Shown: piece by piece, positions 1-64,000 of the stretch
Layout: each line of letters opens with the position of its first letter
Numbering within the stretch: position 1 is the stretch's first letter
Program-made: the position numbers and the translations under genes
NCBI RefSeq assembly: GCF_002786325.1
Contig: NZ_PGTB01000010.1
Coordinates: 1 to 64,000 of the forward strand
Source of the DNA: Pseudooceanicola lipolyticus
GTDB taxonomy: Bacteria > Pseudomonadota > Alphaproteobacteria > Rhodobacterales > Rhodobacteraceae
Direction of reading: 5' to 3'
Length of the DNA stretch: 64,000 nt
Notes under the pieces: model-generated
Told to the model about the DNA's origin: nothing
The model's database searches: none
Seen by the model: the letters and a program-made list of their open reading frames with translations, nothing else

Positions 1-780
1 CGTGCCCAGCAGCGCCACCAGTTCGGCGTAATCGGCCAGCCCGCCCAAGCTGTGCAGCCTGAGCGCCGCCCCGACCGAGCCGCCGGCCAGCGCGGTCAGG
101 TGGTCGGTTTCGGCGGGCAGGTCGGCGCCGGTCTGTTGCAATGCCGCTTGCATGTCAGCCGCGTCCAGCGGCGACAGCCGCAGGGTGCGGCAGCGCGATC
201 GGATGGTGGGCAACAGACGCGAGGGCTGGTGCGAGACCAGCAGCAGCGTGGTGCGTGCCGGCGGTTCCTCCAGCATCTTCAGCAGCGCGTTGGCGGCGCT
301 GATATTCATCTCGTCGGCGGCGTCCACGATCACCACCCGCCGCCCGCCATCGGCGGCGCTGAGCCCGAAAAACCGGGTCAGGCGGCGGATATCCTCGACC
401 ACGATCTGGTCGCGCAGCCGCTTGGTATCGGCGTTGACCGAGCGGGTGATGCTGGCCAGCCCCGGTTCGGCCCCGGCGGCGATGCGCCGGGCCACCGGAT
501 GCTCGGGGTCGATGGTCAGCGTCGTGGGCGGCGGCGGTGCGCCGAACAGCCCGTCCTCCTGTGCCGGCGGGGTGGCCAGCAGGAACCGGGCGATCTGCCA
601 GGCCAGCGTGGCCTTGCCGATGCCGCGCGGCCCGGTGATCAGCCAGCCGTGGTGCAGCCGGTCGCGCCCGTAGGCATCCAGGAACGCCGTCTCGGCGGCC
701 TGTTGGCCGAACAGGCGCGGCGTGTCGCGCGGATGCGGCGCGCCGGGGGCCTGGTCGGGGGCGGGAATGTCGTCGCTCAT
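1..780 (-). CDS. holB: DNA polymerase III subunit delta' (partial)
   Basis: This is the N-terminal part of the delta' subunit of the clamp-loader complex, which helps load the beta sliding clamp onto primed DNA. It begins at an ATG whose last base overlaps the tmk stop (ATGA), and it runs off the left edge, so the C-terminus is missing. Visible family features are a P-loop-like GPRGIGKATLAW, the AAA+ segment VVIVDAADEMNISAANALLK, and the SRC motif in PTIRSRCRTLRL. The tmk-holB order is common in Proteobacteria and supports the call. The lack of an upstream gap suggests co-transcription with tmk. Confidence 0.93.
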   Translation of the reverse strand, partial: MSDDIPAPDQAPGAPHPRDTPRLFGQQAAETAFLDAYGRDRLHHGWLITGPRGIGKATLAWQIARFLLATPPAQEDGLFGAPPPPTTLTIDPEHPVARRIAAGAEPGLASITRSVNADTKRLRDQIVVEDIRRLTRFFGLSAADGGRRVVIVDAADEMNISAANALLKMLEEPPARTTLLLVSHQPSRLLPTIRSRCRTLRLSPLDAADMQAALQQTGADLPAETDHLTALAGGSVGAALRLHSLGGLADYAELVALLGT

Positions 781-1418
781 GTCAGAGCGTCTAGCACGAT
801 CTCCCGGACTTCCGCAGCCACCAATTCGATCGCGCGGTTGCCATCGACCACGCGGAACCGGGCGGGAAATTCCCGCGCCAGCGCCAGGAACCCGGCGCGC
901 ATCTTGCGCTGCAGGTCGGGGCCGAACTCTTCAAACCGTTCCTCGTGGCCATTGCGCGACAGGGCGCGGCCCAGCCCGGTATCGGGGTCCATATCAATCA
1001 GCACGGTCAGGTCGGGGTCGCGCGCGATCATCAGGTCGTGCAATTGGTCCACCAGCCCGCGCAGATCGCCGCGCGACAGGCCCTGGTACATCCGCGTGCT
1101 GTCGGCAAAGCGGTCGCAGATCACCACCTGGCCGCGGTCCAGCGCCGGGGCGATGGTGCGTTCCAGGTGATCGCGGCGGGCGGCGGTGAACAGCAGGATC
1201 TCGGTTTCCGCCGACCAGCGGTCGGGATCGCCTTCCAGCACCAGCGCGCGGATTTCCTCGGCGCCCGGCGACCCGCCCGGTTCGCGTGTCAGTACCACGT
1301 CGCGGCCCAGCCCGCGCAGCGCTTCGGCCAACAGACGGGCCTGGGTGGATTTGCCCGAGCCGTCGATCCCCTCGAAGGTGATGAACAGGCCGCGTCCGGC
1401 GCTGTCTTGCGGTGTCAC
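777..1418 (-). CDS. tmk: Thymidylate kinase
   Basis: Phosphorylates dTMP to dTDP with ATP in the cytoplasm, an essential step of dTTP synthesis. The 213-residue protein has the usual family length. It shows the P-loop GIDGSGKST at residues 17-25, the VICDRFADST segment that holds the DR(Y/F) substrate-binding motif, and a Lid-like region RNGHEERFEEFG. It overlaps both neighbours by four bases: the carboxypeptidase stop upstream and the holB start downstream. The three genes are therefore probably one translationally coupled operon. Confidence 0.96.
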   Translation of the reverse strand: MTPQDSAGRGLFITFEGIDGSGKSTQARLLAEALRGLGRDVVLTREPGGSPGAEEIRALVLEGDPDRWSAETEILLFTAARRDHLERTIAPALDRGQVVICDRFADSTRMYQGLSRGDLRGLVDQLHDLMIARDPDLTVLIDMDPDTGLGRALSRNGHEERFEEFGPDLQRKMRAGFLALAREFPARFRVVDGNRAIELVAAEVREIVLDALT

Positions 1419-2581
1419 GACGCGTCCGACGGGCCGTTGATGAAGCGTTTGAACAGCTGTTCCGCCGCGGTGCGGACCTTGATGCCAAAGCCGCCCTTGG
1501 GCACCGCGTGTTCGGCCACCAGCGTGCGGCGGATCTCGGGCAGGTCCTGCGGCTTGATCACCAGCTCGGCCAGTTCCTGGCCCTGCTGGATCGGCGCCTC
1601 GACCGGGCCGCGATAGACCACCTCGGCCTCAACATTGTCATCGGACAGCACCGGCAGCAGCACCACCAGATCCTCGGCGGGCACCAGCCCTACCGATTGC
1701 TCCCGCCCCATCCAGACTTCGGCCTCGGCGACCGGGGTGTTGGCATGGGCAACGGTTTTTTCGGCAAATTGGCGAAACGACCAGTTAACGATGGCCGCGG
1801 ACTCCTCGGACCTTTGACGTTCCGAGTTCAGGCCGGAGACCACGAAGATCACCCGCCGGTCGCCCTGCCGGGCCGATCCGACCAGGCCATAGCCGGCCTC
1901 CTGCGTGTGGCCGGTCTTGAGCCCGTCGGCGCCGATGCCCATGGTCAGCAGCGGGTTGCGGTTGTTGACGTTCGAGGGCGCGCGGCCGTCGAATTCATAC
2001 TCGGTCTCGGCAAAGAGCGGGTAGAATTCCGGGAAATCGGTGATGATGTGGTTGGCCAGGATCGCCAGGTCCTGCACCGACATGCGATGGCCCGCCTGGG
2101 GCCAGCCATTGGAATTCATGAAGGTCGAATGTTCCATGCCCAGCTGCTGTGCGCGTCGGGTCATGTAGCGCGCGAACCCCGCCTCGGTGCCATCGGGGCT
2201 GAGCGCCTCGGCAATCACCGCGCAGGCGTCATTGCCCGACAGCACGATAATGCCGCGCAGCAGATCCTCGACGCGCACCTTGTCCTGGGTGTCGAGGAAC
2301 ATGGTCGAGCCGCCATAGCTCATCGCGTGGGACGACACCGGCAGGCGTTCGTCCAGGGTCAGCCGCCCGTCGCGGATCGCCTCGAAGGCGACATAGAGCG
2401 TCATCAGCTTCGACATCGAGGCCGGCGGCAGCGGTTCCTCGGCGTTTTTCGACAGCAGGACGGTGCCCGTCGACTGATCCAGCACATAGGCGGCGCGGGC
2501 CTGGGTATCGAAGGCCATCGCAGGCAGCGCGCCGACGATCAGGATCAGCGGCGCGGCAAGAAATCGGGCGGCAAACGGCAC
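1415..2581 (-). CDS. D-alanyl-D-alanine carboxypeptidase (PBP5/6 type, S11)
   Basis: Low-molecular-weight penicillin-binding protein that trims the terminal D-Ala from peptidoglycan pentapeptides in the periplasm. All three catalytic motifs are visible: SxxK as S55-M-S-K58, SGN at 115-117, and KTG at 222-224. A signal peptide ends near residue 23 (ALPAMA then F). The C-terminal part (about 290-388) matches the beta-rich PBP5 C-terminal domain and ends in a positively charged stretch that may rest on the membrane. The stop overlaps the tmk start (ATGA). The SPOR lipoprotein gene ends 14 bp upstream, so this looks like a cell-envelope plus replication operon. Confidence 0.94.
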   Translation of the reverse strand: MPFAARFLAAPLILIVGALPAMAFDTQARAAYVLDQSTGTVLLSKNAEEPLPPASMSKLMTLYVAFEAIRDGRLTLDERLPVSSHAMSYGGSTMFLDTQDKVRVEDLLRGIIVLSGNDACAVIAEALSPDGTEAGFARYMTRRAQQLGMEHSTFMNSNGWPQAGHRMSVQDLAILANHIITDFPEFYPLFAETEYEFDGRAPSNVNNRNPLLTMGIGADGLKTGHTQEAGYGLVGSARQGDRRVIFVVSGLNSERQRSEESAAIVNWSFRQFAEKTVAHANTPVAEAEVWMGREQSVGLVPAEDLVVLLPVLSDDNVEAEVVYRGPVEAPIQQGQELAELVIKPQDLPEIRRTLVAEHAVPKGGFGIKVRTAAEQLFKRFINGPSDAS

Positions 2582-2595
2582 AGGTCAGACTCCTG

Positions 2596-3891
2596 TCAGT
2601 TGGTCACGGCATAGGCGTCAATGAAGCCGACATCCTTGATCTTGTCCAGCAGGGCGGTCCGCTCTGAGCCGGTCCGTGCCGGTCCGACCACGACCCGCCA
2701 GAAGGTTTTGCCGCTGGAGGATTGTTCGAAGATCGTCGGCACCATGCCGGCCTCGCGCATCCGGTTGGCGGTGCGCCCGGCATTGTCCTGTACGTTGAAG
2801 ATGCCAACCTGAATATAGGGTTTTTCCAGTTCGGATTTCCACGGGGCCGGAGCCGATGCCGGAGCGGCAGGAGCGGAGGCGGGGGCCGCTGCGGGCAGCG
2901 GCGCGGCGGCGACCGCCTCGGCCTCGTTCAGCACCGCGGCGACCGGCTGCGGGTTCAGCACGCTCAGCGGCTCGCCCACCTTGTCCGCGTTGCGTCCGAA
3001 CAGCGGCTTGCCGAACAGCGGTTTGCGCTCTGGCCGGTCCTCGGCCAGCGCGGTCTCCACCGTCTCGCCGATCACTTCGGGCTCGGCTTCGGATGCGGCC
3101 AGGGCTTCGGCATCCATCGCTTCCGTCCGGGCCTTGCCGAACAGGCGCTGGCCGAACCAGCCCTTGCGCGCCGGTGCCTCGGCGGTGGAATAGGTCGGCG
3201 CTTCGTCCGCGTCGGATATCTGCTCTGCGTCGCTGCCGGGAACGGGGCCTGCCGGCGGGCGGGTGGCGGCCAGCGCCTCGGCGGTGTCCGCGGCAATCGC
3301 GTCGGGCTCGGCGGTGGCGTTCTCAACCGGGGCGGGCAGGGTTTCGGCGCTGACCACTGGTGCTTCGCTCACCGGCTCGACGGCGGCGATGGCCGGGGTC
3401 TCGGGGTCGGCGGAGTCAACCGGCGCCTCTTCGATCTCTTCCCGGCGCAGGGCGATGACACTCAGTTTTTCCGGCGCACCGGCCAGCAGTTCCAAGGCTT
3501 CGGCGGCATCCGAGGACACCTGGATGCGCGGCCCCGGCTGGTCGCGTTCGCGCCGGAACAGCGCGCCGATCACCACCTGGCCATTCGCGGTGTTGCGGAT
3601 GATCACCCGTTCCGGTTCGTCGACATCCGGATGCGCCACCCAGACACCGCCCAGCGACGGCCGCCCGTCCCACAACCCCGCCTCGGTGGCGGAAAACACG
3701 CTGGGCGCCTCGACATCGCGCTGCGACAGCTTGGTTGCGGTATTCGCGTTGCGCGACACCTGTTCTTTCGCGCCGGTATTTTGCAGGAAGGACAATGGCT
3801 GCCCGTCGGTACAGGCCGACACCGCCGCCACGGCCAGAAATGCGCCTGTCAGACGTGCCGCCCGTCCGCTCACAAATCGTGCTTCGCTCAT
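2596..3891 (-). CDS. SPOR-domain lipoprotein
   Basis: Predicted 431-residue envelope lipoprotein. I chose the ATG at 3891, not the longer frame from 3990, because it has AGGGA about eight bases upstream and starts directly at a lipoprotein signal peptide (MSEARF..., lipobox VSAC). The middle, roughly residues 130-340, is low-complexity, Ala/Pro/Glu rich and probably disordered. The last 75 residues (PYIQVGIFNVQDNAGRTANR onward) form a SPOR domain, which binds denuded glycan strands at division sites. Position before a D,D-carboxypeptidase fits a role in septal peptidoglycan remodelling (inference). Confidence 0.88.
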   Translation of the reverse strand: MSEARFVSGRAARLTGAFLAVAAVSACTDGQPLSFLQNTGAKEQVSRNANTATKLSQRDVEAPSVFSATEAGLWDGRPSLGGVWVAHPDVDEPERVIIRNTANGQVVIGALFRRERDQPGPRIQVSSDAAEALELLAGAPEKLSVIALRREEIEEAPVDSADPETPAIAAVEPVSEAPVVSAETLPAPVENATAEPDAIAADTAEALAATRPPAGPVPGSDAEQISDADEAPTYSTAEAPARKGWFGQRLFGKARTEAMDAEALAASEAEPEVIGETVETALAEDRPERKPLFGKPLFGRNADKVGEPLSVLNPQPVAAVLNEAEAVAAAPLPAAAPASAPAAPASAPAPWKSELEKPYIQVGIFNVQDNAGRTANRMREAGMVPTIFEQSSSGKTFWRVVVGPARTGSERTALLDKIKDVGFIDAYAVTN

Positions 3892-4120
3892 CCTCGAAGT
3901 CCCTTGCCTGTAGGGGCGCGTGTTCCGCCCGGTTGCCGGTTGCCCGGTCTTGCTGCTGCGCGGATCTTGTGACCGCCTTTTCAGCACCATAGCGCGACGC
4001 GGGCTTCAAGGAAAGTCTGCAGGTATCATCCGCGTGGAATTGGTGTTTTTGCCACCCAGGTTCCCCGAGTCCCGTGCTGAACGATTGCACTTTGCAGGGT
4101 AGATGCGTAAGGAGTTTCGA

Positions 4121-4210
4121 GGGTCAGTGGCCGAGCGGTCGAAGGCACCAGTCTTGAAAACTGGCAGGCGTGGAAGCGTCTCGTGGGTTCGAATCCCACC
4201 TGGCCCGCCA
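4121..4210 (+). tRNA. tRNA-Ser (anticodon TGA)
   Basis: A 90-nt tRNA with encoded CCA. The acceptor stem GGGTCAG pairs with CTGGCCC, allowing one G-U pair. The anticodon stem is CCAGT/ACTGG with loop CTTGAAA, and the TGA anticodon lies at 4155-4157. A long class-II variable arm and a T-arm with GTTCGAATC follow. The length and long variable arm fit serine. Confidence 0.97.
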
Positions 4211-4662
4211 TTACCCCCTATCTCTGATGGGACAGTCGTTCCTTTCCTGTTTTCGCCGATTTTCCAGCTGCTTGGGCGACGCCGTTTTATGGGGGAGACG
4301 AGCGTGAACCCCAAGCGCGCGATTTTCCTGTGCTGACTCTGTCAGGCGCTTCGGTTCGCGCCAGATGTCCCTGCCAACCGGGAAATATCGAAGAGACCTG
4401 CTGCATTCCGGCGTTTTGAGTGATTTTCGCCCTGCATACGCTCTCAGTATCAATGGGTTGTAGAAATATTGCCCCGTGCTAACGGCCCCTCTCCACGCCT
4501 TCTGGGCGCGTCAATCGGCGATCCGACGGGGTCAAACTGAGCAGTTATTATCCTATAATCGGAACAAGTAGGGATTTCTGTTCCGATATTCGCTATGGGA
4601 TTGCCCGTTCGGCATGGTGCCTTAGTCAGGTGGAAGGAGAAACGGCATAGAGGTGAAACGCG
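4211..4662. other. Intergenic region between tRNA-Ser and hyuA
   Basis: About 450 bp without a credible gene; open frames here are short and not protein-like. The part nearest hyuA holds two inverted repeats (4547-4559 and 4558-4587), presumably the control region of the hyuA operon. I see no phage or transposon remnant behind the tRNA, although a tRNA 3' end followed by accessory genes is a common integration setting. Confidence 0.6.
4558..4587. promoter_or_regulatory. Inverted-repeat operator upstream of hyuA
   Basis: ATCGGAACA (4558-4566) and TGTTCCGAT (4579-4587) form a perfect 9-bp inverted repeat with a 12-bp spacer, so the half-sites are about two helical turns apart. A smaller palindrome, ATTAT-CCT-ATAAT (4547-4559), abuts it. 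The site is about 75 bp ahead of the hyuA start. The IclR-type regulator encoded third in the operon is the likeliest ligand, by position only. Confidence 0.6.
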
Positions 4663-6714
4663 ATGTGGCGCATCGGGATCGATTCCGGCGGGACCTTCAC
4701 GGATGTCTGCCTGATCGATGAGAACGGCGGGGACGTGCACATCTGGAAGGTGAGCTCGACCCCAGATGATCCCTCGCGCGGAATCGCGCGCGCCTTTGCG
4801 GAGGGGCTTGAGCGATCCGGTGCCGACGCGGCCGATGTGGCGTTCTTCGGCCATGGGACGACGGTTGCCACCAATGCGCTGATCCAGCACCGTGGAGTGA
4901 AAACGGGGGTGATCACCACTGCCGGGTTCCGCGACCTGTTGGCCATCGCCCGTCAGAAGCGCCCCCATCTCTACGATATGTCCGCCGACAAGCCGCAAGA
5001 GCTGGTGCCACGCGATCTGCGCCTGGGGGTGCCCGAACGATTGCGGCGCGACGGTACGGTCGAGTTGCCATTGGACGAGGACGCCCTGCGCGAGGCCGTC
5101 CGCAACCTGGTCGAGCAGGGCGTCGAGGCCATTGCCATCAGCTTTCTCTATGCCTTCCTCTCCGATGCGCATGAACGTCGAGCCGCCGAGATCGTCGCGG
5201 AAGAGGCGCCCGGCGTCTTTCTGTCGCTCTCGCACGAGATCGCGCCGGAATTCCGCGAGTACGAGCGCCTGTCCACCACCACCGTCAACGCTTATCTCGG
5301 ACCGGTGATGCACGGCTATGTCTCGGCGCTGAAATCGCGGCTGGCGGATGCGGGGCTCCGCGTCGCTCCGCACCTGACCCAGTCGAACGGGGGCGTCACC
5401 GGCTTTGACCAGGCCGCGGCGGTCTCAGTGCGCACCGTCCTTTCCGGGCCCTCCACCGGAGTCGTCGCGGCGCAGGCGCTGGGGCTGCTGACGGGCATTC
5501 CGGACCTGATCACCTTTGACATGGGGGGAACCAGCTCGGATGTCGCGCTTCTGTCCGGCGGTACCTGCCGGCTGGTGGCCGAAGCCGAGGTGCATGGCTA
5601 CCCGCTTAAGACCCCGATGCTGGACATTCATACCGTGGGCGCCGGGGGCGGGTCGATCGCCTACGTGGACAATGGCGGGCTGCTGAAGGTCGGCCCGCGC
5701 AGCGCGGGCGCCCATCCCGGACCGGCCTGCTATGGGCTGGGATCGGATGAGCCGACGGTGACGGATGCCAACGTCGTGTTGCAGACCCAGAATCCGGAGG
5801 CCCTGCTGAACGGGCAGATGCCCATCGACCGCGACCTGTCGCTGGCGGCGGTCGGGCGACTGGCGGATCAACTGGGCCTGGGGGTGATGGAAACCGCGGA
5901 CGGGATACTCGACATTGTCACGGCGAACACGGCCAAGGCGATCCGGCTGATCTCGGTCCAGCGTGGCCACGATCCGCGCGGCTATGCCCTGGTGGCCTTT
6001 GGTGGGGCGGGACCCGTCCACGCCGCACGCTTGGCAGACGAACTGGGCATGGACCGGATCGTGATCCCGCGCACACCGGGCGTGTTGTGCGCGCTCGGCC
6101 TGCTGATGACCGATCTCCGGACCGATTACGCGACCACCCGCATCCGCCTGCTGGAGGACGTCACGCAGGAGGAGATTGTGGAAATCTTCGACGGGCTGAT
6201 GGCCCAGGCCGACGCCTGGTTCGATCAAGAGAACATCGCTCCGCAGTCCCGCAGCACCGCGCTGCGCGTCGACATGCGCTATTCCGGCCAGAACTACGAG
6301 ATCTCGGTCGATCTGCCTGGCGGGCGCATCGGACCGGACAGCCTTGCTGCCCTGCGTGATGGTTTCCTCGAGCAGCACGAGCAGCTCTATGGTTTTGTCG
6401 CGGATGGGGACGCGATCCAGATGGTGACCTGGCGCCTGCAGGCAACGGGCATGGTGCCCAAGGCCAGGATGCCCTCATTTCCCGAGGGCGGCCCGGATGC
6501 CTCGGCCGCACGCACGGGCAGCCGTCCTGTCTGGATGCGGCAGGCCGGCGGTTTTGTTGAAACGCCGATCTATGACCGCGCTGCGCTGAGCCCCGGCAAC
6601 GAGATTGCCGGCCCGGCGATCATCGACCAGCTCGACACCACGACCGTGGTGCCGCCGGGCATGACGGCCCGTGTCGATAGCCACCTGACCCTGATCCTGG
6701 AACGCAACGCATGA
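4663..6714 (+). CDS. hyuA: Hydantoinase/oxoprolinase subunit A (ATP-dependent)
   Basis: 683-residue protein of the HyuA / 5-oxoprolinase N-terminal-half family, the ATP-binding subunit that activates a cyclic amide for hydrolysis or carboxylation. The actin-like nucleotide-binding motifs are clear: RIGIDSGGTFTDV near the N-terminus, TFDMGGTSSDVALL in the middle, and GAGGGSIAYVD after it. Length matches known HyuA subunits (about 690). The stop overlaps the hyuB start by ATGA, so A and B are translated together. Related enzymes act on N-methylhydantoin, 5-oxoproline, caprolactam and acetone. The sequence alone does not fix the substrate; the neighbours suggest a cysteine-related ring. Confidence 0.92.
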   Translation: MWRIGIDSGGTFTDVCLIDENGGDVHIWKVSSTPDDPSRGIARAFAEGLERSGADAADVAFFGHGTTVATNALIQHRGVKTGVITTAGFRDLLAIARQKRPHLYDMSADKPQELVPRDLRLGVPERLRRDGTVELPLDEDALREAVRNLVEQGVEAIAISFLYAFLSDAHERRAAEIVAEEAPGVFLSLSHEIAPEFREYERLSTTTVNAYLGPVMHGYVSALKSRLADAGLRVAPHLTQSNGGVTGFDQAAAVSVRTVLSGPSTGVVAAQALGLLTGIPDLITFDMGGTSSDVALLSGGTCRLVAEAEVHGYPLKTPMLDIHTVGAGGGSIAYVDNGGLLKVGPRSAGAHPGPACYGLGSDEPTVTDANVVLQTQNPEALLNGQMPIDRDLSLAAVGRLADQLGLGVMETADGILDIVTANTAKAIRLISVQRGHDPRGYALVAFGGAGPVHAARLADELGMDRIVIPRTPGVLCALGLLMTDLRTDYATTRIRLLEDVTQEEIVEIFDGLMAQADAWFDQENIAPQSRSTALRVDMRYSGQNYEISVDLPGGRIGPDSLAALRDGFLEQHEQLYGFVADGDAIQMVTWRLQATGMVPKARMPSFPEGGPDASAARTGSRPVWMRQAGGFVETPIYDRAALSPGNEIAGPAIIDQLDTTTVVPPGMTARVDSHLTLILERNA

Positions 6715-8315
6715 GCGAGAGTCTGAACCCCGTTACCGTCGAGGTCATCGGCAGCGCGTTTTCTTCCGCTGTCGACGAAATGGGCGAGGCGCTGGTGCGC
6801 GCCAGCCATTCCACCAACATCAAGGAGCGGCGCGACTGTTCCACCGCGCTGTGCACCGCCGCGGGCGAGATCCTGTGTCAGGCCGAGCACATTCCCATGC
6901 ATCTGGGCAGCTTCCTGCAATTCGTGCCGCGCCTTTTGGCGGACTACCCGGTCGAGGAGCTTCGCCAGGGGGACGTTTTTATCGGGAACGATCCCTATGC
7001 GGGCGGCGGAACTCACCTGCCGGATATCGTGATGGCTGAACCGATCTTCGTCGATGACACGCTTTTCGGCTGGGCGATCAACACGGCGCACCATTCCGAT
7101 TTCGCCGATCGCGGCCACGCCCATATCTATCAGGAAGGGTTGCGGATCCCGCCGATCCGGCTGCAGCGCGATGGTATCAGCCAGGCGGAAGTCATGCGGC
7201 TGTTCCTGCTGAATTGCCAGGTGCCTGCGGAGCGGATGTCGGACCTGCGGGCGCAGATGGCGGCAAATCGTTTGGGCGTCTTGCGGATTCAGGAGCTGTG
7301 TGCACGCTTTGGGCCGGAGACGGTCCGCAGGGCCGGCGCGGAGTTGATGGACTATGCCGAGCGCAAGATGCGGGCGGGGATTGCTGCGCTTCCCGATGGG
7401 ACCTGGACCTTCTCGGACGTCTTCGAAACCGAAAGCCTGGTCGAGCACACGACCCTGTCGGTCGCGCTGACTGTTTCCGGTGATGAGATGCGTCTGGTTT
7501 TCGACAGCCCGGCACAGGTGCGCGCAGGACTTAACGTGATCTTCACGGCGCTGCAGGCAACGGTCTACTATGCGGTGAAATCGGTGGTCGATCCGACGAT
7601 CCTTCCAAATGCTGGGCTGGCCCGGCCGCTGACCTTGGAGGCGAAGCCCGGAACGCTGCTCAACTGTGTGCATCCGGCCGCGGTGGATGGGCGGATCTCG
7701 GCCTGTCAGCGGGTGGTTGACCTGATCCACGGCGCCCTGGCCCAGGCGGCGCCGGATCGCGTCAACGCGGCATCCTGCGGTTCCGTGCACGTCGCCAGTT
7801 TCAGCGGTACGCGGCCCGACGGCAGCATCTGGGTCTACCTCGAGACCATTGCCGGCGGGGCCGGAGCCCGGCCCGACAAGGACGGGCTGGACGCTGTTCA
7901 AGTGCACATGACCAACACATCGAACCTGCCGCTGGAGGCGCTGGAAAGCGAATATCCGATCACCCTGGTGGAGTATGAATTCGCGGAGACAAGCGGTGGT
8001 GACGGCACCTGGCTGGGTGGCATGGGGGTGCGCCGGACCTATCGTATCGAGGCTGACTGTCGGGTGCAGATCATGGGCGCGCGGCTGACCTCGCGCGCCT
8101 GGGGTCTGGACGGAGGCGGCCCTGGGGCCAGCGGCGCGTTTCGGATCAACGGTGATCCGAATGCGATCGATCTTTCCGGCAGCGCGGATCTGCGCGCCGG
8201 TGATCTGTTCGAGGTGATCACACCCGGCGGAGGCGGCCACGGGGCGCCATCGGGGCGTGCTGCAATCCTGCGCGCGGCGGATAGCCGTGCCGGACGAAGC
8301 GCGGCCCCGGCGTGA
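6711..8315 (+). CDS. hyuB: Hydantoinase/oxoprolinase subunit B
   Basis: 534-residue HyuB-family protein, the partner of HyuA that carries the ring-opening active site. Typical stretches are EMGEALVRASHSTNIKERRD near the N-terminus, the Gly-rich GDVFIGNDPYAGGGTHLPD, and the C-terminal PGGGGHGAP signature. Length is normal for the family (520-570). It starts within the hyuA stop (ATGA), and its own stop overlaps the regulator gene downstream (GTGA), giving a tight three-gene operon. The extra Ala/Arg-rich tail after the GGGGHG motif looks unstructured. Confidence 0.92.
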   Translation: MSESLNPVTVEVIGSAFSSAVDEMGEALVRASHSTNIKERRDCSTALCTAAGEILCQAEHIPMHLGSFLQFVPRLLADYPVEELRQGDVFIGNDPYAGGGTHLPDIVMAEPIFVDDTLFGWAINTAHHSDFADRGHAHIYQEGLRIPPIRLQRDGISQAEVMRLFLLNCQVPAERMSDLRAQMAANRLGVLRIQELCARFGPETVRRAGAELMDYAERKMRAGIAALPDGTWTFSDVFETESLVEHTTLSVALTVSGDEMRLVFDSPAQVRAGLNVIFTALQATVYYAVKSVVDPTILPNAGLARPLTLEAKPGTLLNCVHPAAVDGRISACQRVVDLIHGALAQAAPDRVNAASCGSVHVASFSGTRPDGSIWVYLETIAGGAGARPDKDGLDAVQVHMTNTSNLPLEALESEYPITLVEYEFAETSGGDGTWLGGMGVRRTYRIEADCRVQIMGARLTSRAWGLDGGGPGASGAFRINGDPNAIDLSGSADLRAGDLFEVITPGGGGHGAPSGRAAILRAADSRAGRSAAPA

Positions 8316-9061
8316 CCAGTTCGGGCAAGTCCTCCAACGCCGCCCGAGCGGCGCGGATCCTGGCGGCGCTGGGCGAGGCGGGGGCGAAAGGGCTCTCGCT
8401 GACCGGTCTGGCGGAAACGCTGGGAGACACCCGCGCGCCAGTGCATCGGGCGCTTGCCGCCCTGGTCGAGCATGGCTTTGTGCTGCAGTCAGGGCGGCGC
8501 GGCAACTATCACATCGGGCCCGCGATCCACGCGATCGCCATGAAGTCCGTTGCGGTCGGCGAATTGACCCGGGCGCTGCGTCCACTGCTGATCGACATCG
8601 CTGCCGAGACCGGTCTGCCGACCTTCCTTATGGCGCGGGCGGGTTTTGATTCCGTCTGCCTCGACTGGCAGAGCGGCTTCTCCACCGTGCCCGCGATGTT
8701 CGACGGGATTGGCGGTCGGCTGCCGCTGGGTGTCGGCGTCGGTGGCCTCGTCGTGCTGGGAGAGATGGATGCGGAAGGGCGTGAACAGGTGCTGCGCCTG
8801 AATGCCCCCCGATTCGCCGATTGGGGTCTGAAAGAGGCCGATATCCGCGCCGAGCTTGCGCTTTATGCCGCGCAGGGATGGCTCTTGGTCTCCCGCCGGT
8901 CCGGGGCGGTCGACATCTGCAGCCTGGCGAAACCGGTGCGTGGCGGCCACGGCGTGGAACTGGCGGTGTCCGTGCTGGCGCCGGGACGCGACATGGAAGA
9001 GGGTCTGAAGGCCCGCGTCATCGACAGTTTGTCCCGCCACTTGTCGCGGCGGGAAGTGTGA
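8312..9061 (+). CDS. IclR-family transcriptional regulator
   Basis: 249-residue regulator with an N-terminal winged helix-turn-helix (GLSLTGLAETLGDTRAPVHR, about residues 29-48) and a C-terminal IclR effector-binding GAF-like domain (about 80-245, including GIGGRLPLGVGVGGLVVL). The start is GTG, overlapping the hyuB stop. IclR proteins usually control adjacent catabolic operons and sense a pathway intermediate. Being last in the hyuAB operon suggests autoregulation through the inverted repeat at 4558-4587 (inference). It converges on the GntR gene with an 8-bp gap. Confidence 0.9.
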   Translation: MTSSGKSSNAARAARILAALGEAGAKGLSLTGLAETLGDTRAPVHRALAALVEHGFVLQSGRRGNYHIGPAIHAIAMKSVAVGELTRALRPLLIDIAAETGLPTFLMARAGFDSVCLDWQSGFSTVPAMFDGIGGRLPLGVGVGGLVVLGEMDAEGREQVLRLNAPRFADWGLKEADIRAELALYAAQGWLLVSRRSGAVDICSLAKPVRGGHGVELAVSVLAPGRDMEEGLKARVIDSLSRHLSRREV

Positions 9062-9069
9062 CGATGTCC

Positions 9070-9753
9070 TCAGCCAGCCTCTGCCTGGCGCGCGGCCAGC
9101 GCCTGTATCACCCGATCAGTGCCATCATCGATGGCTTGGCAGATGGCCTCGCCCGCCGAAGCCGGGTCTCTTGCGCGCAGCGCGGCGATCAGCGCGGCGT
9201 AATTGGCGTGTTCGGTGCGGCTCGCGCCTGGGTCGGGAAAGAGATAGTTGAAGCCCGGCCCGGCGCGCAGCCACAAAGTCTCTATTGTCTGCAGCAGGAT
9301 CGGCATCCCCGCTGCGGTATAGAGCGAAAAGCGCAGCGCCTTGTTTTCCCTCAAGGCTTCGTGGGGATCAGCGGTGTGTTTCGCTGCGATATAGGCCTTC
9401 ACGCGGGATTCGAGGGCATCGATCTCCTGGGGCGAGATCTTCACGGCCGCGGTCTCTGCTGCAAGCGTTTCAACGCGCTTTCGGATGGCGCCCAGTTCGA
9501 CATAGTTCTCGACGGTCATCACCGGAACACGGAACGAACTGGCCGGTTCCGCAGTCAGCACGCCGGAGGCAACGAACCTCACCAGCGCCTCACGCACCGG
9601 CGTGATGCTCATGCCCAGCGATTCCGCAAGCTCTTTCGTTACAAGCCGGGTGCCCGGCTCCAACCGGCCCTCGATCAGGGCATCACGCAACTGGCCCTCG
9701 ACATGGTCGGTCAGACTCTTGCGGGGCGGGGCGCTGAAACCAGTCTGCTTCAA
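9070..9753 (-). CDS. GntR/FadR-family (FCD) transcriptional regulator
   Basis: 227-residue regulator with a GntR winged helix (GRLEPGTRLVTKELAESLGM then SITPVREAL) and a C-terminal all-helical FCD ligand domain. I start it at TTG 9753, since AGGAG sits 8 bases upstream and the protein begins with the usual basic lead (KQTGFSAPPRKSLTDHV). The ATG at 9888 would add 45 unconserved residues and run the gene through the operator. It is divergent from the binding-protein gene. The 15-bp palindrome between them recurs at 20266, so this protein is the best candidate regulator of the whole transport/catabolic island. Confidence 0.88.
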   Translation of the reverse strand: MKQTGFSAPPRKSLTDHVEGQLRDALIEGRLEPGTRLVTKELAESLGMSITPVREALVRFVASGVLTAEPASSFRVPVMTVENYVELGAIRKRVETLAAETAAVKISPQEIDALESRVKAYIAAKHTADPHEALRENKALRFSLYTAAGMPILLQTIETLWLRAGPGFNYLFPDPGASRTEHANYAALIAALRARDPASAGEAICQAIDDGTDRVIQALAARQAEAG

Positions 9754-9813
9754 AAAGTATCTCCTGCGAAAGCATCTGTTCGGACAAAGGCGGCGAAAGC
9801 TTGTCGTGATGAT

Positions 9814-9828
9814 GATATATGATATATT
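9814..9828. promoter_or_regulatory. Probable GntR operator, copy 1
   Basis: GATATATGATATATT contains the perfect palindrome ATATAT-G-ATATAT (9815-9827). It lies between the divergent GntR and binding-protein genes. An exact reverse-complement copy lies at 20266-20280, between the two other divergent units of the island. With flanks included, 21 of 25 bases match. Binding by the FCD regulator is inferred from position and symmetry. Confidence 0.72.
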
Positions 9829-9909
9829 GTGTTCGTAATCCAGACGGAAGGCGACGTGAACAAACCGTCGGATCCAGTCCGCCCCCAATCCAACAGGAGT
9901 GAATAAAAC

Positions 9910-11397
9910 ATGAAATACCTACCGGCCTTCGCCCTGGGACTTGCGCTGGCGTTTCCAGCGTCAGCGACACTTGCACAGAACGGTACGCTCGTCATCGGAC
10001 GTTCGGCAACGACCAACGCAATGGACCCGGGGTTTCTTCGGGAAGCCGCAACTATCGTCGACAATATCTTCGACACGATGGTCATGCGCGATACCGAAAT
10101 GAACTTGGTCCCCGGGCTGGCAACCGAATGGACAGCGGTCGACGACACGACCTGGGAATTCAAGCTGCGTGAGGGTGTCACCTTCCACAATGGCGAACCC
10201 TTTGACGCAGAAGCGGTGAAGTTCAGCCTCGAGCGTGTTCTGAACCCCGACAATAACGCGCCGACGATCTCCTACATCCGCACGATTTCCTCGGTCGAGG
10301 TGGTGGATCCGATGACGGTACGCATCACGACCTCGGCGCCCGATCCGCTTCTGCCGACGCGGATGAGCCGCTATCCCGCCTATATCGTGCCGCCGAAGTA
10401 TATCGAGGAGAACGGCCAGGACCACTTCGCCAACCATCCGGTCGGTACCGGCGCCTACACATTCGTCGATTTTGTCCCGGACGAGCGCGTCACGCTGGCC
10501 GCCAACCCCGACTACTGGCGCGGCACTCCGGATATCCAGACCGTGATCTGGCGCCCGATTCCCGATGCCACGGCGCGGATCACCTCGCTGATCACCGGAG
10601 AGGTCAACCTGATCGAGGATGTGCCCGTTGATCTGGTGTCGCTGCTGGAACAGACCCCCGATGCCGACCTGGTTCAGGTCAAGAACGGCGGCCTGACGAT
10701 CTATCTCGGCCTGCGCATGGACAAGGCACCGCTTGACAACGTCAAGGTGCGTCAGGCGCTCGATCACGCCATCGACCGGGTGTCGATCACCGAAAACCTG
10801 TTGGGTGGTCTTGCAACGCCGAAGGGCACGCAGGTTGGCGCGGCCGATTTCGGCTATCTCGATCTGCCTGTACCGGCCTACGATCCCGAACTCTCCAAGA
10901 CGCTGCTGGCCGAGGCCGGCTTTCCGGATGGTTTCGAGATCACCATGCAATCGTCCTTCCGCTACATGAAAAACGCCGAAGTTGCGCAGACCATCGCGCA
11001 GCAATTCGAGGACATCGGCCTGTCGGTGAATCAGGAAACCATGGAATGGTCGGTCTACACGCAGACCGTGCCGTTCGAGGGACCGATCTATATGCTGGGC
11101 TGGGGGTCCACCCAGACGCTTGACGCCGACGCCGCGATCTATGCGATTATGAAGTCGGGCGAGCCTTATTCAGGCGCCTCGATCCCGGAGCTGGATGCCC
11201 TGTTGGACGAGAGCCGCTCGACAGTCGATCCGGATGCTCGCGAGAAGATCCTGCAAGACATCCAGGCTCTGGCTGCCGAACAGGTGCCGTTGATCACGCT
11301 CTATCAGGAAGACAAACTGATGGGTAAAGCGCCCAACGTTGAATTCGAGGGTCGTGCCGACGCGCGGATCCCGGTTTTCGAAATCAAGATGGACTGA
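9910..11397 (+). CDS. ABC transporter substrate-binding protein (peptide/opine type, family 5)
   Basis: 495-residue periplasmic binding protein of the DppA/OppA (SBP_bac_5) family that delivers a small peptide-like solute to the permeases. It has a Sec signal peptide ending near residue 22 (FPASATLA) and the family segments LREGVTFHNGEPFDAEAVKF, VGTGAYTFVDFVPDERV and RQALDHAIDRVSI. An AACAGGAGTGAATAAAAC ribosome site precedes the ATG. It heads the rightward operon binding protein-permease-permease-M20-OCD-rhodanese and lies about 80 bp after the palindromic operator. Confidence 0.93.
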   Translation: MKYLPAFALGLALAFPASATLAQNGTLVIGRSATTNAMDPGFLREAATIVDNIFDTMVMRDTEMNLVPGLATEWTAVDDTTWEFKLREGVTFHNGEPFDAEAVKFSLERVLNPDNNAPTISYIRTISSVEVVDPMTVRITTSAPDPLLPTRMSRYPAYIVPPKYIEENGQDHFANHPVGTGAYTFVDFVPDERVTLAANPDYWRGTPDIQTVIWRPIPDATARITSLITGEVNLIEDVPVDLVSLLEQTPDADLVQVKNGGLTIYLGLRMDKAPLDNVKVRQALDHAIDRVSITENLLGGLATPKGTQVGAADFGYLDLPVPAYDPELSKTLLAEAGFPDGFEITMQSSFRYMKNAEVAQTIAQQFEDIGLSVNQETMEWSVYTQTVPFEGPIYMLGWGSTQTLDADAAIYAIMKSGEPYSGASIPELDALLDESRSTVDPDAREKILQDIQALAAEQVPLITLYQEDKLMGKAPNVEFEGRADARIPVFEIKMD

Positions 11398-11401
11398 ACC
11401 C

Positions 11402-12241
11402 GTGACCGGACGTTTGCGCCTCAAGGGGAACGAGGATGCCGCCTTGGCGATCGTCCTGCTCATCGCTGCCGTTCTGTTCTGTGTGCTGGTGCCGCTGGCC
11501 TGGCCGCTGGATCCGCTGCGCGGTGACATCTCCGCGACGTTCAAACCTCCGATGACGCTGGTGGGGGACACGTTGCACCCCCTCGGAACCGATCAGCTCG
11601 GGCGAGATCTTCTCGCCCGGCTGGGGCTCGGGACGCTGGTCTCTTTCGGGATCGTCCTCGTCGCGGCGCTGATTTCGGTCGTGCTGGGAACCGCGCTCGG
11701 CATGATCGCGGGTTATTTCGGCGGCTGGGTGGACGCGCTGATCATGCGCCTTGTCGACATCCAGCTTGCCGTGCCCTTTATCCTTCTGATCCTGCTTCTG
11801 GTCTCCGTTCTGGGGCCGTCGATGACAAACCTGGTGATCGTGCTGGGGCTGACGGGCTGGGCCATCTTTGCCCGTGTCGCACGGGGCCGAACGCTGGAGG
11901 TGCGGGAATTGGAGTACATCGACGCCTCGCGCGCCATGGGGCTTTCGGATATGGCGATCATCTTCCGTCATGTGTTGCCCAACATCATCGGCCCGCAAAC
12001 CGTGTTGCTGACGTTGGATCTGCCAAGGCTGATCATCCTCGAGGCCTCGGTCGGTTTTCTGGGCCTCGGGGTCCAGCCGCCGATGCCGACGCTGGGTAAC
12101 CTGATCGGCGAGGGTCGGTCGGTTATTCTGATCGCCAATTGGCTTGTCCTTTACCCGGGCCTGATGATCGGGGCTCTGGTCATCGGCTGTAACCTCTTCG
12201 GCGACTGGCTGGTCCGCCGAGCCGAAAGCAAGGTGTCCTGA
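11402..12241 (+). CDS. ABC transporter permease (DppC type)
   Basis: 279-residue inner-membrane permease with the DppC hallmark HPLGTDQLGRDLLARL after the first membrane span and the EAA loop SRAMGLSDMAIIFRHVLPNI. About six hydrophobic segments are visible. The start chosen is GTG 11402, four bases after the binding-protein stop; an earlier ATG (11339) would overlap that gene by about 60 bp. The stop overlaps the next permease ATG by one base. The DppC-then-DppB gene order is the reverse of the usual one. Confidence 0.9.
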   Translation: MTGRLRLKGNEDAALAIVLLIAAVLFCVLVPLAWPLDPLRGDISATFKPPMTLVGDTLHPLGTDQLGRDLLARLGLGTLVSFGIVLVAALISVVLGTALGMIAGYFGGWVDALIMRLVDIQLAVPFILLILLLVSVLGPSMTNLVIVLGLTGWAIFARVARGRTLEVRELEYIDASRAMGLSDMAIIFRHVLPNIIGPQTVLLTLDLPRLIILEASVGFLGLGVQPPMPTLGNLIGEGRSVILIANWLVLYPGLMIGALVIGCNLFGDWLVRRAESKVS

Positions 12242-13161
12242 TGAAAGGCCTGCGCTTCCTGTTCTCCCGTGCCGTTCAAGGCCTAATCGTGATGTTCGGC
12301 GTCTCGCTTCTGGTGTTCTTTGCACTGTTTCTGACCGGTGATCCCGCGGTGTTGATGATGGCGCCGGATTCCACCGCGCAGGAGATCGCCGATTTCCGGG
12401 AGGCCATGGGGTTCAACGATCCCATCATCGTGCAATACGGCCGGTTTCTGGTGGATGCATTGCGGGGAGACCTGGGCAATTCGCTGCGTTACAGCCGCCC
12501 GGCAATGGAGCTGCTGACCGAGCGGCTGGGCGCAACCGCGTTGCTGGCATTGTCGGCGCTGCTGTGGTCCTCGCTTCTGGGCTTTGTGCTGGGCGCGATT
12601 TCTGCCGTGCGCCGCAACAGCCCGATCGACTTCGCGATCCGCGTCATCTCTCTGTTGGGGCAGGCTGTTCCGGTGTTCTGGCTGGCGCTGATGCTGATCA
12701 TTCTGTTCTCTCTGAACCTGCGCTGGCTGCCGTCCAGCGGCTATGGCAGCTTCCAGCAGCTGATCATGCCCTCGCTGGCGCTTGGCGCCTACTATCTGTC
12801 GGCCATCACGCGCCTTGTCCGTTCCAGCCTGATCGAGACCTTGGGCGAGAACTATATCCGCACCGCACGTGCCAAGGGTTTGTCGGAATGGCGGATCGTC
12901 GTGCGCCATGCGCTGCGCAACGCGATGATCCCGGTCGTGACCCTGCAGGGGATGTACCTTGCCTCCTTGATGGGAGGGGCGCTGGTCACCGAGATCATCT
13001 TTGCCTGGCCCGGCATCGGTCGACTGGCCGTCGAGGCCATCCAGAACCGTGATTTCCCGGTCGTGCAGGCGGTGGTGCTGTTTGCTGCGCTGGTCTTCGT
13101 GGTGGCGAACTTCCTTGTCGATGTGGCCTATACTTGGCTGAACCCGCGGATCCGTCTGTGA
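12241..13161 (+). CDS. ABC transporter permease (DppB type)
   Basis: 306-residue integral membrane protein of the DppB/OppB family. It has a short N-terminal span (FLFSRAVQGLIVMFGVSLLV), about five more spans, and the EAA cytoplasmic loop RTARAKGLSEWRIVVRHALR that docks on the ATPase. It pairs with the preceding DppC-type permease. The ATPases for this importer are encoded as one fused protein at 18318-20177. The stop overlaps the M20 hydrolase start (GTGA), which couples transport to the first predicted cytoplasmic enzyme. Confidence 0.92.
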   Translation: MKGLRFLFSRAVQGLIVMFGVSLLVFFALFLTGDPAVLMMAPDSTAQEIADFREAMGFNDPIIVQYGRFLVDALRGDLGNSLRYSRPAMELLTERLGATALLALSALLWSSLLGFVLGAISAVRRNSPIDFAIRVISLLGQAVPVFWLALMLIILFSLNLRWLPSSGYGSFQQLIMPSLALGAYYLSAITRLVRSSLIETLGENYIRTARAKGLSEWRIVVRHALRNAMIPVVTLQGMYLASLMGGALVTEIIFAWPGIGRLAVEAIQNRDFPVVQAVVLFAALVFVVANFLVDVAYTWLNPRIRL

Positions 13162-14483
13162 CCAGCTTGCTGCCAGAAGCGTTGGAACTCACCGCGCGCT
13201 GGTGTGCCATCCCCTCGCATGCGGGCGATCGACCGGCACAGGCCCGGATGGCCGCCACGCTGCTGGACTGGCTCACATCCGAACTGGGAGCGCAGATCAT
13301 TGCGCCCGGCGACGATCGGGGGGAAACCCCGGTGATCCATGCCCGGATCGACACCGGTGCGGAACGGACCGTGATCCTCTACAACATGTACGACGTCATG
13401 CCCGCCACGGCCGAGGGCTGGCGAGTCGATCCCTGGACCGGTGGGCACGCCCGGCTGGACGGAATCGGCGAAGTCTGGATCGGACGTGGCGCCGAGAACA
13501 ACAAGGGCCCGCTTGCGGGAATGCTGGTGGCGCTGCGCGACCTGCATAACCGGGGTCAGCTGGGGGTCAATGTCGAGATCCTGCTCGACGGAGAGGAGGA
13601 GCAAGGCTCGCCCTCGATGCGCCGCTATCTTGCAGCGCCAGATTGCCCATTGCCGCATTGCGCCGGGGGTCTCTTTCCCAGTTTTTGTGAATATGGCGGG
13701 GGGGCGCCCCGCATCTACCTCGGCTTTTCCGGGATCGCCAAGGGGCGGTTGGTCGCGGAGGGCGGGGAATTCGGTGGCCCGCGCAGCGCCATCCATTCCA
13801 GCAACGCGCCCTGGATCGCCAATCCGGCGCGTCTGCTGGTCGACGCTTTGGCCGGCTTTGGCGGGGTCGCGACCGGCCAGCTGGATCAGATCGAACTCGA
13901 CGCCGAGGCCGAAGCGTTGATTGCCGAGCTGGCGGACACCTTCGATCCGGAGGATGAGCTGATGTTCCGGACCGCCGACCGCTATGCCCTCGACGGCGGC
14001 GCCAGGGAGCTGCTGCGCCACGTGTTGCGCACCGCCTCGCTGAACATCTCTTCGCTGATGACGATGCCCTCTGGCGATACTGCCGTAATCCCGCCACGGG
14101 CCGAGGCGCTGTTCGACCTGCGAACCCCGCCCGGGCAGCAGGCAGAGACCTGGCTGGAAAACCAGCGCGCCCGCTTCCATGGAACCCCTGTACGGCTGGA
14201 GGTCGGCGAGATCGCCCCCGGCGTCCGCTTCCGTGCTGACAGTCCCGGTGTTGCGGCCTTGCGGGCGGCCTATGCCGCGACGTCGACGGCGCCGCAGGTT
14301 TGGCCCTGGGCCATCGGCTCGGCGCCCGGACATGCCTTTGCGCGCCATGCCGACAGTTTCCTGATCGGTGGCGCTGGGCGCGGCGGCCATGCGCATGGCA
14401 TCGACGAGTTCCTGGTGATTGAAGGCCTTGGCCGCTTCATCGCATCGGTGCAGACATGGCTGGGCCGGATGGGGCCGCTATGA
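13158..14483 (+). CDS. M20-family amidohydrolase/peptidase with altered metal ligands
   Basis: 441-residue member of the M20 (ArgE/DapE/ACY1, carboxypeptidase G2) fold. The start is GTG overlapping the permease stop. The general-base region LLDGEEEQGS (Glu146-148) and the C-terminal His (GRGGHAHGIDEF) are kept. The first metal-ligand motif, usually HxDxxP, reads MYDVMP (Met77 for His), and the DDKG-type motif reads ENNKGP (Asn114 for Asp). Either this subfamily uses one metal or none, or it coordinates metal differently. Context suggests hydrolysis of an N-acyl or N-carbamoyl amino acid released by HyuAB (inference). Confidence 0.83.
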   Translation: MTSLLPEALELTARWCAIPSHAGDRPAQARMAATLLDWLTSELGAQIIAPGDDRGETPVIHARIDTGAERTVILYNMYDVMPATAEGWRVDPWTGGHARLDGIGEVWIGRGAENNKGPLAGMLVALRDLHNRGQLGVNVEILLDGEEEQGSPSMRRYLAAPDCPLPHCAGGLFPSFCEYGGGAPRIYLGFSGIAKGRLVAEGGEFGGPRSAIHSSNAPWIANPARLLVDALAGFGGVATGQLDQIELDAEAEALIAELADTFDPEDELMFRTADRYALDGGARELLRHVLRTASLNISSLMTMPSGDTAVIPPRAEALFDLRTPPGQQAETWLENQRARFHGTPVRLEVGEIAPGVRFRADSPGVAALRAAYAATSTAPQVWPWAIGSAPGHAFARHADSFLIGGAGRGGHAHGIDEFLVIEGLGRFIASVQTWLGRMGPL

Positions 14484-15442
14484 GCGAACTTTTCCTGACG
14501 AAAGATGACCTGCTCGCCGCCGGAGCGCTCGACTGGGATGCGGCGCTGGCTGACATCCGCGATGCGCTGGCCTTGCTGCGGAGTGGCGAGGCGGTGATGG
14601 CGGCAGAAAACGTCCTGCCGCTTGGCCCGGACCCGCGGGACAAGGGCTATGGCTTGCCGGCGCGCGTGGGTGGACGATTTAACGCCGCCGGCCTGAAGTG
14701 GACGCTGCACCGGGCCGAGACCCCGGCGGGTGGCGAGGCCATCACCTCCCGCACCGTGCTGAACGATCTCGGTACCGGGCAGGCGATGGCGATCCTGGAC
14801 AGCGCCATGCTGACCCGCGTGCGGACAGCAGCCTTGTCCGGCGCAATTGTGCGAGCGCTGGTGCCGGGGGTGAAACGTCTTGCCGTTCTTGGCGCCGGGG
14901 CGCAGGCGCGGATGCATCTCGACATGGCGCTGGCGCTGTTTCCCGACCTGCGCCAAGTGCACCACTGGACCCCGTCGGGCCGCGCGTTGGCGGATAACCT
15001 GCCCGAAGGGATTGCGCTTGTTGCCCATGACACGCCGACAGCGGCCAGTCTTGCCGGAGAGGTGACGTTCGCCTGCACCTCCGCGCCCGAGCCGTTTCTG
15101 GGCCCGGTGGTCATGCGTCCGGGCACCTTGCTGCTGCAGACTGGCTATCACGAGGTCAGCTTTGACGCGATCGACACGGCGGATGCGGTGACCTGCGACC
15201 TGTGGGGCGAGTTCGCCCGCACCAGCGCCAAGAGCCTGTTCCAGATGTACCGGGCCGGGCGCTTTGCCGAAAACCGCGTGGCCGCCGACGCCGCCGCGAT
15301 TCTGCTGGACGGTTGGCGGCCCGCGCCAGACGCCTGCATCTATTTTTCCAGCTTCGGGCTGAACATCTTCGACATTGCCTTCGCCGCGCGCCTGACGCGG
15401 CGGGCGGCGGATCTCGGCCTTGGGCTGACGCTTGCCCCGTGA
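14480..15442 (+). CDS. Ornithine cyclodeaminase / mu-crystallin family (ketimine reductase-like)
   Basis: 320-residue NAD(P)-dependent enzyme of the OCD/mu-crystallin family. It contains the Rossmann motif LAVLGAGAQARMHLDMA (about residues 133-149) and the N-terminal substrate region with GLKWTLHR. The ATG overlaps the M20 stop (ATGA). Members interconvert cyclic imines and amino acids: ornithine to proline, reduction of ketimines and thiazoline carboxylates, or alanine/tauropine-type dehydrogenation. Family membership is firm. The exact substrate is unknown, and reduction of an S-containing cyclic imine is a hypothesis drawn from neighbours. Confidence 0.85.
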   Translation: MSELFLTKDDLLAAGALDWDAALADIRDALALLRSGEAVMAAENVLPLGPDPRDKGYGLPARVGGRFNAAGLKWTLHRAETPAGGEAITSRTVLNDLGTGQAMAILDSAMLTRVRTAALSGAIVRALVPGVKRLAVLGAGAQARMHLDMALALFPDLRQVHHWTPSGRALADNLPEGIALVAHDTPTAASLAGEVTFACTSAPEPFLGPVVMRPGTLLLQTGYHEVSFDAIDTADAVTCDLWGEFARTSAKSLFQMYRAGRFAENRVAADAAAILLDGWRPAPDACIYFSSFGLNIFDIAFAARLTRRAADLGLGLTLAP

Positions 15443-15463
15443 CCATTGGAAAGGATCGACCTT

Positions 15464-16285
15464 ATGACCGTGACCATCTCTGCAACCGAGCTCATCGCAC
15501 GTTTGGACGAACCGGGCCTCGTGCTTGTCGATGCGCGTTCGCAGGAGGAATGGAAGCAGGCGACCTTGCCGGGTGCGATCTTCGTCAATGTCTATGACTA
15601 TTTCGTACCCGAGAGCACTGAGCAGGGGTACGCAGGGATGGCGGCGGGTGCGGCACGGGCCTTTCGCGAGGTGGGGCTCGGCCAAGCAAAAACGGTCGTC
15701 TGGTTCGAGGAGGAGACCGGGATGCGGTCACCGCGCGGCCTGTGGTTCCAAGAGCTTTTGGGGCTGGAGGGCGGCCTGATCCTCGACGGTGGTCTGCAGG
15801 CCTGGGTCAAGGCAAACTGCACCCTGGCACCGGGTGAGGGGGCGGCGGTCGACATCACCCATGGCGCAGGGCCTGCGCCCGAGGGCTGGCGGCCCGAGTT
15901 GGCCCTGACCCGCGAGGCCCTGTTGCATCCCGACCAAGATCTGCAAATCTTCGATGTGCGCCGCCCGACGGAATTCGATGGCAGCTTTGCCCATGACTGC
16001 TGTGCGCGTGGCGGCCGCATTCCCGGCGCGTTGTTCGAGTTCTACGAGGACATGTTGCGCGATGGAAAATACCGCCCAGCGGAAGAGATCCGGGCCGGCG
16101 CGCTTGCTGCCGGGTTGGATCCGGATAAGCCCGTGGTCACCTATTGCCACCGGGGCGCCCGCGCCGCCACGGCGCTCTACGGGTTGCGGCTGGCAGGTTT
16201 CCGGGATGTCGGGATTTTCGTGGGGTCGTGGCACGAATGGGCTGCGGACGAGACCCTGCCGATGGAAACCGGCGCCGCGGTCTGA
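15464..16285 (+). CDS. Tandem-domain rhodanese sulfurtransferase
   Basis: 273-residue protein with two rhodanese domains. The N-terminal one (1-130) is catalytically dead, with WFEEETGMRSPR where the Cys loop should be. The C-terminal one carries the active loop VTYCHRGARAAT with Cys228. The basic CHRGAR loop looks more like thiosulfate:cyanide sulfurtransferases than 3-mercaptopyruvate enzymes (CGSGVT). ATG 15464 has GGAAAGG ten bases upstream. It is last in the rightward operon and converges on the oxidase gene with a 4-bp gap. A role in handling sulfane sulfur from cysteine breakdown is inferred. Confidence 0.86.
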   Translation: MTVTISATELIARLDEPGLVLVDARSQEEWKQATLPGAIFVNVYDYFVPESTEQGYAGMAAGAARAFREVGLGQAKTVVWFEEETGMRSPRGLWFQELLGLEGGLILDGGLQAWVKANCTLAPGEGAAVDITHGAGPAPEGWRPELALTREALLHPDQDLQIFDVRRPTEFDGSFAHDCCARGGRIPGALFEFYEDMLRDGKYRPAEEIRAGALAAGLDPDKPVVTYCHRGARAATALYGLRLAGFRDVGIFVGSWHEWAADETLPMETGAAV

Positions 16286-16289
16286 GGCG

Positions 16290-17627
16290 TCACAGCCAGG
16301 ACTGCAGCTGCAGACGCCCGTCCTTGAAGCGTGAGAAGCGGAAGTCGGCAAGGTCGACCTCCGATTCCGCGCCGGTCGCAAGGGCGGCCAAGGCCACGCC
16401 CGCGCCGGGGCCGATCCCGAACCCATGGCCGGAAAAGCCGGTGCCGATGATCAGCCCCGGCAAAGCCGGAACTTCGGAGATCACCGGGATAGCGTCCGGC
16501 GTCACGTCGATCATCCCGCCCCAGGCCTGCTCCCGCTGGAGGCCCGCCAGCGCCGGAAAACGATCGGCGAGCCTGTCCTTGACGCGGGCCAGGGCAGTGG
16601 CATCCGGGGTCGGGTCGAGGATGCGGTGTCGTGTCAGGCTGCGCTCGAGCGCTCCAGCACTCGCCAGCCAACCGAGTTCCCGCAGGGTGCCGCGCCCGAT
16701 CCGCAGCTTCATCCCCCGGAACGTGCTGCGCAGACCCGGCAGGAAGGCCCGCAGGTATCGCAGGCTGTCGGGCACGATCTCGGCGACCATCGTGTCGGAA
16801 TTTGCCGCGACCAGCCCGCCGTCAGCGCGGTGCCGCAGCGCCAGATCGCCCAGGGACAGGCAGGACGAGAACGCCCGCCGTTGCTCGGGCGACAGCGGCT
16901 CCGTCCGGCAGACGGAAGAGAGCACCTTGAGTTGCGGCAGCGAGATCCCAAGTCGGTGCAACAGCGCTGAGGTCCAGATGCCGCCGGCCAAGACGACGCG
17001 CTTGGTGGCGATGCGCCCCCGTTCGGTGCGCACTCCGCTGATGCCTTTGGCATCCCGTTCGATCTCATACGCGGCGCACCCCTGCAGCACGGTTGCCCCG
17101 GCCGCGATTGCAAGCCGGGCGAAAAGAGGTGCCGCCACCTGCGGTTCCGCCCGCCCGTCGCCGGGGAGATAAAGCGCTGTGGCGTAATCCGCGTTCAGGC
17201 CAGGGGCCAGGGTCTTCACATCTGCAATTTCTGCGCGGATGCCCAACCGGGTCGCCTCGGCCACCCAGCGGCGGTGGCGGTCTGCCTGTTCTGGACTGCG
17301 TGCGACATAGGCGATGCCGCATTCCACATAGCCAAGCTCGGGTCCGATCTCTTCGGCCAGGGCCTGCCAGCGGCTGCGGGCGACCTTCGACAGGGGCAGT
17401 TCGCGCAGATCGCGGCCGGCCTGGCGCACCCAGCCCCAGTTGCGGCTGGATTGTTCACCGGCAATCACCCCTTTTTCCAGCAGGCACACGTCGTGACCGG
17501 CGCGGGCGAGTTCCAGCGCGGTGGTGACACCTATGACGCCGCCACCGATAACCACGACATCCGCCGCAGCGGGCAAGTCGGTTGCGCCGGTTACGCCCAG
17601 GACGGCAGGCCCGCGGTTGGGGATCAT
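16290..17627 (-). CDS. FAD-dependent amino-acid oxidase (DAO family)
   Basis: 445-residue flavoprotein with the N-terminal dinucleotide-binding motif DVVVIGGGVIGVTTALELAR and the family's ARAGHDVCLLEKG strand-loop. The C-terminal GTGFSGHGFGIGPGAG closes the FAD site. Relatives are D-amino-acid, glycine, sarcosine and opine oxidases/dehydrogenases. QSSRNWGWVRQAGRD near the flavin is typical of a subset annotated as FAD-dependent oxidoreductases in amino-acid catabolism. It ends the leftward operon ATPase-SDR-oxidase, 1 bp after the SDR stop. Substrate unassigned. Confidence 0.86.
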   Translation of the reverse strand: MIPNRGPAVLGVTGATDLPAAADVVVIGGGVIGVTTALELARAGHDVCLLEKGVIAGEQSSRNWGWVRQAGRDLRELPLSKVARSRWQALAEEIGPELGYVECGIAYVARSPEQADRHRRWVAEATRLGIRAEIADVKTLAPGLNADYATALYLPGDGRAEPQVAAPLFARLAIAAGATVLQGCAAYEIERDAKGISGVRTERGRIATKRVVLAGGIWTSALLHRLGISLPQLKVLSSVCRTEPLSPEQRRAFSSCLSLGDLALRHRADGGLVAANSDTMVAEIVPDSLRYLRAFLPGLRSTFRGMKLRIGRGTLRELGWLASAGALERSLTRHRILDPTPDATALARVKDRLADRFPALAGLQREQAWGGMIDVTPDAIPVISEVPALPGLIIGTGFSGHGFGIGPGAGVALAALATGAESEVDLADFRFSRFKDGRLQLQSWL

Positions 17628-17628
17628 C

Positions 17629-18321
17629 TCAGAAGCAGTCCTCTACGTCATAGTGCACCGGGATCTCGGCCAGGCTTGCCGAGGGGCCAAGCTCGAGCAC
17701 CATCCGGGTGATCCGGGCGATTTCTTCCGGGCTGGTCTTGCCATGGCCGTCGGTGCCCGAGGCGGCGCGCCCCATATCGGTGGCGACGAAGCTGGGACAG
17801 ATGGCGGTTGCCCGTACTCCGCTGTCGCGTCCCGCCTGGCGCAACGCATGGCTCAGGCCGACAAGGGCGAATTTCGACATTCCATAAAGGCCGGAACTTG
17901 GGGACTTGATCCGCTTGCCCGACAGTGACGCAATCGTGACGATGCGGCCGGGGCCCTGTTCCAGCAGCGGCCAGGCGGCCTGCGCCAGGCGCATCGGAGA
18001 CTTGACGTTGACTTCGAACAGCCGGTCGAATTCTTCGCCCGTGGCCTCAAGGACCGAACTTGTGCTGTGGATGCCCGCATTCAGTACGAGTCCGTCGAGC
18101 CGTCCGAAGCGCGCCCGCGTGGCGTCGACCCAGGCGGTTTCGCTTTCAGGGTCGGTGGCGTCGAACCGGCAGTTCAACACGTTGTCCGAGGCCGGCAGGG
18201 GGCTGGCGGAAGGGTCCCGCAGCCCAAGGCTGAGGTTCCAGCCAGCCGCGTGCATCTCGGCGGCGGTGGCGGCGCCGATGCCGCGGCTGGCACCGGAGAT
18301 CATGACGACCAGGCGGTTCAT
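17629..18321 (-). CDS. Short-chain dehydrogenase/reductase
   Basis: 230-residue classical SDR. The NAD(P)-binding motif ISGASRGIGAATAAEM lies near the N-terminus, with LVLNAGIHS in the centre and the catalytic IVTIASLSGKR plus YGMSKFALVG (Tyr and Lys) following. I start it at ATG 18321, which overlaps the ATPase stop (ATGA). The alternative start 14 codons upstream adds non-family sequence. It is co-transcribed with the fused ATPase and the FAD oxidase. The carbonyl or alcohol substrate cannot be told from sequence. Confidence 0.9.
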   Translation of the reverse strand: MNRLVVMISGASRGIGAATAAEMHAAGWNLSLGLRDPSASPLPASDNVLNCRFDATDPESETAWVDATRARFGRLDGLVLNAGIHSTSSVLEATGEEFDRLFEVNVKSPMRLAQAAWPLLEQGPGRIVTIASLSGKRIKSPSSGLYGMSKFALVGLSHALRQAGRDSGVRATAICPSFVATDMGRAASGTDGHGKTSPEEIARITRMVLELGPSASLAEIPVHYDVEDCF

Positions 18322-20177
18322 GCCGGGATGCCGGTGGCCTGTTGCGCGATCTCCTCGGACCATTCCGGCCCCGGAACTTGGACCCTGTGACCAGGCGAGA
18401 CCTCACGCCATTCACGTCTTGGCGGCACGTAATCCATTGGCCGCACCGGGCTTTTGAGTTCGCGCACGTCGAGGCCCCGGCGCATGCCCCGGCGGCCGGG
18501 GTCCGGCACGGGGACAGCCGAAAGAAGACGGCGGGTGTAGGGGTGCTGGGGGTTCTCGAAGATCGCGGCGCGCGGTCCGATCTCGACGATTTCGCCCAGA
18601 TACATCACCGCAACCCGGTGGCTCATGCGTTCGACCACCGCCATGTCGTGACTGATGAAGAGATAGGACAGGCCCATCTCTTCCTGCAGGTCGAGCATCA
18701 GGTTGATCACCTGTGCCTTGATCGACACGTCCAGCGCCGACACCGCTTCGTCTGCGACGATCAGGCTCGGCGTCATTCCCAGTGCGCGGGCGATGCACAG
18801 GCGCTGGCGCTGTCCGCCCGAGAATTCGTTGGGAAAGCGTTTCGCCATGTCGGCCTTCAGCCCGACCTTTTCCAGCAGGTCGGCGACCCGGTCCGGCGCT
18901 TCGGCGCGCGATACCAGGCCGTGTGTCAGCATCGGCTCGGCGATGGCGCCGCCAATCCGGGCGCGCGGATCGAGGCTGGCGAAAGGATCCTGGAAGATCA
19001 TCTGCATCTTTCTGCGATGCGGGCGGATGGCGCGACGGGACAGGCCCAGAAGTTCGGCGCCATCAAGTTTGACCGAGCCGCCTTGCGCCGGCGTGAGGCC
19101 GATGATCGAGCGCCCGGCCGACGACTTGCCGCAGCCGGATTCGCCCACCAGCGACAGCGTCTCGCCGGGGCGGATATCGAAATCGATGCCCTCGACAGCA
19201 TGAACGCGGCCGGCACCACGCCCCAACATCCCGCCCGAGATCTGGTAGCGCGTGGTAAGTCCGCGCACTTCCAGAAGCGGTGCGGCCGTTGGATCGACTT
19301 CCGAGGTGACAGGGCGGGCCGGCACCGGTTGACCGGTCTCCGGTGCAATCAGGGGGAATCTTGCGGGGCCGGTATCACCGCGCATGGACCCCAAACGCGG
19401 CACGGCCGACAGAAGCGCGCGGGTATAGGGCTGCCGCGGGGCGGCAAAGAGGGTATCGGTTGGGCCCTGTTCGACGGCCTTGCCCTTGTACATGACAAAG
19501 GTCCGGTCGGCGACTTCGGCGACCACACCCATGTCATGGGTGATGAACAGGACGGCCATGTCCTCTTCTTCCTGCAACACCTTGATAAGCTCGAGGATCT
19601 GCGCCTGGATCGTGACATCCAGGGCTGTGGTCGGTTCGTCCGCGATCAGAAGACGGGGCCGGCAGGCCAGCGCCATGGCGATCATGAAGCGCTGCCGCAT
19701 CCCGCCCGAGGATTGGTGCGGGTATTCGCCCATCCGCTGCCGCGCGGCAGGGATGCGCACCCGTTCAAGCAGTCGCTGTGTCTCGGCCATCGCCTCGGAC
19801 TGGGCCATGCCCCGGTGTGCCACCAGCACCTCGGCAATCTGCTCGCCGATCTTCATCGACGGGTTCAACGAGGTCATCGGCTCCTGGAAGATCATCGCAA
19901 TGTCATTGCCGCGCACTCCGCGCATCTCGGCTTCGGACAAGGTTAGCAGATCGCGGCCTTCAAGCAGAACTTTGCCGCGTGTCCGGCTGTTTTCTGGATC
20001 GAGCAGGCGCATCGCGGCAAGCGAGGTCACGCTCTTGCCCGAACCGCTTTCTCCGACAAGGGCAAGTGTCTCGCCGCGCGCGATCACGAATGAAACGTCG
20101 TGCACGACCGGGGACCAGTCGTCACGGCCCCGGAAGGCAATCTCGAGGCCGGAGACGGAGAAAACTGGCTGGCTCAT
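18318..20177 (-). CDS. Fused dipeptide-type ABC transporter ATPase (DppD-DppF)
   Basis: 619-residue protein holding two full nucleotide-binding domains, equivalent to DppD fused to DppF. Walker A motifs are GESGSGKSVTS and GESGCGKSSAG, and signature motifs are SSGGMRQRF and FSGGQRQRL. Each half ends in the oligopeptide-ATPase C-terminal extension. The start ATG 20177 begins directly at MSQPVFSVSGLEIAFRG; upstream ATGs exist, to 20249, without better ribosome sites. It completes the importer whose binding protein and permeases are encoded 8 kb away on the other strand. Operator copy 2 lies about 90 bp upstream. Confidence 0.92.
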   Translation of the reverse strand: MSQPVFSVSGLEIAFRGRDDWSPVVHDVSFVIARGETLALVGESGSGKSVTSLAAMRLLDPENSRTRGKVLLEGRDLLTLSEAEMRGVRGNDIAMIFQEPMTSLNPSMKIGEQIAEVLVAHRGMAQSEAMAETQRLLERVRIPAARQRMGEYPHQSSGGMRQRFMIAMALACRPRLLIADEPTTALDVTIQAQILELIKVLQEEEDMAVLFITHDMGVVAEVADRTFVMYKGKAVEQGPTDTLFAAPRQPYTRALLSAVPRLGSMRGDTGPARFPLIAPETGQPVPARPVTSEVDPTAAPLLEVRGLTTRYQISGGMLGRGAGRVHAVEGIDFDIRPGETLSLVGESGCGKSSAGRSIIGLTPAQGGSVKLDGAELLGLSRRAIRPHRRKMQMIFQDPFASLDPRARIGGAIAEPMLTHGLVSRAEAPDRVADLLEKVGLKADMAKRFPNEFSGGQRQRLCIARALGMTPSLIVADEAVSALDVSIKAQVINLMLDLQEEMGLSYLFISHDMAVVERMSHRVAVMYLGEIVEIGPRAAIFENPQHPYTRRLLSAVPVPDPGRRGMRRGLDVRELKSPVRPMDYVPPRREWREVSPGHRVQVPGPEWSEEIAQQATGIPA

Positions 20178-20265
20178 GAAGCGGTCCCGTTGGTTCGATT
20201 GAGCGTAGTCGCTGTCCCGCCTGGCCGGAAGCATCATGTTCGGCGACACGGGGGTTGCTGTTCAT

Positions 20266-20280
20266 AATATATCATATATC
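20266..20280. promoter_or_regulatory. Probable GntR operator, copy 2
   Basis: AATATATCATATATC is the exact reverse complement of the site at 9814-9828. It lies in the divergent promoter region of the fused ATPase operon (leftward) and the D-cysteine desulfhydrase-like gene (rightward). Sharing of the site implies joint control of four transcription units by one regulator. Confidence 0.72.
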
Positions 20281-20351
20281 CTCATGTATGAGCCCCGCGT
20301 TTGCAAGGGAAATCGGATCCACGGGGCAGGATCACAGGGAAAGGACCGAGG

Positions 20352-21353
20352 ATGAAACTTGACGACCTGCCGCGCATCTCGCTGGGCTTTCTGCCGACAC
20401 CGGTAGAGGAACTGCCTACGCTTGGCGCTGAACTTGGCATTTCGCTGTCGGTGAAACGCGATGATTTCACTGGCTTTGGAGGAGGTGGCAACAAGGTCCG
20501 CAAGCTGGAGTTCCTGATGGCCGATGCCGTGGCGCAAGGCGTCAAGGTGGTGATCACCACGGGGGGGCACCAGTCGAACCATGCGCGGATGACCGCAGCT
20601 GCTGCCCGAAAATTCGGCATGAAGCCAATCCTCGTGCTGCGCGGCAACAAGCCGGCAAGCTGGCAGGGCAACCTTCTGCTGGATCACATCCTGGGGGCGG
20701 AAGTGGATTTCCTCGATCCCGACGCCTATTTCGAGCTGATCAATCCGCGGATGCAACAGTATGCACAAGAGGCGGAGGCCCGAGGCGAGAAAGCATACAT
20801 CATCCCCCTGGGCGGGGCGAGCGCGCTTGGCGCGATGGGCTACGTGAACGCAATCCGTGAGCTGTCCGAGCAATACGCAGCCACGGGTCGCAAGGCACCG
20901 GATTATATCTGCGCACCGGTCGGATCCGGGGGGACGCTGGCCGGCATGGTCGTGGGCTGCTCGATCTGGATGCCGGACACGAAAGTCATCGGCGTTGCGG
21001 TTACCGGCAGTGCAACCCCCTTCGAAGAGCGGATCTCGGTCATGGCGAACGACGCTGCCGAACTTCTTGGACTGGAGCAGCGGTTCGCCCCCGAAGACAT
21101 CCGGATCGAGAATGATTATATCGGCGCCGGTTACTCCATCCCGTCCGAATCCGGCAACGCGGCGATCCTGCGCGCAGGCCGGTCCGAAGGCGTGTTGCTG
21201 GATCCGGTCTATACGGGCAAGGCGATGGCGGGCATTGTCGGTCTTGCTGAACGCGGCAAGATCGAGAAGGGCTCGGACGTTCTGTTTGTGCATTGCGGCG
21301 GCACTCCGGCGCTGTTCCCCTTCAACGATCAACTGACGGCCGACGTCGCGTGA
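20352..21353 (+). CDS. D-cysteine desulfhydrase / ACC-deaminase family PLP enzyme
   Basis: 333-residue fold-type-II PLP enzyme. The motif GGGNKVRKLEF (Lys48 the likely Schiff-base lysine) and TTGGHQSNHARM match the DcyD/ACC-deaminase family, and APVGSGGTLAGMVVG binds the cofactor phosphate. D-cysteine desulfhydrase gives pyruvate, H2S and ammonia; ACC deaminase gives 2-oxobutyrate. The sequence does not settle which, but with rhodanese and an amino-acid oxidase nearby D-cysteine is favoured (inference). ATG 20352 follows AAGGACCGAGG. It is divergent from the ATPase operon across operator copy 2. Confidence 0.85.
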   Translation: MKLDDLPRISLGFLPTPVEELPTLGAELGISLSVKRDDFTGFGGGGNKVRKLEFLMADAVAQGVKVVITTGGHQSNHARMTAAAARKFGMKPILVLRGNKPASWQGNLLLDHILGAEVDFLDPDAYFELINPRMQQYAQEAEARGEKAYIIPLGGASALGAMGYVNAIRELSEQYAATGRKAPDYICAPVGSGGTLAGMVVGCSIWMPDTKVIGVAVTGSATPFEERISVMANDAAELLGLEQRFAPEDIRIENDYIGAGYSIPSESGNAAILRAGRSEGVLLDPVYTGKAMAGIVGLAERGKIEKGSDVLFVHCGGTPALFPFNDQLTADVA

Positions 21354-21885
21354 AGACGCAAGCGCCGGGTTTGATCGCTCGTGCGAAGGGTGCAGAGGTG
21401 CGCCGCAGTGTGCGCCTCTGTCTTCAACCAGTGCAACTCGGCGCGCACGGCTTTCCGGCCGGGCCGGTTTCAAACGGAACCCGACGCTGCTCTTGCTGAG
21501 TGGAGTCAGCTCGGCGGGGCTTAAAGGGCAGCCATGCTGCCCCTGCCGAGACCGGTTCGAATTGCCCTGTTGGCACCGCCAATAGATCTTCGATGGCAGT
21601 ACTCCGAAATCGTGCGAGAGGTCCCGCACGCGATAGCGAGGCGAGGGGCACGCTGTCTGCGCAGCGATGCGTGAACCAAGTGAAGGCTCCGGCCGGCAGG
21701 CAGCAAGTTCACAGCGGCTTGCCGGCGTGCTACCCTGAGAGCGTCGAACTGCCGTGTGGCTCCGCAATAGACGGCGTCGCACCGGCAGGTCAGGCCATGC
21801 GCCGCTGGCCTTGAATATTCAGTTCCAATTCTACGCGGCGCTTAAGCTGGCAACATTTGATCATGCGACATATCGGAGTCGGGGG
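21354..21885. other. Intergenic boundary between catabolic and polysaccharide regions
   Basis: About 530 bp with no supportable gene. Open frames on both strands are low-complexity and match nothing I recognise. No hairpin with a T tract, repeat or insertion-sequence end was seen. Decayed coding sequence cannot be excluded by eye. Confidence 0.5.
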
Positions 21886-22662
21886 ATGCAAATGATTAGG
21901 CGTTTCATCAATCTGAACAAGCGGCTGTGTTCAAGTTTGGAAACCTTGCTTCCGCAGGAAAGCGGGAAATCGGTTTATCCCAAGCTGGTCGAGGATATCA
22001 AACCCGGTGACGCAATCGCCGATATTGGCGGCGGGAAAAAACCGGCGCGCATATTATTGGGGTTCGGGGGCAAGGAAGACTATCGCCTGTATGACGGTTT
22101 TGACATCGACATGGACGAACTGGATCAGGCCCGCGATCTATACACCAATGTCTATCAGCTTGACATCACCAAGGATGTCGGCGCGTTCAGGGGCGTTTAC
22201 GACAAGGTGATCTGCAAAAGCACGTTGGAGCATGTTCTGGACGAAGAGGCGGCGATGCGCGGTCTGGCCAGCCTGCTGAAAGAGGGGGGCGAGCTGTATA
22301 TCATGGTGCCCTACCGCTATGCCTGCTTTGCCGTTTTGAACCGGCTATTGCCGAATGAATTCAAGAAGCGCCTGTTGCATTACCTGTTTCCCAACAAGAT
22401 CGGCGACGGGTTTCCGGCCTATTATCTGAACTGCACCGCAAGCAGCATGCGGGAGTCAGCCGAGAAAGTGGGTTTGCGGTTTGACGGGCTGAACAAGTTT
22501 TATTTCTCGACCTATTTCACCTTTTTCTTCCCCTTCTACCTGGTCTGGCGGCTGATCACCGGGGTTCAGTACCTGGTCGACCGCGACTATTGCGAGCGAT
22601 TCGAAATCCTGTTCCGGAAGGACCCGGTCGCCGCCTCGGGATCGGTGCAAGGGCTGGCCTGA
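21886..22662 (+). CDS. SAM-dependent methyltransferase (class I)
   Basis: 258-residue protein with a class-I SAM-binding core: AIADIGGGKKPARIL as motif I, then FDIDMDELDQARDLY, and the motif IV-like VYDKVICKSTLEHV. The C-terminal third is hydrophobic and aromatic (KFYFSTYFTFFFPFYLVWRL) and may contact the membrane. The ATG follows a CGGAGTCGGGGG ribosome site. It is the first gene of a rightward group with two dioxygenases, an acyltransferase and a formyltransferase, so it probably O- or N-methylates a sugar or a small molecule. Target unknown. Confidence 0.78.
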   Translation: MQMIRRFINLNKRLCSSLETLLPQESGKSVYPKLVEDIKPGDAIADIGGGKKPARILLGFGGKEDYRLYDGFDIDMDELDQARDLYTNVYQLDITKDVGAFRGVYDKVICKSTLEHVLDEEAAMRGLASLLKEGGELYIMVPYRYACFAVLNRLLPNEFKKRLLHYLFPNKIGDGFPAYYLNCTASSMRESAEKVGLRFDGLNKFYFSTYFTFFFPFYLVWRLITGVQYLVDRDYCERFEILFRKDPVAASGSVQGLA

Positions 22663-23207
22663 GCGTTTGACGTCGTACGGACGGCGGCGCTGTCTGCCCG
22701 CCTTGAAGCCGGCCGCGCCGGTGCTTCGTTCGGCCGGTTCAGGCGCGGCGGCCGGCATTTCCCTGGCTGTTCCGGCGTGCGTCATGCATTGGCGATCCGG
22801 TTAACCTGTTGAAAATATGTTTCTTTTGTTCCTGGTAACTCTTCCGGGTAGGCATCGGAGTACTTCCAAGTGGTTAATATGGCGGTCTTGCCAGAAATAT
22901 TCACCCCCAGTACCTTCGATCCTAGTCCGGGGTAGTTTGAAAGCGTGAACTGCGGGTCGATGATTGCGCAGATTTATCACAGCCCTTCGGATCTGCTGGT
23001 ACCTAATAATTCCAGGGTGCCCGTTCAAAGCGGAGGAAACGCCGTTTCAAAATAGATGAACGTCGTGCTTTGGCATGCCTGTGATCCGGCAGGTCGGTGG
23101 GGTTTTGATTTAGGTGTATTCTGGGGATATCCCCAAGTGCTTTTCAACGCTGTTCTCCGGGGGGTCAGGGGCGTCTTTCGCGCTCCGGAAATGGGGGGCA
23201 ATTTATT
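22663..23207. other. Intergenic region upstream of the first dioxygenase gene
   Basis: About 545 bp without a credible gene. It is GC-rich and dyad-containing just after the methyltransferase gene (22680-22760), then AT-richer. A perfect 14-bp palindrome TGGGGATATCCCCA lies at 23122-23135, about 75 bp before the next start. This is probably a promoter region, separating the methyltransferase from the dioxygenase operon. Confidence 0.5.
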
Positions 23208-24056
23208 ATGGATCAGGTCGTTTCGGAAAAAGTCGCGCGCGATCCCACTGCGGATTATATCGCCGCGATCGAAGAACACGGGTATGTGCGCATTCCACAA
23301 GTCTTCGACAAGTCGACCGTTGATACGATGTTGGACCGCGTCTCGGCCTGGTTCGACAAGACGGTTCAGGCGCAGTCGGCTCGCATGCCGCGACTGAACA
23401 AGCAACAGCCAATGGTGTATAACCTGCAAAGCAAGGACATCGCCTTTTGCCGGCTGATCCTGCAGACGCCGGTGATCGAGGATATCCTCAAGCATTTCCT
23501 GAACGATCAGTGGTTTTCCTCGGTGCCGGCCGAGGATCCGAATTACATCCTGCGATCCTTTCTGGCGCGCAGCAGCAATTACCAGATGCCGATGCATATC
23601 GACTCGTTCATTCCCTATACCGGGTCCTATCCGTTTATCATGCAATGTTCGATCCCGCTGGAAGATCAAACCCGGGAAAACGGCTGTACGGTGATCGTGC
23701 CCGGATCGCATAAATCGAACAAATATGCCGAACAGTCCGCGATCGAACAGGCGATCCCGATCGAGTCGAAGGCGGGTGACCTGATCATCTGGGACAGTCG
23801 CATCTGGCATGCCGCGCTGGACAATGTCAGCGGCCGCACGCGCTGGTCGATCATCGCAACCTTCTGCCGCTGGTGGATCAAGCAGGCTTTCGACATTCCC
23901 GGCAACATGCCGCAGAAGATCTATGACCAGCTGTCGAACAAGGAAAAGGCCGTGTTGGGCTTTTGCTCGGTGCCCTATGACGATGAGACGCGGGGGATCG
24001 ACATGAAGCGCAGCTATGATCTGCTGCCCGAAAAAGTCGCCGACTATCGCATCTGA
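23208..24056 (+). CDS. Phytanoyl-CoA dioxygenase (PhyH) family oxygenase 1
   Basis: 282-residue Fe(II)/2-oxoglutarate-dependent oxygenase of the PhyH family. The iron triad is visible as H130-I-D132 (MPMHIDSF) and the distal His201 in RIWHAALDN, with an Arg about ten residues later (GRTRWS) placed to bind 2-oxoglutarate. IPLEDQTRENGCTVIVPGSH is the family's jelly-roll segment. No signal peptide. A second, divergent PhyH gene follows 75 bp downstream. PhyH proteins hydroxylate lipids, sugars and natural products; the context suggests tailoring of a surface glycan or secondary metabolite. Confidence 0.87.
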   Translation: MDQVVSEKVARDPTADYIAAIEEHGYVRIPQVFDKSTVDTMLDRVSAWFDKTVQAQSARMPRLNKQQPMVYNLQSKDIAFCRLILQTPVIEDILKHFLNDQWFSSVPAEDPNYILRSFLARSSNYQMPMHIDSFIPYTGSYPFIMQCSIPLEDQTRENGCTVIVPGSHKSNKYAEQSAIEQAIPIESKAGDLIIWDSRIWHAALDNVSGRTRWSIIATFCRWWIKQAFDIPGNMPQKIYDQLSNKEKAVLGFCSVPYDDETRGIDMKRSYDLLPEKVADYRI

Positions 24057-24131
24057 CACCGGCCGGGATTTCGCGGGTATGCGCGCGGGATCCCGGATGT
24101 CAGGTCAGCTCAGAAAAAGGATGTGAATTCC

Positions 24132-24953
24132 ATGCAATCCATTGAAATCGGTGACATCCGCCAGTCCATCCCCAAGGCCGATTCCACGACGTTTTCGCCT
24201 GAGATTTACCGCGAAACCGGGTTTTATGTGCTGCGTGACGTGGTGCCTGCCGCGCAGGTGGAGCTTTGGCAGCGGGAATGGGGGGCGTTCTATTCCCGGT
24301 CGCTGCAGGGCAAGCGCCAGGTCAACCCGTTCAACCCGGTGCATGTGCACGAGGCGCCGCCCGAAGTGCTGGCGCAGGTCCATGCCTTTCCGGCGATCCT
24401 GGATGTGATGCAACAGCTCTATCCCGATCTGGCGCTGTTCATGCAGCGTTTCGTCATCAAGGATCGCAGCAGCCGCAACGCGGTGTTCCCGCATAGCGAC
24501 TTTGCCTATGACTATGGCTGGCCGGAAAAGACCACGGTTTTCATTCCGTTCAGCCCGTCGAACCAAAAGAACGGTGGCATCTCGTTTTATCCGGGCACGC
24601 ATTTCTTCGGCTATATGGGCGATGCCGGCGAGGTGAATACCGACCTTCTCAGCCCGGACTGGCCGCTGATCTGTCCCGAGCTTGAACCGGGCGACATTGC
24701 GATGTGCCACACCTGCACCTGGCATTGTTCGCCGGAATTTGTCAGCGGCCCGGACCGGATTCTGGTGCAGGCGACCTATCAGCCGGCCTCGGATCCCAGC
24801 AGCACCGTATTGCTGCGCGGGGACTGGAAAACGCGGTATCGGCTGGCCAGCCTGCCGCGCGACCGGTTCTTCAATCGCTGCCGGTCCAGCCGGCTGCGCG
24901 AATTGCAGGCCGAAGTCGATCAGCGCCAAGTCGCGGCCACCGAGGCAAGCTGA
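24132..24953 (+). CDS. Phytanoyl-CoA dioxygenase (PhyH) family oxygenase 2
   Basis: 273-residue PhyH-type oxygenase. The iron ligands are H121-S-D123 (FPHSDFAYD) and His198 (CTWHCSPE). NQKNGGISFYPGTHFFGYMG is the family's gating segment. I use ATG 24132 because AAAAAGG ends 11 bases before it; the in-frame GTG at 24123 would leave almost no spacing. It is clearly diverged from the preceding PhyH protein, with different spacing between triad residues, so two distinct oxidations are likely. It precedes the FemAB-like gene by 39 bp. Confidence 0.86.
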   Translation: MQSIEIGDIRQSIPKADSTTFSPEIYRETGFYVLRDVVPAAQVELWQREWGAFYSRSLQGKRQVNPFNPVHVHEAPPEVLAQVHAFPAILDVMQQLYPDLALFMQRFVIKDRSSRNAVFPHSDFAYDYGWPEKTTVFIPFSPSNQKNGGISFYPGTHFFGYMGDAGEVNTDLLSPDWPLICPELEPGDIAMCHTCTWHCSPEFVSGPDRILVQATYQPASDPSSTVLLRGDWKTRYRLASLPRDRFFNRCRSSRLRELQAEVDQRQVAATEAS

Positions 24954-24992
24954 CCGCCGCGTGGTCCTGCGCATCAGACCGGGAACACAGAT

Positions 24993-25916
24993 ATGCTTCA
25001 TTCCCGCATCTCAGACCTTGCCGCGCCCGGCTATCGCAGCGCGCTTTATGCCGAGGCCTTCACCGCCTTCGGCACACCGCGCTTCCTGTGCGATAGCGGC
25101 GGCTGGCTGTTGCGTCGGCCGATTGCCCAGACCGGTCTGAGCGATGCGATGGGGCTGTATCCGCTGTTCTGCTGTGCCGACTGGTCGGCGGTGGCGGCGG
25201 ATCTGCGGCGCGACTGTGCGGATTGTGTCAGTGTCATGCTGGTCAGCGATCCGCTGGGCGACTATGACGAAGACCTGCTGCGGCGCAGCTTTGACCGGGT
25301 GCATCCGTTCAAGGACCATTTCATCGCCGACCTGACCGAACCGCTGGACAGTTTCGTGTCGAAATCGCACCGCCAGAACGCGCGGCGGGCGCTGAACAAG
25401 GTCGATGTGGAACTGTGCGAGACGCCGATGCAGTTCCTCGATGACTGGATCGAACTTTATGCCGTTCTGGCCGATAAGCATGACGTCCACGGGATGCGGG
25501 CGTTTTCCCGTGACTCGTTTGAACAGCAGTTCAGGGTGCCGGGACTGGTGATGTTCCGGGCGTCGCGCGATGGCGAAACCGTCGGGCTGGACCTGTGGTA
25601 TGTCGATGGCGATATCGCCCAGGGTCATCTCGCGGCCTTCAGCAAGACGGGCTATGCCTGCAGCGCCTCTTATGCGACCAAGTGGACCTTGCTGAATTAT
25701 TTCGCGGACAAGGTCCGATGGGTGAATTTCGGCGGTGTCGCCGGCGCCACCGGGCAGGGCGCCCAGGGTCTGCAACATTTCAAGACAGGGTGGAGCAACA
25801 CCACAAGGCGTAACTATATCTGCGGCTCGGTTTTTGACCGGGCGGCCTATCGCGACCTGACGCGGGGCAGGGCCGAAACCAGCTATTTCCCCGCCTACCG
25901 TGAAGGAGAGCTGTGA
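24993..25916 (+). CDS. FemAB-like GNAT acyltransferase
   Basis: 307-residue protein of the GNAT/FemAB-like fold found in exopolysaccharide and aminoacyl-transfer clusters. The middle motif KSHRQNARRALNKVDVELCE and the C-terminal VNFGGVAGATGQGAQGLQHF then KTGWSN resemble the BioF2-like acetyltransferase domain. No transmembrane segment or signal peptide is apparent. It probably transfers an acyl or aminoacyl group to an amine on the product. The formyltransferase start lies just beyond its stop, in a coupled arrangement. Confidence 0.75.
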   Translation: MLHSRISDLAAPGYRSALYAEAFTAFGTPRFLCDSGGWLLRRPIAQTGLSDAMGLYPLFCCADWSAVAADLRRDCADCVSVMLVSDPLGDYDEDLLRRSFDRVHPFKDHFIADLTEPLDSFVSKSHRQNARRALNKVDVELCETPMQFLDDWIELYAVLADKHDVHGMRAFSRDSFEQQFRVPGLVMFRASRDGETVGLDLWYVDGDIAQGHLAAFSKTGYACSASYATKWTLLNYFADKVRWVNFGGVAGATGQGAQGLQHFKTGWSNTTRRNYICGSVFDRAAYRDLTRGRAETSYFPAYREGEL

Positions 25917-25918
25917 CC

Positions 25919-26626
25919 ATGGCTTCGTTACAACCGAGTTTTGTCTTCGTGCTTTCCACCACGGGATCGGTGATGCAGCGCGTTCTGGATACGGAAACCG
26001 TGCGCCGCGCGGTGCATTCCGCGGTCGCGGTTGCCGAAGGGCCGGCCCTGGTCCATGCGCGCGCGCATGGCGTGCCGGCCGTCGTCCTGCCCGCGCGAAC
26101 CAATGAACTATTCTGCCAAAGCCTGTTGGATTATGTCCGCAAACATGAAATCGACTATATCCTCTCGTTTTATACACAATTTTATACGGATGAGATCCGC
26201 CAGGCCTTGCGCGATAGGATCATTAATTTCCACCCGTCGTTGTTGCCTGCATTTAAAGGCATGGATGGATTTGGCGATGGCATTGACTATTTCACCAAAA
26301 TCATCGGCACCACCGTCGAGCTGATCAAGGATGTCATGGACGAGGGCAAGATCGTGATGCAGACGGCCTGCGCTGTGGATCGGGACGTGCCGCTGGAAGA
26401 AATGCGCGACCGCATTTTTGTTCAGCAATGCAAGACACTTATTCAGGTCGTCGATTGGCTGATGCAGGATCGCATGCGGGTTGAGGGAGATCTGGTGAAA
26501 ATTCGCGGCGCGCGCTTTACCACGCCGGAGTTTACGCCGGCACTGGAAAACCGGGAGGCGATTGCGCTGCAGTCCCGAATGTTTCCACGGCAGACAGTGG
26601 CCGCCGGTGAAAAGACAACCGCCTAA
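25919..26626 (+). CDS. Formyltransferase (PurN/methionyl-tRNA formyltransferase fold)
   Basis: 235-residue cytoplasmic enzyme of the 10-formyltetrahydrofolate-dependent formyltransferase family. The catalytic segment IINFHPSLLPAFKGMDGF contains Asn103 and His105, and the downstream VMDEGKIVMQTA supplies the conserved Asp. I chose ATG 25919 because AAGGAGAG ends eight bases upstream; the GTG at 25913 is too close. Core purN and fmt are not expected here, so this is more likely a tailoring enzyme formylating an amino group, possibly the amino sugar made by the DegT enzyme at 37791-39173 (inference). Confidence 0.8.
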   Translation: MASLQPSFVFVLSTTGSVMQRVLDTETVRRAVHSAVAVAEGPALVHARAHGVPAVVLPARTNELFCQSLLDYVRKHEIDYILSFYTQFYTDEIRQALRDRIINFHPSLLPAFKGMDGFGDGIDYFTKIIGTTVELIKDVMDEGKIVMQTACAVDRDVPLEEMRDRIFVQQCKTLIQVVDWLMQDRMRVEGDLVKIRGARFTTPEFTPALENREAIALQSRMFPRQTVAAGEKTTA

Positions 26627-27039
26627 TAAGGCTGATTCGCTCGCCCGTTTGGGCCGTTCCCTTCCTCCCGATGGAAGGCGGCCTGGGTAAAGTGCCGGGC
26701 AATTCTGTGCCGGCTGGTGGCTTCAAAGAAGAGGCTGCGCCGGAACTTGTGCGCTGGCTCACAGACCGCTCATGGCCTTTATAATAAGGCTTTTGATGGG
26801 TCTGTTCTTGGGCAGGAGCACTGACACAGTTTGGCGTAAGCGTGCCCTCTGGCAGCCAATTTTCCGAGCGCCGATCTAAAATAATCACCCGCGCGGCGTG
26901 GCAAATTGAGATTGCGAAGTCGCCTTACACGAGAGTTTGTTTCTCGCGGGTATCTCGTGAGTTGATTCTTTTGGCGGAATGCCGCCATACCATAGTATAA
27001 AAAAAGTAGCAATTGTTTTTTTGGGGGGTAAGGAGTACC
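26627..27039. other. Intergenic control region before the small ORF and LuxR gene
   Basis: About 410 bp with no credible gene. The last 100 bp are AT-rich, unlike the flanks, with GGCGG-AATG-CCGCC (around 26974-26987) and a TATAA-containing A tract (26993-27005). These probably contain the promoter of the small ORF-LuxR-beta-helix operon. Confidence 0.5.
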
Positions 27040-27138
27040 ATGAGTAAGTCTCGTTTGGCGTACATTTTGCCCACGCCGCAGGGGTGCATTGCAGTGGTCG
27101 CGAAGCCCGCGATCCATTGCAGTTTGGGGGGGCTATGA
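27040..27138 (+). CDS. Small leader-type ORF coupled to the LuxR regulator
   Basis: 32-codon frame starting with ATG behind a strong GGGGTAAGGAG site 5 bases upstream, and stopping at TGA 27136-27138, which overlaps the regulator ATG (ATGA). The peptide starts MSKSRLAYILPTPQGCIAVV and has two Cys residues. It is too small for family assignment. The strong ribosome site plus exact overlap suggests either translational coupling of the regulator to a leader peptide or a functional short peptide. Coding status is inferred from start, ribosome site and overlap alone. Confidence 0.55.
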   Translation: MSKSRLAYILPTPQGCIAVVAKPAIHCSLGGL

Positions 27139-27899
27139 AAGAAGAACTTTGCGAGTCGAACGATGTTGTTTTGAAAAAAGCGGTTCCGACATCAAAAATA
27201 GAAAAAGAGTCGCGTAAGAATCTTGAAAACTTGGATGCGCAGATCGAAGTTGCGCATATCTATTTTATCGAGGAGCGGCGGCTTTGGCGGGAGTGTCTTT
27301 CTCACGGCATCGAACAATTTCATCCGGATGTCCGGCTGACCGGATACGATTCAATCGAAAGATATCTTGACAGCAACCCGTCTCGGCAACCGCCGGGCGC
27401 GGTTGTGATCTATCTGAATGAAAACAAACTTTCCGAAGCTTCGACAGGCATGGCCCTTCGAAAGCTGGTCAAAGATGCCGAGCCGACACCGGTTGTGGTG
27501 CTGTCGGACAGCGAAGATATCTCCCTGGTTCTGTCCATTCTCGACTGCGGGGTCAGCGGCTATATCCCCACAACCATCGGACTGGAAGTGATCGTCGAAG
27601 CGATGAAGGCGGCGGCGTTCGGCGGGGTGATGTTGACCAGCCAGGGCTTTGGCGAATTGCGGCAACTGGCGGGGCGCAAGCTGCCTGCGCCCGAGGTGTT
27701 CCACGACACGCTGACCTCGCGCCAATCCGCGGTGGCCGAGGCGTTGCGCCATGGCAAACCGAATAAGATCATCGCGCACGAACTGGATATGTGTGAAAAC
27801 ACGGTCAAGGTTCACGTCCGCAATATCCTTAAAAAGCTCGACGTCACCAACCGAACCGAAGCGGCCTATAAGCTGAATGAGAAATATGCCGATCGGTAG
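27135..27899 (+). CDS. LuxR-type regulator with atypical receiver domain
   Basis: 254-residue response-regulator-like protein. The C-terminal LuxR helix-turn-helix is clear: LTSRQSAVAEALRHGKPNKI followed by CENTVKVHVRNILKKLDV. The N-terminal part (about 35-165) has a receiver-like pattern, but the strand that should carry the phospho-Asp reads AVVIYLNENK, with no Asp, so phosphorylation in the usual way is doubtful. A Gly-rich run precedes ATG 27135, which overlaps the small ORF stop. It overlaps the downstream beta-helix gene by 14 bp. It probably controls the polysaccharide region. Confidence 0.83.
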   Translation: MKEELCESNDVVLKKAVPTSKIEKESRKNLENLDAQIEVAHIYFIEERRLWRECLSHGIEQFHPDVRLTGYDSIERYLDSNPSRQPPGAVVIYLNENKLSEASTGMALRKLVKDAEPTPVVVLSDSEDISLVLSILDCGVSGYIPTTIGLEVIVEAMKAAAFGGVMLTSQGFGELRQLAGRKLPAPEVFHDTLTSRQSAVAEALRHGKPNKIIAHELDMCENTVKVHVRNILKKLDVTNRTEAAYKLNEKYADR

Positions 27900-28944
27900 C
27901 ACAGTGGCCGGGCGGTGCCAGCTGCCAGGGCGCTGTCGCGACGCGATGTCGGGGCTTTGCCTGTCCCTTGCCCTCACAACCGCCGCCGGGGCCGAGGCCA
28001 TTTCGGCCGATGGCGATCATGAGTATCAGGAATTCGTCGCGCGCGATCTGGAACCGGGGTCGGTGATCGACATGCGCAATGGCAGGTTCCGCGTCGCCAA
28101 TAGTAAAAATTCCAACCCGGACGAAACAACCGACTGCGAAACCGGACCGCTTCGGCTGAACCGCTATCCGCTGCGGGTGTATGGCAGCGCCGGCGTGGCC
28201 TTGCTGGGCGGTCGTTTCGAGGGCGAAGTGCCGCAGGAGTCCGACTGGATCTATACCTATTGCAACAGCACCGCGATCGGTCTGTGGAACAGCCCGTCCG
28301 CCCATATGGAAGGGCAGAGGATCCGCCGGGTTTGGGACGGCATCCGCATCATCGAGGAGTCCCCCCTGTTCCGGATCGACCGGGTCTGGCTGAGCGAGGT
28401 GCGCGACGATTGCCTGGAAAACGATTTCCTGCAGACCGGGCTGATCAAGGACTCGCTGTTCGACGGCTGCTTTTCGGCGATCAGCCTGCGGTCCTCCGAC
28501 GAAGCCTTGCCCGGCGATGTCTCGGTCACGGTGACGCTGGCCGGTGTGTTGATGCGGATGCAACCCTATCTTTACAAGGGCGACCGCCGGCAGGGATTTC
28601 CGGTAAAGGCCGATAGCGCGTCGCCAGTGTTGGTGATTCACGACAGCATTATCGCGATGGGTGATGACGAGATGGTCAGCGCCTCGGCGCTTGGCATCGG
28701 TTTCGACAAGATCAGCGATTGCCGCAACAACCTGTTCCTGTGGACGTCGGACAAGGCCTGGCCCGATCACTTGGACAAGCCGCCCAACTGCTTTCGCGTG
28801 TTGCAGGGCAAAGAGGCGCGCGCGGTCTGGGCCGAGACGCGGCTGAACTGGATCAACTGCCATCCCGGTGCCGTCCGATTTCCCGACGATGAGGTTTCGG
28901 ACCCGTCAAAATGCGATCACGCGGCGCATGGCGGGCTGTACTAG
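27886..28944 (+). CDS. Exported right-handed beta-helix protein
   Basis: 352-residue protein with an N-terminal export signal (hydrophobic SGLCLSLALTTAAGAEA ending near residue 38) and a parallel beta-helix/pectate-lyase-like body. From about residue 155 it is clearly paralogous to the protein at 40558-42219: compare RDDCLENDF with RDDAIENDD, KDSLFDGCFSAISL with RDSLFDGVFSGISL, and LYKGDRRQG with LYRGDVTHG. It probably binds, epimerises or cleaves the polysaccharide in the periplasm or outside. It overlaps the LuxR gene end and precedes a GT4 gene. No catalytic residues could be assigned. Confidence 0.75.
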   Translation: MPIGSTVAGRCQLPGRCRDAMSGLCLSLALTTAAGAEAISADGDHEYQEFVARDLEPGSVIDMRNGRFRVANSKNSNPDETTDCETGPLRLNRYPLRVYGSAGVALLGGRFEGEVPQESDWIYTYCNSTAIGLWNSPSAHMEGQRIRRVWDGIRIIEESPLFRIDRVWLSEVRDDCLENDFLQTGLIKDSLFDGCFSAISLRSSDEALPGDVSVTVTLAGVLMRMQPYLYKGDRRQGFPVKADSASPVLVIHDSIIAMGDDEMVSASALGIGFDKISDCRNNLFLWTSDKAWPDHLDKPPNCFRVLQGKEARAVWAETRLNWINCHPGAVRFPDDEVSDPSKCDHAAHGGLY

Positions 28945-28995
28945 GCCCGCCGGCGCCGCATTCTGACTGCGACCCGTCCAGAAGGAGGTGCCAGT

Positions 28996-30162
28996 ATGCG
29001 GATCGTCCATGTCCTGACCCGGCTGCTGCGCGCGGGTTCGGAAGAGAACACCTTGCTGACCTGCGCGGGACAACTGGCAGAGGGTCACGAGGTTTACCTG
29101 GTGCATGGTCACGACTCGGCCCCCGAAGCGGCGGGACGGGCCTTGCCCGATCTCCGGCTGGTGTCGGTGCCGGCCCTGACGCGGGAATTGCACCCGCTGA
29201 AAGATATGTCGGCCTTTCTGCACCTGCGCCGGGTGCTCAAGCAGCTGTCCCCCCAGGTGGTGCATACGCATCAGTCCAAGGCCGGAATCGTCGGACGCTT
29301 TGCCGCCGCCGCGGCGGGCGTGCCGCTGGTGGTGCATGGCGTGCATATTCTGCCCTTTGTCGGCGAAACCGGCGCCAGGAAAGCCATCTATCTGTTGTCC
29401 GAACGGGCGGCCGCGAGGGTGACGAACGGTTTCATCCATGTCAGCGAAGGGATGCGGGACGCCTGCCTGGAACACCGGGTCGGCACCGAGCGTCCGCATC
29501 ACGTGGTGCGTTCCGGCTTTGAACTCGGGCGCTTTGCCACGGCCCAGCCTCCACAGGATTGGCGGGATTTGGTGGGCACGGATCAGGGCGCTGATCGCCC
29601 GCTGGTTATCGCGATGCTGTCGGCGTTGGAGCCGCGCAAGAACCACCTGGCCCTGCTGGACCATCTGGGGCCGGTTATCGAGAGTTTCCCGCAGGCCCGG
29701 TTCCTGTTCGCCGGCGAGGGCCATCTGCGCGACGAGATCGCGGCGAAAATCCGGGAGCTGGGGCTGCAGGCCCAGGTCCGGCTGTTGGGGTATCGAGAGG
29801 ATCCCGAACGGATCATCGCGCTCAGCGATATCTGCATCCATTGTTCCGAACGTGAGGGCCTGCCGCGCTCGGTCCTGCAATATATCGCCGCCGGCCGGCC
29901 GGTGGTGCTGTTCGATTTGCCGGGGCTTGAGGAGGTATTGCGCGATGGTCAGAACGCGGTGATCGTGCCCCCGGGGGATTGGGGCGGGTTCACCCAGGCG
30001 CTGTTGCGCGTGCTGGGGGATCCAGCCGCGCGGGCAGCTTTGGCCGAGGGGGCGCGCCACACCGATCTGAGACGCTGGGACGGGTCGGCCATGGGCCGGG
30101 ATACGCTGTCGATCTACTCCGAAATGATCAGCATGCGGCACCAGCATCCGCGCCTTGCCTGA
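28996..30162 (+). CDS. Glycosyltransferase family 4
   Basis: 388-residue GT-B glycosyltransferase. The N-terminal Rossmann half begins MRIVHVLTRLLRAGSEENTL. The C-terminal half has VIAMLSALEPRKNHLALLDH and the donor-binding CSEREGLPRSVLQYIAAGRP, in which the EX7E pattern is recognisable. A strong AAGGAGGTG site precedes the ATG. It probably adds a sugar to the lipid-linked repeat unit on the cytoplasmic face. It converges on the Wzy-like gene with a 24-bp gap. Confidence 0.9.
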   Translation: MRIVHVLTRLLRAGSEENTLLTCAGQLAEGHEVYLVHGHDSAPEAAGRALPDLRLVSVPALTRELHPLKDMSAFLHLRRVLKQLSPQVVHTHQSKAGIVGRFAAAAAGVPLVVHGVHILPFVGETGARKAIYLLSERAAARVTNGFIHVSEGMRDACLEHRVGTERPHHVVRSGFELGRFATAQPPQDWRDLVGTDQGADRPLVIAMLSALEPRKNHLALLDHLGPVIESFPQARFLFAGEGHLRDEIAAKIRELGLQAQVRLLGYREDPERIIALSDICIHCSEREGLPRSVLQYIAAGRPVVLFDLPGLEEVLRDGQNAVIVPPGDWGGFTQALLRVLGDPAARAALAEGARHTDLRRWDGSAMGRDTLSIYSEMISMRHQHPRLA

Positions 30163-30186
30163 AGCCGTCGGACCTGTCACGGCGGG

Positions 30187-31482
30187 TTATCTGGGCCGGG
30201 GCTCGCCCAGCAGCGACACCCGCGCCGCCAAGGCCAGGAAAAACGTGACCCAGAGGAAGGGGCTGGTCGATGGCCCCATGGAATCGCTGGACATATTGGC
30301 GGTCAGATAGGCGATGGGCGCCACCGACAGGCCGATGCAGAGAATGCGGTTTTCAAGCTCGGCCTGGCGCATCTTGAAGGCCAGGCGGATCGAACTGAGC
30401 GAGAGGAACAGTACCGCCAGAACCACGATCAGGAAGCCGAAAAATCCCGGTGCCCCCATGGTGCGCAGATAGTCCAGCAGGACGTTGTGGCTGTGCGTGA
30501 CCAATTGGTCGGCATAGAAGATGTCGATCGGATGGCCGGCGCCCTGGCCGAAGACCGGGCTGTGCAGGAACTCTTCGATGCTGCGCCGCCAGATTTCGCT
30601 GCGGGTAGTCAGCGAATGCAGCTCTTCCTGCTCGCTCAGCAGCACGGTGAACAGGCTGAGCGCGCGGGGATTGTAAATCCACAACAGCGCGATGTTCAGC
30701 AACGGCAAGGCCGCCGTGACCAGAAAGCTCAGGACCAGCATGCGCACCCGCTTCATGCCGGTCTGGGCAATCATCGAAAACGCCCCCAGCACAAAGATCA
30801 GCGTTGCCGAGGAGATCATCAGGTTGGTTTTCGACCCGCTGAGGACCAGCCCCAGCAGCAGCGCCGCGAGGCAGCCTAACCACAGCAGACGGCGTTCCCG
30901 CTGCCCCAGCAGGCAGGCCACGGCCACCGGCAGAATGACCGAGATCGCCATGCCGAACTGGTTCGGGTTTTTGAAATAGCCCGAGGCACGGTCGGTCCCG
31001 TTGAACACCGCGTTCTGCAGCGGCGGCAGGTAAAAAGCAGCGACGCTGATCAGACAGGTCAGCGCCAGCGTCAGGCAGAGAACATCGACAAAGACGTTCA
31101 GCCGCCTGTGGGTCACGGTGCCGGTGACCAGGAAGAAACAGGAAATCCCCGACAGCAGCGCCACAATCGGTCGGCCGGTTCGCAGCGGCGTGTTCGACAC
31201 CATCGCCGACAGGAAGGCCCAGCCGACCAGGAAGGCAAGGCAGAGCAGGATCAGCCCGGCGCCAAGAGCTGCGGTCTGGTCCAACACCAATGCCTTGCGC
31301 CGGACCGAGGCGGCAAACCAGAACGGAAGGCTGGCAAACATCAGGGCATGTGCCCCGGTCATCCCGCTGGGCAGCCCGCCGACACCGGGAAAGCTGAGCA
31401 AGACGAAAAATCCGCAACCCAGCAGGAAGGCAAAGCGCACTTCGTGGCCCAGTGGCACAAAGCGCTGGTCAATCGCGGTCAT
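30187..31482 (-). CDS. O-antigen ligase/polymerase (Wzy-like) membrane protein
   Basis: 431-residue polytopic inner-membrane protein with about ten to twelve hydrophobic segments. A large periplasmic loop near residues 300-345 (SLFTVLLSEQEELHSLTTRS then EIWRRSIEEF) matches the Wzy_C/O-antigen ligase pattern, including FGQGAGHPIDIF and TVTHSHNVLLDYL-like residues. It most likely polymerises repeat units, given Wzz and Wza upstream in the same operon. The start ATG 31482 overlaps the Wzz stop (ATGA). A ligase role is not excluded. Confidence 0.85.
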   Translation of the reverse strand: MTAIDQRFVPLGHEVRFAFLLGCGFFVLLSFPGVGGLPSGMTGAHALMFASLPFWFAASVRRKALVLDQTAALGAGLILLCLAFLVGWAFLSAMVSNTPLRTGRPIVALLSGISCFFLVTGTVTHRRLNVFVDVLCLTLALTCLISVAAFYLPPLQNAVFNGTDRASGYFKNPNQFGMAISVILPVAVACLLGQRERRLLWLGCLAALLLGLVLSGSKTNLMISSATLIFVLGAFSMIAQTGMKRVRMLVLSFLVTAALPLLNIALLWIYNPRALSLFTVLLSEQEELHSLTTRSEIWRRSIEEFLHSPVFGQGAGHPIDIFYADQLVTHSHNVLLDYLRTMGAPGFFGFLIVVLAVLFLSLSSIRLAFKMRQAELENRILCIGLSVAPIAYLTANMSSDSMGPSTSPFLWVTFFLALAARVSLLGEPRPR

Positions 31483-32867
31483 GAATGCCGCCGCAGTTGC
31501 GGGTCGACGATCAAGGCGGGTTTCGGTTGCGACCGCGCGGACCATTCGCGCGACATCGCGATCGCCACACCCACCAGCAACCCGAAGATGCCGGTCAGCA
31601 CCAGCAGCACCTTGTATTTCGGATAGCTGGGCGTCGCCGGCAACCGGGCCAGCGAGATCAGCTTGACGTCCGACGAGGCGTCGGATCGGTTCAGTTCCTC
31701 CAGATCGTTCAGATGCTGCTGGTGAATGCGTTCATAGATCTCGGCCTTGCGTTGGGCCTCGCGCAGCTGTGCCCATTCGGCGCTGCGGCCGTAATCCTGA
31801 ATGCGGCCAAGCTCTTCCAGAACGGTCGCCTTGCGCGCGGTCAGCACCGCAAGTTGCAGGTCCAGATCGTCGCGAATGCGCCGCACCGCCCGTTCCAGCG
31901 AGGCGCGCATGCCCAGAATGCTTTCCTCAAGCCGGTCCAGGGTGTCCTGCGACACGCCGGGCTGGTTTTTCAGCTGCTCCAGCTTTCGGCTGGCGCTGAT
32001 CAGGTCGCTGTAGATTTCAAGCGTCGCGTCGGTTTGCAGCGCCGAGGCCTGCAGCGCTTCCATATCGTCGCCCTGCGAGATCATCGCCAGCCGGGCGCGA
32101 ATTTCGGCCTCGTTGGCGCTGACGGTGGAAAGCTGCTGGTGGAACTCGGCGATCCGGTCTTCCAGATCATTGGCGCTGGTGACGATGTAATTGTTCCGAA
32201 ACATCAGCTTGCGCGCGGTGTCACGTTCCAGCCAGGCAAGATCGCGGATCGCTTCGACCCGCCCTTCCAGGGCATCCTTGCGCCGCTGGTTCACCCGGTC
32301 GCTGGCGCCCGAGACATCCTCGGTGTAAAGCGTCGCAAAGGCATTGGCGATCTGCATCGCCTGGGACCGGCGCGCCGAGGTATAATTGACCGCGATCATC
32401 TCGGTCCGGCCGACCCGTTCCACGTTCAGACCCGCCTGCACGATCCCGATCAGCAGCGACTCGTTGTCTGTGCCTTCGGCGGCTGTGTCGGAATCCAGTT
32501 CCAACCGGGTTCGCGCCGCGCTGATGAATTGCCGCAGCCGGCCCGGCGTGGGTTTCAGCGTCTCGGCCAGGCCCAGATCCTCGATCACCATCGAGATGAT
32601 CCGGTTCGACTGGATCAGCTGGGCATGGGTTTCCAGCGGGGAATAGTTGTCGGTGAGAACCGTGTCGTCCAGTTGCACCCGCAGATATGCGGTGGCCGTA
32701 TAAAGGTGCTGCACCGTCACCAGATAGGCCAGGCCACCGGCAATAAACAGCAGCGGCGTCAGCAAGAGCGTGAAAAAGTTTCTGCCAATGGCCCTGAAAA
32801 TATAGGCAAGCCCTGTGGGTCCTTCTTGCCATCCGGTATCCAGAAGATCGCGACCGGCATCTTTCAT
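31479..32867 (-). CDS. Polysaccharide chain-length determinant (Wzz/GumC-like, no kinase)
   Basis: 462-residue inner-membrane protein with two membrane spans (about 32-52 and near 430) flanking a long periplasmic coiled-coil region rich in Leu, Glu and Arg (about 160-400). The N-terminal Wzz domain includes YTATAYLRVQLDD. There is no Walker A motif or C-terminal tyrosine cluster, so the autokinase half found in many Wzc proteins is missing, and none is seen elsewhere in the window. The start ATG 32867 follows AAGGGGGG. It sets polymer length together with the Wzy-like protein. Confidence 0.87.
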   Translation of the reverse strand: MKDAGRDLLDTGWQEGPTGLAYIFRAIGRNFFTLLLTPLLFIAGGLAYLVTVQHLYTATAYLRVQLDDTVLTDNYSPLETHAQLIQSNRIISMVIEDLGLAETLKPTPGRLRQFISAARTRLELDSDTAAEGTDNESLLIGIVQAGLNVERVGRTEMIAVNYTSARRSQAMQIANAFATLYTEDVSGASDRVNQRRKDALEGRVEAIRDLAWLERDTARKLMFRNNYIVTSANDLEDRIAEFHQQLSTVSANEAEIRARLAMISQGDDMEALQASALQTDATLEIYSDLISASRKLEQLKNQPGVSQDTLDRLEESILGMRASLERAVRRIRDDLDLQLAVLTARKATVLEELGRIQDYGRSAEWAQLREAQRKAEIYERIHQQHLNDLEELNRSDASSDVKLISLARLPATPSYPKYKVLLVLTGIFGLLVGVAIAMSREWSARSQPKPALIVDPQLRRHS

Positions 32868-32911
32868 TTGTTTTTCCCCCCTTAACAAGTCTTTGTATCT
32901 GGACACGTTTT

Positions 32912-34117
32912 CTAGCTTTGTGACTCCTTCAGGAAGGTGAGCAGGATATCGACCTGATCGCCCGGATAGAGGTCGCGGTCATCCAGGGCCAGGTCGACCG
33001 GGGCCAGCGGTTCGCCGCGTCGGGTGATCACCGCCATCACCTGTTTCCGGTCCAGGTTGCTGGCGGCGCGGACGGCTCGCAGCGATGCCAGATCGGCGCG
33101 GATCTCGTGCACGGTGCCGATGGCGCCGGAGAGTTCGGACCAGGCCTCGCTGCGGGCGCTGTCACCCAGCGATTCCGCCTCGGCCTCCAGCAGCGACAGG
33201 TCGGCGCGCACATCTTCGATGGCGCTGCCCAGTTGCAACACGCTGCCGGCGCTGGTGATCGCGGCGCGGCGGACTTCGGCCAGTTTCGAGGTGACGGTCA
33301 GGCCCTGTTCGGCCAGCTTGCGCAGATCGCGCACCACCTGTTCATCCAGCTTCAGCCCTTCTTCCTCGTTGGCCTTCTGTTTCAGCAGCGCGGCCAGCCT
33401 GACCTTGTTGCGGATGATGTTATTGGCAATCGTCCGCTTCTGGCGTTCATATTCCTCGGTCCGGGCGGTGATCAGCGATCTTTCGATTTCGACAATCGCG
33501 CGGATATCCTCGGTATCGGCAACCAGGATGTTGTCGTAATCCTCTTGGGTATCGGTGCCCAACAGGGACTTGAGGCTCCAGATCCGGGCATAGACCCGGG
33601 CCAGGTTCAATATCAGCGCCTCTTCCTGCTCCAACACCACGGTTGCCGTACGGTCAATGGCACTGCCGACCCCGGCCAGCACCACAGCCTTGCGCAGGGT
33701 CAGGCCCGGTTCGAAATCGATGATCAGGGGCTGCTGCAGGTCGCCGGATACATAGATCGGGCGGTATTTCGCCACGCTGACGATCACCTGGCTTGACTGG
33801 ATCAGCTGCGGCACGCTGTCGGCCCCGGCAGAGACCGGGATGCTGGTGACCGAATAGGCATTGGCCACCTGCTCGCGCACATGGCGCAGGGTCGCCCCGG
33901 CGGCCTGAACCTCGCCGATGATCGGGAACCAGGCAAAGCCATCCATCTCGATCGGGACGGCCTGTTCCAGAACCTCGGGCCCGATGATGCGCACCGAAAG
34001 CACGTCGCCGGGTTGCAGCAGATAATCCTGCGCACGGCCAGTCGACGGTGCCAGCAAGGACAGGATCAAGGCGCAGGTCAGCGCAAGCGTCGTCGGGTAA
34101 AGCTGTTTCAAAGTCAT
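32912..34117 (-). CDS. Polysaccharide export outer-membrane protein (Wza/GumB-like)
   Basis: 401-residue secreted protein. A signal peptide of about 30 residues (TTLALTCALILSLLAPSTGRA) is followed by the polysaccharide-export domain DYLLQPGDVLSVRIIGPEVL and a SLBB-like region with YVSGDLQQPLIIDFEPGLTL. The rest has a long helical stretch (about 210-330) not found in short Wza proteins, as in ExoF-type exporters. No lipobox Cys is seen at the cleavage site. It is 44 bp upstream of the Wzz gene and begins a Wza-Wzz-Wzy operon. Confidence 0.87.
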   Translation of the reverse strand: MTLKQLYPTTLALTCALILSLLAPSTGRAQDYLLQPGDVLSVRIIGPEVLEQAVPIEMDGFAWFPIIGEVQAAGATLRHVREQVANAYSVTSIPVSAGADSVPQLIQSSQVIVSVAKYRPIYVSGDLQQPLIIDFEPGLTLRKAVVLAGVGSAIDRTATVVLEQEEALILNLARVYARIWSLKSLLGTDTQEDYDNILVADTEDIRAIVEIERSLITARTEEYERQKRTIANNIIRNKVRLAALLKQKANEEEGLKLDEQVVRDLRKLAEQGLTVTSKLAEVRRAAITSAGSVLQLGSAIEDVRADLSLLEAEAESLGDSARSEAWSELSGAIGTVHEIRADLASLRAVRAASNLDRKQVMAVITRRGEPLAPVDLALDDRDLYPGDQVDILLTFLKESQS

Positions 34118-34337
34118 TGCATTCGTACCCCTGGCTGTCGACGGGCCCAAATTACGCCCCCAAAAACGGAAGGGGGAGTTAAGCGCTGCCTCCGGATGAC
34201 CTCTTTAAGCGGGTCGGTTCATTATCCGGATTGCTGAAAGAACTTGTCGACAGAGTTAAATTAAAGTGCCAAATCTTTGTGTGCGGACTAATCAATATGA
34301 CATTTGCAATGGCGGCAGTTCCGCCGAATTGAACGGA

Positions 34338-35150
34338 TTACCCCGTTTCCATGATGCGAAGAACTGCCGCCGGGGTTTTTGCCAAGATGCGGATGTCGCC
34401 CAGCAGGCTCCAGTTCTGCACATAGCCCTGGTCAATCGAGACACGCGTGGGAAAGTCCATATTGCTGCGTCCCGTCACCTGCCACAGGCCGGTAATGCCG
34501 GGGCGCGCCGACATATAGGCACCGGCACCGGCGCCATAGCGCTCAAGCTCTTCGGTGGTCACCGGGCGGGGGCCGATACAGCTCATGTCGCCCTTCAGCA
34601 CATTTATCAGCTGCGGCAGCTCGTCCAGGCTGCATTTCCTCAGGATCCAGCCCAGGCGCGTCACCCGCGGATCATGGCGCAGCTTGCGCCGGTTGGCCCA
34701 TTCGCGGGCGGCGTCGCGGTCGCTGGCCAGCAGCTTGGCCAGCGCCTCCTGCGCGTTGGGCACCATGGTCTGGAACTTATAGCAAGGGAACGGATAGCCG
34801 CGGAACCCCACGCGCTTGTGGGCAAAAAACGGCGACCGGCCGGTGGTGATCAAAATCAGGCTGGCGATCAGGGCCATGACCGGAAGCGCGACGAGGACCG
34901 ACGGCAGCGCGATGCCCAGATCCATCATCCGTTTGGCGGCACCCCCAACCGGGTAGGGGGCGACAAGATCGTCCGGGATGGCAACCGAGCTTTTTATCGA
35001 CGGGGTATATCGTCGAAGCACAACCTGTTCTGATGTAGGTAGAGGCGATGGCGTCGGGGCCGGTTGCAGCGGCGGGCGGGCAGCTGACTTGCCAAAGCGC
35101 GCCGAAGGCGGTTTCAAATCTTGAAATAGATGGTCCGTTTTGTGTTCCAA
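34338..35150 (-). CDS. ExoY-like initiating sugar-phosphate transferase
   Basis: 270-residue bacterial sugar transferase that links the first sugar-1-phosphate to undecaprenyl phosphate. A disordered basic N-terminus of about 70 residues is followed by one hydrophobic hairpin (DLGIALPSVLVALPVMALIA). The catalytic core has HKRVGFRGYPFPCYKFQTMV, KCSLDELPQLINVLKGDMS, IGPRPV and RPGITGLWQVTGRSN. Length suits the short ExoY/WcaJ-C type without the N-terminal five-span domain. It stands alone between two operons, about 220 bp upstream of the Wza start and preceded by a 324-bp gap. Confidence 0.92.
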   Translation of the reverse strand: MEHKTDHLFQDLKPPSARFGKSAARPPLQPAPTPSPLPTSEQVVLRRYTPSIKSSVAIPDDLVAPYPVGGAAKRMMDLGIALPSVLVALPVMALIASLILITTGRSPFFAHKRVGFRGYPFPCYKFQTMVPNAQEALAKLLASDRDAAREWANRRKLRHDPRVTRLGWILRKCSLDELPQLINVLKGDMSCIGPRPVTTEELERYGAGAGAYMSARPGITGLWQVTGRSNMDFPTRVSIDQGYVQNWSLLGDIRILAKTPAAVLRIMETG

Positions 35151-35474
35151 AACAGTAAGCCTCCCTAATCTGAAGACCTGGCACGAAAATACAAACCTAC
35201 CCCTGAAGACTGGGCGTCAGTGCTCTGTTTCGGCAAGTAATGAATGCGGTCTAATTCATGCGGATCAGGACCGATCCGAAAGGTCTAAATTTTCACTCGG
35301 AATAATTACATTTGCGAATTGCGTTTGGGCGAAGGCGATAAAATGGGGTTAAATGTTTGACCTGCTGCCGAAACAGCGGAGAAACGAAAGAGGATTTTTT
35401 TGATAAATCGGGAATATCGGCCGCATCGCCCCTTCGTCGCGGTGGGGCGGAACAGCTTTGCCATGGCGTCGCGC
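35151..35474. other. Intergenic region upstream of the ExoY-like gene
   Basis: About 320 bp, AT-richer than the neighbouring genes (notably 35230-35405), with no credible gene. It probably holds the exoY-like promoter and the 3' untranslated end of the GT2 gene. No clear operator or terminator was recognised. Confidence 0.5.
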
Positions 35475-36323
35475 TTAGCCCGGATGCGATCGGGCCATGC
35501 CGTTCAACCGTCTTAGAACCGAAAAGGCGCGGGGTGACCAGCGCACGATGCGGCGTTTCCACAGAAGTTTCCGCTCCAGCCGCGTTAGATCGCGCGCCGC
35601 CTGCGGCAGGCAGCTGCGCAGTGCCGTGATCGCGCGCAGCTTGTCCGAAATCATGTGAAGCGACCCGAAATTGGCCGAAACGCTGGCCTGGTGGATGCGA
35701 TGCACCGCCATGACCTGGTCGATGAATCCGACGCGGCCATGGCGTCCGGCCAGTATGTTCAACAGCCAGTCCGCCGACGAATAAGAGGTCAGGCGGTACC
35801 ATTCGGGCAAGTCGGCCAATGCCGATCTGCGGATAACCGTCGAGATCTTGGGCGCGAAATTGCGAACGATCAGGGCGCCGATGTCATATACGCCTTCCCC
35901 ATGCGGTGCGTTGGGAGACAGGATCCGGACCCCGTCCTTGCGCAGATGTTGGACCCGGTGCGCGCAGATCACGCAGTCGGGATGGGCATCGAGGAAGGCC
36001 ACCTGTTTCGCCAGCTTTTGCCGGTCGGTCCAATAGTCGTCGCCATCGAGAAAGGCGATATATTCCCCCTGCGCGGCATCGACGGTGGCCAGCACATTGG
36101 TCAGGCCAAAATCCTCGGCATTGCTGTGGCGCAGGATGGTTTTTACCGTTTCGGGCGCCTCGAACTGAAGCTGTTGCAAGGCTTCGCGGGTGCCATCGGC
36201 CGAGGCATCATCGCCGGCGATGATCTCGATCGGGAAATCCACCTGTTGCTCCAGAACACTTTCCACCGCCTGCCGTACGGTCGAGGCTTGTTGATAGGTG
36301 ACGACAGAGACCGAAACTTTCAT
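35475..36323 (-). CDS. Glycosyltransferase family 2
   Basis: 282-residue GT-A glycosyltransferase. It starts MKVSVSVVTYQQASTVRQAV, contains the nucleotide-sugar segment IIAGDDASADGT, and has the metal-binding DxD as FLDGDDYW (about residues 90-97). The start ATG 36323 overlaps the flippase stop (ATGA), so it is co-translated with Wzx. It probably transfers one sugar of the repeat unit. The acceptor cannot be inferred. Confidence 0.88.
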   Translation of the reverse strand: MKVSVSVVTYQQASTVRQAVESVLEQQVDFPIEIIAGDDASADGTREALQQLQFEAPETVKTILRHSNAEDFGLTNVLATVDAAQGEYIAFLDGDDYWTDRQKLAKQVAFLDAHPDCVICAHRVQHLRKDGVRILSPNAPHGEGVYDIGALIVRNFAPKISTVIRRSALADLPEWYRLTSYSSADWLLNILAGRHGRVGFIDQVMAVHRIHQASVSANFGSLHMISDKLRAITALRSCLPQAARDLTRLERKLLWKRRIVRWSPRAFSVLRRLNGMARSHPG

Positions 36324-37621
36324 CGGCAAGGCTCCTTCTGGCTGGGAAATTTCACGGCATGGATCAGGGCGCCCAGAACGACAAACAACTGGATGGCAAA
36401 CACCAGAACCATGGCCATTCCGGCCCCGGTCAGGCCGTAGCGGGGGATCAGGATCAGGCAGGCGGCGATTGCCACCAGCGCCGCGGCCGCGTTCTGCGCC
36501 CCCAGCCACCAGAACCGCCGCGCCGCCACCACGCCATAGCGCAGAATATTCGCCACGCCGCGCAGCGTCGCCGCCGTGACCAGCAAGACCAGCAGTGTGC
36601 CGTAACGAGCATAATCCTCGGTATAGACAAAGCGCAGGATCGCCTCGCCATAGAGCACGCAGAGGGCAATGCCGACCGACCCGCAGATCGCCACGGTTGT
36701 GGCCAAACCGGCCAGCAGCCGCAGGAAGGCCGCATGATGCCGGGCCGCGTAATGCCGGGCCAGGCGCACGCTGACCGCGACGCCCATGGCGTTGACCAAC
36801 CGGTCCGGCGCCATCGCCATCGCGAAAATCGCCGCGAACAGGCCCAGTCCGGTCAACCCCAATTCGTGCTCGACAGCGATGCGCGGGAAATACAGGGCAC
36901 TGATGATCAGCAGGGTCGACACGGTCAGCGGCAGGGCATGGCGGGCCAGCCGCGACAGTGCCGACGGCAGAAAACGAGGCAAAAAGACATCGCCCACCAG
37001 CCGCGCCCGCCGCAACCCCAGGCGCAGGTCATACAGGCCCAGAACCGCGATATGCGCCACCAACTGGCCCAGAACGGCGACAGCCAGCGATCCGGTCAGC
37101 CAATAGCCCGCGACCAGAAGGCACAGCGACAGCGGACCCAGCATGCACAGCGACCGGCCGATATATTCCATTCGTTCATGGGCCTGGAACAGCCCGTAAA
37201 TCATGTCCGAGATCAGCTCGGCGCCGCGTGCTACCGCGTATAGCAGCATCACCATCAGCATGACGGCCGAGTCGCTTTGCAGAAAGCCGAACAGCATCAT
37301 CAGCGCCAGCGCGACCAGAACCGCCAGCAGCCGCAATCCCAGGTAATCGCCAAAGACGAATTGCCCGGAATGGTCGCTGGAGCGCACTTCCCTCAGGCTC
37401 ATCTTCGAGACTTCGGCAATCGGGATACAGATCGCCTGAGCCAGCGCGTACATCCCGACGGTGGCGGGATCCGACATCTTGGTCAGCGCGACGATTGCCA
37501 GCCAGACCGACAGGGCCGAAAACAGCCGGCCGATCACGATTGATCTGAAATTTGCAAAACCGGAACGCGGCCCGTGTTCGGGCGACAGCGCGTTGGCTTG
37601 CGGTGTGGTCGAGATCGTCAT
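36320..37621 (-). CDS. Polysaccharide flippase (Wzx/MATE-like)
   Basis: 433-residue protein with about 12 predicted membrane spans, very hydrophobic from about residue 30 to the end, resembling the PST/Wzx oligosaccharide flippases (ALAQAICIPIAEVSKMSLRE, GLTGAGMAMVLVFAIQLFVV). It would move the undecaprenyl-linked repeat unit to the periplasm for the Wzy-like polymerase. It is preceded by the aminotransferase gene (170-bp gap) and overlaps the GT2 gene downstream. Confidence 0.88.
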   Translation of the reverse strand: MTISTTPQANALSPEHGPRSGFANFRSIVIGRLFSALSVWLAIVALTKMSDPATVGMYALAQAICIPIAEVSKMSLREVRSSDHSGQFVFGDYLGLRLLAVLVALALMMLFGFLQSDSAVMLMVMLLYAVARGAELISDMIYGLFQAHERMEYIGRSLCMLGPLSLCLLVAGYWLTGSLAVAVLGQLVAHIAVLGLYDLRLGLRRARLVGDVFLPRFLPSALSRLARHALPLTVSTLLIISALYFPRIAVEHELGLTGLGLFAAIFAMAMAPDRLVNAMGVAVSVRLARHYAARHHAAFLRLLAGLATTVAICGSVGIALCVLYGEAILRFVYTEDYARYGTLLVLLVTAATLRGVANILRYGVVAARRFWWLGAQNAAAALVAIAACLILIPRYGLTGAGMAMVLVFAIQLFVVLGALIHAVKFPSQKEPCR

Positions 37622-37790
37622 GTGCTCTCCGACCCGGATTTTGTGGCGTCCGGTTGGGGAATTCCCGAACCGGGCGCCGTCTGGGATGGCCTTCGCCCCG
37701 CCAGGGGCTTTGAAAACTCTCGGCCGATCCCGAAATAATAAGGTTGGTCGATGTATTCGGGCCGCGCCGATACTGCACGGCCCGAGCGGT

Positions 37791-39173
37791 CTAGTGGTTC
37801 ACGCGCGTGCGGGCCTCCCAGGCCGGGAAGGGTGGCAGGCGTGGATCCTTGCATTCATGGATGGCCGCGCGCACCGCCGGGGCCTGCCGGACGATCGAGG
37901 CGATGCAGGCGCACAGCCGCTTGATCTCGTGACCGCTCATGGCCATGCCGGTTGGCAGCACCATGACCCGTTCGGCTACCGCCTCGGTCACCGGCAGCGT
38001 GTATCCCGCGCGCGGGTTCAGCCCGGCATAGGGCTGCATCCGGTGGCAGCCGGGATAGAAATAGCGCCGGGCATAGACGTTCTCCAGCCGCAGGGCCGAG
38101 ATCAGCTCGTCTCGTGTCAGCCCCGCCTTGGTCGGATCGACCTCGGTCACGATATACTGGAAGTTGTGCTTGTGATTGGTTTCGCGCGGCATCAGGGTGA
38201 CGCCGGGCACATCCGCCAGCGCGGCGGCATAGGTGGCATAATTCGCGCGGTTATGGTCGAAGAACTGGTCCATCGCTTCCAGCGAGGTCAGGCCCATCGC
38301 CGCCGAGGCCTCGTTCATCTTGCCGTTGATGCCCAGATGCGCGACGATATCCTCGCCGGCAAATCCGAAATTCACCATCAGGCGCAGTCGATCCGCCAGC
38401 TCGCGGTCATTGGTGACAATGGCGCCGCCCTCGAACGAGTGAATGCACTTGGTCGCGTGAAAGCTGTAGACCGCGGCATCGCCCAGATGGCTGGGGTGGT
38501 TCGGGCCGGTTTCACAGCCGAAGGAATGCGCCGCATCGAACAGCAACTTCAGCTCGTATTTCTTCGCCAGGTCGTGAAGCCTTTGATTGGCGCAGGAATT
38601 CCCCCAGAGATGCACGCCCAGGATGCCGGTGGTTCGCGAGGTGATAGCCGCCTCGACACAGTCGATGTCCAGGCAATGGGTCACCGGGTCGATGTCGCAG
38701 AAGACCGGGCGCACCCCTTGCAGCCACAGGGCGTGAACCGTTGCGATGAAGGTGAAAGACGGGACGATGACATCGCCCGACATGCCCAGCCCGCTGATCG
38801 CCAGCTCCAGCCCGATGGTGGCATTGCAGGTGGCGATACAGTGCTTCGCGCCCGAGATTTCTGCCACGCGATCTTCGAATTCCTGCACAAACGGCCCCCA
38901 GTTGCTCAGCCGTCCGCTGTCCAGCACCTGGTTGATCCGTGTCAGGAACGCCTGCCGGTCGGGCATGTTCGGCCGCCCCACATGCAAGGTGTGTTCAAAG
39001 GCTGGCGTCGCGCCCAGCAACGCCACGTCGGGGCGTTGCAGCGTTGTCGCGATGCTGGAGGAAACGGTGTTGGGGCCGATGGTTTCGATCTCGGGGCCGG
39101 GGGGCCTGACCTGTCCCGGAACCCCCATTGCGGCAATATGGCCTTGGTCGTGCCCTTTGTGCGAATTCGCCAT
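37791..39173 (-). CDS. DegT/DnrJ/EryC1/StrS sugar aminotransferase
   Basis: 460-residue PLP-dependent aminotransferase of the DegT family, which makes amino sugars from nucleotide-linked keto sugars. The PLP-binding Lys is in YSFHATKCIHSFEGG, with LLFDAAHSFGCET upstream of it and SNWGPFVQEFEDRVAEISGA near the N-terminus. About 60 residues before the catalytic core are extra and Pro/Gly/Ala rich, making it longer than the usual 370-400. A later start is possible, but none has a clearly better ribosome site. No nucleotide-sugar dehydratase is encoded nearby, so the keto-sugar must come from elsewhere. Confidence 0.86.
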   Translation of the reverse strand: MANSHKGHDQGHIAAMGVPGQVRPPGPEIETIGPNTVSSSIATTLQRPDVALLGATPAFEHTLHVGRPNMPDRQAFLTRINQVLDSGRLSNWGPFVQEFEDRVAEISGAKHCIATCNATIGLELAISGLGMSGDVIVPSFTFIATVHALWLQGVRPVFCDIDPVTHCLDIDCVEAAITSRTTGILGVHLWGNSCANQRLHDLAKKYELKLLFDAAHSFGCETGPNHPSHLGDAAVYSFHATKCIHSFEGGAIVTNDRELADRLRLMVNFGFAGEDIVAHLGINGKMNEASAAMGLTSLEAMDQFFDHNRANYATYAAALADVPGVTLMPRETNHKHNFQYIVTEVDPTKAGLTRDELISALRLENVYARRYFYPGCHRMQPYAGLNPRAGYTLPVTEAVAERVMVLPTGMAMSGHEIKRLCACIASIVRQAPAVRAAIHECKDPRLPPFPAWEARTRVNH

Positions 39174-39587
39174 TCAAGCCTCCCCTATATCTTCATTTCA
39201 AAATTCTTGAGGCGCCGGACAACCCCGTGGATTGCCCGTTGCAAGCCCCTGGCCGATTAAAGTGAAGGGAAGTTACGGTGCTGATAGCGCAAAGATATGT
39301 GGTGCCAAAACCCCTGTTCCCCCCTTTGGCGGAGTTCAGTGTGCGATCCTTTCCGGATCTGCGGAAGCTATCCTTTTGATGTATCCGTCCGGATGATCCG
39401 GCCCCGTTTCGGCGGATTTTCGCCCAATCGGAGTAACCGGCCGGGGCGTGCGAGTCGGCCTCTTCACGTCATGCGTTTGCCGCGCGTTTGGACTGCGCGC
39501 CTTGGGCGAGTGCCGTGTTGACAGGAATCGTCCTTGGCCTGCACTCTGCACCTTGTCCGGCATGTCGAACGGATGATCAGGCCCCTC
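39174..39587. other. Divergent intergenic region, aminotransferase / sulfotransferase
   Basis: About 410 bp between divergent genes; presumably both promoters. Open frames on either strand are short and not protein-like. No clear palindrome or repeat was noted. Confidence 0.5.
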
Positions 39588-40490
39588 ATGACCGCAGATC
39601 GCCGCCCACCGAATGTTCTGCTGATCGGCGCGCCGCGCTGCGCCAGCACCTCGCTGGCGATTGCCATGGCGCAACATCCGTCGATGTTTCTGTGTACGCC
39701 CAAAGAACCGCATTTCCTGGCCATGCATGGCCGGAGCGCCGAGATCTGCGGCATCGGCAACGAGAACTTCGCGCCGCGTCACCGGCCGAGCCAGGACCAA
39801 TGGCTCGACCTGTTTGCCGGCCGGACCGAACCCTGCCTTCTGGACGCCTCGGTCAGCACGATTTCCTATCCCGACACGGCGATCCCGAATATCGAACGGT
39901 TCTGCGGCACCGATACCAGGCTGGTGGTGATCCTGCGCAACCCGGTCGACCGGGCCTTTTCAAGCTATCAGTATTGTTTGTCCAAAGGCTGGGATGCCGG
40001 CAGTTTCGAAGACTGTCTGGATCACGAAGCCTCCCGGATCGCCGAAGGCTGGCAACATCTGTGGTTCCTGAAACATCTCAGCCAATACGAACACCGGCTG
40101 CCGCCCTTCCTGGAGGCGTTCGGGGCCGACCGGATGCATATCGTGATCACCGAGGAGATGGCCGCCGATCCCGCGCGGGTGATGCGCGGGGTCTTTGCCT
40201 TTCTCGAACTGCCCGACTTCGCCGCCGGTTCGGTGCCGCGTTATAATTCCAGCGGGGTGCCGCGGTCGCGGATCATGCGCAATCTGGTGGCCTTTGCCCG
40301 GCGTCAGCCGGCGCTGCGGGGGACGTTGCGGGCGCTGTCCACCGGTGCGGTGCGGGAAAAGCTGCGATCCAGCAATGTGGAAAAAGCCGCGATGGCGCCC
40401 CTCACCCGGGACCGGCTGCAGCGCGAATTGTCCGCGACACGGCCCTGGGTCGAAGAGTTGATCGGCCGGCGGCTGGACGCCTGGGGGTAG
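39588..40490 (+). CDS. Sulfotransferase (PAPS-dependent)
   Basis: About 300 residues, with the 5'-phosphosulfate loop VLLIGAPRCASTSLAIAM near the N-terminus and the 3'-phosphate motif LVVILRNPVDRAFSSYQ near residue 110, typical of the Sulfotransfer_1/3 families. The start is uncertain: ATG 39588 gives MTADRRPPNVLL, while ATG 39573 adds five residues, and neither has a strong ribosome site. Its place between the flippase operon and a beta-helix gene suggests that it sulfates the polysaccharide. Cytoplasmic, with no signal peptide. Confidence 0.86.
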   Translation: MTADRRPPNVLLIGAPRCASTSLAIAMAQHPSMFLCTPKEPHFLAMHGRSAEICGIGNENFAPRHRPSQDQWLDLFAGRTEPCLLDASVSTISYPDTAIPNIERFCGTDTRLVVILRNPVDRAFSSYQYCLSKGWDAGSFEDCLDHEASRIAEGWQHLWFLKHLSQYEHRLPPFLEAFGADRMHIVITEEMAADPARVMRGVFAFLELPDFAAGSVPRYNSSGVPRSRIMRNLVAFARRQPALRGTLRALSTGAVREKLRSSNVEKAAMAPLTRDRLQRELSATRPWVEELIGRRLDAWG

Positions 40491-40516
40491 GGGGCGCCCT
40501 GTCGCTGCGGGCTCCG

Positions 40517-40543
40517 AAGGCAATTGCCGATGGCAACTGCCTT
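40517..40543. terminator. Hairpin between convergent genes
   Basis: AAGGCAATTGCC (40517-40528) pairs with GGCAACTGCCTT (40532-40543) with one mismatch and a 3-base loop. It lies between the convergent sulfotransferase and beta-helix genes. There is no long T tract, so intrinsic termination is only plausible. Confidence 0.45.
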
Positions 40544-40557
40544 TGCGGAAACAGGTA

Positions 40558-42219
40558 TCAGACGATCAGGAAATCGCTGTGATCCAGCGACATCCGCAGG
40601 TCCAGTTCGGCGATCAGAACCTGTGCCTGTCCGCCGGCGCCGTCGGCATCATAGAACAGCTCGCCGGTTTTCCATTTATACATGATGTGGTCGTCCGCAT
40701 CGCCCGCCCGTTCGGCAATCTTGAACTGGCTCACATCCAACTCGCCAGAGGAACTGCCATTGCTGCCCGTCAGGCTTTTGAACACGTCGTGGTCCAGCAG
40801 GATCTTGTTGGTGCCGGGTTCGAAATCGCCGATCAGGTCCAGGTGATGGCCCGTGGCGGGGATGGTGTCGATGGTCAGCGCGTCGGGGCTGGTGCTGGCC
40901 GCGGTGTTGCGGGTTGCCTCGACGGTGGATTCGTCCACCGGGCCGGGCAGAACCGACACCGCCGGCACGCCTGTGCCGTCACTGACGACGAAATGGGTGT
41001 GGTCCAGCGACAGGCGTTCCTCTAGCTGGGCGATCTTCACCTGCGCTCCGGCGCCGGTGCCGTCGGCGTCATAGAACAGCTCGCCGGTTTTCCACTTGTA
41101 CATGATGTAGTCGTTGGAATCGCCGGCCTGCCTGGCGATCTCGAAAAAGGTCTGGTCCAGCGTGCGGTATCCGGCCGCGTTCGGGGCGGTCAGGCTGGTG
41201 AAGATCGAACTGTCCAGCACGATCTTGTCGGTGTTGTGGTTGAAGTCGGGCACCGTCTTGATGCTGACCTCGGGGCCAGGGCCGGGCAGGGGGGCAGGTA
41301 GCAACACATCATCCGCCTCGTCGACCACCTGTGGCGTGTCGCTGTTCGAGGTCGAGCCCTGCGGCACTTCGGCAACCGGTGCGGTGCTGCCGTCCTGTTC
41401 GGCGATCCATTCGGCGCGGGCCTTGGCCCAATAGTCGCGGGCGGCCTGGCCCTGCAGCACGGTCCAGCCGGCGCCGGGCATCGGGTAGTCGGACGGCAGC
41501 GCCTTGTCGGACAGGTTCAGGAACACGTTGCCCGAGGATTCGATGGTCTTGTCCCAGGCCAGGTCCAGCCGCCAGTCACCGATATGATCGGTGTCCTCGA
41601 TGGCGATGACCGAGTCGGTGATCTTCAGCTTGGGGCTGTTTTCCACCATTTTGAACGGCGACCCATGGGTCACGTCGCCCCGGTACAGATAGGATTCCAT
41701 CCGCAGCAGCACATTGTCGATCTCGACCACCTGGTTGGTGCGGTTGGGGGTGTATTTGTTGCCCAGGCTGATCCCCGAAAACACGCCGTCAAACAGGCTG
41801 TCGCGGATCACACCGCTGGCGCCATCGTCGTTTTCGATGGCGTCGTCGCGGGCGCCGGTGACGTGGACGTTGTAGATTTCGAACCCGTTGGAGCCTCCGG
41901 CGACCCGCAGCGCGTCCCAGGGATTGGTGATGGTGATGTCATGCAGGATCGAATCGGCGGTGTCGCGCACCATGACCGCAGCAGAATTGATATAGGCATT
42001 CGCCCAATCGAGTGTCTGCGAAACCTGCCCGTTGATGGTGATGCCAAAGACCTCGATTCCGTCCGAGGCGTTGTTGATCAGGAAGGGGTAGAGGTTGATG
42101 TTGCTGCCGGTATTGGCAACGATCCACGAGGCGTCCGAGGCGTCGATTACCGATGCATCGCCCGAATACCTGTAGGCCGTGTAGCCATAGTTCCCGCTAA
42201 GTGTTGTCGTAGAGGCCAT
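40558..42219 (-). CDS. Type-I-secreted beta-helix protein with two C-terminal RTX-associated modules
   Basis: 553-residue protein. Residues about 1-275 form a parallel beta-helix body paralogous to the protein at 27886-28944. There is no Sec signal peptide. After a Pro/Ser-rich linker come two copies, about 95 residues each, of a module like the serralysin C-terminal (M10_C) domain, each with YKWKTGELFYDADG and ending in SLDHTHFVV or SLDHSDFLIV. Such ends act as uncleaved type I secretion signals. The ATG follows AAAGGACTACAGTGC. A role in binding or modifying the extracellular polysaccharide is inferred. No T1SS genes lie in the window. Confidence 0.82.
   Translation of the reverse strand: MASTTTLSGNYGYTAYRYSGDASVIDASDASWIVANTGSNINLYPFLINNASDGIEVFGITINGQVSQTLDWANAYINSAAVMVRDTADSILHDITITNPWDALRVAGGSNGFEIYNVHVTGARDDAIENDDGASGVIRDSLFDGVFSGISLGNKYTPNRTNQVVEIDNVLLRMESYLYRGDVTHGSPFKMVENSPKLKITDSVIAIEDTDHIGDWRLDLAWDKTIESSGNVFLNLSDKALPSDYPMPGAGWTVLQGQAARDYWAKARAEWIAEQDGSTAPVAEVPQGSTSNSDTPQVVDEADDVLLPAPLPGPGPEVSIKTVPDFNHNTDKIVLDSSIFTSLTAPNAAGYRTLDQTFFEIARQAGDSNDYIMYKWKTGELFYDADGTGAGAQVKIAQLEERLSLDHTHFVVSDGTGVPAVSVLPGPVDESTVEATRNTAASTSPDALTIDTIPATGHHLDLIGDFEPGTNKILLDHDVFKSLTGSNGSSSGELDVSQFKIAERAGDADDHIMYKWKTGELFYDADGAGGQAQVLIAELDLRMSLDHSDFLIV
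40561..40860 (-). repeat. Serralysin-C-like module, terminal copy
   Basis: Second of two protein-level repeats at the end of the beta-helix protein, reading from PATGHHLDLIGDF to the stop. At DNA level, 40640-40690 is nearly identical to 41060-41110, which implies fairly recent duplication. Confidence 0.75.
40985..41265 (-). repeat. Serralysin-C-like module, internal copy
   Basis: First of the two modules, reading from IKTVPDFNHNTDKIVLD to SLDHTHFVV. It is internal, so if type I secretion needs the extreme C-terminus only the other copy would be the working signal. Confidence 0.75.
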
Positions 42220-42831
42220 GCACTGTAGTCCTTTTGTTATCCTACTCGAAGGCTTGCGGTTGCCCCGCAGGGCGGAACTTGTTTATTTGGTCGTCGCGAG
42301 GCAAGTGAACCAGGACGCCGCGGCTGCGATTTGGCAGCCATCCGCCATCGGCGACCTTTCGCCTCGAACAGGCCGCTGGGCCGGCGGTAGTTTTTCGATC
42401 CACAATCAACAAATTGGATCGCGGGCTCTGAGACCCTTAAATCGGATTGGTTAAAGGCGGATTAAGGCGCTCATTTGTCATCTTGACAGCAGGAAAGCGG
42501 CGAATCATGCCATGAGCGGATTCTGGAACATGGGGTTTCGCCGTGCCGACTCGGTCGAAACACCCGGCCGGACTTCGTTGATTGCCGAGTTTCAACCCGG
42601 TCAGACGCGGCCGCGTTGCGGGTTTGCTGGACCGAAGGAACCACATTGCCAGAATCCATCCGCCTTAAGCCCGTGGTGACGATTTCGCACTAGCATCGCG
42701 CGCCGGGGGACCTGTGTTCCCTGTCATTCACACGCGCCCTGCGGTCTGTTTGCGGTGTCCCTTCCGATCTCCCTGCGACGTCGGGGCGGCGTGCGCTGCG
42801 GACCCGGCAGGGCGACCCAGGAGGGACTACG
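42220..42831. other. Intergenic region left of the kinase pair
   Basis: About 610 bp between the divergent beta-helix and molybdopterin-fold genes. No credible gene or recognised site beyond the AGGAGG ribosome site immediately before 42832. Promoters for both directions probably lie here. Some dyads are visible, but none is convincing. Confidence 0.5.
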
Positions 42832-43347
42832 ATGTCATTGCGCACTCTACTTCAGCTGGCAGCGATCGCGCTTGCCGCTTTGTCTCCGCTGCGGCTGGCC
42901 GCGGCAAACCTCGCCGCACCCACGGGCGAAGCTATTCTGGTGGTCAGCGGCCAGATCACCGCCACCAATGTCGGCGATACCGCCCAGTTCGACCAGGCCA
43001 TGTTGGAACAGCTGGGAGCGGTCACCATCGAAACGACGACGATCTGGACGGAAGGGCCGCAAACCTTCACTGGCGTGCCCCTGGCCCGCCTGTTGTCCGA
43101 GGTGGGCGCCAGCGGTGGCACGGTCAACGCCATCGCGATCAATGACTATGCCGTAGACATCCCGTCCGAGGATTGGGTCGAAACCGGGCCGATCGTCAGC
43201 TATCTGCACAATGGCGATGCAATGTCGGTGCGGGACAAGGGGCCGCTCTGGATCATCTATCCCTACGACTCCAACGCCGACTACCAGACCGAGGTGATCT
43301 ATTCCCGCAGCATCTGGCAGCTGGACCGGATCGTCGTAAAGGACTAG
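42832..43347 (+). CDS. Periplasmic molybdopterin-fold protein without cofactor cysteine
   Basis: 171-residue secreted protein with a signal peptide (LLQLAAIALAALSPLRLAAA, cleaved near 25). The body resembles the sulfite-oxidase-type molybdopterin-binding fold: FTGVPLARLLSEVGA, INDYAVDIPSEDW, GPLWIIYPYD and a C-terminal WQLDRIVVKD. It contains no Cys at all, so it cannot ligate molybdenum in the usual way. The hybrid histidine kinase starts 12 bp downstream. A role as a periplasmic ligand-binding or sensory partner of that kinase is the best guess. Confidence 0.78.
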   Translation: MSLRTLLQLAAIALAALSPLRLAAANLAAPTGEAILVVSGQITATNVGDTAQFDQAMLEQLGAVTIETTTIWTEGPQTFTGVPLARLLSEVGASGGTVNAIAINDYAVDIPSEDWVETGPIVSYLHNGDAMSVRDKGPLWIIYPYDSNADYQTEVIYSRSIWQLDRIVVKD

Positions 43348-43359
43348 GCGCGGAAATCC

Positions 43360-45987
43360 GTGGGCATCCGGCAGGCCCGCGTGGCCGGTACCGGCCCCGA
43401 TAGGCGGCGCAACCTCTGGACGCGCACATCGGCGATCGTCCTCCTGCTGGTATTCTGCATGGGAACGGTGGCCGGCATGGCCTGGCTGGTGCTGCGCGAA
43501 ATCGACGAGCTGAGCACCGCCAATTCGGACAACCTGCAATGGAGCCTGGCCCAGGCCGGGGTGGAATTCCTGCAATTCGAACTGGCGGTGAACAAGGCGC
43601 ACAGCCAGAGCGGCCCGCTGGGTGATGTCCGCCGGCGGTATGATGTGTTTTACAGCCGGATGCACACTCTCGAGAGCGGCGCGGTGTTCCGGTCACTGCG
43701 GAGGGAACCGGAATTCGCCGGCCCGCACCAGGAGATCAGCACGTTTCTCACCGCCTTGTTGCCGCTGATCGACGGCGACGATGCGGCGTTGGCGGCGGCG
43801 CTGCCGGAGATCGCCGCGACGGCGCGGCTGGTCTATGCCCATGTCCGCCAGATCTCGTTTTCCGGGCTTGCCGCCTTTGCCACCTTGTCGGATCAGCGCC
43901 GCGAACAGCTGGTGCTGACCCTGTTCCGCCTCTCGTTGGTACTGGCCGGGCTGCTGTGCGGGCTGTCGCTGCTGGCGTTTTCCTTTCGCCATCTCTACCG
44001 CGCAGCGGCGCAGCACGCGCGGGCGGCGCAGCGCGCCGGCACCCGGATCCGCACCGTGGTCGAGGCGGCGGTGGACGCAATCATCGTCAGCGGCGACGAC
44101 GGCCGCATCGCCGATATGAACGAGGCCGCGCGCCGCCTGTTCGGATATGCCCGGGCCGAGGCGCTGGGGCGCCGTGCCGTCGATCTCTGCCACCCGGAAC
44201 AGGTGCGCGACGAGTTGCTGTCCGGGCCGCTGAACGCGTTTCAAAACGGCAAGCGGCCGCTGCCGCATGAACGCCTGTTCGAAACCGTCGCGGTGGATCG
44301 CAACCGGCGCGAATTCCCGGTCGAGATCTCGATGGACATGGCCGAGGATGCGGGCGAGCGCGTCTACGTGGCGCATATCCGCGATATATCCGGTCGCAAG
44401 GCGGCCGAGAAGGACCTGACCGTGGCGCGCGACCGGGCGCTTGCCGGGGAGAAGGCCAAGGCCGAGTTCCTGGCGCTGATGAGCCACGAGATGCGCACGC
44501 CGCTGAACGGCCTGCTGGGCACCATGGAACTGCTGCGCGATCACACCCTGACCCGTCACCAGACCGACCTGCTGGATCATATGCAGTCTTCGGGCCGCTT
44601 GCTGCTGGGGCTGGTCAACGACGTGCTGGATCTGTCAAAATTCGAGGCCGGCAAGCTGCAGGCGGAACGGCGCCCGTTCAGCATGACGCGGTTGCTGGAC
44701 GGCGTGGTCGAAACCACGATGAGCCTTGCGGCGGCCAACGAAAATACCGTGGCCTGGGCCTGCTGCGGCCCGGCCGAGGCGCAGGTTCTGGGCGACGCGC
44801 GGCGGCTGCGCCAGGTGTTGCTGAACCTGGTCAGCAACGCGATCAAGTTCACCCGTGGCGGCACCATCGATATCGAGGTGGAACGCCTGCCGGGGCCGGG
44901 CGATCTGGTCGAATTCCGGGTGATCGACACCGGCATCGGCATCGCCCCCGAACATCAGGAGCGAATTTTCAAAGATTTCGAAACGCTCGATTCCTCCTAT
45001 GCGCGCCAGGCCGGCGGCACCGGGCTGGGCCTGGGCATCTCCAAGCGGTTTGTCGGCCTGATGGGGGGCGAGATTGGTGTTGAGAGCAGGCTGGGCGCGG
45101 GCAGCCGGTTCTGGCTGCAACTGCCGCTGCCGGTGCAGCACCAGCAGGACGTGCCCGCAGCCACGGTGCCAGCGCCGGCCCCGACACTGGCACCAACACC
45201 GGCCCGGACATCGACTACGCGGCCGCTGTCGATCCTGCTGGTCGAGGATAACGAGATCAACCGCTTTGTCGCGCGCGCCATGATCGAGGCCGAGGGGCAT
45301 CGTTTGACCGAGGCGGTGAACGGGCAGGCCGGGGTGGCGCAGGCGCAGGCGCAGGCCTTTGACGTGATCCTGATGGATATCTCGATGCCGGTGATGGACG
45401 GGCAGGAAGCCACGCGCCGGATCCGCGCCGGCAAGGGTGCCTCGGCCGACGTGCCGATCGTGGCGGTGACGGCCCATGCGCTGCCCGAAGAGATCACCCG
45501 TTTTTACGAGGCCGGGATGACCCGGTGTCTCAGCAAGCCGATTGACCGGAAGACACTGATCGACCTGCTGAATGAACTGGCCGGCGGTCCGGCCCCCGCT
45601 GCGCCGGAACCCAAGGTTGAAGCGCCGGGCTTGCTGGATACCGTTCTGCTGAACGAACTGGCGAACACGCTGGGTGCGGCCGAGTTCGACCAGCTGGTCG
45701 AGATGTGCCTGGCCGAGCTTGACTCCGAGATTGCCGCGCTGGCGGCCAGCGCCCCGGCGGATCCCGATCTGGGGCGCGCCGCGCATAAATGTGCCGGCTC
45801 GTGTGGCTCCTTCGGACTGGCCGCGCTGCGCATTGCGCTGGGCGAGATCGAGGCGCAGGCGGCACGGGGGCCCGTCGCACCCGATCAGCTGCAGGCGCTG
45901 ACCCAGATGTGGCAGGCCAGCCGGGCTGCCCTGTCTGATTGGGCCGCGGCGCGGCAATACCCGGATCAATCCGCGCGGCAGGCATGA
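43360..45987 (+). CDS. Hybrid histidine kinase (PAS-HisKA-HATPase-REC-Hpt)
   Basis: 875-residue membrane sensor. TM1 is about 22-45, a periplasmic helical domain about 46-185, TM2 about 187-212, PAS about 228-345, HisKA with His376 (ALMSHEMRTPLNGLLG), and HATPase with DTGIGIAPEHQERIF and GGTGLGLGISKRFVG. A receiver with Asp673 (ILMDISMPVMDG) and a C-terminal Hpt with His809 (HKCAGSCGSFGL) follow. All phosphorelay residues are intact, so it should pass phosphate to an external regulator, not identified here. The GTG start lies 12 bp after the molybdopterin-fold gene. The sequence GCGCAG repeats around 45343 and encodes an Ala-Gln run before the receiver Asp. Confidence 0.92.
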   Translation: MGIRQARVAGTGPDRRRNLWTRTSAIVLLLVFCMGTVAGMAWLVLREIDELSTANSDNLQWSLAQAGVEFLQFELAVNKAHSQSGPLGDVRRRYDVFYSRMHTLESGAVFRSLRREPEFAGPHQEISTFLTALLPLIDGDDAALAAALPEIAATARLVYAHVRQISFSGLAAFATLSDQRREQLVLTLFRLSLVLAGLLCGLSLLAFSFRHLYRAAAQHARAAQRAGTRIRTVVEAAVDAIIVSGDDGRIADMNEAARRLFGYARAEALGRRAVDLCHPEQVRDELLSGPLNAFQNGKRPLPHERLFETVAVDRNRREFPVEISMDMAEDAGERVYVAHIRDISGRKAAEKDLTVARDRALAGEKAKAEFLALMSHEMRTPLNGLLGTMELLRDHTLTRHQTDLLDHMQSSGRLLLGLVNDVLDLSKFEAGKLQAERRPFSMTRLLDGVVETTMSLAAANENTVAWACCGPAEAQVLGDARRLRQVLLNLVSNAIKFTRGGTIDIEVERLPGPGDLVEFRVIDTGIGIAPEHQERIFKDFETLDSSYARQAGGTGLGLGISKRFVGLMGGEIGVESRLGAGSRFWLQLPLPVQHQQDVPAATVPAPAPTLAPTPARTSTTRPLSILLVEDNEINRFVARAMIEAEGHRLTEAVNGQAGVAQAQAQAFDVILMDISMPVMDGQEATRRIRAGKGASADVPIVAVTAHALPEEITRFYEAGMTRCLSKPIDRKTLIDLLNELAGGPAPAAPEPKVEAPGLLDTVLLNELANTLGAAEFDQLVEMCLAELDSEIAALAASAPADPDLGRAAHKCAGSCGSFGLAALRIALGEIEAQAARGPVAPDQLQALTQMWQASRAALSDWAAARQYPDQSARQA

Positions 45988-46045
45988 ACCGTCCGGTTCC
46001 ATCATGTCCCCCGCGCCGGCCGAAGGCGCCGCCGGCAAGGCCGGC

Positions 46046-46861
46046 TTAGCCCAGCGATGGTTCGGCCGCTTTCCAGCCCGCCGCATCCATCACGAATCGG
46101 CGGGTTTCAACGGGTACAAAATCCAGCGCCTCGCGGAGGATGGCATAGCGGGTGACCCCGATGGCGGTGCCGTCGATCTCCAGCAGGTTGAAATCATTGT
46201 CCGTCCCGCGCTTGCGCGAGGACAGACCGGTGCCCGCCTGCACCTGCAAAACCGAGTTGCGGCCGGGTTTTTCGGCAAAGGGCGCGGCCTGCCAGTTGTG
46301 CAGATGCCCGGTGAGGATCACATCGGTCTTGCGCTGCGCCAGCGCCTCCAGCGCCGCAGCGGCCCCGCGCATCGGCTTTTTGCGTTCACCCTGCAACTGT
46401 TCCAGCGGGTGATGCGCCACCACGATGCGCGCCTGACCGGATTGGGCGGTGTCGAAAATCCGCTGCACGCGCGCCAGTGCCCGGGGGGTGAACCAGCCGC
46501 TTTGATGGGCCAGGATATTCACCGTGTTCACGCCCAGAACGATCATCTCGTCATCGCGATATTGCGGTTCCAGATCGCGCGATATCCAGCGCCGGTAGTG
46601 GCGCCAGGGCCAGACCAGGCGGAACAGGAGATTGTGCAGCGGCACATCGTGATTGCCGGGCACGGCCAGGGCGGGCGCCTGCAGCCGGTCGATGAACCGG
46701 CGCGCGGCGCGGAACTGGCTCAGCCGGGCGCGCTGGGTCAAATCGCCGGAAATGGCCACCAGGTCCGGCGCCAGCGCGTTCACCGCCGCGATCAGCGGCT
46801 CGGCCAGTTCCGGGCGGTCGCGGCCGAAATGCAGGTCGGATAGATGCACCAGCCGTCTCAC
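46046..46861 (-). CDS. Metallophosphoesterase (calcineurin-like)
   Basis: 271-residue cytoplasmic phosphoesterase. The full metal-binding set is visible: VHLSDLHFGR, AISGDLTQRAR, VPGNHDVP, VVAHHPLEQ and LTGHLHNW. It resembles cAMP/UDP-diacylglucosamine-type phosphoesterases, but the substrate is not determined. The start overlaps the lipid-kinase-like stop (ATGA). Pairing with a diacylglycerol-kinase-type protein suggests phospholipid head-group metabolism (inference). Confidence 0.9.
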   Translation of the reverse strand: MRRLVHLSDLHFGRDRPELAEPLIAAVNALAPDLVAISGDLTQRARLSQFRAARRFIDRLQAPALAVPGNHDVPLHNLLFRLVWPWRHYRRWISRDLEPQYRDDEMIVLGVNTVNILAHQSGWFTPRALARVQRIFDTAQSGQARIVVAHHPLEQLQGERKKPMRGAAAALEALAQRKTDVILTGHLHNWQAAPFAEKPGRNSVLQVQAGTGLSSRKRGTDNDFNLLEIDGTAIGVTRYAILREALDFVPVETRRFVMDAAGWKAAEPSLG

Positions 46862-47814
46862 CGCACCTCGTCCTGCTGTGCGGCGGGCACGATCACCGTC
46901 AGTTCGTCTTCGATCACGCGCAACTCATAGGGCGCGTCCATCTTCGCCCGCTCGCCATCGCAGGCGACATCGCGCGAACTGCGGCGTTCTTCGATGCGGA
47001 TATGATCGGCGGCGACCATGTCGAAATTTTCGTTTTTCCCGGCCAGCCCCAGCGCCAGCAACAACGAGTTCAGCAGCATACCCCACCGGTTTGTATGCGG
47101 CGCGATGAACACTGCCAACCGCCCGGCGGCGATTTCCTCGCGCCCGCTCAGCCCCACCTGATCCAGCTGGAACGCATTGTTGACCGCAAAGACCAGCGGC
47201 GTATGGCGTTCGATCACCGCTTCACCCGCCTCGATCCGCAAATGCAGCGGGCGGCGCAGCGTAAACAGCGCGACCAGCACCGACCAATAGGCGGCAATCC
47301 GGCTGCGGCCCCAGCGGCGATAGATCTTCTCGCGGGTTTCCAGAATGGCGGGATAGGCGCCCAGGCTGGCATTGTTCAGGAAGGTCCTGTCGTTGATCGA
47401 GGCGACGCGGACCTTGCGCCGCACCCCGGTGCCCAGCAGCTTGGCCGCGTCGGCGATCTCCAACGGGATATCCAGCGAGCGGGCGAAATAGTTGAAGGTG
47501 CCCAGCGGCAGGATGCCCAGCACCGCGCCGCTGCCGCGCAGCACGCTGGCCACGGCCGAGATGGTGCCATCGCCCCCCGCCGCCACGATGGTGTCAAAGC
47601 CCAGCTCCACCGCTTCGCGCGCGGCGGTGGTGATGTCGATGTCCTGGTCGAGCACGCGGATCTCGGCCTCGATGCCGCAGTCGCGGAACGCGGCACGAAT
47701 CCGGTCAGGCACATGGGCGGTGTCGCGCTTGCCCGACCCGCCGTTGAAAAGAATGATCATGCGGGCCTGCACCATGGCCCCCTGCGCAGCGGAGGTGTTC
47801 ATTTTATCGGGCAT
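46858..47814 (-). CDS. Diacylglycerol kinase-type lipid kinase (DAGK_cat)
   Basis: About 318 residues of the DAGK catalytic-domain/YegS family. The N-terminal MIILFNGGSGKRD and the nucleotide-binding IVAAGGDGTISAVASVL are clear, followed by LGILPLGTFNYFAR. I place the start at ATG 47814 (MPDKMNTSAAQ). ATG 47802 is also possible, and the long upstream extension lacks protein-like features. It may phosphorylate diacylglycerol or a related lipid. Its stop is coupled to the metallophosphoesterase. Confidence 0.86.
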   Translation of the reverse strand: MPDKMNTSAAQGAMVQARMIILFNGGSGKRDTAHVPDRIRAAFRDCGIEAEIRVLDQDIDITTAAREAVELGFDTIVAAGGDGTISAVASVLRGSGAVLGILPLGTFNYFARSLDIPLEIADAAKLLGTGVRRKVRVASINDRTFLNNASLGAYPAILETREKIYRRWGRSRIAAYWSVLVALFTLRRPLHLRIEAGEAVIERHTPLVFAVNNAFQLDQVGLSGREEIAAGRLAVFIAPHTNRWGMLLNSLLLALGLAGKNENFDMVAADHIRIEERRSSRDVACDGERAKMDAPYELRVIEDELTVIVPAAQQDEVR

Positions 47815-48001
47815 GTCCCGGTTGTCGACGTCGAAAACGAAACGCCCGGGCCGCCGCTTCGTTCCCCGCAAGGCTCTGAGTTTTCGCCGCGGCGGCAAGC
47901 GGTTCGAAGATGCAGAGCGGCGGGAACAAAATCGCCTCGATGGTGGTTGATCAGCCAATCGCCGGATGTGCTCCGGCACCCAAGGAGGAAGGAGATCAAT
48001 C

Positions 48002-48859
48002 ATGAAACGCCTTATGATGACGACAGCCCTGATCGCGATGGCCGCCACCGCTGGTCACGCTCAGACGGGGACCACGACACCGATGAACGACGAGACATTT
48101 CTGTCGGGCCCCGGCATTGAAAGCTTCCGTGCATCGGACTTCATCGGCATGCGGGTCTACAGCATGGAAGAACCCAGCGATGCGGTCAGCTATGACGGCA
48201 TTCAGGACAACTGGGAAGATATTGGCGAGATCAACGACGTCGTACTGTCACGCGACGGCCGGATCGACGCCGTGCTGGTCGATATCGGCGGGTTCCTGGG
48301 CATCGGCGAACGGCAGATCGCGGTGAATATGGACTCGCTGCGGTTTGTTGCGGATGACGCCACGCCCGAAGATGTCAACGATTTCTTCCTGGTGATGACC
48401 GCCAATCGCGGCCAGTTCGAGGAAGCGCCGGAATATGACTGGTCGCAGCAGGGCATGGCCGAAGAAACCGCGATGGAGCGTGATACCGACGCGGCTGTGG
48501 CCCCCGGCACGACCGCGACTGACACCGACATGACCGAGAACGCCGATGCCGAAGCGGCCGAGGTTGAGTACGTCGAAGTCGAAGCCGCCAGCGTTGGGGT
48601 GGAAGAGATGACCGGTGCCCCGGTCTATGACGCTGCGGAAAACTGGATCGGCGAAGTATCCGAACTGGTGGTCAACACGGACAACCAGATCGACGGTGCG
48701 GTGGTTGACGTGGGCGGTTTCCTGGGGATCGGCGAAAAGCCTGTGATGCTGGCGCTGGACGAGCTGAAGTTCGAGCGCGAGGCGGATGGCTCGGCGATCC
48801 GTGTCCATGTGAACATGACCAAGGAAGAGCTGGAAGCGATGCCCGATTACGAGGGCTAA
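48002..48859 (+). CDS. Secreted tandem PRC-barrel protein
   Basis: 285-residue exported protein. The signal peptide MKRLMMTTALIAMAATAGHA is followed by two PRC-barrel-like domains (about 50-140 and 205-280), each with the sequence GGFLGIGE. An acidic Ala/Thr/Glu linker (about 150-200) joins them. ATG 48002 follows AAGGAGGAAGGAG, so expression is probably high. Function is unknown; such proteins occur in stress-response neighbourhoods. A hairpin terminator follows the gene. Confidence 0.85.
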   Translation: MKRLMMTTALIAMAATAGHAQTGTTTPMNDETFLSGPGIESFRASDFIGMRVYSMEEPSDAVSYDGIQDNWEDIGEINDVVLSRDGRIDAVLVDIGGFLGIGERQIAVNMDSLRFVADDATPEDVNDFFLVMTANRGQFEEAPEYDWSQQGMAEETAMERDTDAAVAPGTTATDTDMTENADAEAAEVEYVEVEAASVGVEEMTGAPVYDAAENWIGEVSELVVNTDNQIDGAVVDVGGFLGIGEKPVMLALDELKFEREADGSAIRVHVNMTKEELEAMPDYEG

Positions 48860-48880
48860 AGCTTACCATCAATCCAAGAC

Positions 48881-48906
48881 GAAAGCCCGCGTTGTCGCGG
48901 GCTTTC
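48881..48906 (+). terminator. Terminator hairpin after PRC-barrel gene
   Basis: GAAAGCCCGCG (48881-48891) and CGCGGGCTTTC (48896-48906) form an 11-bp perfect stem with a TTGT loop. There is no T run after it. Confidence 0.7.
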
Positions 48907-48985
48907 GCATGTCTGGGACCTGCCGAACCGGAACCAAGCGCGGTCGAGGGCGTTAAGCAGGCAGACGTATCAGAGGAGAAAGAAC

Positions 48986-49177
48986 ATGCTTGAAGTGACA
49001 GGGCTGGGCGGCCTGATCATCCTTATTCTGGATATCTGGGCCATCGTATCGATCATCGGATCGTCCGCATCGACAGGCAGCAAAGTGCTGTGGACGCTAC
49101 TGGTCCTGCTGCTGCCGGTGGTGGGTTTCCTGATCTGGCTGGTCGCCGGGCCGCGTTCGGCTCCGCGCCATATCTAA
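48986..49177 (+). CDS. Small PLDc_N-type membrane protein
   Basis: 63-residue hydrophobic protein with two membrane helices (LGGLIILILDIWAIVSIIGS and VLWTLLVLLLPVVGFLIWLV) and the short C-terminal GPRSAPRHI. This is the PLDc_N (phospholipase D-nuclease N-terminal-like) domain as a stand-alone peptide. GAGGAGAAAGAAC precedes the ATG. It lies between a PRC-barrel gene and dps, in what appears to be a stress-related group. A strong terminator follows. Confidence 0.85.
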   Translation: MLEVTGLGGLIILILDIWAIVSIIGSSASTGSKVLWTLLVLLLPVVGFLIWLVAGPRSAPRHI

Positions 49178-49212
49178 TCTCTGAGATTCAATTCCCAACC
49201 TGACCGAACCCT

Positions 49213-49248
49213 CGCGGGCCTGAAGGGAAAAGGCCCGCGCCGTTTTTT
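49213..49248 (+). terminator. Rho-independent terminator before dps
   Basis: CGCGGGCCT (49213-49221) and AGGCCCGCG (49231-49239) form a 9-bp stem with a 9-base loop, followed by CCGTTTTTT. It ends the PLDc_N transcript and isolates dps. Confidence 0.85.
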
Positions 49249-49266
49249 GTAATAAAGGAGAAGCTT

Positions 49267-49761
49267 ATGTCTGCTGCACTCGAAGTCACCCCGACCGATC
49301 ACGACGTCAAATCGGGTGTCCGAAACACCGAGAGCATTGCCGAGGGCCTGTCGGATCTGCTGGCCGATACCTATCGGCTGACATTCAAAACGCACGCCTA
49401 TCACTGGAACGTCGAAGGTCCGCTGTTCTTTTCGCTGCACAAGCTGACCGAAGAGCAATATGAAAACCTGTTCGACGCCGCGGATGAACTGGCCGAGCGG
49501 GTGCGGGCCCTGGGCAAGCTGGCGCCGGCCCGGCTGGATGCGATCGTTTCGGCCTCGATTATCAAGGATAAGGACAAGACGCCGTCTGCCGGCGAGATGT
49601 GCACCGATCTGGCCGAAGATCACGAGCGCGTGGCGCATCGCTTTCACGCCCTGATCGAACTGGCCGAAGAGAACAAGGACCCGGTGACCGCCGATCTGGC
49701 GACCGAGCGGTCGGCCTTTCACGAGCAGGCGGCCTGGATGCTGCGCGCGATTACAGCGTAA
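49267..49761 (+). CDS. dps: Dps ferritin-like DNA-protection protein
   Basis: 164-residue Dps-family protein that oxidises and stores iron and shields DNA under stress. The ferroxidase-site residues are in FKTHAYHWNVEGPLFFSLHK (His) and NLFDAADELAERVRALG (Asp/Glu). The N-terminus is short and not strongly basic, so non-specific DNA binding by a Lys tail is uncertain. AAAGGAGAAGCTT gives a good ribosome site. A hairpin follows, and its own terminator (49213-49248) precedes it. Confidence 0.93.
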   Translation: MSAALEVTPTDHDVKSGVRNTESIAEGLSDLLADTYRLTFKTHAYHWNVEGPLFFSLHKLTEEQYENLFDAADELAERVRALGKLAPARLDAIVSASIIKDKDKTPSAGEMCTDLAEDHERVAHRFHALIELAEENKDPVTADLATERSAFHEQAAWMLRAITA

Positions 49762-49769
49762 CTAAAACC

Positions 49770-49796
49770 AAGACCCCGGCCGATCGCCGGGGTCTT
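49770..49796 (+). terminator. Terminator hairpin after dps
   Basis: AAGACCCCGGC (49770-49780) and GCCGGGGTCTT (49786-49796) form an 11-bp perfect stem with loop CGATC. A second hairpin with a T run follows at 49820-49848. Confidence 0.8.
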
Positions 49797-49819
49797 GTGA
49801 ATAAAGCAAACTAGAATGC

Positions 49820-49848
49820 GCCCGTGCCTACCCGGCACGGGCTTTTTT
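49820..49848 (+). terminator. Rho-independent terminator overlapping the AI-2E gene end
   Basis: GCCCGTGCC (49820-49828) and GGCACGGGC (49834-49842), loop TACCC, followed by six Ts on the plus strand. The stem overlaps the last codons of the convergent permease gene, so one sequence serves dps termination and permease coding. Confidence 0.8.
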
Positions 49849-50988
49849 CAGGCTCTGCGCCTCTCGGCCGGGAAACCCGGCGCTGATGCTCTGACCCAGC
49901 GCCGCTTCGGTGATGGTGATGGTCCAGATCATCAGCGGAATGGCGATGATCCCGCCAATCGGCCCCCAGAACCACAGCCAGAAGGTCAGCGACAGGAATA
50001 CCAGCAGCGGGCTGACCGACATCCGCTGACCGACCAGCGCCGGGGTGACGAACTGGCCCTCGGTGGCGTTCATGGCCATGTAGACAAGCGCGGGCACGAC
50101 GGTGAAGGGGCCATCGAACACCACCAGCCCGGCCACCAGCAGCGCTGCGGCCAGTAGGATGGGCCCGAGATAAACGATGAAGTTCAACAGGAAGGCCATC
50201 AGCCCCCAGAACACCGGCGAGGGCATGCCCAGCACCATCATCACCATACCGACAATCGTCCCGAAGGCGCCGTTGATCGCGGTAATGGTCAGGAAATAGC
50301 GGGCCACCTTGCGTTCGGCGCGGTCCAGGTCGTCCCGCGTCAGCACCGGCATCGAGGCGCCGATCCAGGCATAGACATCGCCGCGCGCCAGCAGGAAGAA
50401 ATACAATGTCCCGGAAAACACCATGATCTGGGCCAGCACCTGGGGCGCGTAGAACAGCGCGTCGGTAAAGCTGGGCACTTCGACCTCGGGCTCGGCTTCG
50501 ACCTCGCCCGCGCCGGCGCCGGTCACCGAGGCGGCGATATCCTTGGAAATGTCGCCCAGCCCTTTCAGCATCTGGGTGAACCCGTTCAGCGCATCGCGGA
50601 ATTCGGCCCAGATCGCCGGCCCGCGCTGGATCGCGAAGGTGATATAGGGCTCGAGCGCAAAGATCAGCGCCGCCAGTCCCGCCAGGACCAACAGCATCGT
50701 CGCCAGCGCCGCAAGCGCACGATTGAGGCGCAGCTTGCGCAACAGGCGGGACAGGGGCGAAACCACGATCCCCATCACAAAGGCCGAGATGACCGGCGAG
50801 AAGAAAAACCGCGCCAGGTACAGGATTATGAACACCGTCACCACCCCGATCAGGCAGGCAATCAGTGGCAACAAGACCTGGTTGTCCAGGAGGATCGGCC
50901 GAACTGTGTTAGCCGCGTTGTCCTGGTTCGCCTCGGCGATTGGACGCGCGATCTTGGTTTCCGACCTGTTTTGCTGGCTGTGCTGCAC
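49828..50988 (-). CDS. AI-2E family (TqsA-like) membrane transporter
   Basis: 386-residue protein with about eight membrane spans and the family's C-terminal signature VYMAMNATEGQFVTPALVGQ and LWFWGPIGGIIAIPL. An acidic insertion (EVEAEPEVEVP, about residues 165-175) lies in the loop between spans. Characterised relatives export AI-2 or act as ion/proton exchangers; substrate unassigned. It converges on dps, and its 3' end overlaps the dps terminator. Confidence 0.9.
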   Translation of the reverse strand: MQHSQQNRSETKIARPIAEANQDNAANTVRPILLDNQVLLPLIACLIGVVTVFIILYLARFFFSPVISAFVMGIVVSPLSRLLRKLRLNRALAALATMLLVLAGLAALIFALEPYITFAIQRGPAIWAEFRDALNGFTQMLKGLGDISKDIAASVTGAGAGEVEAEPEVEVPSFTDALFYAPQVLAQIMVFSGTLYFFLLARGDVYAWIGASMPVLTRDDLDRAERKVARYFLTITAINGAFGTIVGMVMMVLGMPSPVFWGLMAFLLNFIVYLGPILLAAALLVAGLVVFDGPFTVVPALVYMAMNATEGQFVTPALVGQRMSVSPLLVFLSLTFWLWFWGPIGGIIAIPLMIWTITITEAALGQSISAGFPGREAQSLKKARAG

Positions 50989-51253
50989 CCTGTCCCCCTG
51001 CGATCAAAGGCGCCACGCATTCGGGCGACATTATAGCCTTAATCCAAACGCGATTCATCAATGGCAAGTTCCCTCCCGCCGCAAATAACGATGCGGCAGG
51101 AACCGGGTAGGGGCCGGGGTGGCCCGGGTCGAGTTGACCGGGACTTGCGAAACTTGTTGGGTGATCTGCGCGTGGGCGATACTGGCAAGGTGGCTAACCG
51201 GTGAAAACTCTGCCGGGGTCAGCCCGTCATGTTTGCAAGCCAAGGGTAAGGTC

Positions 51254-51757
51254 ATGGTTTCTTCCCCCGATCCTTCACGGCCGGCCACCCCGGCGGATCA
51301 CCGCGAGATCGACGCATTGTTGCGCGCGGCGTTTCCCGGTGCGGACGAGGCAGAGCTGGTGCACCAGCTGCGTGAAGGCGGCGAAATGCTGTCCGAGGTG
51401 GTGACACCCTGGCACGGCCGGATCGTGGGGTATTACGCGCTGTCGCGGATGCGCGCGCCGGACGGTTGGGCCTGCCTGGCACCGGTGGCGGTGCTGCCGG
51501 CGTATCAGAACGGTGCGCAGGGCGTGCATCTGGGATCGCAATTGATGCATGACCTTGTCACCTCCATCCGCAGCAGTAGCAGCGCCATCGACACGGTGGT
51601 GGTGCTGGGCGACCCGCCATTTTACGCCCGCGCGGGTTTCTCGCTTGAGCGCGCGGCACGGCTGAGCTCGCCCTATCCGATCGATCACACGCTGATCCTG
51701 CGGCCGGGAAATGACCGGCCTCAAGCGGAGTTGATCTATCCCGATGCCTTTGGCTGA
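51254..51757 (+). CDS. GNAT N-acetyltransferase (YhbS-like)
   Basis: 167-residue acetyltransferase: EIDALLRAAFPGADEAELVH near the N-terminus, the acetyl-CoA-binding LAPVAVLPAYQNGAQGVHLG (motif A, variant loop), and VVLGDPPFYARAGFSL as motif B. AAGGGTAAGGTC precedes ATG 51254. An earlier in-frame start at 51119 is less likely. The acceptor is unknown. The EamA exporter gene follows after 45 bp. Confidence 0.87.
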   Translation: MVSSPDPSRPATPADHREIDALLRAAFPGADEAELVHQLREGGEMLSEVVTPWHGRIVGYYALSRMRAPDGWACLAPVAVLPAYQNGAQGVHLGSQLMHDLVTSIRSSSSAIDTVVVLGDPPFYARAGFSLERAARLSSPYPIDHTLILRPGNDRPQAELIYPDAFG

Positions 51758-51802
51758 GCGATGGCGCTTGCAGCGCGGCCCGGGACGCGCGAAAGGCGAG
51801 TG

Positions 51803-52636
51803 ATGCGCGCGTTTTTGATCACCTTGACCATGACGGCCTTTGCCGCGAACTCCATTCTCAACCGGATGGCGGTGGAGGGCGGCCATGCCGATCCGGGATC
51901 CTTCGCGGCATTGCGGGTGCTGTCCGGGGCGCTGGTGCTGGTGGCGCTGGCGCTGCTGCAGGGCATACCGCTTGTTTTCGCCACCCGCCAAAGGGCCGTG
52001 GGCGCCTTTGCCCTGGCGCTCTACATGGCCGGGTTCTCGCTGGCCTATCTGACGCTTGATGCAGGGCTGGGGGCGCTGATCCTGTTCGGGACGGTGCAAA
52101 TCACCATCTTTGCGCTGTCGGCGCTGCGAGGGGCAGGGCCCAACGGGCAACAGATCGCCGGAGCGCTGATCGCTTTTGGCGGGTTGATCGTCGTGCTCAA
52201 CCCCGCCGGTGCGCAGGGGACTGATCCGCTGGGGGCGGCCTTGATGGCGGCGGCGGGCATCGGCTGGGCGATCTACACCCTGTCCGGCCGCACCGAGCCG
52301 GATGCGCTGGCCGGGACCGCGGCGAATTTCTGCCTGGCGCTCCCGCTGACCGCGCTGGTGCCGCTGCTGACGGCGGGGCCGCTGAACGTCACGCCCGCCG
52401 GGGTCGCGTTGGCGGTGCTGTCGGGTGCGGTGACCTCCGGGTTGGGATATGCGCTGTGGTACAGTCTGCTGCCGGGCATCGCCCCGGCAATCGCCGCCAT
52501 CGTACAGCTGAGCGTGCCGGTGATCGCGGTGCTGGGCGGCGTTTTGTTGTTGGGCGAAACCGTCGGGCTGCGCGTGGTGGCGGGGGCGGTTCTGGTGCTG
52601 GGCGGCGTGGCGCTGTCGCTGCGTCGGCAACGCTGA
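51803..52636 (+). CDS. EamA/DMT-family transporter
   Basis: 277-residue inner-membrane protein with ten hydrophobic segments in two EamA halves. Typical stretches are FAANSILNRMAVEGGHADPG, GALIAFGGLIVVLNPAG and the second-half VPVIAVLGGVLLLGETVGLR. ATG 51803 follows AAAGGCGAGTG; an upstream start at 51761 would begin in a non-conserved Arg-rich leader. It probably exports an amino-acid-like metabolite. The substrate is unknown. Confidence 0.9.
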   Translation: MRAFLITLTMTAFAANSILNRMAVEGGHADPGSFAALRVLSGALVLVALALLQGIPLVFATRQRAVGAFALALYMAGFSLAYLTLDAGLGALILFGTVQITIFALSALRGAGPNGQQIAGALIAFGGLIVVLNPAGAQGTDPLGAALMAAAGIGWAIYTLSGRTEPDALAGTAANFCLALPLTALVPLLTAGPLNVTPAGVALAVLSGAVTSGLGYALWYSLLPGIAPAIAAIVQLSVPVIAVLGGVLLLGETVGLRVVAGAVLVLGGVALSLRRQR

Positions 52637-52675
52637 ACGCTTTCTTTCGCGCCGAAACCGGCCTAAGCAACGGCC

Positions 52676-53452
52676 ATGCGCTGGCTTGTTCCCCTCTTCC
52701 TGCTCTGGCCGTTGTCCGCGGCGGCGGATTGCGTCGTGCTGCTGCACGGGCTGTTGCGCACCGATGCGTCCTTTGCGGTGATGGAACAGGTGCTGACCGC
52801 GCGCGGCTATACCGTGGTCAATGCCGATTATCCTTCAACCGACAAGCCGATCCCGGACCTGGCCCGCACCACCCTGCCGCCCGCCATCGCCGCCTGCGGC
52901 GATCAACAGGTGCATTTCGTGTCGCATTCCCTGGGCGGCATCCTGATCCGCTATTGGCTGCAATCGCACCGGCCGGCAAAGCTGGGCCGCACCGTGATGC
53001 TGGGCCCGCCCAATCACGGCAGCGAGGTGGTGGACGAGTTGGGCGACTGGGAGGTGTTCGGCCTGATCGCCGGCCCGGCGGGCCTGCAACTGGGCACCGG
53101 ACCCGACAGCTGGCCGAACCGCCTGCCGCCGGTGGACTTTCCCCTGGGGGTCATCGCCGGCACGCAAACGCTGAACCCGGTGTTGTCCGCGCTGATCCCC
53201 GGCCCGGATGACGGCAAGGTGTCGGTCGCCTCGACCCGGGTGCAGGGGATGGCGGCGCATCTGACCCTGCCGGTCACCCATACCTTCATGATGAACAATC
53301 CGCGGGTGATTGTCGAAACACTGCAATTCCTCGAATTCGGCCGGTTCGACCCCGAACTCTCGTGGTCCGAGGCGGTGCTGGCACTGGTTCAGGATGCCTG
53401 CCTGGGCCTGCAGGACTGCGCCGACGCGCCGCTGGGGGATGCCAGCGAATGA
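52676..53452 (+). CDS. Secreted lipase-like alpha/beta hydrolase
   Basis: 258-residue hydrolase with a short signal peptide ([17 protein letters not shown]). The oxyanion-hole strand [15 protein letters not shown] and the nucleophile elbow [15 protein letters not shown] are typical of triacylglycerol-lipase-type proteins. Candidate acid and His residues lie later (e.g. LPVTHTFMM). The C-terminus contains three Cys that could form disulfides. Its stop overlaps the PhnM-like start (ATGA), an unusual partner. Confidence 0.86.
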
Positions 53453-54600
53453 GCGTGTTGAACGTCGATTTCGAGGGCGGCGAAGTGCTGCGCCCCGGTG
53501 CCGGGCTGGAAGTCGGGTGCCTGTCCATCGCCGCAGGACGCATCCGCGCCGAACCGGTCGGGCGGCGCGTGGACGTATCGGGGTTCCTGGTGCTGCCCGG
53601 TGTGGTCGATGCGCATGGCGACGGTTTCGAACGCCACGTCGCCCCCCGGCGCGGCGCGATGCCGGATATCGGCGAGGGTATTGCATCGGCCGAGGCCGAG
53701 CTGGCGGCGAACGGCATCACCACCGGGGTGATGGCGCAGTTCTACAGCTGGGAGGGCGGGCTGCGCGGCCCGGACTTTGCCGCGCAGGTGCTGCCGGCGA
53801 TCACCGCCGAACGCGACGTGCTGGTGACCGATTTGATCCCGCAGTTGCGGTTCGAAACCCATATGCTGGACCATTTCGCGGCACTGCCCGGCCTGCTGGC
53901 CGAGTGGGGCGTAAGCTATGTGGTGTTCAACGACCACCTGCCGCATGACCGGCTGGCCCAAGGGCGGCGGCCCAAGGCGCTGACCGGGCAGGCGCTGAAG
54001 GCCGGGCGCAACCCGGAGAAACAGTTCGAGCTGTTGCTGGATCTACATGCCAACGGCCCCAAGGTTCCCGCAGCGCTGGACCGCCTGGCGCAGGTGCTGG
54101 CGGCGCAGGGCGTGCGCATGGGAAGCCATGACGAACACAGCGCGCAGGACCGCGCCGAATGGCGCGCGCGCGGCGTGCATATTTCCGAGTTTCCGGAAAC
54201 CGAGGCGGCTGCCCGCGCGGCGCGCGAGGGCGGCGATCCGGTGATCCTGGGCGCGCCCAATGTGTCGCGCGGCGGGTCGCACAAGGGCAATGTCAGCGCC
54301 GCCGAACTGGTGCGCCTGGGCCTGTGCGACGCGCTGGCCTCGGACTATCACTATCCCTCGCTGCGCCGCGCCGCGCTCAGGCTGTGGCGCGATGGGATTT
54401 GCGATTTCGCCACCGCCTGGGGGTTGGTCTCCGACGGCCCAGCGCGGTTGTTGGGGCTGGACGACCGGGGCAGGCTGGCGCCGGGAAAGCGGGCGGATAT
54501 CGTGCTGCTGGACAAGGCAACGCTGCGTGTCGCCGCGACGCTCTGCGCCGGGCGGGTCAGCTATCTGAACGGTGCCCTGGCGGCGCGGTTCCTGGCCTAG
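53449..54600 (+). CDS. phnM: PhnM-like amidohydrolase (ribose 1-methylphosphonate 5-triphosphate diphosphatase)
   Basis: 383-residue amidohydrolase of the PhnM family. Metal-binding motifs include [15 protein letters not shown] near residue 50 and [14 protein letters not shown] near 225; [12 protein letters not shown] and the C-terminal [20 protein letters not shown] fit too. In C-P lyase pathways it removes pyrophosphate from the phosphonate ribosyl triphosphate. No other phn gene is in the window, so it works with a distant phn cluster or has another substrate. Its TAG stop shares the CTAG palindrome with the purK stop. Confidence 0.85.
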
Positions 54601-55679
54601 CTTCCGCCCGCCGGGCCGGTGATCCGGTTGACATGGCCCATCTTGCGCCCCGGCTTGACCTCGGCCTTGCCATAGAGGTGCAACGCCGTTCCCGGTTCCC
54701 TGGCCAGGTCCTGCGCGGTTTCCACCGCATCGCCGATCAGGTTTTCCATCACCACATCCAGGTGGCGCCGGCCATCGCCCAGCGGCCAGCCGGTGATGGC
54801 GCGGATATGCTGTTCGAACTGGTCGACGGTACAGCCATTCTGGGTCCAGTGGCCCGAATTATGCACCCGTGGCGCGATCTCGTTCACCACCAGCCCCTCG
54901 CCGGTGACAAACAGTTCCACGCCCAGCACCCCGACATAATCCAGGGCGTTCAGGATCTGACCGGCGAGCAATACCGCATCGGCGCGCTGCGCCCCGCTCA
55001 ACCGGGCCGGAACCGTGGTGGTGTGCAGGATGCCGTCGCGGTGCACGTTCTCGCCGGGATCAAAACAGGCGACCTCGCCGTTCAGCCCCCGCGCGGCGAT
55101 CACCGAGACCTCGCGCTGGAAATCGACGAAACCTTCCAGGATCGACGGGGCGCCGAACATCTCGCTAAAGGCGCGTTTGGCCTCGCCGGGATCGCGCAGG
55201 CGGACCTGGCCCTTGCCGTCATAGCCGAAGCGGCGTGATTTCAGGATCGACGGGGTGCCGATGGTCTTCAGCGCGGCCTCCAGGCTGTCCAGGCTGTCGA
55301 TATCGGCGAAGGGCGCAGTTTTCAGGCCCAAGGCCTGCAGAAAGGTCTTTTCGGTCAGCCGGTCCTGACTGACCCGCAGCGCCTCGCGCCCGGGATGAAT
55401 CGGCCGGTCTTCCTCCAGGATATCCAGCGCCTCGGTCGGGATGTTCTCGAATTCGTAGGTGATCACATCGACCGAGCGGGCAAAGCGGCGCAGCGCTTGT
55501 TCATCGGTGTAATCGGCCGAGGTGACCTGCGCCGCCACCTGGGCCGCGGGCGGGTTGGCGCCGGGTTCGTAGATATGGCTGGAAAAGCCCAGCCGCGCCG
55601 CCGCGACCGACAGCATGCGGCCCAATTGGCCGCCGCCGAGAATGCCGATGGTGGCGCCCGGGGCCAGCGGTTCAGTCAT
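54597..55679 (-). CDS. purK: N5-carboxyaminoimidazole ribonucleotide synthase
   Basis: 360-residue ATP-grasp enzyme that converts AIR, ATP and bicarbonate to N5-CAIR in purine synthesis. The N-terminus [19 protein letters not shown], the ATP-grasp [13 protein letters not shown] and [17 protein letters not shown] are diagnostic. It overlaps the purE end by 8 bp, so the two steps are translated together. It converges with the PhnM-like gene, and the stops overlap. Confidence 0.96.
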
Positions 55680-56160
55680 CTTGCGGCTCCTCCGGGATCG
55701 AGGCGGACAGCGCCGCGCGCCACGCGTCCAGCCGTTGCGCCAGCGCCGGATCCTGCAGGGCCAGGATGCCGGCGGCCATCAGCCCGGCATTGGCCGCCCC
55801 TGCCGACCCGATTGCCATGGTCGCTACCGGAAAGCCGCGCGGCATCTGCACGATGGAATAAAGCGAATCGACCCCGCTCAGCGCGCGGGTTTGCACCGGC
55901 ACGCCGATCACCGGCAGGCGCGTCTTGGACGCCATCATGCCCGGCAGATGCGCCGCGCCGCCGGCCCCGGCGATAATCACCTTCAACCCGCGCGACACCG
56001 CGCTTTTGCCGTAATCCCACAGCCGGTCCGGCGTGCGGTGCGCCGAGACGATCCGCGCCTCGTACCCCACCCCCAGATCGTCCAGCATCAATGCGGCCTC
56101 TTTCATCGTGGACCAGTCCGACTGGCTTCCCATGATGATGCCGACGTGTGTTTCCTGCAT
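55672..56160 (-). CDS. purE: N5-CAIR mutase
   Basis: 162-residue class I PurE that converts N5-CAIR to CAIR. The signature [20 protein letters not shown], with [15 protein letters not shown] and [20 protein letters not shown], is complete. I start at ATG 56160 (MQETHVG), the usual family start. The 28-residue leader from 56244 is not conserved. It forms a purE-purK operon. Confidence 0.96.
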
Positions 56161-56261
56161 TGCCTGTCCCCGCCTGTCCGGCCCTGCCGCCGAAGAACGG
56201 GCACTATAGCCAAACCGGCACGGCAGGCAATGTAACTTTGCCACCGGTGCAAATTGCCGCG

Positions 56262-56486
56262 TCAGGCGATGATATCGGGGGTCAGGCGGTCCTCGATCAG
56301 GGCGATCAGATCCTTTAGCCTCAGTTTCTGCTTTTTCAGCCTCTGAATGGTCAGCTGGTCGCCGGTGCCCTTTTCCACCAGGGCCGCAATCGCTTCGTCC
56401 AGGTCGCGGTGCTGGCGGCGAAACACTTCAAGCTCGACGCGCAGAACATCGTCTGTTTTCATCGAAATATCGGCGGGTGCATTCAT
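56262..56486 (-). CDS. DUF465 (YdcH-like) small coiled-coil protein
   Basis: 74-residue acidic/basic helical protein: [20 protein letters not shown] then [20 protein letters not shown], the DUF465 pattern. I use ATG 56486 (MNAPADIS); ATG 56462 would also give a normal DUF465 protein. No function can be assigned. It is divergent from the hsp20 gene and about 100 bp upstream of purE. Confidence 0.84.
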
Positions 56487-56553
56487 TCTGGCGACTCGGC
56501 AGGCAGGCTGGGCAGGGTCCCAGATTACAATCAGATCATGTTTTCGCCTAGAC

Positions 56554-56583
56554 CTTGTGGATCTCGTAAAACCTTCCCATATT
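56554..56583 (+). promoter_or_regulatory. Probable heat-shock sigma (RpoH) promoter of hsp20
   Basis: CTTG at 56554-56557 and CCCATATT at 56576-56583, with an 18-bp spacer, resemble the alphaproteobacterial RpoH promoter (CTTG and CCCATNT-like boxes). It lies about 70 bp before the hsp20 GTG. Inferred from sequence only. Confidence 0.5.
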
Positions 56584-56651
56584 CCTGTTGCGCGGTTGCC
56601 GAAAACGGGGCCGTGCACACGTGTCGCTTTCATGCAAAAGGACCGCAAGAC

Positions 56652-57065
56652 GTGTCGAAACTTACCTTGGGCTCATACCCCCACCTGTTGGGGTTCGAGC
56701 AGTTGGAACGCCTTCTTGAGCGCACCGCGAAATCGGGCAACGAAGGTTATCCACCGTTCAACATCGAACAGACCTCGGATCACTCCTACCGGATCACGCT
56801 TGCCGTGGCGGGCTTCTCCGAAGCCAACCTCGCGATCACCGTCGAGGACCGCCAGCTGGTGATCCGCGGACGCCAGCAGGACGACAGCGAAGGCCGAATC
56901 TATCTGCACCGCGGCATTGCCGCGCGTCAGTTTCAACGGACCTTTGTGCTGGCTGAAGGCGTTGAGGTAGGTGAGGCGGTAATCGAAAACGGTTTGCTGC
57001 ATGTCGATCTGACCCGTGCCGTTCCCGAAGCCGTCGTGAAAACGATCAGTATCAGAAAGGGCTGA
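56652..57065 (+). CDS. Small heat-shock protein Hsp20
   Basis: 137-residue alpha-crystallin-domain chaperone (IbpA-like) that holds unfolding proteins. The core runs from SDHSYRITLAVAGFSEANLA to the conserved VIENGLLHVDLTRAVPEAVV. I choose GTG 56652, with AAAGGACC upstream, giving the normal family length; longer frames extend into non-coding sequence. It is followed at 3 bp by a DUF1150 gene, a typical alphaproteobacterial pair. Confidence 0.92.
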   Translation: MSKLTLGSYPHLLGFEQLERLLERTAKSGNEGYPPFNIEQTSDHSYRITLAVAGFSEANLAITVEDRQLVIRGRQQDDSEGRIYLHRGIAARQFQRTFVLAEGVEVGEAVIENGLLHVDLTRAVPEAVVKTISIRKG

Positions 57066-57068
57066 GCG

Positions 57069-57293
57069 ATGAACACGCCTTTTGAAGTTGAAGAAGCGGC
57101 CCAGCGGATTGTCTATGTCAAACCTGTCGATGTGGCCGACCTTCCCAAGCAGGTCCGCGACGAGGCCGGCGATCTGCAACACCTCTATGCCGTGCATGAT
57201 GCCGACGGCCAGCAGCTGGCACTGGTGGCCGATCGCAAGCTGGCCTTTATCCTGGCCCGCCAGCATGACCTTGCGCCGGTAAGCGTGCACTGA
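57069..57293 (+). CDS. DUF1150 family protein
   Basis: 74-residue protein with IVYVKPVDVADLPKQVRDEA and LYAVHDADGQQLALVADRKL, recognisable as DUF1150. It is co-transcribed with hsp20 (3-bp gap). No function is established; the pairing suggests a stress-linked role. Confidence 0.88.
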   Translation: MNTPFEVEEAAQRIVYVKPVDVADLPKQVRDEAGDLQHLYAVHDADGQQLALVADRKLAFILARQHDLAPVSVH

Positions 57294-57329
57294 CGGGCCG
57301 CGCGCCTGCACCGCCCGAAAGGTCCGCTT

Positions 57330-58214
57330 ATGCGCCGTTTCCGCTTTGACTGGGTCGATGCCTTTACCGGCCGGGCCTTCGGTGGAAACGGCTGCGCGGT
57401 GGTCCATGACGGCGCGGGCCTGGATGATGCCACCTGCATGGGATTCGTGCGCGAAACCTCTCTGGTGGAATGCACGTTTACCGGGCCCTCCCAGGTCGCC
57501 GATGTCCGGGTGCGCTATTTCCTGGCCAGCCGCGAAATACCCTTTGCCGGTCATCCGACCATTGCCACCGTCGCGGCCCTGCGCGCACGCGGCCTGGTCA
57601 GCGGCGACAGCCTGACGCTGGAAACCGGGGCAGGGGTGGTGCCGATCACCTTGGACGGCGATCTGGTCGAGATGACCCAGGTCGCGCCCGAATTCGGGGT
57701 CGAGGTTGACCCGGCGCTTGCCGCCCGCGCCGTGGGCCTTGCCCCGGAAGAGGTGGTTGGCATACCGCAGCTGGTGTCGACCGGGCTGCCATTCGTCATC
57801 ACCGTGTTGCGCGACCACGCCGCCCTGCGCGCCGCGCGGCTGAATTTGGGGGCGCTGAACGATCTGGCCGACCTGACCGGCGGCGGCAGCAACATGGCCG
57901 AACCCTTCCTGGTCACATTGCAGGGCGCCACGCCGGCGGGCGACACCTTTTCGCGCCTGCTGCTGGCGCCGCCCAGCCCGCCGGAGGATCCCTTCACCGG
58001 CTCGGCCACCGGGGCAATGGCGGCCTATCTCTGGGCCAAGGGGCTGATGCCGAAAGACAGCTTTGTTGCCGAACAGGGCCATTGGCTGGACCGGCCCGGC
58101 CAGGCCCGCGTCACCCGGGTGGGCCCGGCGCAGGCGATGACCGGCATCCGCGTCGCCGGTCCGGGCTATGTGCTGATGAGCGGCGAAGTCATGCTGCCCG
58201 ATGCGGCGGGCTGA
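57330..58214 (+). CDS. PhzF-family epimerase/isomerase
   Basis: 294-residue protein with the two-domain PhzF/diaminopimelate-epimerase-like fold: FDWVDAFTGRAFGGNGCAVV at the N-terminus, YFLASREIPFAGHPTIATVA, and DPFTGSATGAMAAYL in the second half. The catalytic Glu is probably in VRETSLVECTF. AAAGGTCCGCTT precedes the ATG. Its end overlaps the GT10-like gene by 14 bp. The reaction is unknown. Confidence 0.87.
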   Translation: MRRFRFDWVDAFTGRAFGGNGCAVVHDGAGLDDATCMGFVRETSLVECTFTGPSQVADVRVRYFLASREIPFAGHPTIATVAALRARGLVSGDSLTLETGAGVVPITLDGDLVEMTQVAPEFGVEVDPALAARAVGLAPEEVVGIPQLVSTGLPFVITVLRDHAALRAARLNLGALNDLADLTGGGSNMAEPFLVTLQGATPAGDTFSRLLLAPPSPPEDPFTGSATGAMAAYLWAKGLMPKDSFVAEQGHWLDRPGQARVTRVGPAQAMTGIRVAGPGYVLMSGEVMLPDAAG

Positions 58215-59082
58215 ACGGGCAGTGTCCGATCCCGCCATCGCCATCCTGCCCTATGGCCACCGCCAGGGCCGTGCCCTGGCCGACATTCCGTTGTCCGATC
58301 TCAACTGGCCGCTGGGCCGCCCCGAACGTCTGGGCCAGGGGCGCCTGCGCGATATGGGGCCGGCGGATCACTTGATTGTCTATCCCAAAACCACTTCGCA
58401 TATTGATTTGCGGCGCGGGATCCGGGCACAGGTGTCGATCATGGTGGTCGAACCGGCAATCATCCATGCCCGCCATCTGCGCCTGTTGCGGCTGACCCAT
58501 CGGCGCTTCTTTCGGGTGCTGAGCTTCAACCGCGCGCTGCTTTCCCGCATCCCCAATGGGCTGTTCCTGCCCTACGGCACCACCTGGGTGCCGGACTGGC
58601 GCGAACGGGTGACGGACAAGTCCGCGATGTGTTCGCTGATCGCCTCGGCCAAGCGCGACAGCGCCGGCCACCAGCTGCGCCACCGCATCGTCGACCATAT
58701 CCGCGCCACCGGGCGGGACGTGGCGGTGATGGGCGGCGGCTATGCCCCGTTCGAGCGCAAGGCCGACGGGCTGGCGCCCTACCGCTATTCCGTGGTGATC
58801 GAGAATGTGCGCGAGCCGGATTATTTCAGCGAGAAGCTGATCGACGCGCTGCTCTGCCTGACCGTGCCGATCTACTGGGGCTGCCCCAATATCCATGACT
58901 ATTTCGACACGGCCGGCATGGTGATTTGCCAGAACGCCGACGAGATCGAAGCCGCACTCGCGACGATGTCGGAGTTGGACTATGCCGCCCGACTGCCGGC
59001 CCTGAAGGCCGCGCGCCCGGTGGCGGACAGCTTCACCGATCTGGAACGCCGCGCGGCCGAGACGTTGTGCGACAGCTTGTAG
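58201..59082 (+). CDS. GT10-like (fucosyltransferase-type) glycosyltransferase
   Basis: 293-residue protein. The C-terminal half carries the alpha-1,3-fucosyltransferase-type donor-binding region: YSVVIENVREPDYFSEKLID then TVPIYWGCPNI and DYF. The N-terminal half is poorly conserved and has no membrane anchor. The start is uncertain: ATG 58201 overlaps phzF, and GTG 58222 (VSDPAIA) lies just after it. No other glycan genes adjoin it, so its acceptor is unclear. It may act with the polysaccharide locus upstream. Confidence 0.78.
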   Translation: MRRAERAVSDPAIAILPYGHRQGRALADIPLSDLNWPLGRPERLGQGRLRDMGPADHLIVYPKTTSHIDLRRGIRAQVSIMVVEPAIIHARHLRLLRLTHRRFFRVLSFNRALLSRIPNGLFLPYGTTWVPDWRERVTDKSAMCSLIASAKRDSAGHQLRHRIVDHIRATGRDVAVMGGGYAPFERKADGLAPYRYSVVIENVREPDYFSEKLIDALLCLTVPIYWGCPNIHDYFDTAGMVICQNADEIEAALATMSELDYAARLPALKAARPVADSFTDLERRAAETLCDSL

Positions 59083-59111
59083 ACGCTGTCCCGTGATGCG
59101 GCCACCGCACC

Positions 59112-59152
59112 AAAAAAGGCCCCCAGCGCAGATATGCGTGGGGGCCTTTTTT
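59112..59152. terminator. Bidirectional terminator hairpin
   Basis: AAAAAAGGCCCCC (59112-59124) pairs with GGGGGCCTTTTTT (59140-59152), with an inner GCGCA/TGCG stem. A tracts and T tracts on both sides suit termination of both the GT10-like gene and the initiator tRNA gene. Confidence 0.85.
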
Positions 59153-59154
59153 GT

Positions 59155-59231
<77 letters not shown>

Positions 59232-59336
59232 CCAGTGGGGTGTATCTAAATCGTCTGCGCGGGAAGCTCAAGGGCATCTGCGGGGGAAATTTACAAATTA
59301 TTTAGGTTTCCGTGGCGGGACCCTGGGAAATCGCGG

Positions 59337-60200
59337 TCAGGCGGTCGAGGCGGCCCAGTCCCAGTACATCTCGCGCACGCGGCGGGTGACCGGGCCGGGC
59401 TGGTAGCGGGTGTCGTCGAAGGCGGTGACCGGTGTGACCTTGTTCATGTTGCCGGACAGGAACACCTCGTCGGCGGTCTCGAAATCGGCAAAACTCAGCA
59501 CCGTCTGGTGCACCTTCACGCCATCGGCCTCCAGGTTGGCGATATGGCGGGCGCGGGTGATCCCGGCCAGGAAGGTGCCATTGGCCACCGGGGTGAACAC
59601 CTCGCCGTCGCGCACCATGAATACATTGGCAGTGGCGGTTTCGGCGACATTGCCCATCGCATCGGCCACCAGCGCATTGGAGAAGCCTTTCGACCGCGCC
59701 TCGGCCAGCATCCGGGCGTTGTTGGGATAAAGGCAGCCGGCCTTGGCATTGACCACCGCGTCTTCCAGCACCGGGCGTCGGAACCGGGTGCGGGTCAGGG
59801 TGACCGAGGCCGAGGGATCGGCCATCGGGATCTCTTCCAGGCAGATGGCAAAGCCGGTCTTGTCGGGCTGCGGCACGATGGCGGTGGCATCGCCGTCGAT
59901 GCCCCAATACATCGGCCGGATATACACCGCGCTGCCGGGCGCATAGGCGGCGAGCCCCTCCTTGACGATCTCGACCATATCCGCGGTCGTAACCGTGGGA
60001 GTCAGCATCAGCGCCTCGGCCGAGCGGTTGACGCGCGCGCAATGCAGGTCGAGATCGGGGGTCAGGCCGTCGACCAGGCGGGCACCGTCGAACACGCCCG
60101 ATCCCAGCCATGCACCGTGATCGGCGGCCCGCAGGATGGCGACGTCATCCGCATGCCAGGCGCCGTCGAAATAGGTGCGGATATTGGTTCCGGTTGCCAT
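59337..60200 (-). CDS. ilvE: Branched-chain amino acid aminotransferase (class IV)
   Basis: 287-residue fold-type-IV PLP aminotransferase interconverting branched-chain amino and keto acids. The PLP Lys lies in DAVVNAKAGCLYPNNA. GNVAETATANVFMVRDGEV and DEVFLSGNMNKVTPV fit the BCAT family. A D-amino-acid aminotransferase role is less likely but not excluded. It is preceded by a 110-bp gap containing a probable promoter for the RTX gene on the other strand. Confidence 0.87.
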   Translation of the reverse strand: MATGTNIRTYFDGAWHADDVAILRAADHGAWLGSGVFDGARLVDGLTPDLDLHCARVNRSAEALMLTPTVTTADMVEIVKEGLAAYAPGSAVYIRPMYWGIDGDATAIVPQPDKTGFAICLEEIPMADPSASVTLTRTRFRRPVLEDAVVNAKAGCLYPNNARMLAEARSKGFSNALVADAMGNVAETATANVFMVRDGEVFTPVANGTFLAGITRARHIANLEADGVKVHQTVLSFADFETADEVFLSGNMNKVTPVTAFDDTRYQPGPVTRRVREMYWDWAASTA

Positions 60201-60329
60201 TTTTGCCTCCTACTTGCGCGGCGCCAGTGATGCGGACCGGGCGGCGGGAGTCAAGGCGGTGGCGGGCGGGCGCCTCGAATCGGTCGGGTTGTGGTAGACT
60301 CCTGGCCGGGCTGCTGTTGTGGGGGCGGC

Positions 60330-62045
60330 ATGACCACGATCGATGCACGCGCGGCGCCGGGGCGAACCATCGGCGGAAAAACGGTTGGCGTGACGCTGAG
60401 CGACAGCGCCTTCATGGACCTCTTCAGCAATTTCTACACGGCGGTATCGGTACCCGCGGAAACCGACGAGACCCAGCTGACGCTGCAGGCCAATCTGTTC
60501 AACGGCAGCGCCAAGGCCACCTTTTACGGCAGCTTCCCGCCGCAGCCGGCCGATCCGCTGCTGATCTTCAACTGGCGGATCGAGGTCGGCGCGACGCCGG
60601 TCACGCGGGTGACCCTGTCGCTGCTCGATACCTTTACCGCGCCCGAACCGCTGGTTTTCGATGTGATTTTCGACACGCCGCAGCGGGCGGACTGGGTGGC
60701 GACCTTTTCCTCGCCCGCACTCTATGACGGCGCCACCCGGCTCTTGGGGTCGTCCTTTGACGACACGCTGGGCGGCGGCAACGGCGATGACGTGATCTTT
60801 GGCCGGGGCGGGAATGATGTGCTGGATGGCGGGCTGAACAATGACCGCCTGGTCGGCGGCGCCGGCAAGGACGATCTGGACGGCAGTTTTGGCGACGATA
60901 CCTTGCTGGGCGGCGGGGGCGCGGACAAGCTGGCCGGCGGCGATGGCGACGACACGCTGAAGGGCGGCGGCGGCAATGACAGCCTGGATGGCGGCGATGA
61001 TGACGACGTGCTGCTGGGGCAGGGCGGCAATGACACGCTGATTGGCGGCGCCGGCAGCGACCGGCTGGAAGGCGGCAAAGGCGATGACAGCCTGAGAAGC
61101 GGGTTGGCCGGCGGTTCGCCCACGGTGGGGGAAGACGTGCTGTTGGGCGGCAAGGGGGATGACCGGCTGATCATGGATATCCCGCTGAACAGCGGGCCGG
61201 GCGGCGGCGTCAAGGCGCGGCTGGCGCAGGCCGAGGCGACGGCGCCCAACACGCCCTATGCGGTGTCCACCGCCAATGGCGGCGCGGGCACCGACGTGCT
61301 GGAACTGGTCACGCCGGGTTTCCTGAACGCGGCGATGGTCTTCACCCAGGCCAAGCTGCGCGTGGTCTATTCCGGCAGCGGGACAGATGCCAACCTGTTC
61401 GAAATCGGCATGAAGGGGATCGAACGGGTCGAAGCCGCGATGTTCGCCCGCAATGAGTTCGGGGTCACCTTCGTGACCGAGCGCGACATGACCGTGGCGG
61501 CGAAATCCGGCAAGCTGATGCTGAGCCAGGAGGGCGGGCCGGTGACGGTGATGTCGACCGGGCTGTCGGGGGACTCGCCCAAGGTGCTGTTGCTGATCAC
61601 TGGTGATGGCGATGACAAGGTGACGCTGAACAAGGTGGCGCAGGAATCGACGCCGGTGGTGGCCACCGCCGGCGGCAAGGATGTGCTGGTCGGATCGAAA
61701 CGCGCCGAAATCCTCGATGGCGGCGACGGCAATGACATCGTGAAGGGCGGCGGCGGCAATGACGTGGTCAGCGACGGCCGCGGCACCGACCGGGTGACCG
61801 GCGGTGCGGGCTCGGATACCTTTGCTTTCGTCAAGGATGGCAAGACCGACACCGCCACCGATTTCCGCCCGGACCAGGGCGATCGCATCGCGCTGGAAGG
61901 GGTGACCGCCTTCAGCCAGATCAAGGCCAGCGACATGGCCAATGGCGGGGTTCTGATCACCGCCCAGGGCGAGGATCTGCGGCTGCTGGACCCGGACGGT
62001 CAATTCGCTGCGGCAGATGTCACCGCCGCGTGGTTCGGTTTCTAG
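60330..62045 (+). CDS. RTX calcium-binding secreted protein
   Basis: 571-residue acidic protein with no Sec signal. Residues about 150-270 hold a block of GGxGxDxLx nonapeptide repeats (e.g. GGGGNDSLDGG, GGAGKDDLDG). A second short block lies near 465-500, and a C-terminal AAADVTAAWFGF tail follows, consistent with type I secretion. The N-terminal 150 residues match nothing I recognise. No T1SS ATPase or adaptor gene lies nearby. I start at ATG 60330, preceded by GGGGGCGGC. Confidence 0.84.
   Translation: MTTIDARAAPGRTIGGKTVGVTLSDSAFMDLFSNFYTAVSVPAETDETQLTLQANLFNGSAKATFYGSFPPQPADPLLIFNWRIEVGATPVTRVTLSLLDTFTAPEPLVFDVIFDTPQRADWVATFSSPALYDGATRLLGSSFDDTLGGGNGDDVIFGRGGNDVLDGGLNNDRLVGGAGKDDLDGSFGDDTLLGGGGADKLAGGDGDDTLKGGGGNDSLDGGDDDDVLLGQGGNDTLIGGAGSDRLEGGKGDDSLRSGLAGGSPTVGEDVLLGGKGDDRLIMDIPLNSGPGGGVKARLAQAEATAPNTPYAVSTANGGAGTDVLELVTPGFLNAAMVFTQAKLRVVYSGSGTDANLFEIGMKGIERVEAAMFARNEFGVTFVTERDMTVAAKSGKLMLSQEGGPVTVMSTGLSGDSPKVLLLITGDGDDKVTLNKVAQESTPVVATAGGKDVLVGSKRAEILDGGDGNDIVKGGGGNDVVSDGRGTDRVTGGAGSDTFAFVKDGKTDTATDFRPDQGDRIALEGVTAFSQIKASDMANGGVLITAQGEDLRLLDPDGQFAAADVTAAWFGF
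60766..61110 (+). repeat. RTX nonapeptide-coding repeats
   Basis: Tandem GGxGxDxLx-coding units, seen at DNA level as repeated GGCGGCAATGAC-like segments. They bind calcium in the folded protein; not a CRISPR or satellite array. Confidence 0.85.
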
Positions 62046-62065
62046 CCGCTGCCAAGCCGCTGGAA

Positions 62066-63091
62066 TCAGACCGAGGCGACCAACCCCACAATCTCGTAGG
62101 TGCGCTTCAGGATCGGCGTGGTGATCTCGCGGGCCTGCAAGGCGCCCTTTGCCAGGATGCGGTCGATCTCGGCCGGGTCGGCCATCAGGCGCGACATCTC
62201 GGTGGTGATCGGCGCCAGCTTGTCCACCGCAAGATCGGCCAGCGCCGGTTTGAACTGGCCGAATTGCTGGCCGGCATGGTCCGCCACCACCGCTTCGGGG
62301 GTCATTTCCGCCAGGGCGGCATAGATATTCACCAGGTTGCGCGCCTCGGGCCGGTCGGCCAGCCCCTCGTAGCTGTCGGGCAGCGGATCGGGGTCGGTCT
62401 TGGCCTTGCGGATCTTCTTGGCGATGGTGTCGGCATCGTCTGTCATGTTGATGCGCGAGGCGTCGGACGGATCCGATTTCGACATCTTCTTGGTGCCGTC
62501 GCGCAGGCTCATTACCCGCGTTGCGGCGCCCTCGATCACCGGCTCGGCCAGCGGGAAGAAATCGACGCCATAGTCATGGTTGAACTTGGCGGCGATGTCG
62601 CGGGTCAGCTCGATATGCTGTTTCTGGTCCTCGCCCACCGGCACATGGGTGGCGTGGTAGATCAGGATGTCGGCCGCCATCAGCGACGGGTAGGCGAGCA
62701 GCCCCAGCGAGGCGGCCTCGGCATTCTTGCCCGCCTTGTCCTTCCACTGGGTCATCCGCCCCATCCAGCCCATCCGTGCCACGCAGTTGAAGATCCAGGC
62801 CAGCTGCGCATGTTCGGGCACCTGGCTTTGGTTGATCAGGATGGATTTTGCCGGGTCGATGCCGGCGGCGATAAAGCCGGCCGCCAGCTCGCGGGTGTTA
62901 TGGGCCAGCTGGGCGGGGTCCTGCCAGACGGTGATCGCATGCAGGTCGACCATGCAATAGACGGTTTCGAACTCGGCTTCGTTCTGGGTGTCGACAAAGC
63001 GCTTGAGCGCGCCCAGGTAATTGCCCAGATGCAGGTTGCCAGAGGGCTGGATCCCGGAAAAGACCCTTGGCTTGAATGTCGCGTCGACCAT
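62066..63091 (-). CDS. trpS: Tryptophanyl-tRNA synthetase
   Basis: 341-residue class Ic aminoacyl-tRNA synthetase. The HIGH-equivalent appears in [17 protein letters not shown] and the KMSKS loop in [20 protein letters not shown]-like [20 protein letters not shown] completes the family pattern. I place the start at ATG 63091 (MVDATFKP); the ATG at 63157 adds 22 unconserved residues. It is divergent from the rhomboid-like gene. Confidence 0.95.
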
Positions 63092-63180
63092 GTTCTGGCA
63101 ACTCCCGGCTGGAAAATTCGGCCCGCTTCGCTTACCGATGGGGTCATGCGCCGTCAAGAAGCCGAGGGAGGCCAGGCCAG

Positions 63181-63867
63181 ATGAGCAGTCCGGACCAAAT
63201 CCGCGCGGTCAATCCGCTGCCGCCTGTCGTGGCGGCGATGTTTCTTGTGTTTCTCGGCATCGAGCTGGTGTTCCAGGCCGGCACCTCCGGGCTGGTCGGC
63301 GGGCCGCAGGCGATCGGCTGGCGCAACGCCGCGATCGAGACCTATCATTTCAACGGCGCCGTGCTGACCTGGATGTGGGAGACCGGCCAATGGCCGCTGC
63401 GCTACCTGATCCGCCTGGTCAGCTATCCTTTCGTCAACGCGAATTTCACCAGCATGCTGATCGGCGGGGTGATGTTCCTGGCGATGGGCAAGCTGGTGGC
63501 GGAAACCTATGGCGCGCTGGCGATGCTGGCCATCTTCTTCGGCTCGGCAATTGGCGGCGCGCTGATCTACACCATCGGGTTTGGCAGCCAGGTCTGGCTG
63601 CTGGGGGTGTTCCCGCCGGTTTACGGGCTGATCGGCGCCTTCACCTTTCTGCTGTGGCGCCGGCTGGCGACGCTGGGGTCGAACCAGACACGGGCCTTTA
63701 CGCTGATCGCGGTGCTGATGGGGCTGCAACTGCTGTTCGGGCTGTTCTTCGGGCTGCACAGCGACTGGCTGGCCGATCTGGGTGGCTTTGTCTGCGGCTT
63801 CCTGCTGTCCTTCCTGCTGGTGCCGGGCGGCTGGGCGCGGGTGCTGGCGCGGCTGCGCCAGGAATAG
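63181..63867 (+). CDS. Degenerate rhomboid-family membrane protein
   Basis: 228-residue protein with about six membrane spans in the rhomboid pattern. The catalytic Ser motif, usually GxSG, reads [13 protein letters not shown]; the catalytic His position reads DWLADLGGF, with Asp in place of His; and the TM2 His/Asn residues are absent ([14 protein letters not shown]). It should therefore be a pseudoprotease. GAGGGAGGCC precedes ATG 63181. It is followed closely by the convergent Fnr/Crp gene. A role in membrane-protein handling is possible. Confidence 0.8.
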
Positions 63868-63874
63868 GCCGGCT

Positions 63875-64000
63875 TCAGATCAGGTCGGGATCGGCCAGCG
63901 CCTGTAGCGCCGCGCGGTCCTTGACCGACAGCGCGCCGCGCGCCGAATCGATCACCCCCATCCGCTTCCACGAGGACAGCGTTTTCGACACCGCCTCGCG
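63875..64000 (-). CDS. Fnr/Crp-type regulator, C-terminal fragment
   Basis: Only the last 41 residues lie inside the window: REAVSKTLSSWKRMGVIDSA followed by RGALSVKDRAALQALADPDL and a stop. The REAVSKTLSSWKRMGVI segment is the recognition helix and wing start of the Crp/Fnr HTH (the RE-VSR pattern). The sensory domain, and any Fe-S cysteines, are outside, so oxygen or other ligand sensing cannot be judged. The gene is convergent with the rhomboid-like gene, 7 bp apart. Confidence 0.72.
   Translation of the reverse strand, partial: REAVSKTLSSWKRMGVIDSARGALSVKDRAALQALADPDLI

Follow-up and report, generated by a model that had tools for sequence, protein, structure and literature searches.

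In Bacillus, operons for the salvage of S-(2-succino)cysteine and S-alkylcysteine combine an importer, an M20 protein and a flavin monooxygenase for sulfur-containing amino-acid derivatives. Other described enzymes resemble single products of the cluster analysed here, namely SbnB and CmnK, both involved in L-2,3-diaminopropionate formation, the M20 peptidases of the Sso-CP2/carnosine dipeptidase type, the D-cysteine desulfhydrase, the D-cysteate sulfo-lyase CuyA and XcbE, as well as the ATP-dependent hydantoinases, 5-oxoprolinases and caprolactamases (HyuAB, CapAB). The window, that is, the whole stretch of 64,000 nucleotides of Pseudooceanicola lipolyticus DNA that was analysed, carries relatives of these enzymes between positions 4663 and 21353. 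In contrast to the Bacillus operons, no acetyltransferase was found among the cluster genes, the importer is different, and an OCD protein and a rhodanese are present in addition. Based on sequence comparisons, this cluster probably, although by no means certainly, forms a regulon under GntR control for the catabolism of a sulfur-containing amino-acid derivative that is of peptide size and is taken up by an importer. The text excerpts returned by a literature search contained nothing relevant to such a cluster or to candidate substrates. We know of no specific support for raphanusamic acid, ergothioneine, cycloalliin, beta-lactams, djenkolate or opines as its substrate.

Gene content and recurrence of the cluster

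A preliminary description of this region had proposed the import and breakdown of a cyclic cysteine-related compound. All the proteins that it claimed were recovered by profile matches, but its inventory had overlooked two regulator genes: an IclR-family gene that overlaps hyuB (8312-9061, plus strand; PF09339) and a GntR/FCD gene on the minus strand (about 9070-9753; PRK11414 160 bits, cut-off 225), whose start is placed near 9753, the longest frame reaching 9888 and crossing the candidate operator. The dipeptide-type ABC importer is complete, with a family 5 solute-binding protein (9910-11397, plus strand; PF00496 319 bits; GsiB 194 bits, below the cut-off of 594), permease A (11402-12241, plus strand; PF00528; start taken from relatives, longest frame from 11339), permease B (12241-13161, plus strand; PF00528/PF19300) and a fused, GsiA-like ATPase with two PF00005 domains (18318-20249, minus strand; GsiA 812.7 bits, cut-off 1077). 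A tRNA-linked mobile island found no support: although there is a tRNA-Ser immediately upstream, a search of 12 related loci revealed no tRNA in any of them, and a repeat scan of positions 4081-24000 (at least 18 bases) listed no copy of the tRNA-Ser end.

The importer, the M20-like protein, the SbnB-like OCD protein, the D-cysteine-desulfhydrase-type PLP enzyme (PALP) and the tandem rhodanese form a core that recurs in Rhodobacterales, Rhizobiales, Enterobacterales and others, in plant-, soil- and sea-dwelling bacteria. Our comparison covered 77 loci, namely the window and, collected via OCD patterns, 6 hits on plasmids and 70 loci from species. They cannot be treated as independent; L007, L008 and L018, all from Paracoccus, are near-identical. 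The M20 and OCD genes are codirectional in all 77, with nothing between them in 39, PALP in 34 and PALP-hyuA-hyuB in four, and the recurrence of the core indicates that this grouping is not due to chance. Divergence is correlated among OCD, M20, PALP, rhodanese and SDR (Pearson 0.83-0.97, Spearman 0.51-0.84); alignment rows below 40% identity for the rhodanese, 35% for DAO and 50% for SDR were dropped, and a short locus outside the 77 (L006) was counted in the M20, rhodanese, DAO, SDR and divergence alignments. Since several contigs stop inside the cluster, absence counts are upper bounds. The PLP enzyme is missing at 8 of the 77 loci, or 7 when L015, which carries it on another contig, is discounted, and neither rhodanese type was found at 11, or 8 once whole-genome searches for the MST type had located it on other contigs of L031, L036 and L042.

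The candidate operator

The island has two divergent intergenic regions, and each contains the palindrome ATATATNATATAT, at 9815-9827 between the GntR and solute-binding protein genes (ATATATGATATAT) and at 20267-20279 between the ATPase gene and PALP (ATATATCATATAT). No further exact copy occurs in the 5.2 Mb assembly, and the regions that bear these two lead into the GntR gene, the importer-M20-OCD-rhodanese genes, the ATPase-SDR-DAO genes and the PLP gene. A GntR gene is found in 68 of the 77 loci, and in 60 of these 68 the GntR region matches the palindrome with no more than one mismatch, versus 24 of 1127 random regions of the same length. Among 26 related genomes, four of which have no exact copy, 47 of 51 exact copies fall inside cluster loci, against none with the reversed control. 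The cluster of Aureimonas AU4 is devoid of rhodanese, and in this genome the sole outlying operator precedes an MST-type gene, 67% identical to the cluster MST, followed by a BisC-like S/N-oxide reductase gene (47% identity).

The operator distribution, with its outlying copy in front of a sulfurtransferase gene, suggests an organosulfur catabolic regulon, and the palindrome and the conserved core together support this predicted role. Import and breakdown as one system, as initially proposed, agree with the conserved core and the common predicted operator. If right, plant-associated and marine bacteria would share a transferable system for acquiring sulfur, whose operator might be specific enough alone to mark nearly all target genes, offering a route to the inducer and the substrate.

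Core enzymes and sulfur chemistry

The gene at 13134-14483 (plus strand) encodes a protein of the M20 fold, as confirmed by an AlphaFold model (pLDDT 91.6) with Sso-CP2 as best match (Foldseek E 8.6e-30, TM 0.83). The dinuclear site of M20 metallopeptidases has a His and a Glu/Asp on metal 1, a bridging Asp, and a Glu and a His on metal 2, printed for VcDapE as H68, E164, D101 (bridging), E136 and H239 (PMC4012986). The cluster protein shares the fold and E155, E156, H421 and H221 with the Sso-CP2/carnosine dipeptidase-type peptidases, but in every sequence read at these sites three of the five ligands, the His, the bridging Asp and the Asp/Glu, are replaced by Met, Asn and Pro (M85 in 77 of 77 sequences, N122 and P182 in 78 of 78), so that the dinuclear metal site of M20 metallopeptidases is not preserved. 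These replacements rule out an ordinary M20 amidohydrolase, although the preliminary description had listed an amidohydrolase, and from its sequence the protein resembles a metal-dependent peptidase in which most of the metal site is gone. In the same genomes, the GHYD, ADDKG and EGEEE motifs are intact in one M20 paralogue (L114); among 15 such paralogues, the His and Asp motifs were read in four (L111, L112, L114 and L117) and the His motif alone in two further ones (L105 and L113), the remainder being wrong frames or other subfamilies. The role of an M20 fold devoid of metals is a question for enzymology, on which the excerpts returned by a literature search on metal-free M20 enzymes contained nothing relevant, and the case speaks against annotating such proteins as metallo-hydrolases.

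The PLP enzyme (20352-21353, plus strand; presumed start, longest frame from 20301) falls within the D-cysteine desulfhydrase family (TIGR01275, 308 bits, cut-off 289.4). Residues K65, S92, Y278, Y304 and T305 are present in all 68 sequences, K65 being presumably the PLP lysine and S92, Y278 and Y304 active-site residues. We take Thr at position 305 as typical of desulfhydrases and Glu as typical of ACC deaminases. The Thr found in 68 of 68 sequences, where ACC deaminase has Glu (DPVYEGK, 1rqx), rules out an ACC deaminase, in line with the desulfhydrase-type enzyme of the preliminary description, and the ACC deaminase model gave 212.7 bits for the window protein against 392. Family score and catalytic residues are common to D-cysteine desulfhydrase, CuyA and XcbE, yet the window enzyme remains below the equivalog cut-off of each, passing that of the broad family only; with D-cysteine desulfhydrase equivalogs (PRK03910) it reached at most 235.5 bits, versus curated scores of 429-610. 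Cys332 occurs in 64 of the 68 sequences, whereas solved DCyD chains have Thr. A relative with 49% identity was found in Rhizobium CB3060 within a PatB/Rid amino-acid cluster, which does not settle the substrate.

The tandem rhodanese (15446-16285, plus strand) is a rhodanese/sulfurtransferase with two PF00581 stretches, an active-site Cys loop (CHRGAR) in the second domain and an extra conserved CC; CHRGARA is present in all 60 sequences with 40% identity or more to that of the window. Against the 3-mercaptopyruvate sulfurtransferase model (PRK11493, curated 250), it scored 99.5 bits and the MST-type protein of L027 237.6 bits. Rhodanese domains elsewhere also have roles other than sulfur transfer. 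At the cluster, the two sulfurtransferase types are mutually exclusive (rhodanese in 59 of the 77 loci, MST type in 7, both in none), and an S/N-oxide reductase is encoded at 15 loci; the window itself yielded no BisC-type gene within its first 30 kb. This exchange of sulfurtransferases and the reductase speak for the sulfur chemistry initially proposed. Rhodanese relatives with about 33% identity occur in Pseudosulfitobacter in a different gene context.

The OCD/mu-crystallin superfamily protein (14480-15442, plus strand; inner start presumed, longest frame from 14456; PF02423 62.5 bits, cut-off 24) had been regarded as a mu-crystallin-type ketimine reductase, an identity that could not be upheld: SbnB is nearer (69 bits, versus 36 for mu-crystallin) and is the best fold match of its model (pLDDT 93.3). 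Lys81 and Arg123, which presumably have a role in the superfamily, are invariant. The protein is nonetheless distinct from SbnB and CmnK, its best matches in sequence and fold, with only 22% identity, 124.4 bits against the SbnB equivalog TIGR03944 (curated score 326.9), and an M20-like protein and a desulfhydrase-type PLP enzyme instead of SbnA as partners. The link of SbnB and CmnK to L-2,3-diaminopropionate formation is one argument for a sulfur-free, opine- or aminopolycarboxylate-type compound, in which an N-carboxyalkyl amino acid would be imported and split at its secondary C-N bond by the SbnB-like protein. The PLP enzyme would then use a diamino acid in an ammonia-lyase reaction, the role of the rhodanese being ancillary. 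A sulfur-free compound is also suggested by an LLM monooxygenase found nearby in 6 of the 77 loci, the one classified belonging to the NtaA/DmoA family, and by six reduced loci (L029, L030, L035, L048, L062 and L063) with permease/importer genes, M20 and OCD, devoid of PLP enzyme and rhodanese. Whole-genome searches of these six found no cluster-type PLP enzyme and no MST-type protein, only 40-44% matches; the absence of the CHRGAR-type rhodanese is at the level of the locus, the genome-wide scan having covered the MST type, and L063 is a short contig. Sulfur release is thus not universal. Conversely, the resemblance of the PLP enzyme to cysteine, cysteate and CoM enzymes, the retention of two mutually exclusive sulfurtransferase types, with one remote copy under the same operator, and the co-occurring S/N-oxide reductase make a sulfur-free substrate unlikely.

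HyuAB, the FAD oxidase and the possible pathway

Both HyuAB subunits are full length, as in the ATP-dependent hydantoinases, 5-oxoprolinases and caprolactamases: hyuA (4663-6714, plus strand) encodes N-terminal, middle and C-terminal domains (PF01968/PF05378/PF19278), and hyuB (6711-8315, plus strand; PF02538 547 bits) encodes type W, one of two main HyuB types in the clusters. Their best solved chains are N-methylhydantoinase and 5-oxoprolinase, but they remain under the CapAB equivalog cut-offs (CapA 616.5 bits, cut-off 1000). The FAD-dependent DAO-family oxidase/dehydrogenase (16290-17627, minus strand; PF01266 231 bits) and the SDR-family oxidoreductase (17629-18363, minus strand; PF00106) complete the cluster. 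While hyuA occurs in 25 of the 77 loci and DAO in 19, hyuA was not found in the other 52, and no operator lies near hyuA in the window. Pearson correlations of divergence are 0.91 for DAO-hyuA and 0.98 for hyuA-hyuB, versus 0.60-0.85 with the core.

These correlations, the two exact operator copies genome-wide, both away from hyuA, the nine type-W HyuB rows, all from Rhodobacterales loci, and Paracoccus L007 and L008, where a second importer stands between HyuAB and DAO, would fit two adjoining but separate pathways, one being the GntR core and the other HyuAB (plus DAO) under IclR control, for a different, non-sulfur amide. We consider this arrangement rather unlikely, though of some weight, given that the window DAO is downstream of the operator-bearing ATPase start, that type R HyuAB is encoded between PALP and OCD in four loci and directly after PALP in rhizobia, and that in Acetobacter fallax (L077) hyuA and M20 share an operator-bearing divergent region. 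The type R placements and the Acetobacter locus suggest that HyuAB-type genes were recruited to the core at least twice, and HyuAB with the FAD oxidase makes up a second, mosaic module, accessory to the core. The scarcity of HyuAB and the missing operator also undermine the ring-opening argument of the preliminary description. The exact route it had envisaged, from a thiazoline/thiazolidine carboxylate or cysteine hydantoin through HyuAB opening and mu-crystallin-type processing to D-cysteine cleavage, is compatible with the gene set and the PLP-enzyme residues. It nevertheless appears highly doubtful, as the OCD protein is SbnB-like, HyuAB is confined to a minority of loci, no sequence feature favours thiazolidine over other sulfur compounds, and the S/N-oxide reductase of relatives suggests an oxidisable sulfur.

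For the regulon of an imported sulfur-containing amino-acid derivative, GntR would bind the palindrome and repress until the compound or a product binds to it. After uptake by the ABC importer and, in relatives, reduction of an oxidised form by the S/N-oxide reductase, HyuAB, where present, may open an amide or lactam bond at the expense of ATP. The M20-fold protein, lacking the dinuclear metal centre, and the SbnB-like OCD protein would then release a cysteine-type amino acid, the latter by NAD(P)-dependent C-N oxidation or imine chemistry. The PLP enzyme would eliminate the beta sulfur group, yielding pyruvate, ammonia and sulfide or a thiol, the rhodanese (or MST) would accept sulfane sulfur, and DAO and SDR may process amino- or keto-acid by-products. 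A more specific and quite improbable version is an undescribed pathway that breaks down a cysteine S-oxide, either cyclic or bound in a peptide. Reduction of the sulfur by the S-oxide reductase would be followed by a new amide- or imine-cleaving step, carried out jointly by a metal-free M20-fold enzyme and the SbnB-like OCD enzyme, the PLP enzyme and rhodanese/MST freeing the sulfur. Thiomorpholine S-oxides of the cycloalliin/chondrine kind and the gamma-glutamyl cysteine sulfoxides of plants and mushrooms are examples of such compounds. If true, the M20 subfamily without metal ligands would represent a new enzyme class. This subfamily extends past the regulon, with members in Bacillota and Gemmatimonadota.

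Organization of the island and its operator

All the genes named in the preliminary description, which proposed import and breakdown of a cyclic cysteine-related compound, were found in the window, together with two regulator genes absent from its list: iclR, on the plus strand, and a GntR/FCD regulator gene, on the minus strand between iclR and the solute-binding protein (SBP) gene. The plus strand carries hyuA, hyuB and iclR, then SBP, permA, permB, M20, OCD and rhodanese; the ATPase, SDR and DAO (FAD oxidase) genes occupy the minus strand, and PALP, encoding a PLP enzyme of the D-cysteine desulfhydrase family, lies on the plus strand and is transcribed away from the ATPase gene. A tRNA-Ser gene (anticodon tga, 4121-4210) lies directly upstream of the island, and no tRNA was found in the 12 related loci searched.

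The palindrome ATATATNATATAT, hereafter the operator, is common to the GntR-SBP intergenic regions, occurring in 60 of 68 with no more than one mismatch and in 65 when up to three are allowed; 24 of 1127 random same-length regions of the same loci, which could contain a second operator site, also matched at the stricter threshold. Exact copies occur in the window at 9815 and 20267, a pair recovered independently by a repeat scan, with 0.06 matches expected from shuffles at up to 2 mismatches, and these two are the only exact copies in the genome assembly. The first region leads to GntR, the importer, M20, OCD and rhodanese, the second to ATPase-SDR-DAO and PALP, and no operator was found at hyuAB-iclR in the window. 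Allowing one mismatch and Enterobacterales variants, 122 sites were counted in 1.59 Mb of loci, 106 of them beside one of the two genes concerned, 60 next to GntR and 46 next to the ATPase gene, with at least one site in 64 and at least two in 50 of the 77 loci (the window and 76 others). Judging from position, GntR is the predicted binder. In Bosea and Halotalea loci (L053, L056, L067), a variant palindrome, AGAATATATTCT, replaces the common operator in the GntR-SBP region.

A genome-wide search of 26 related genomes, chosen from the 70 species loci, returned 51 exact copies, 47 of which fall by coordinates inside fetched cluster loci, including those adjoining Acetobacter TonB-receptor genes; four genomes had no exact copy, and the reversed operator was found in none of the 26. 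Among the four outlying copies, that of Aureimonas AU4 (L142, 212-3325) is followed by a mercaptopyruvate-sulfurtransferase-type (MST-type) gene and a same-strand BisC-like gene, on a contig separate from the AU4 cluster, which has no rhodanese; these genes are a predicted distant member of the regulon. The Jiella mangrovi copy (L143, 1215-4957) is outside the cluster and is followed by a second dipeptide-type importer, and the two Acetobacter fallax copies, both having an A/T centre and one lying close to a transposase gene, are probably due to chance. Acetobacter also has sites that precede a TonB-dependent receptor gene and sites in the hyuA-M20 intergenic region. No ABC importer was found within loci L074, L076 and L077, and in the first two an MFS transporter gene adjoins the receptor gene.

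Taken as a whole, the island is best read as an organosulfur catabolic regulon, a reading judged reasonably probable; the particular substrates put forward in the preliminary description are unproven.

Distribution and modules of the cluster

A plasmid protein search with OCD as query recovered this core from Paracoccus, Rhizobium, Ewingella and Pantoea, and 70 loci came from a single scan of the genome collection. Across the 77 loci, M20 and OCD were always present (77 each) and always on the same strand, separated by nothing (39), PALP (34) or PALP-hyuA-hyuB (4); PALP was found in 69, GntR in 68, hyuA in 25, hyuB in 24, SDR in 25 and DAO in 19. The system is rare in the family and order of the window, with 2 of 295 genomes for the OCD query and 2 of 390 for the M20 query, own genome included in both.

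For OCD, M20, PALP, rhodanese and SDR, pairwise identities correlated with Pearson coefficients of 0.83-0.97 and Spearman coefficients of 0.51-0.84; for DAO, hyuA and hyuB the respective ranges were 0.85-0.98 and 0.74-0.87, and between the two sets the correlation was weaker, at 0.60-0.85 and 0.34-0.69. Because identities correlate within each set and less between them, the cluster appears to be composed of two modules along these lines, which rank correlations separate less cleanly than linear ones. That the window holds two adjoining pathways seems rather doubtful, and would be compatible with an organosulfur regulon.

Cluster HyuB proteins form two well-supported types, W (9 rows) and R (12 rows), with long deep branches whose joining is uncertain, and unrelated HyuB proteins occur in L011, L069 and L072. 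Type R HyuAB sits inside the operon. That two HyuAB types adjoin one core, type R within the operon, is the chief reason to suppose that opening of an amide would matter to the pathway. Upstream of hyuA is a perfect inverted repeat, ATCGGAACA-N12-TGTTCCGAT (4558-4587; 9-nt arms, 12-nt spacer), perhaps a candidate IclR site, which in that form was not conserved in the five relatives checked.

Core enzymes and a putative sulfur-release branch

With metal-ligand roles taken from the account of DapE in PMC4012986, the His ligand position of the M20 protein is Met85 in all 77 of the 78 sequences with a residue there, and the bridging Asp and third ligand positions are Asn122 and Pro182 in 78 of 78. 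Glu155, Glu156, His221 and His421 are retained, Cys185 is invariant, and the predicted model (pLDDT 91.6) has the M20 fold. The Met/Asn/Pro pattern recurred in all nine more distant relatives examined, from Cytobacillus, Gemmatirosa and seven genomes of the window's phylum (L088 9962-11344, L089 6001-7149, L093-L099), which lie outside the regulon and are without the metal ligands; this argues for a putative metal-poor M20 subfamily wider than the regulon. The OCD protein, confidently modelled (93.3), has SbnB as top match by sequence and by fold, and is predicted to act in C-N oxidoreductase or imine chemistry. A sulfur-free, opine-like substrate is judged quite unlikely, and the organosulfur reading is preferred.

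Rhodanese-type (59 loci) and MST-type (7) proteins were mutually exclusive, with both in none of the 77 loci; a BisC-type protein was present in 15 and an LLM monooxygenase in 6. Since the BisC-type protein scored 916 bits against a family cut-off of 1018, its substrate may be an S-oxide or an N-oxide. The catalytic residues of the PLP enzyme are retained, as is its desulfhydrase-type Thr, but the window's protein reached no equivalog cut-off. Six reduced loci lack both PLP enzyme and rhodanese. The GntR region is readable in five of them: four (L029, L030, L035, L062) have weak operators with 3 to 6 mismatches and the fifth (L048) an operator with 1 mismatch. The reduced loci are compatible with joint loss of the sulfur-release branch and also show that this putative branch is dispensable.

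The PLP enzyme has a 49% relative in Rhizobium CB3060, isolated from Leucaena, where it neighbours a PatB-type C-S lyase, a Rid protein and an amino-acid importer (L100, 8181-10966). Elsewhere in the window are polysaccharide biosynthesis/export genes (Wzy_C, Wzz, Poly_export, Polysacc_synt, DegT; 30187-39173) and a protein with RTX-type calcium-binding repeats (60291-62045).
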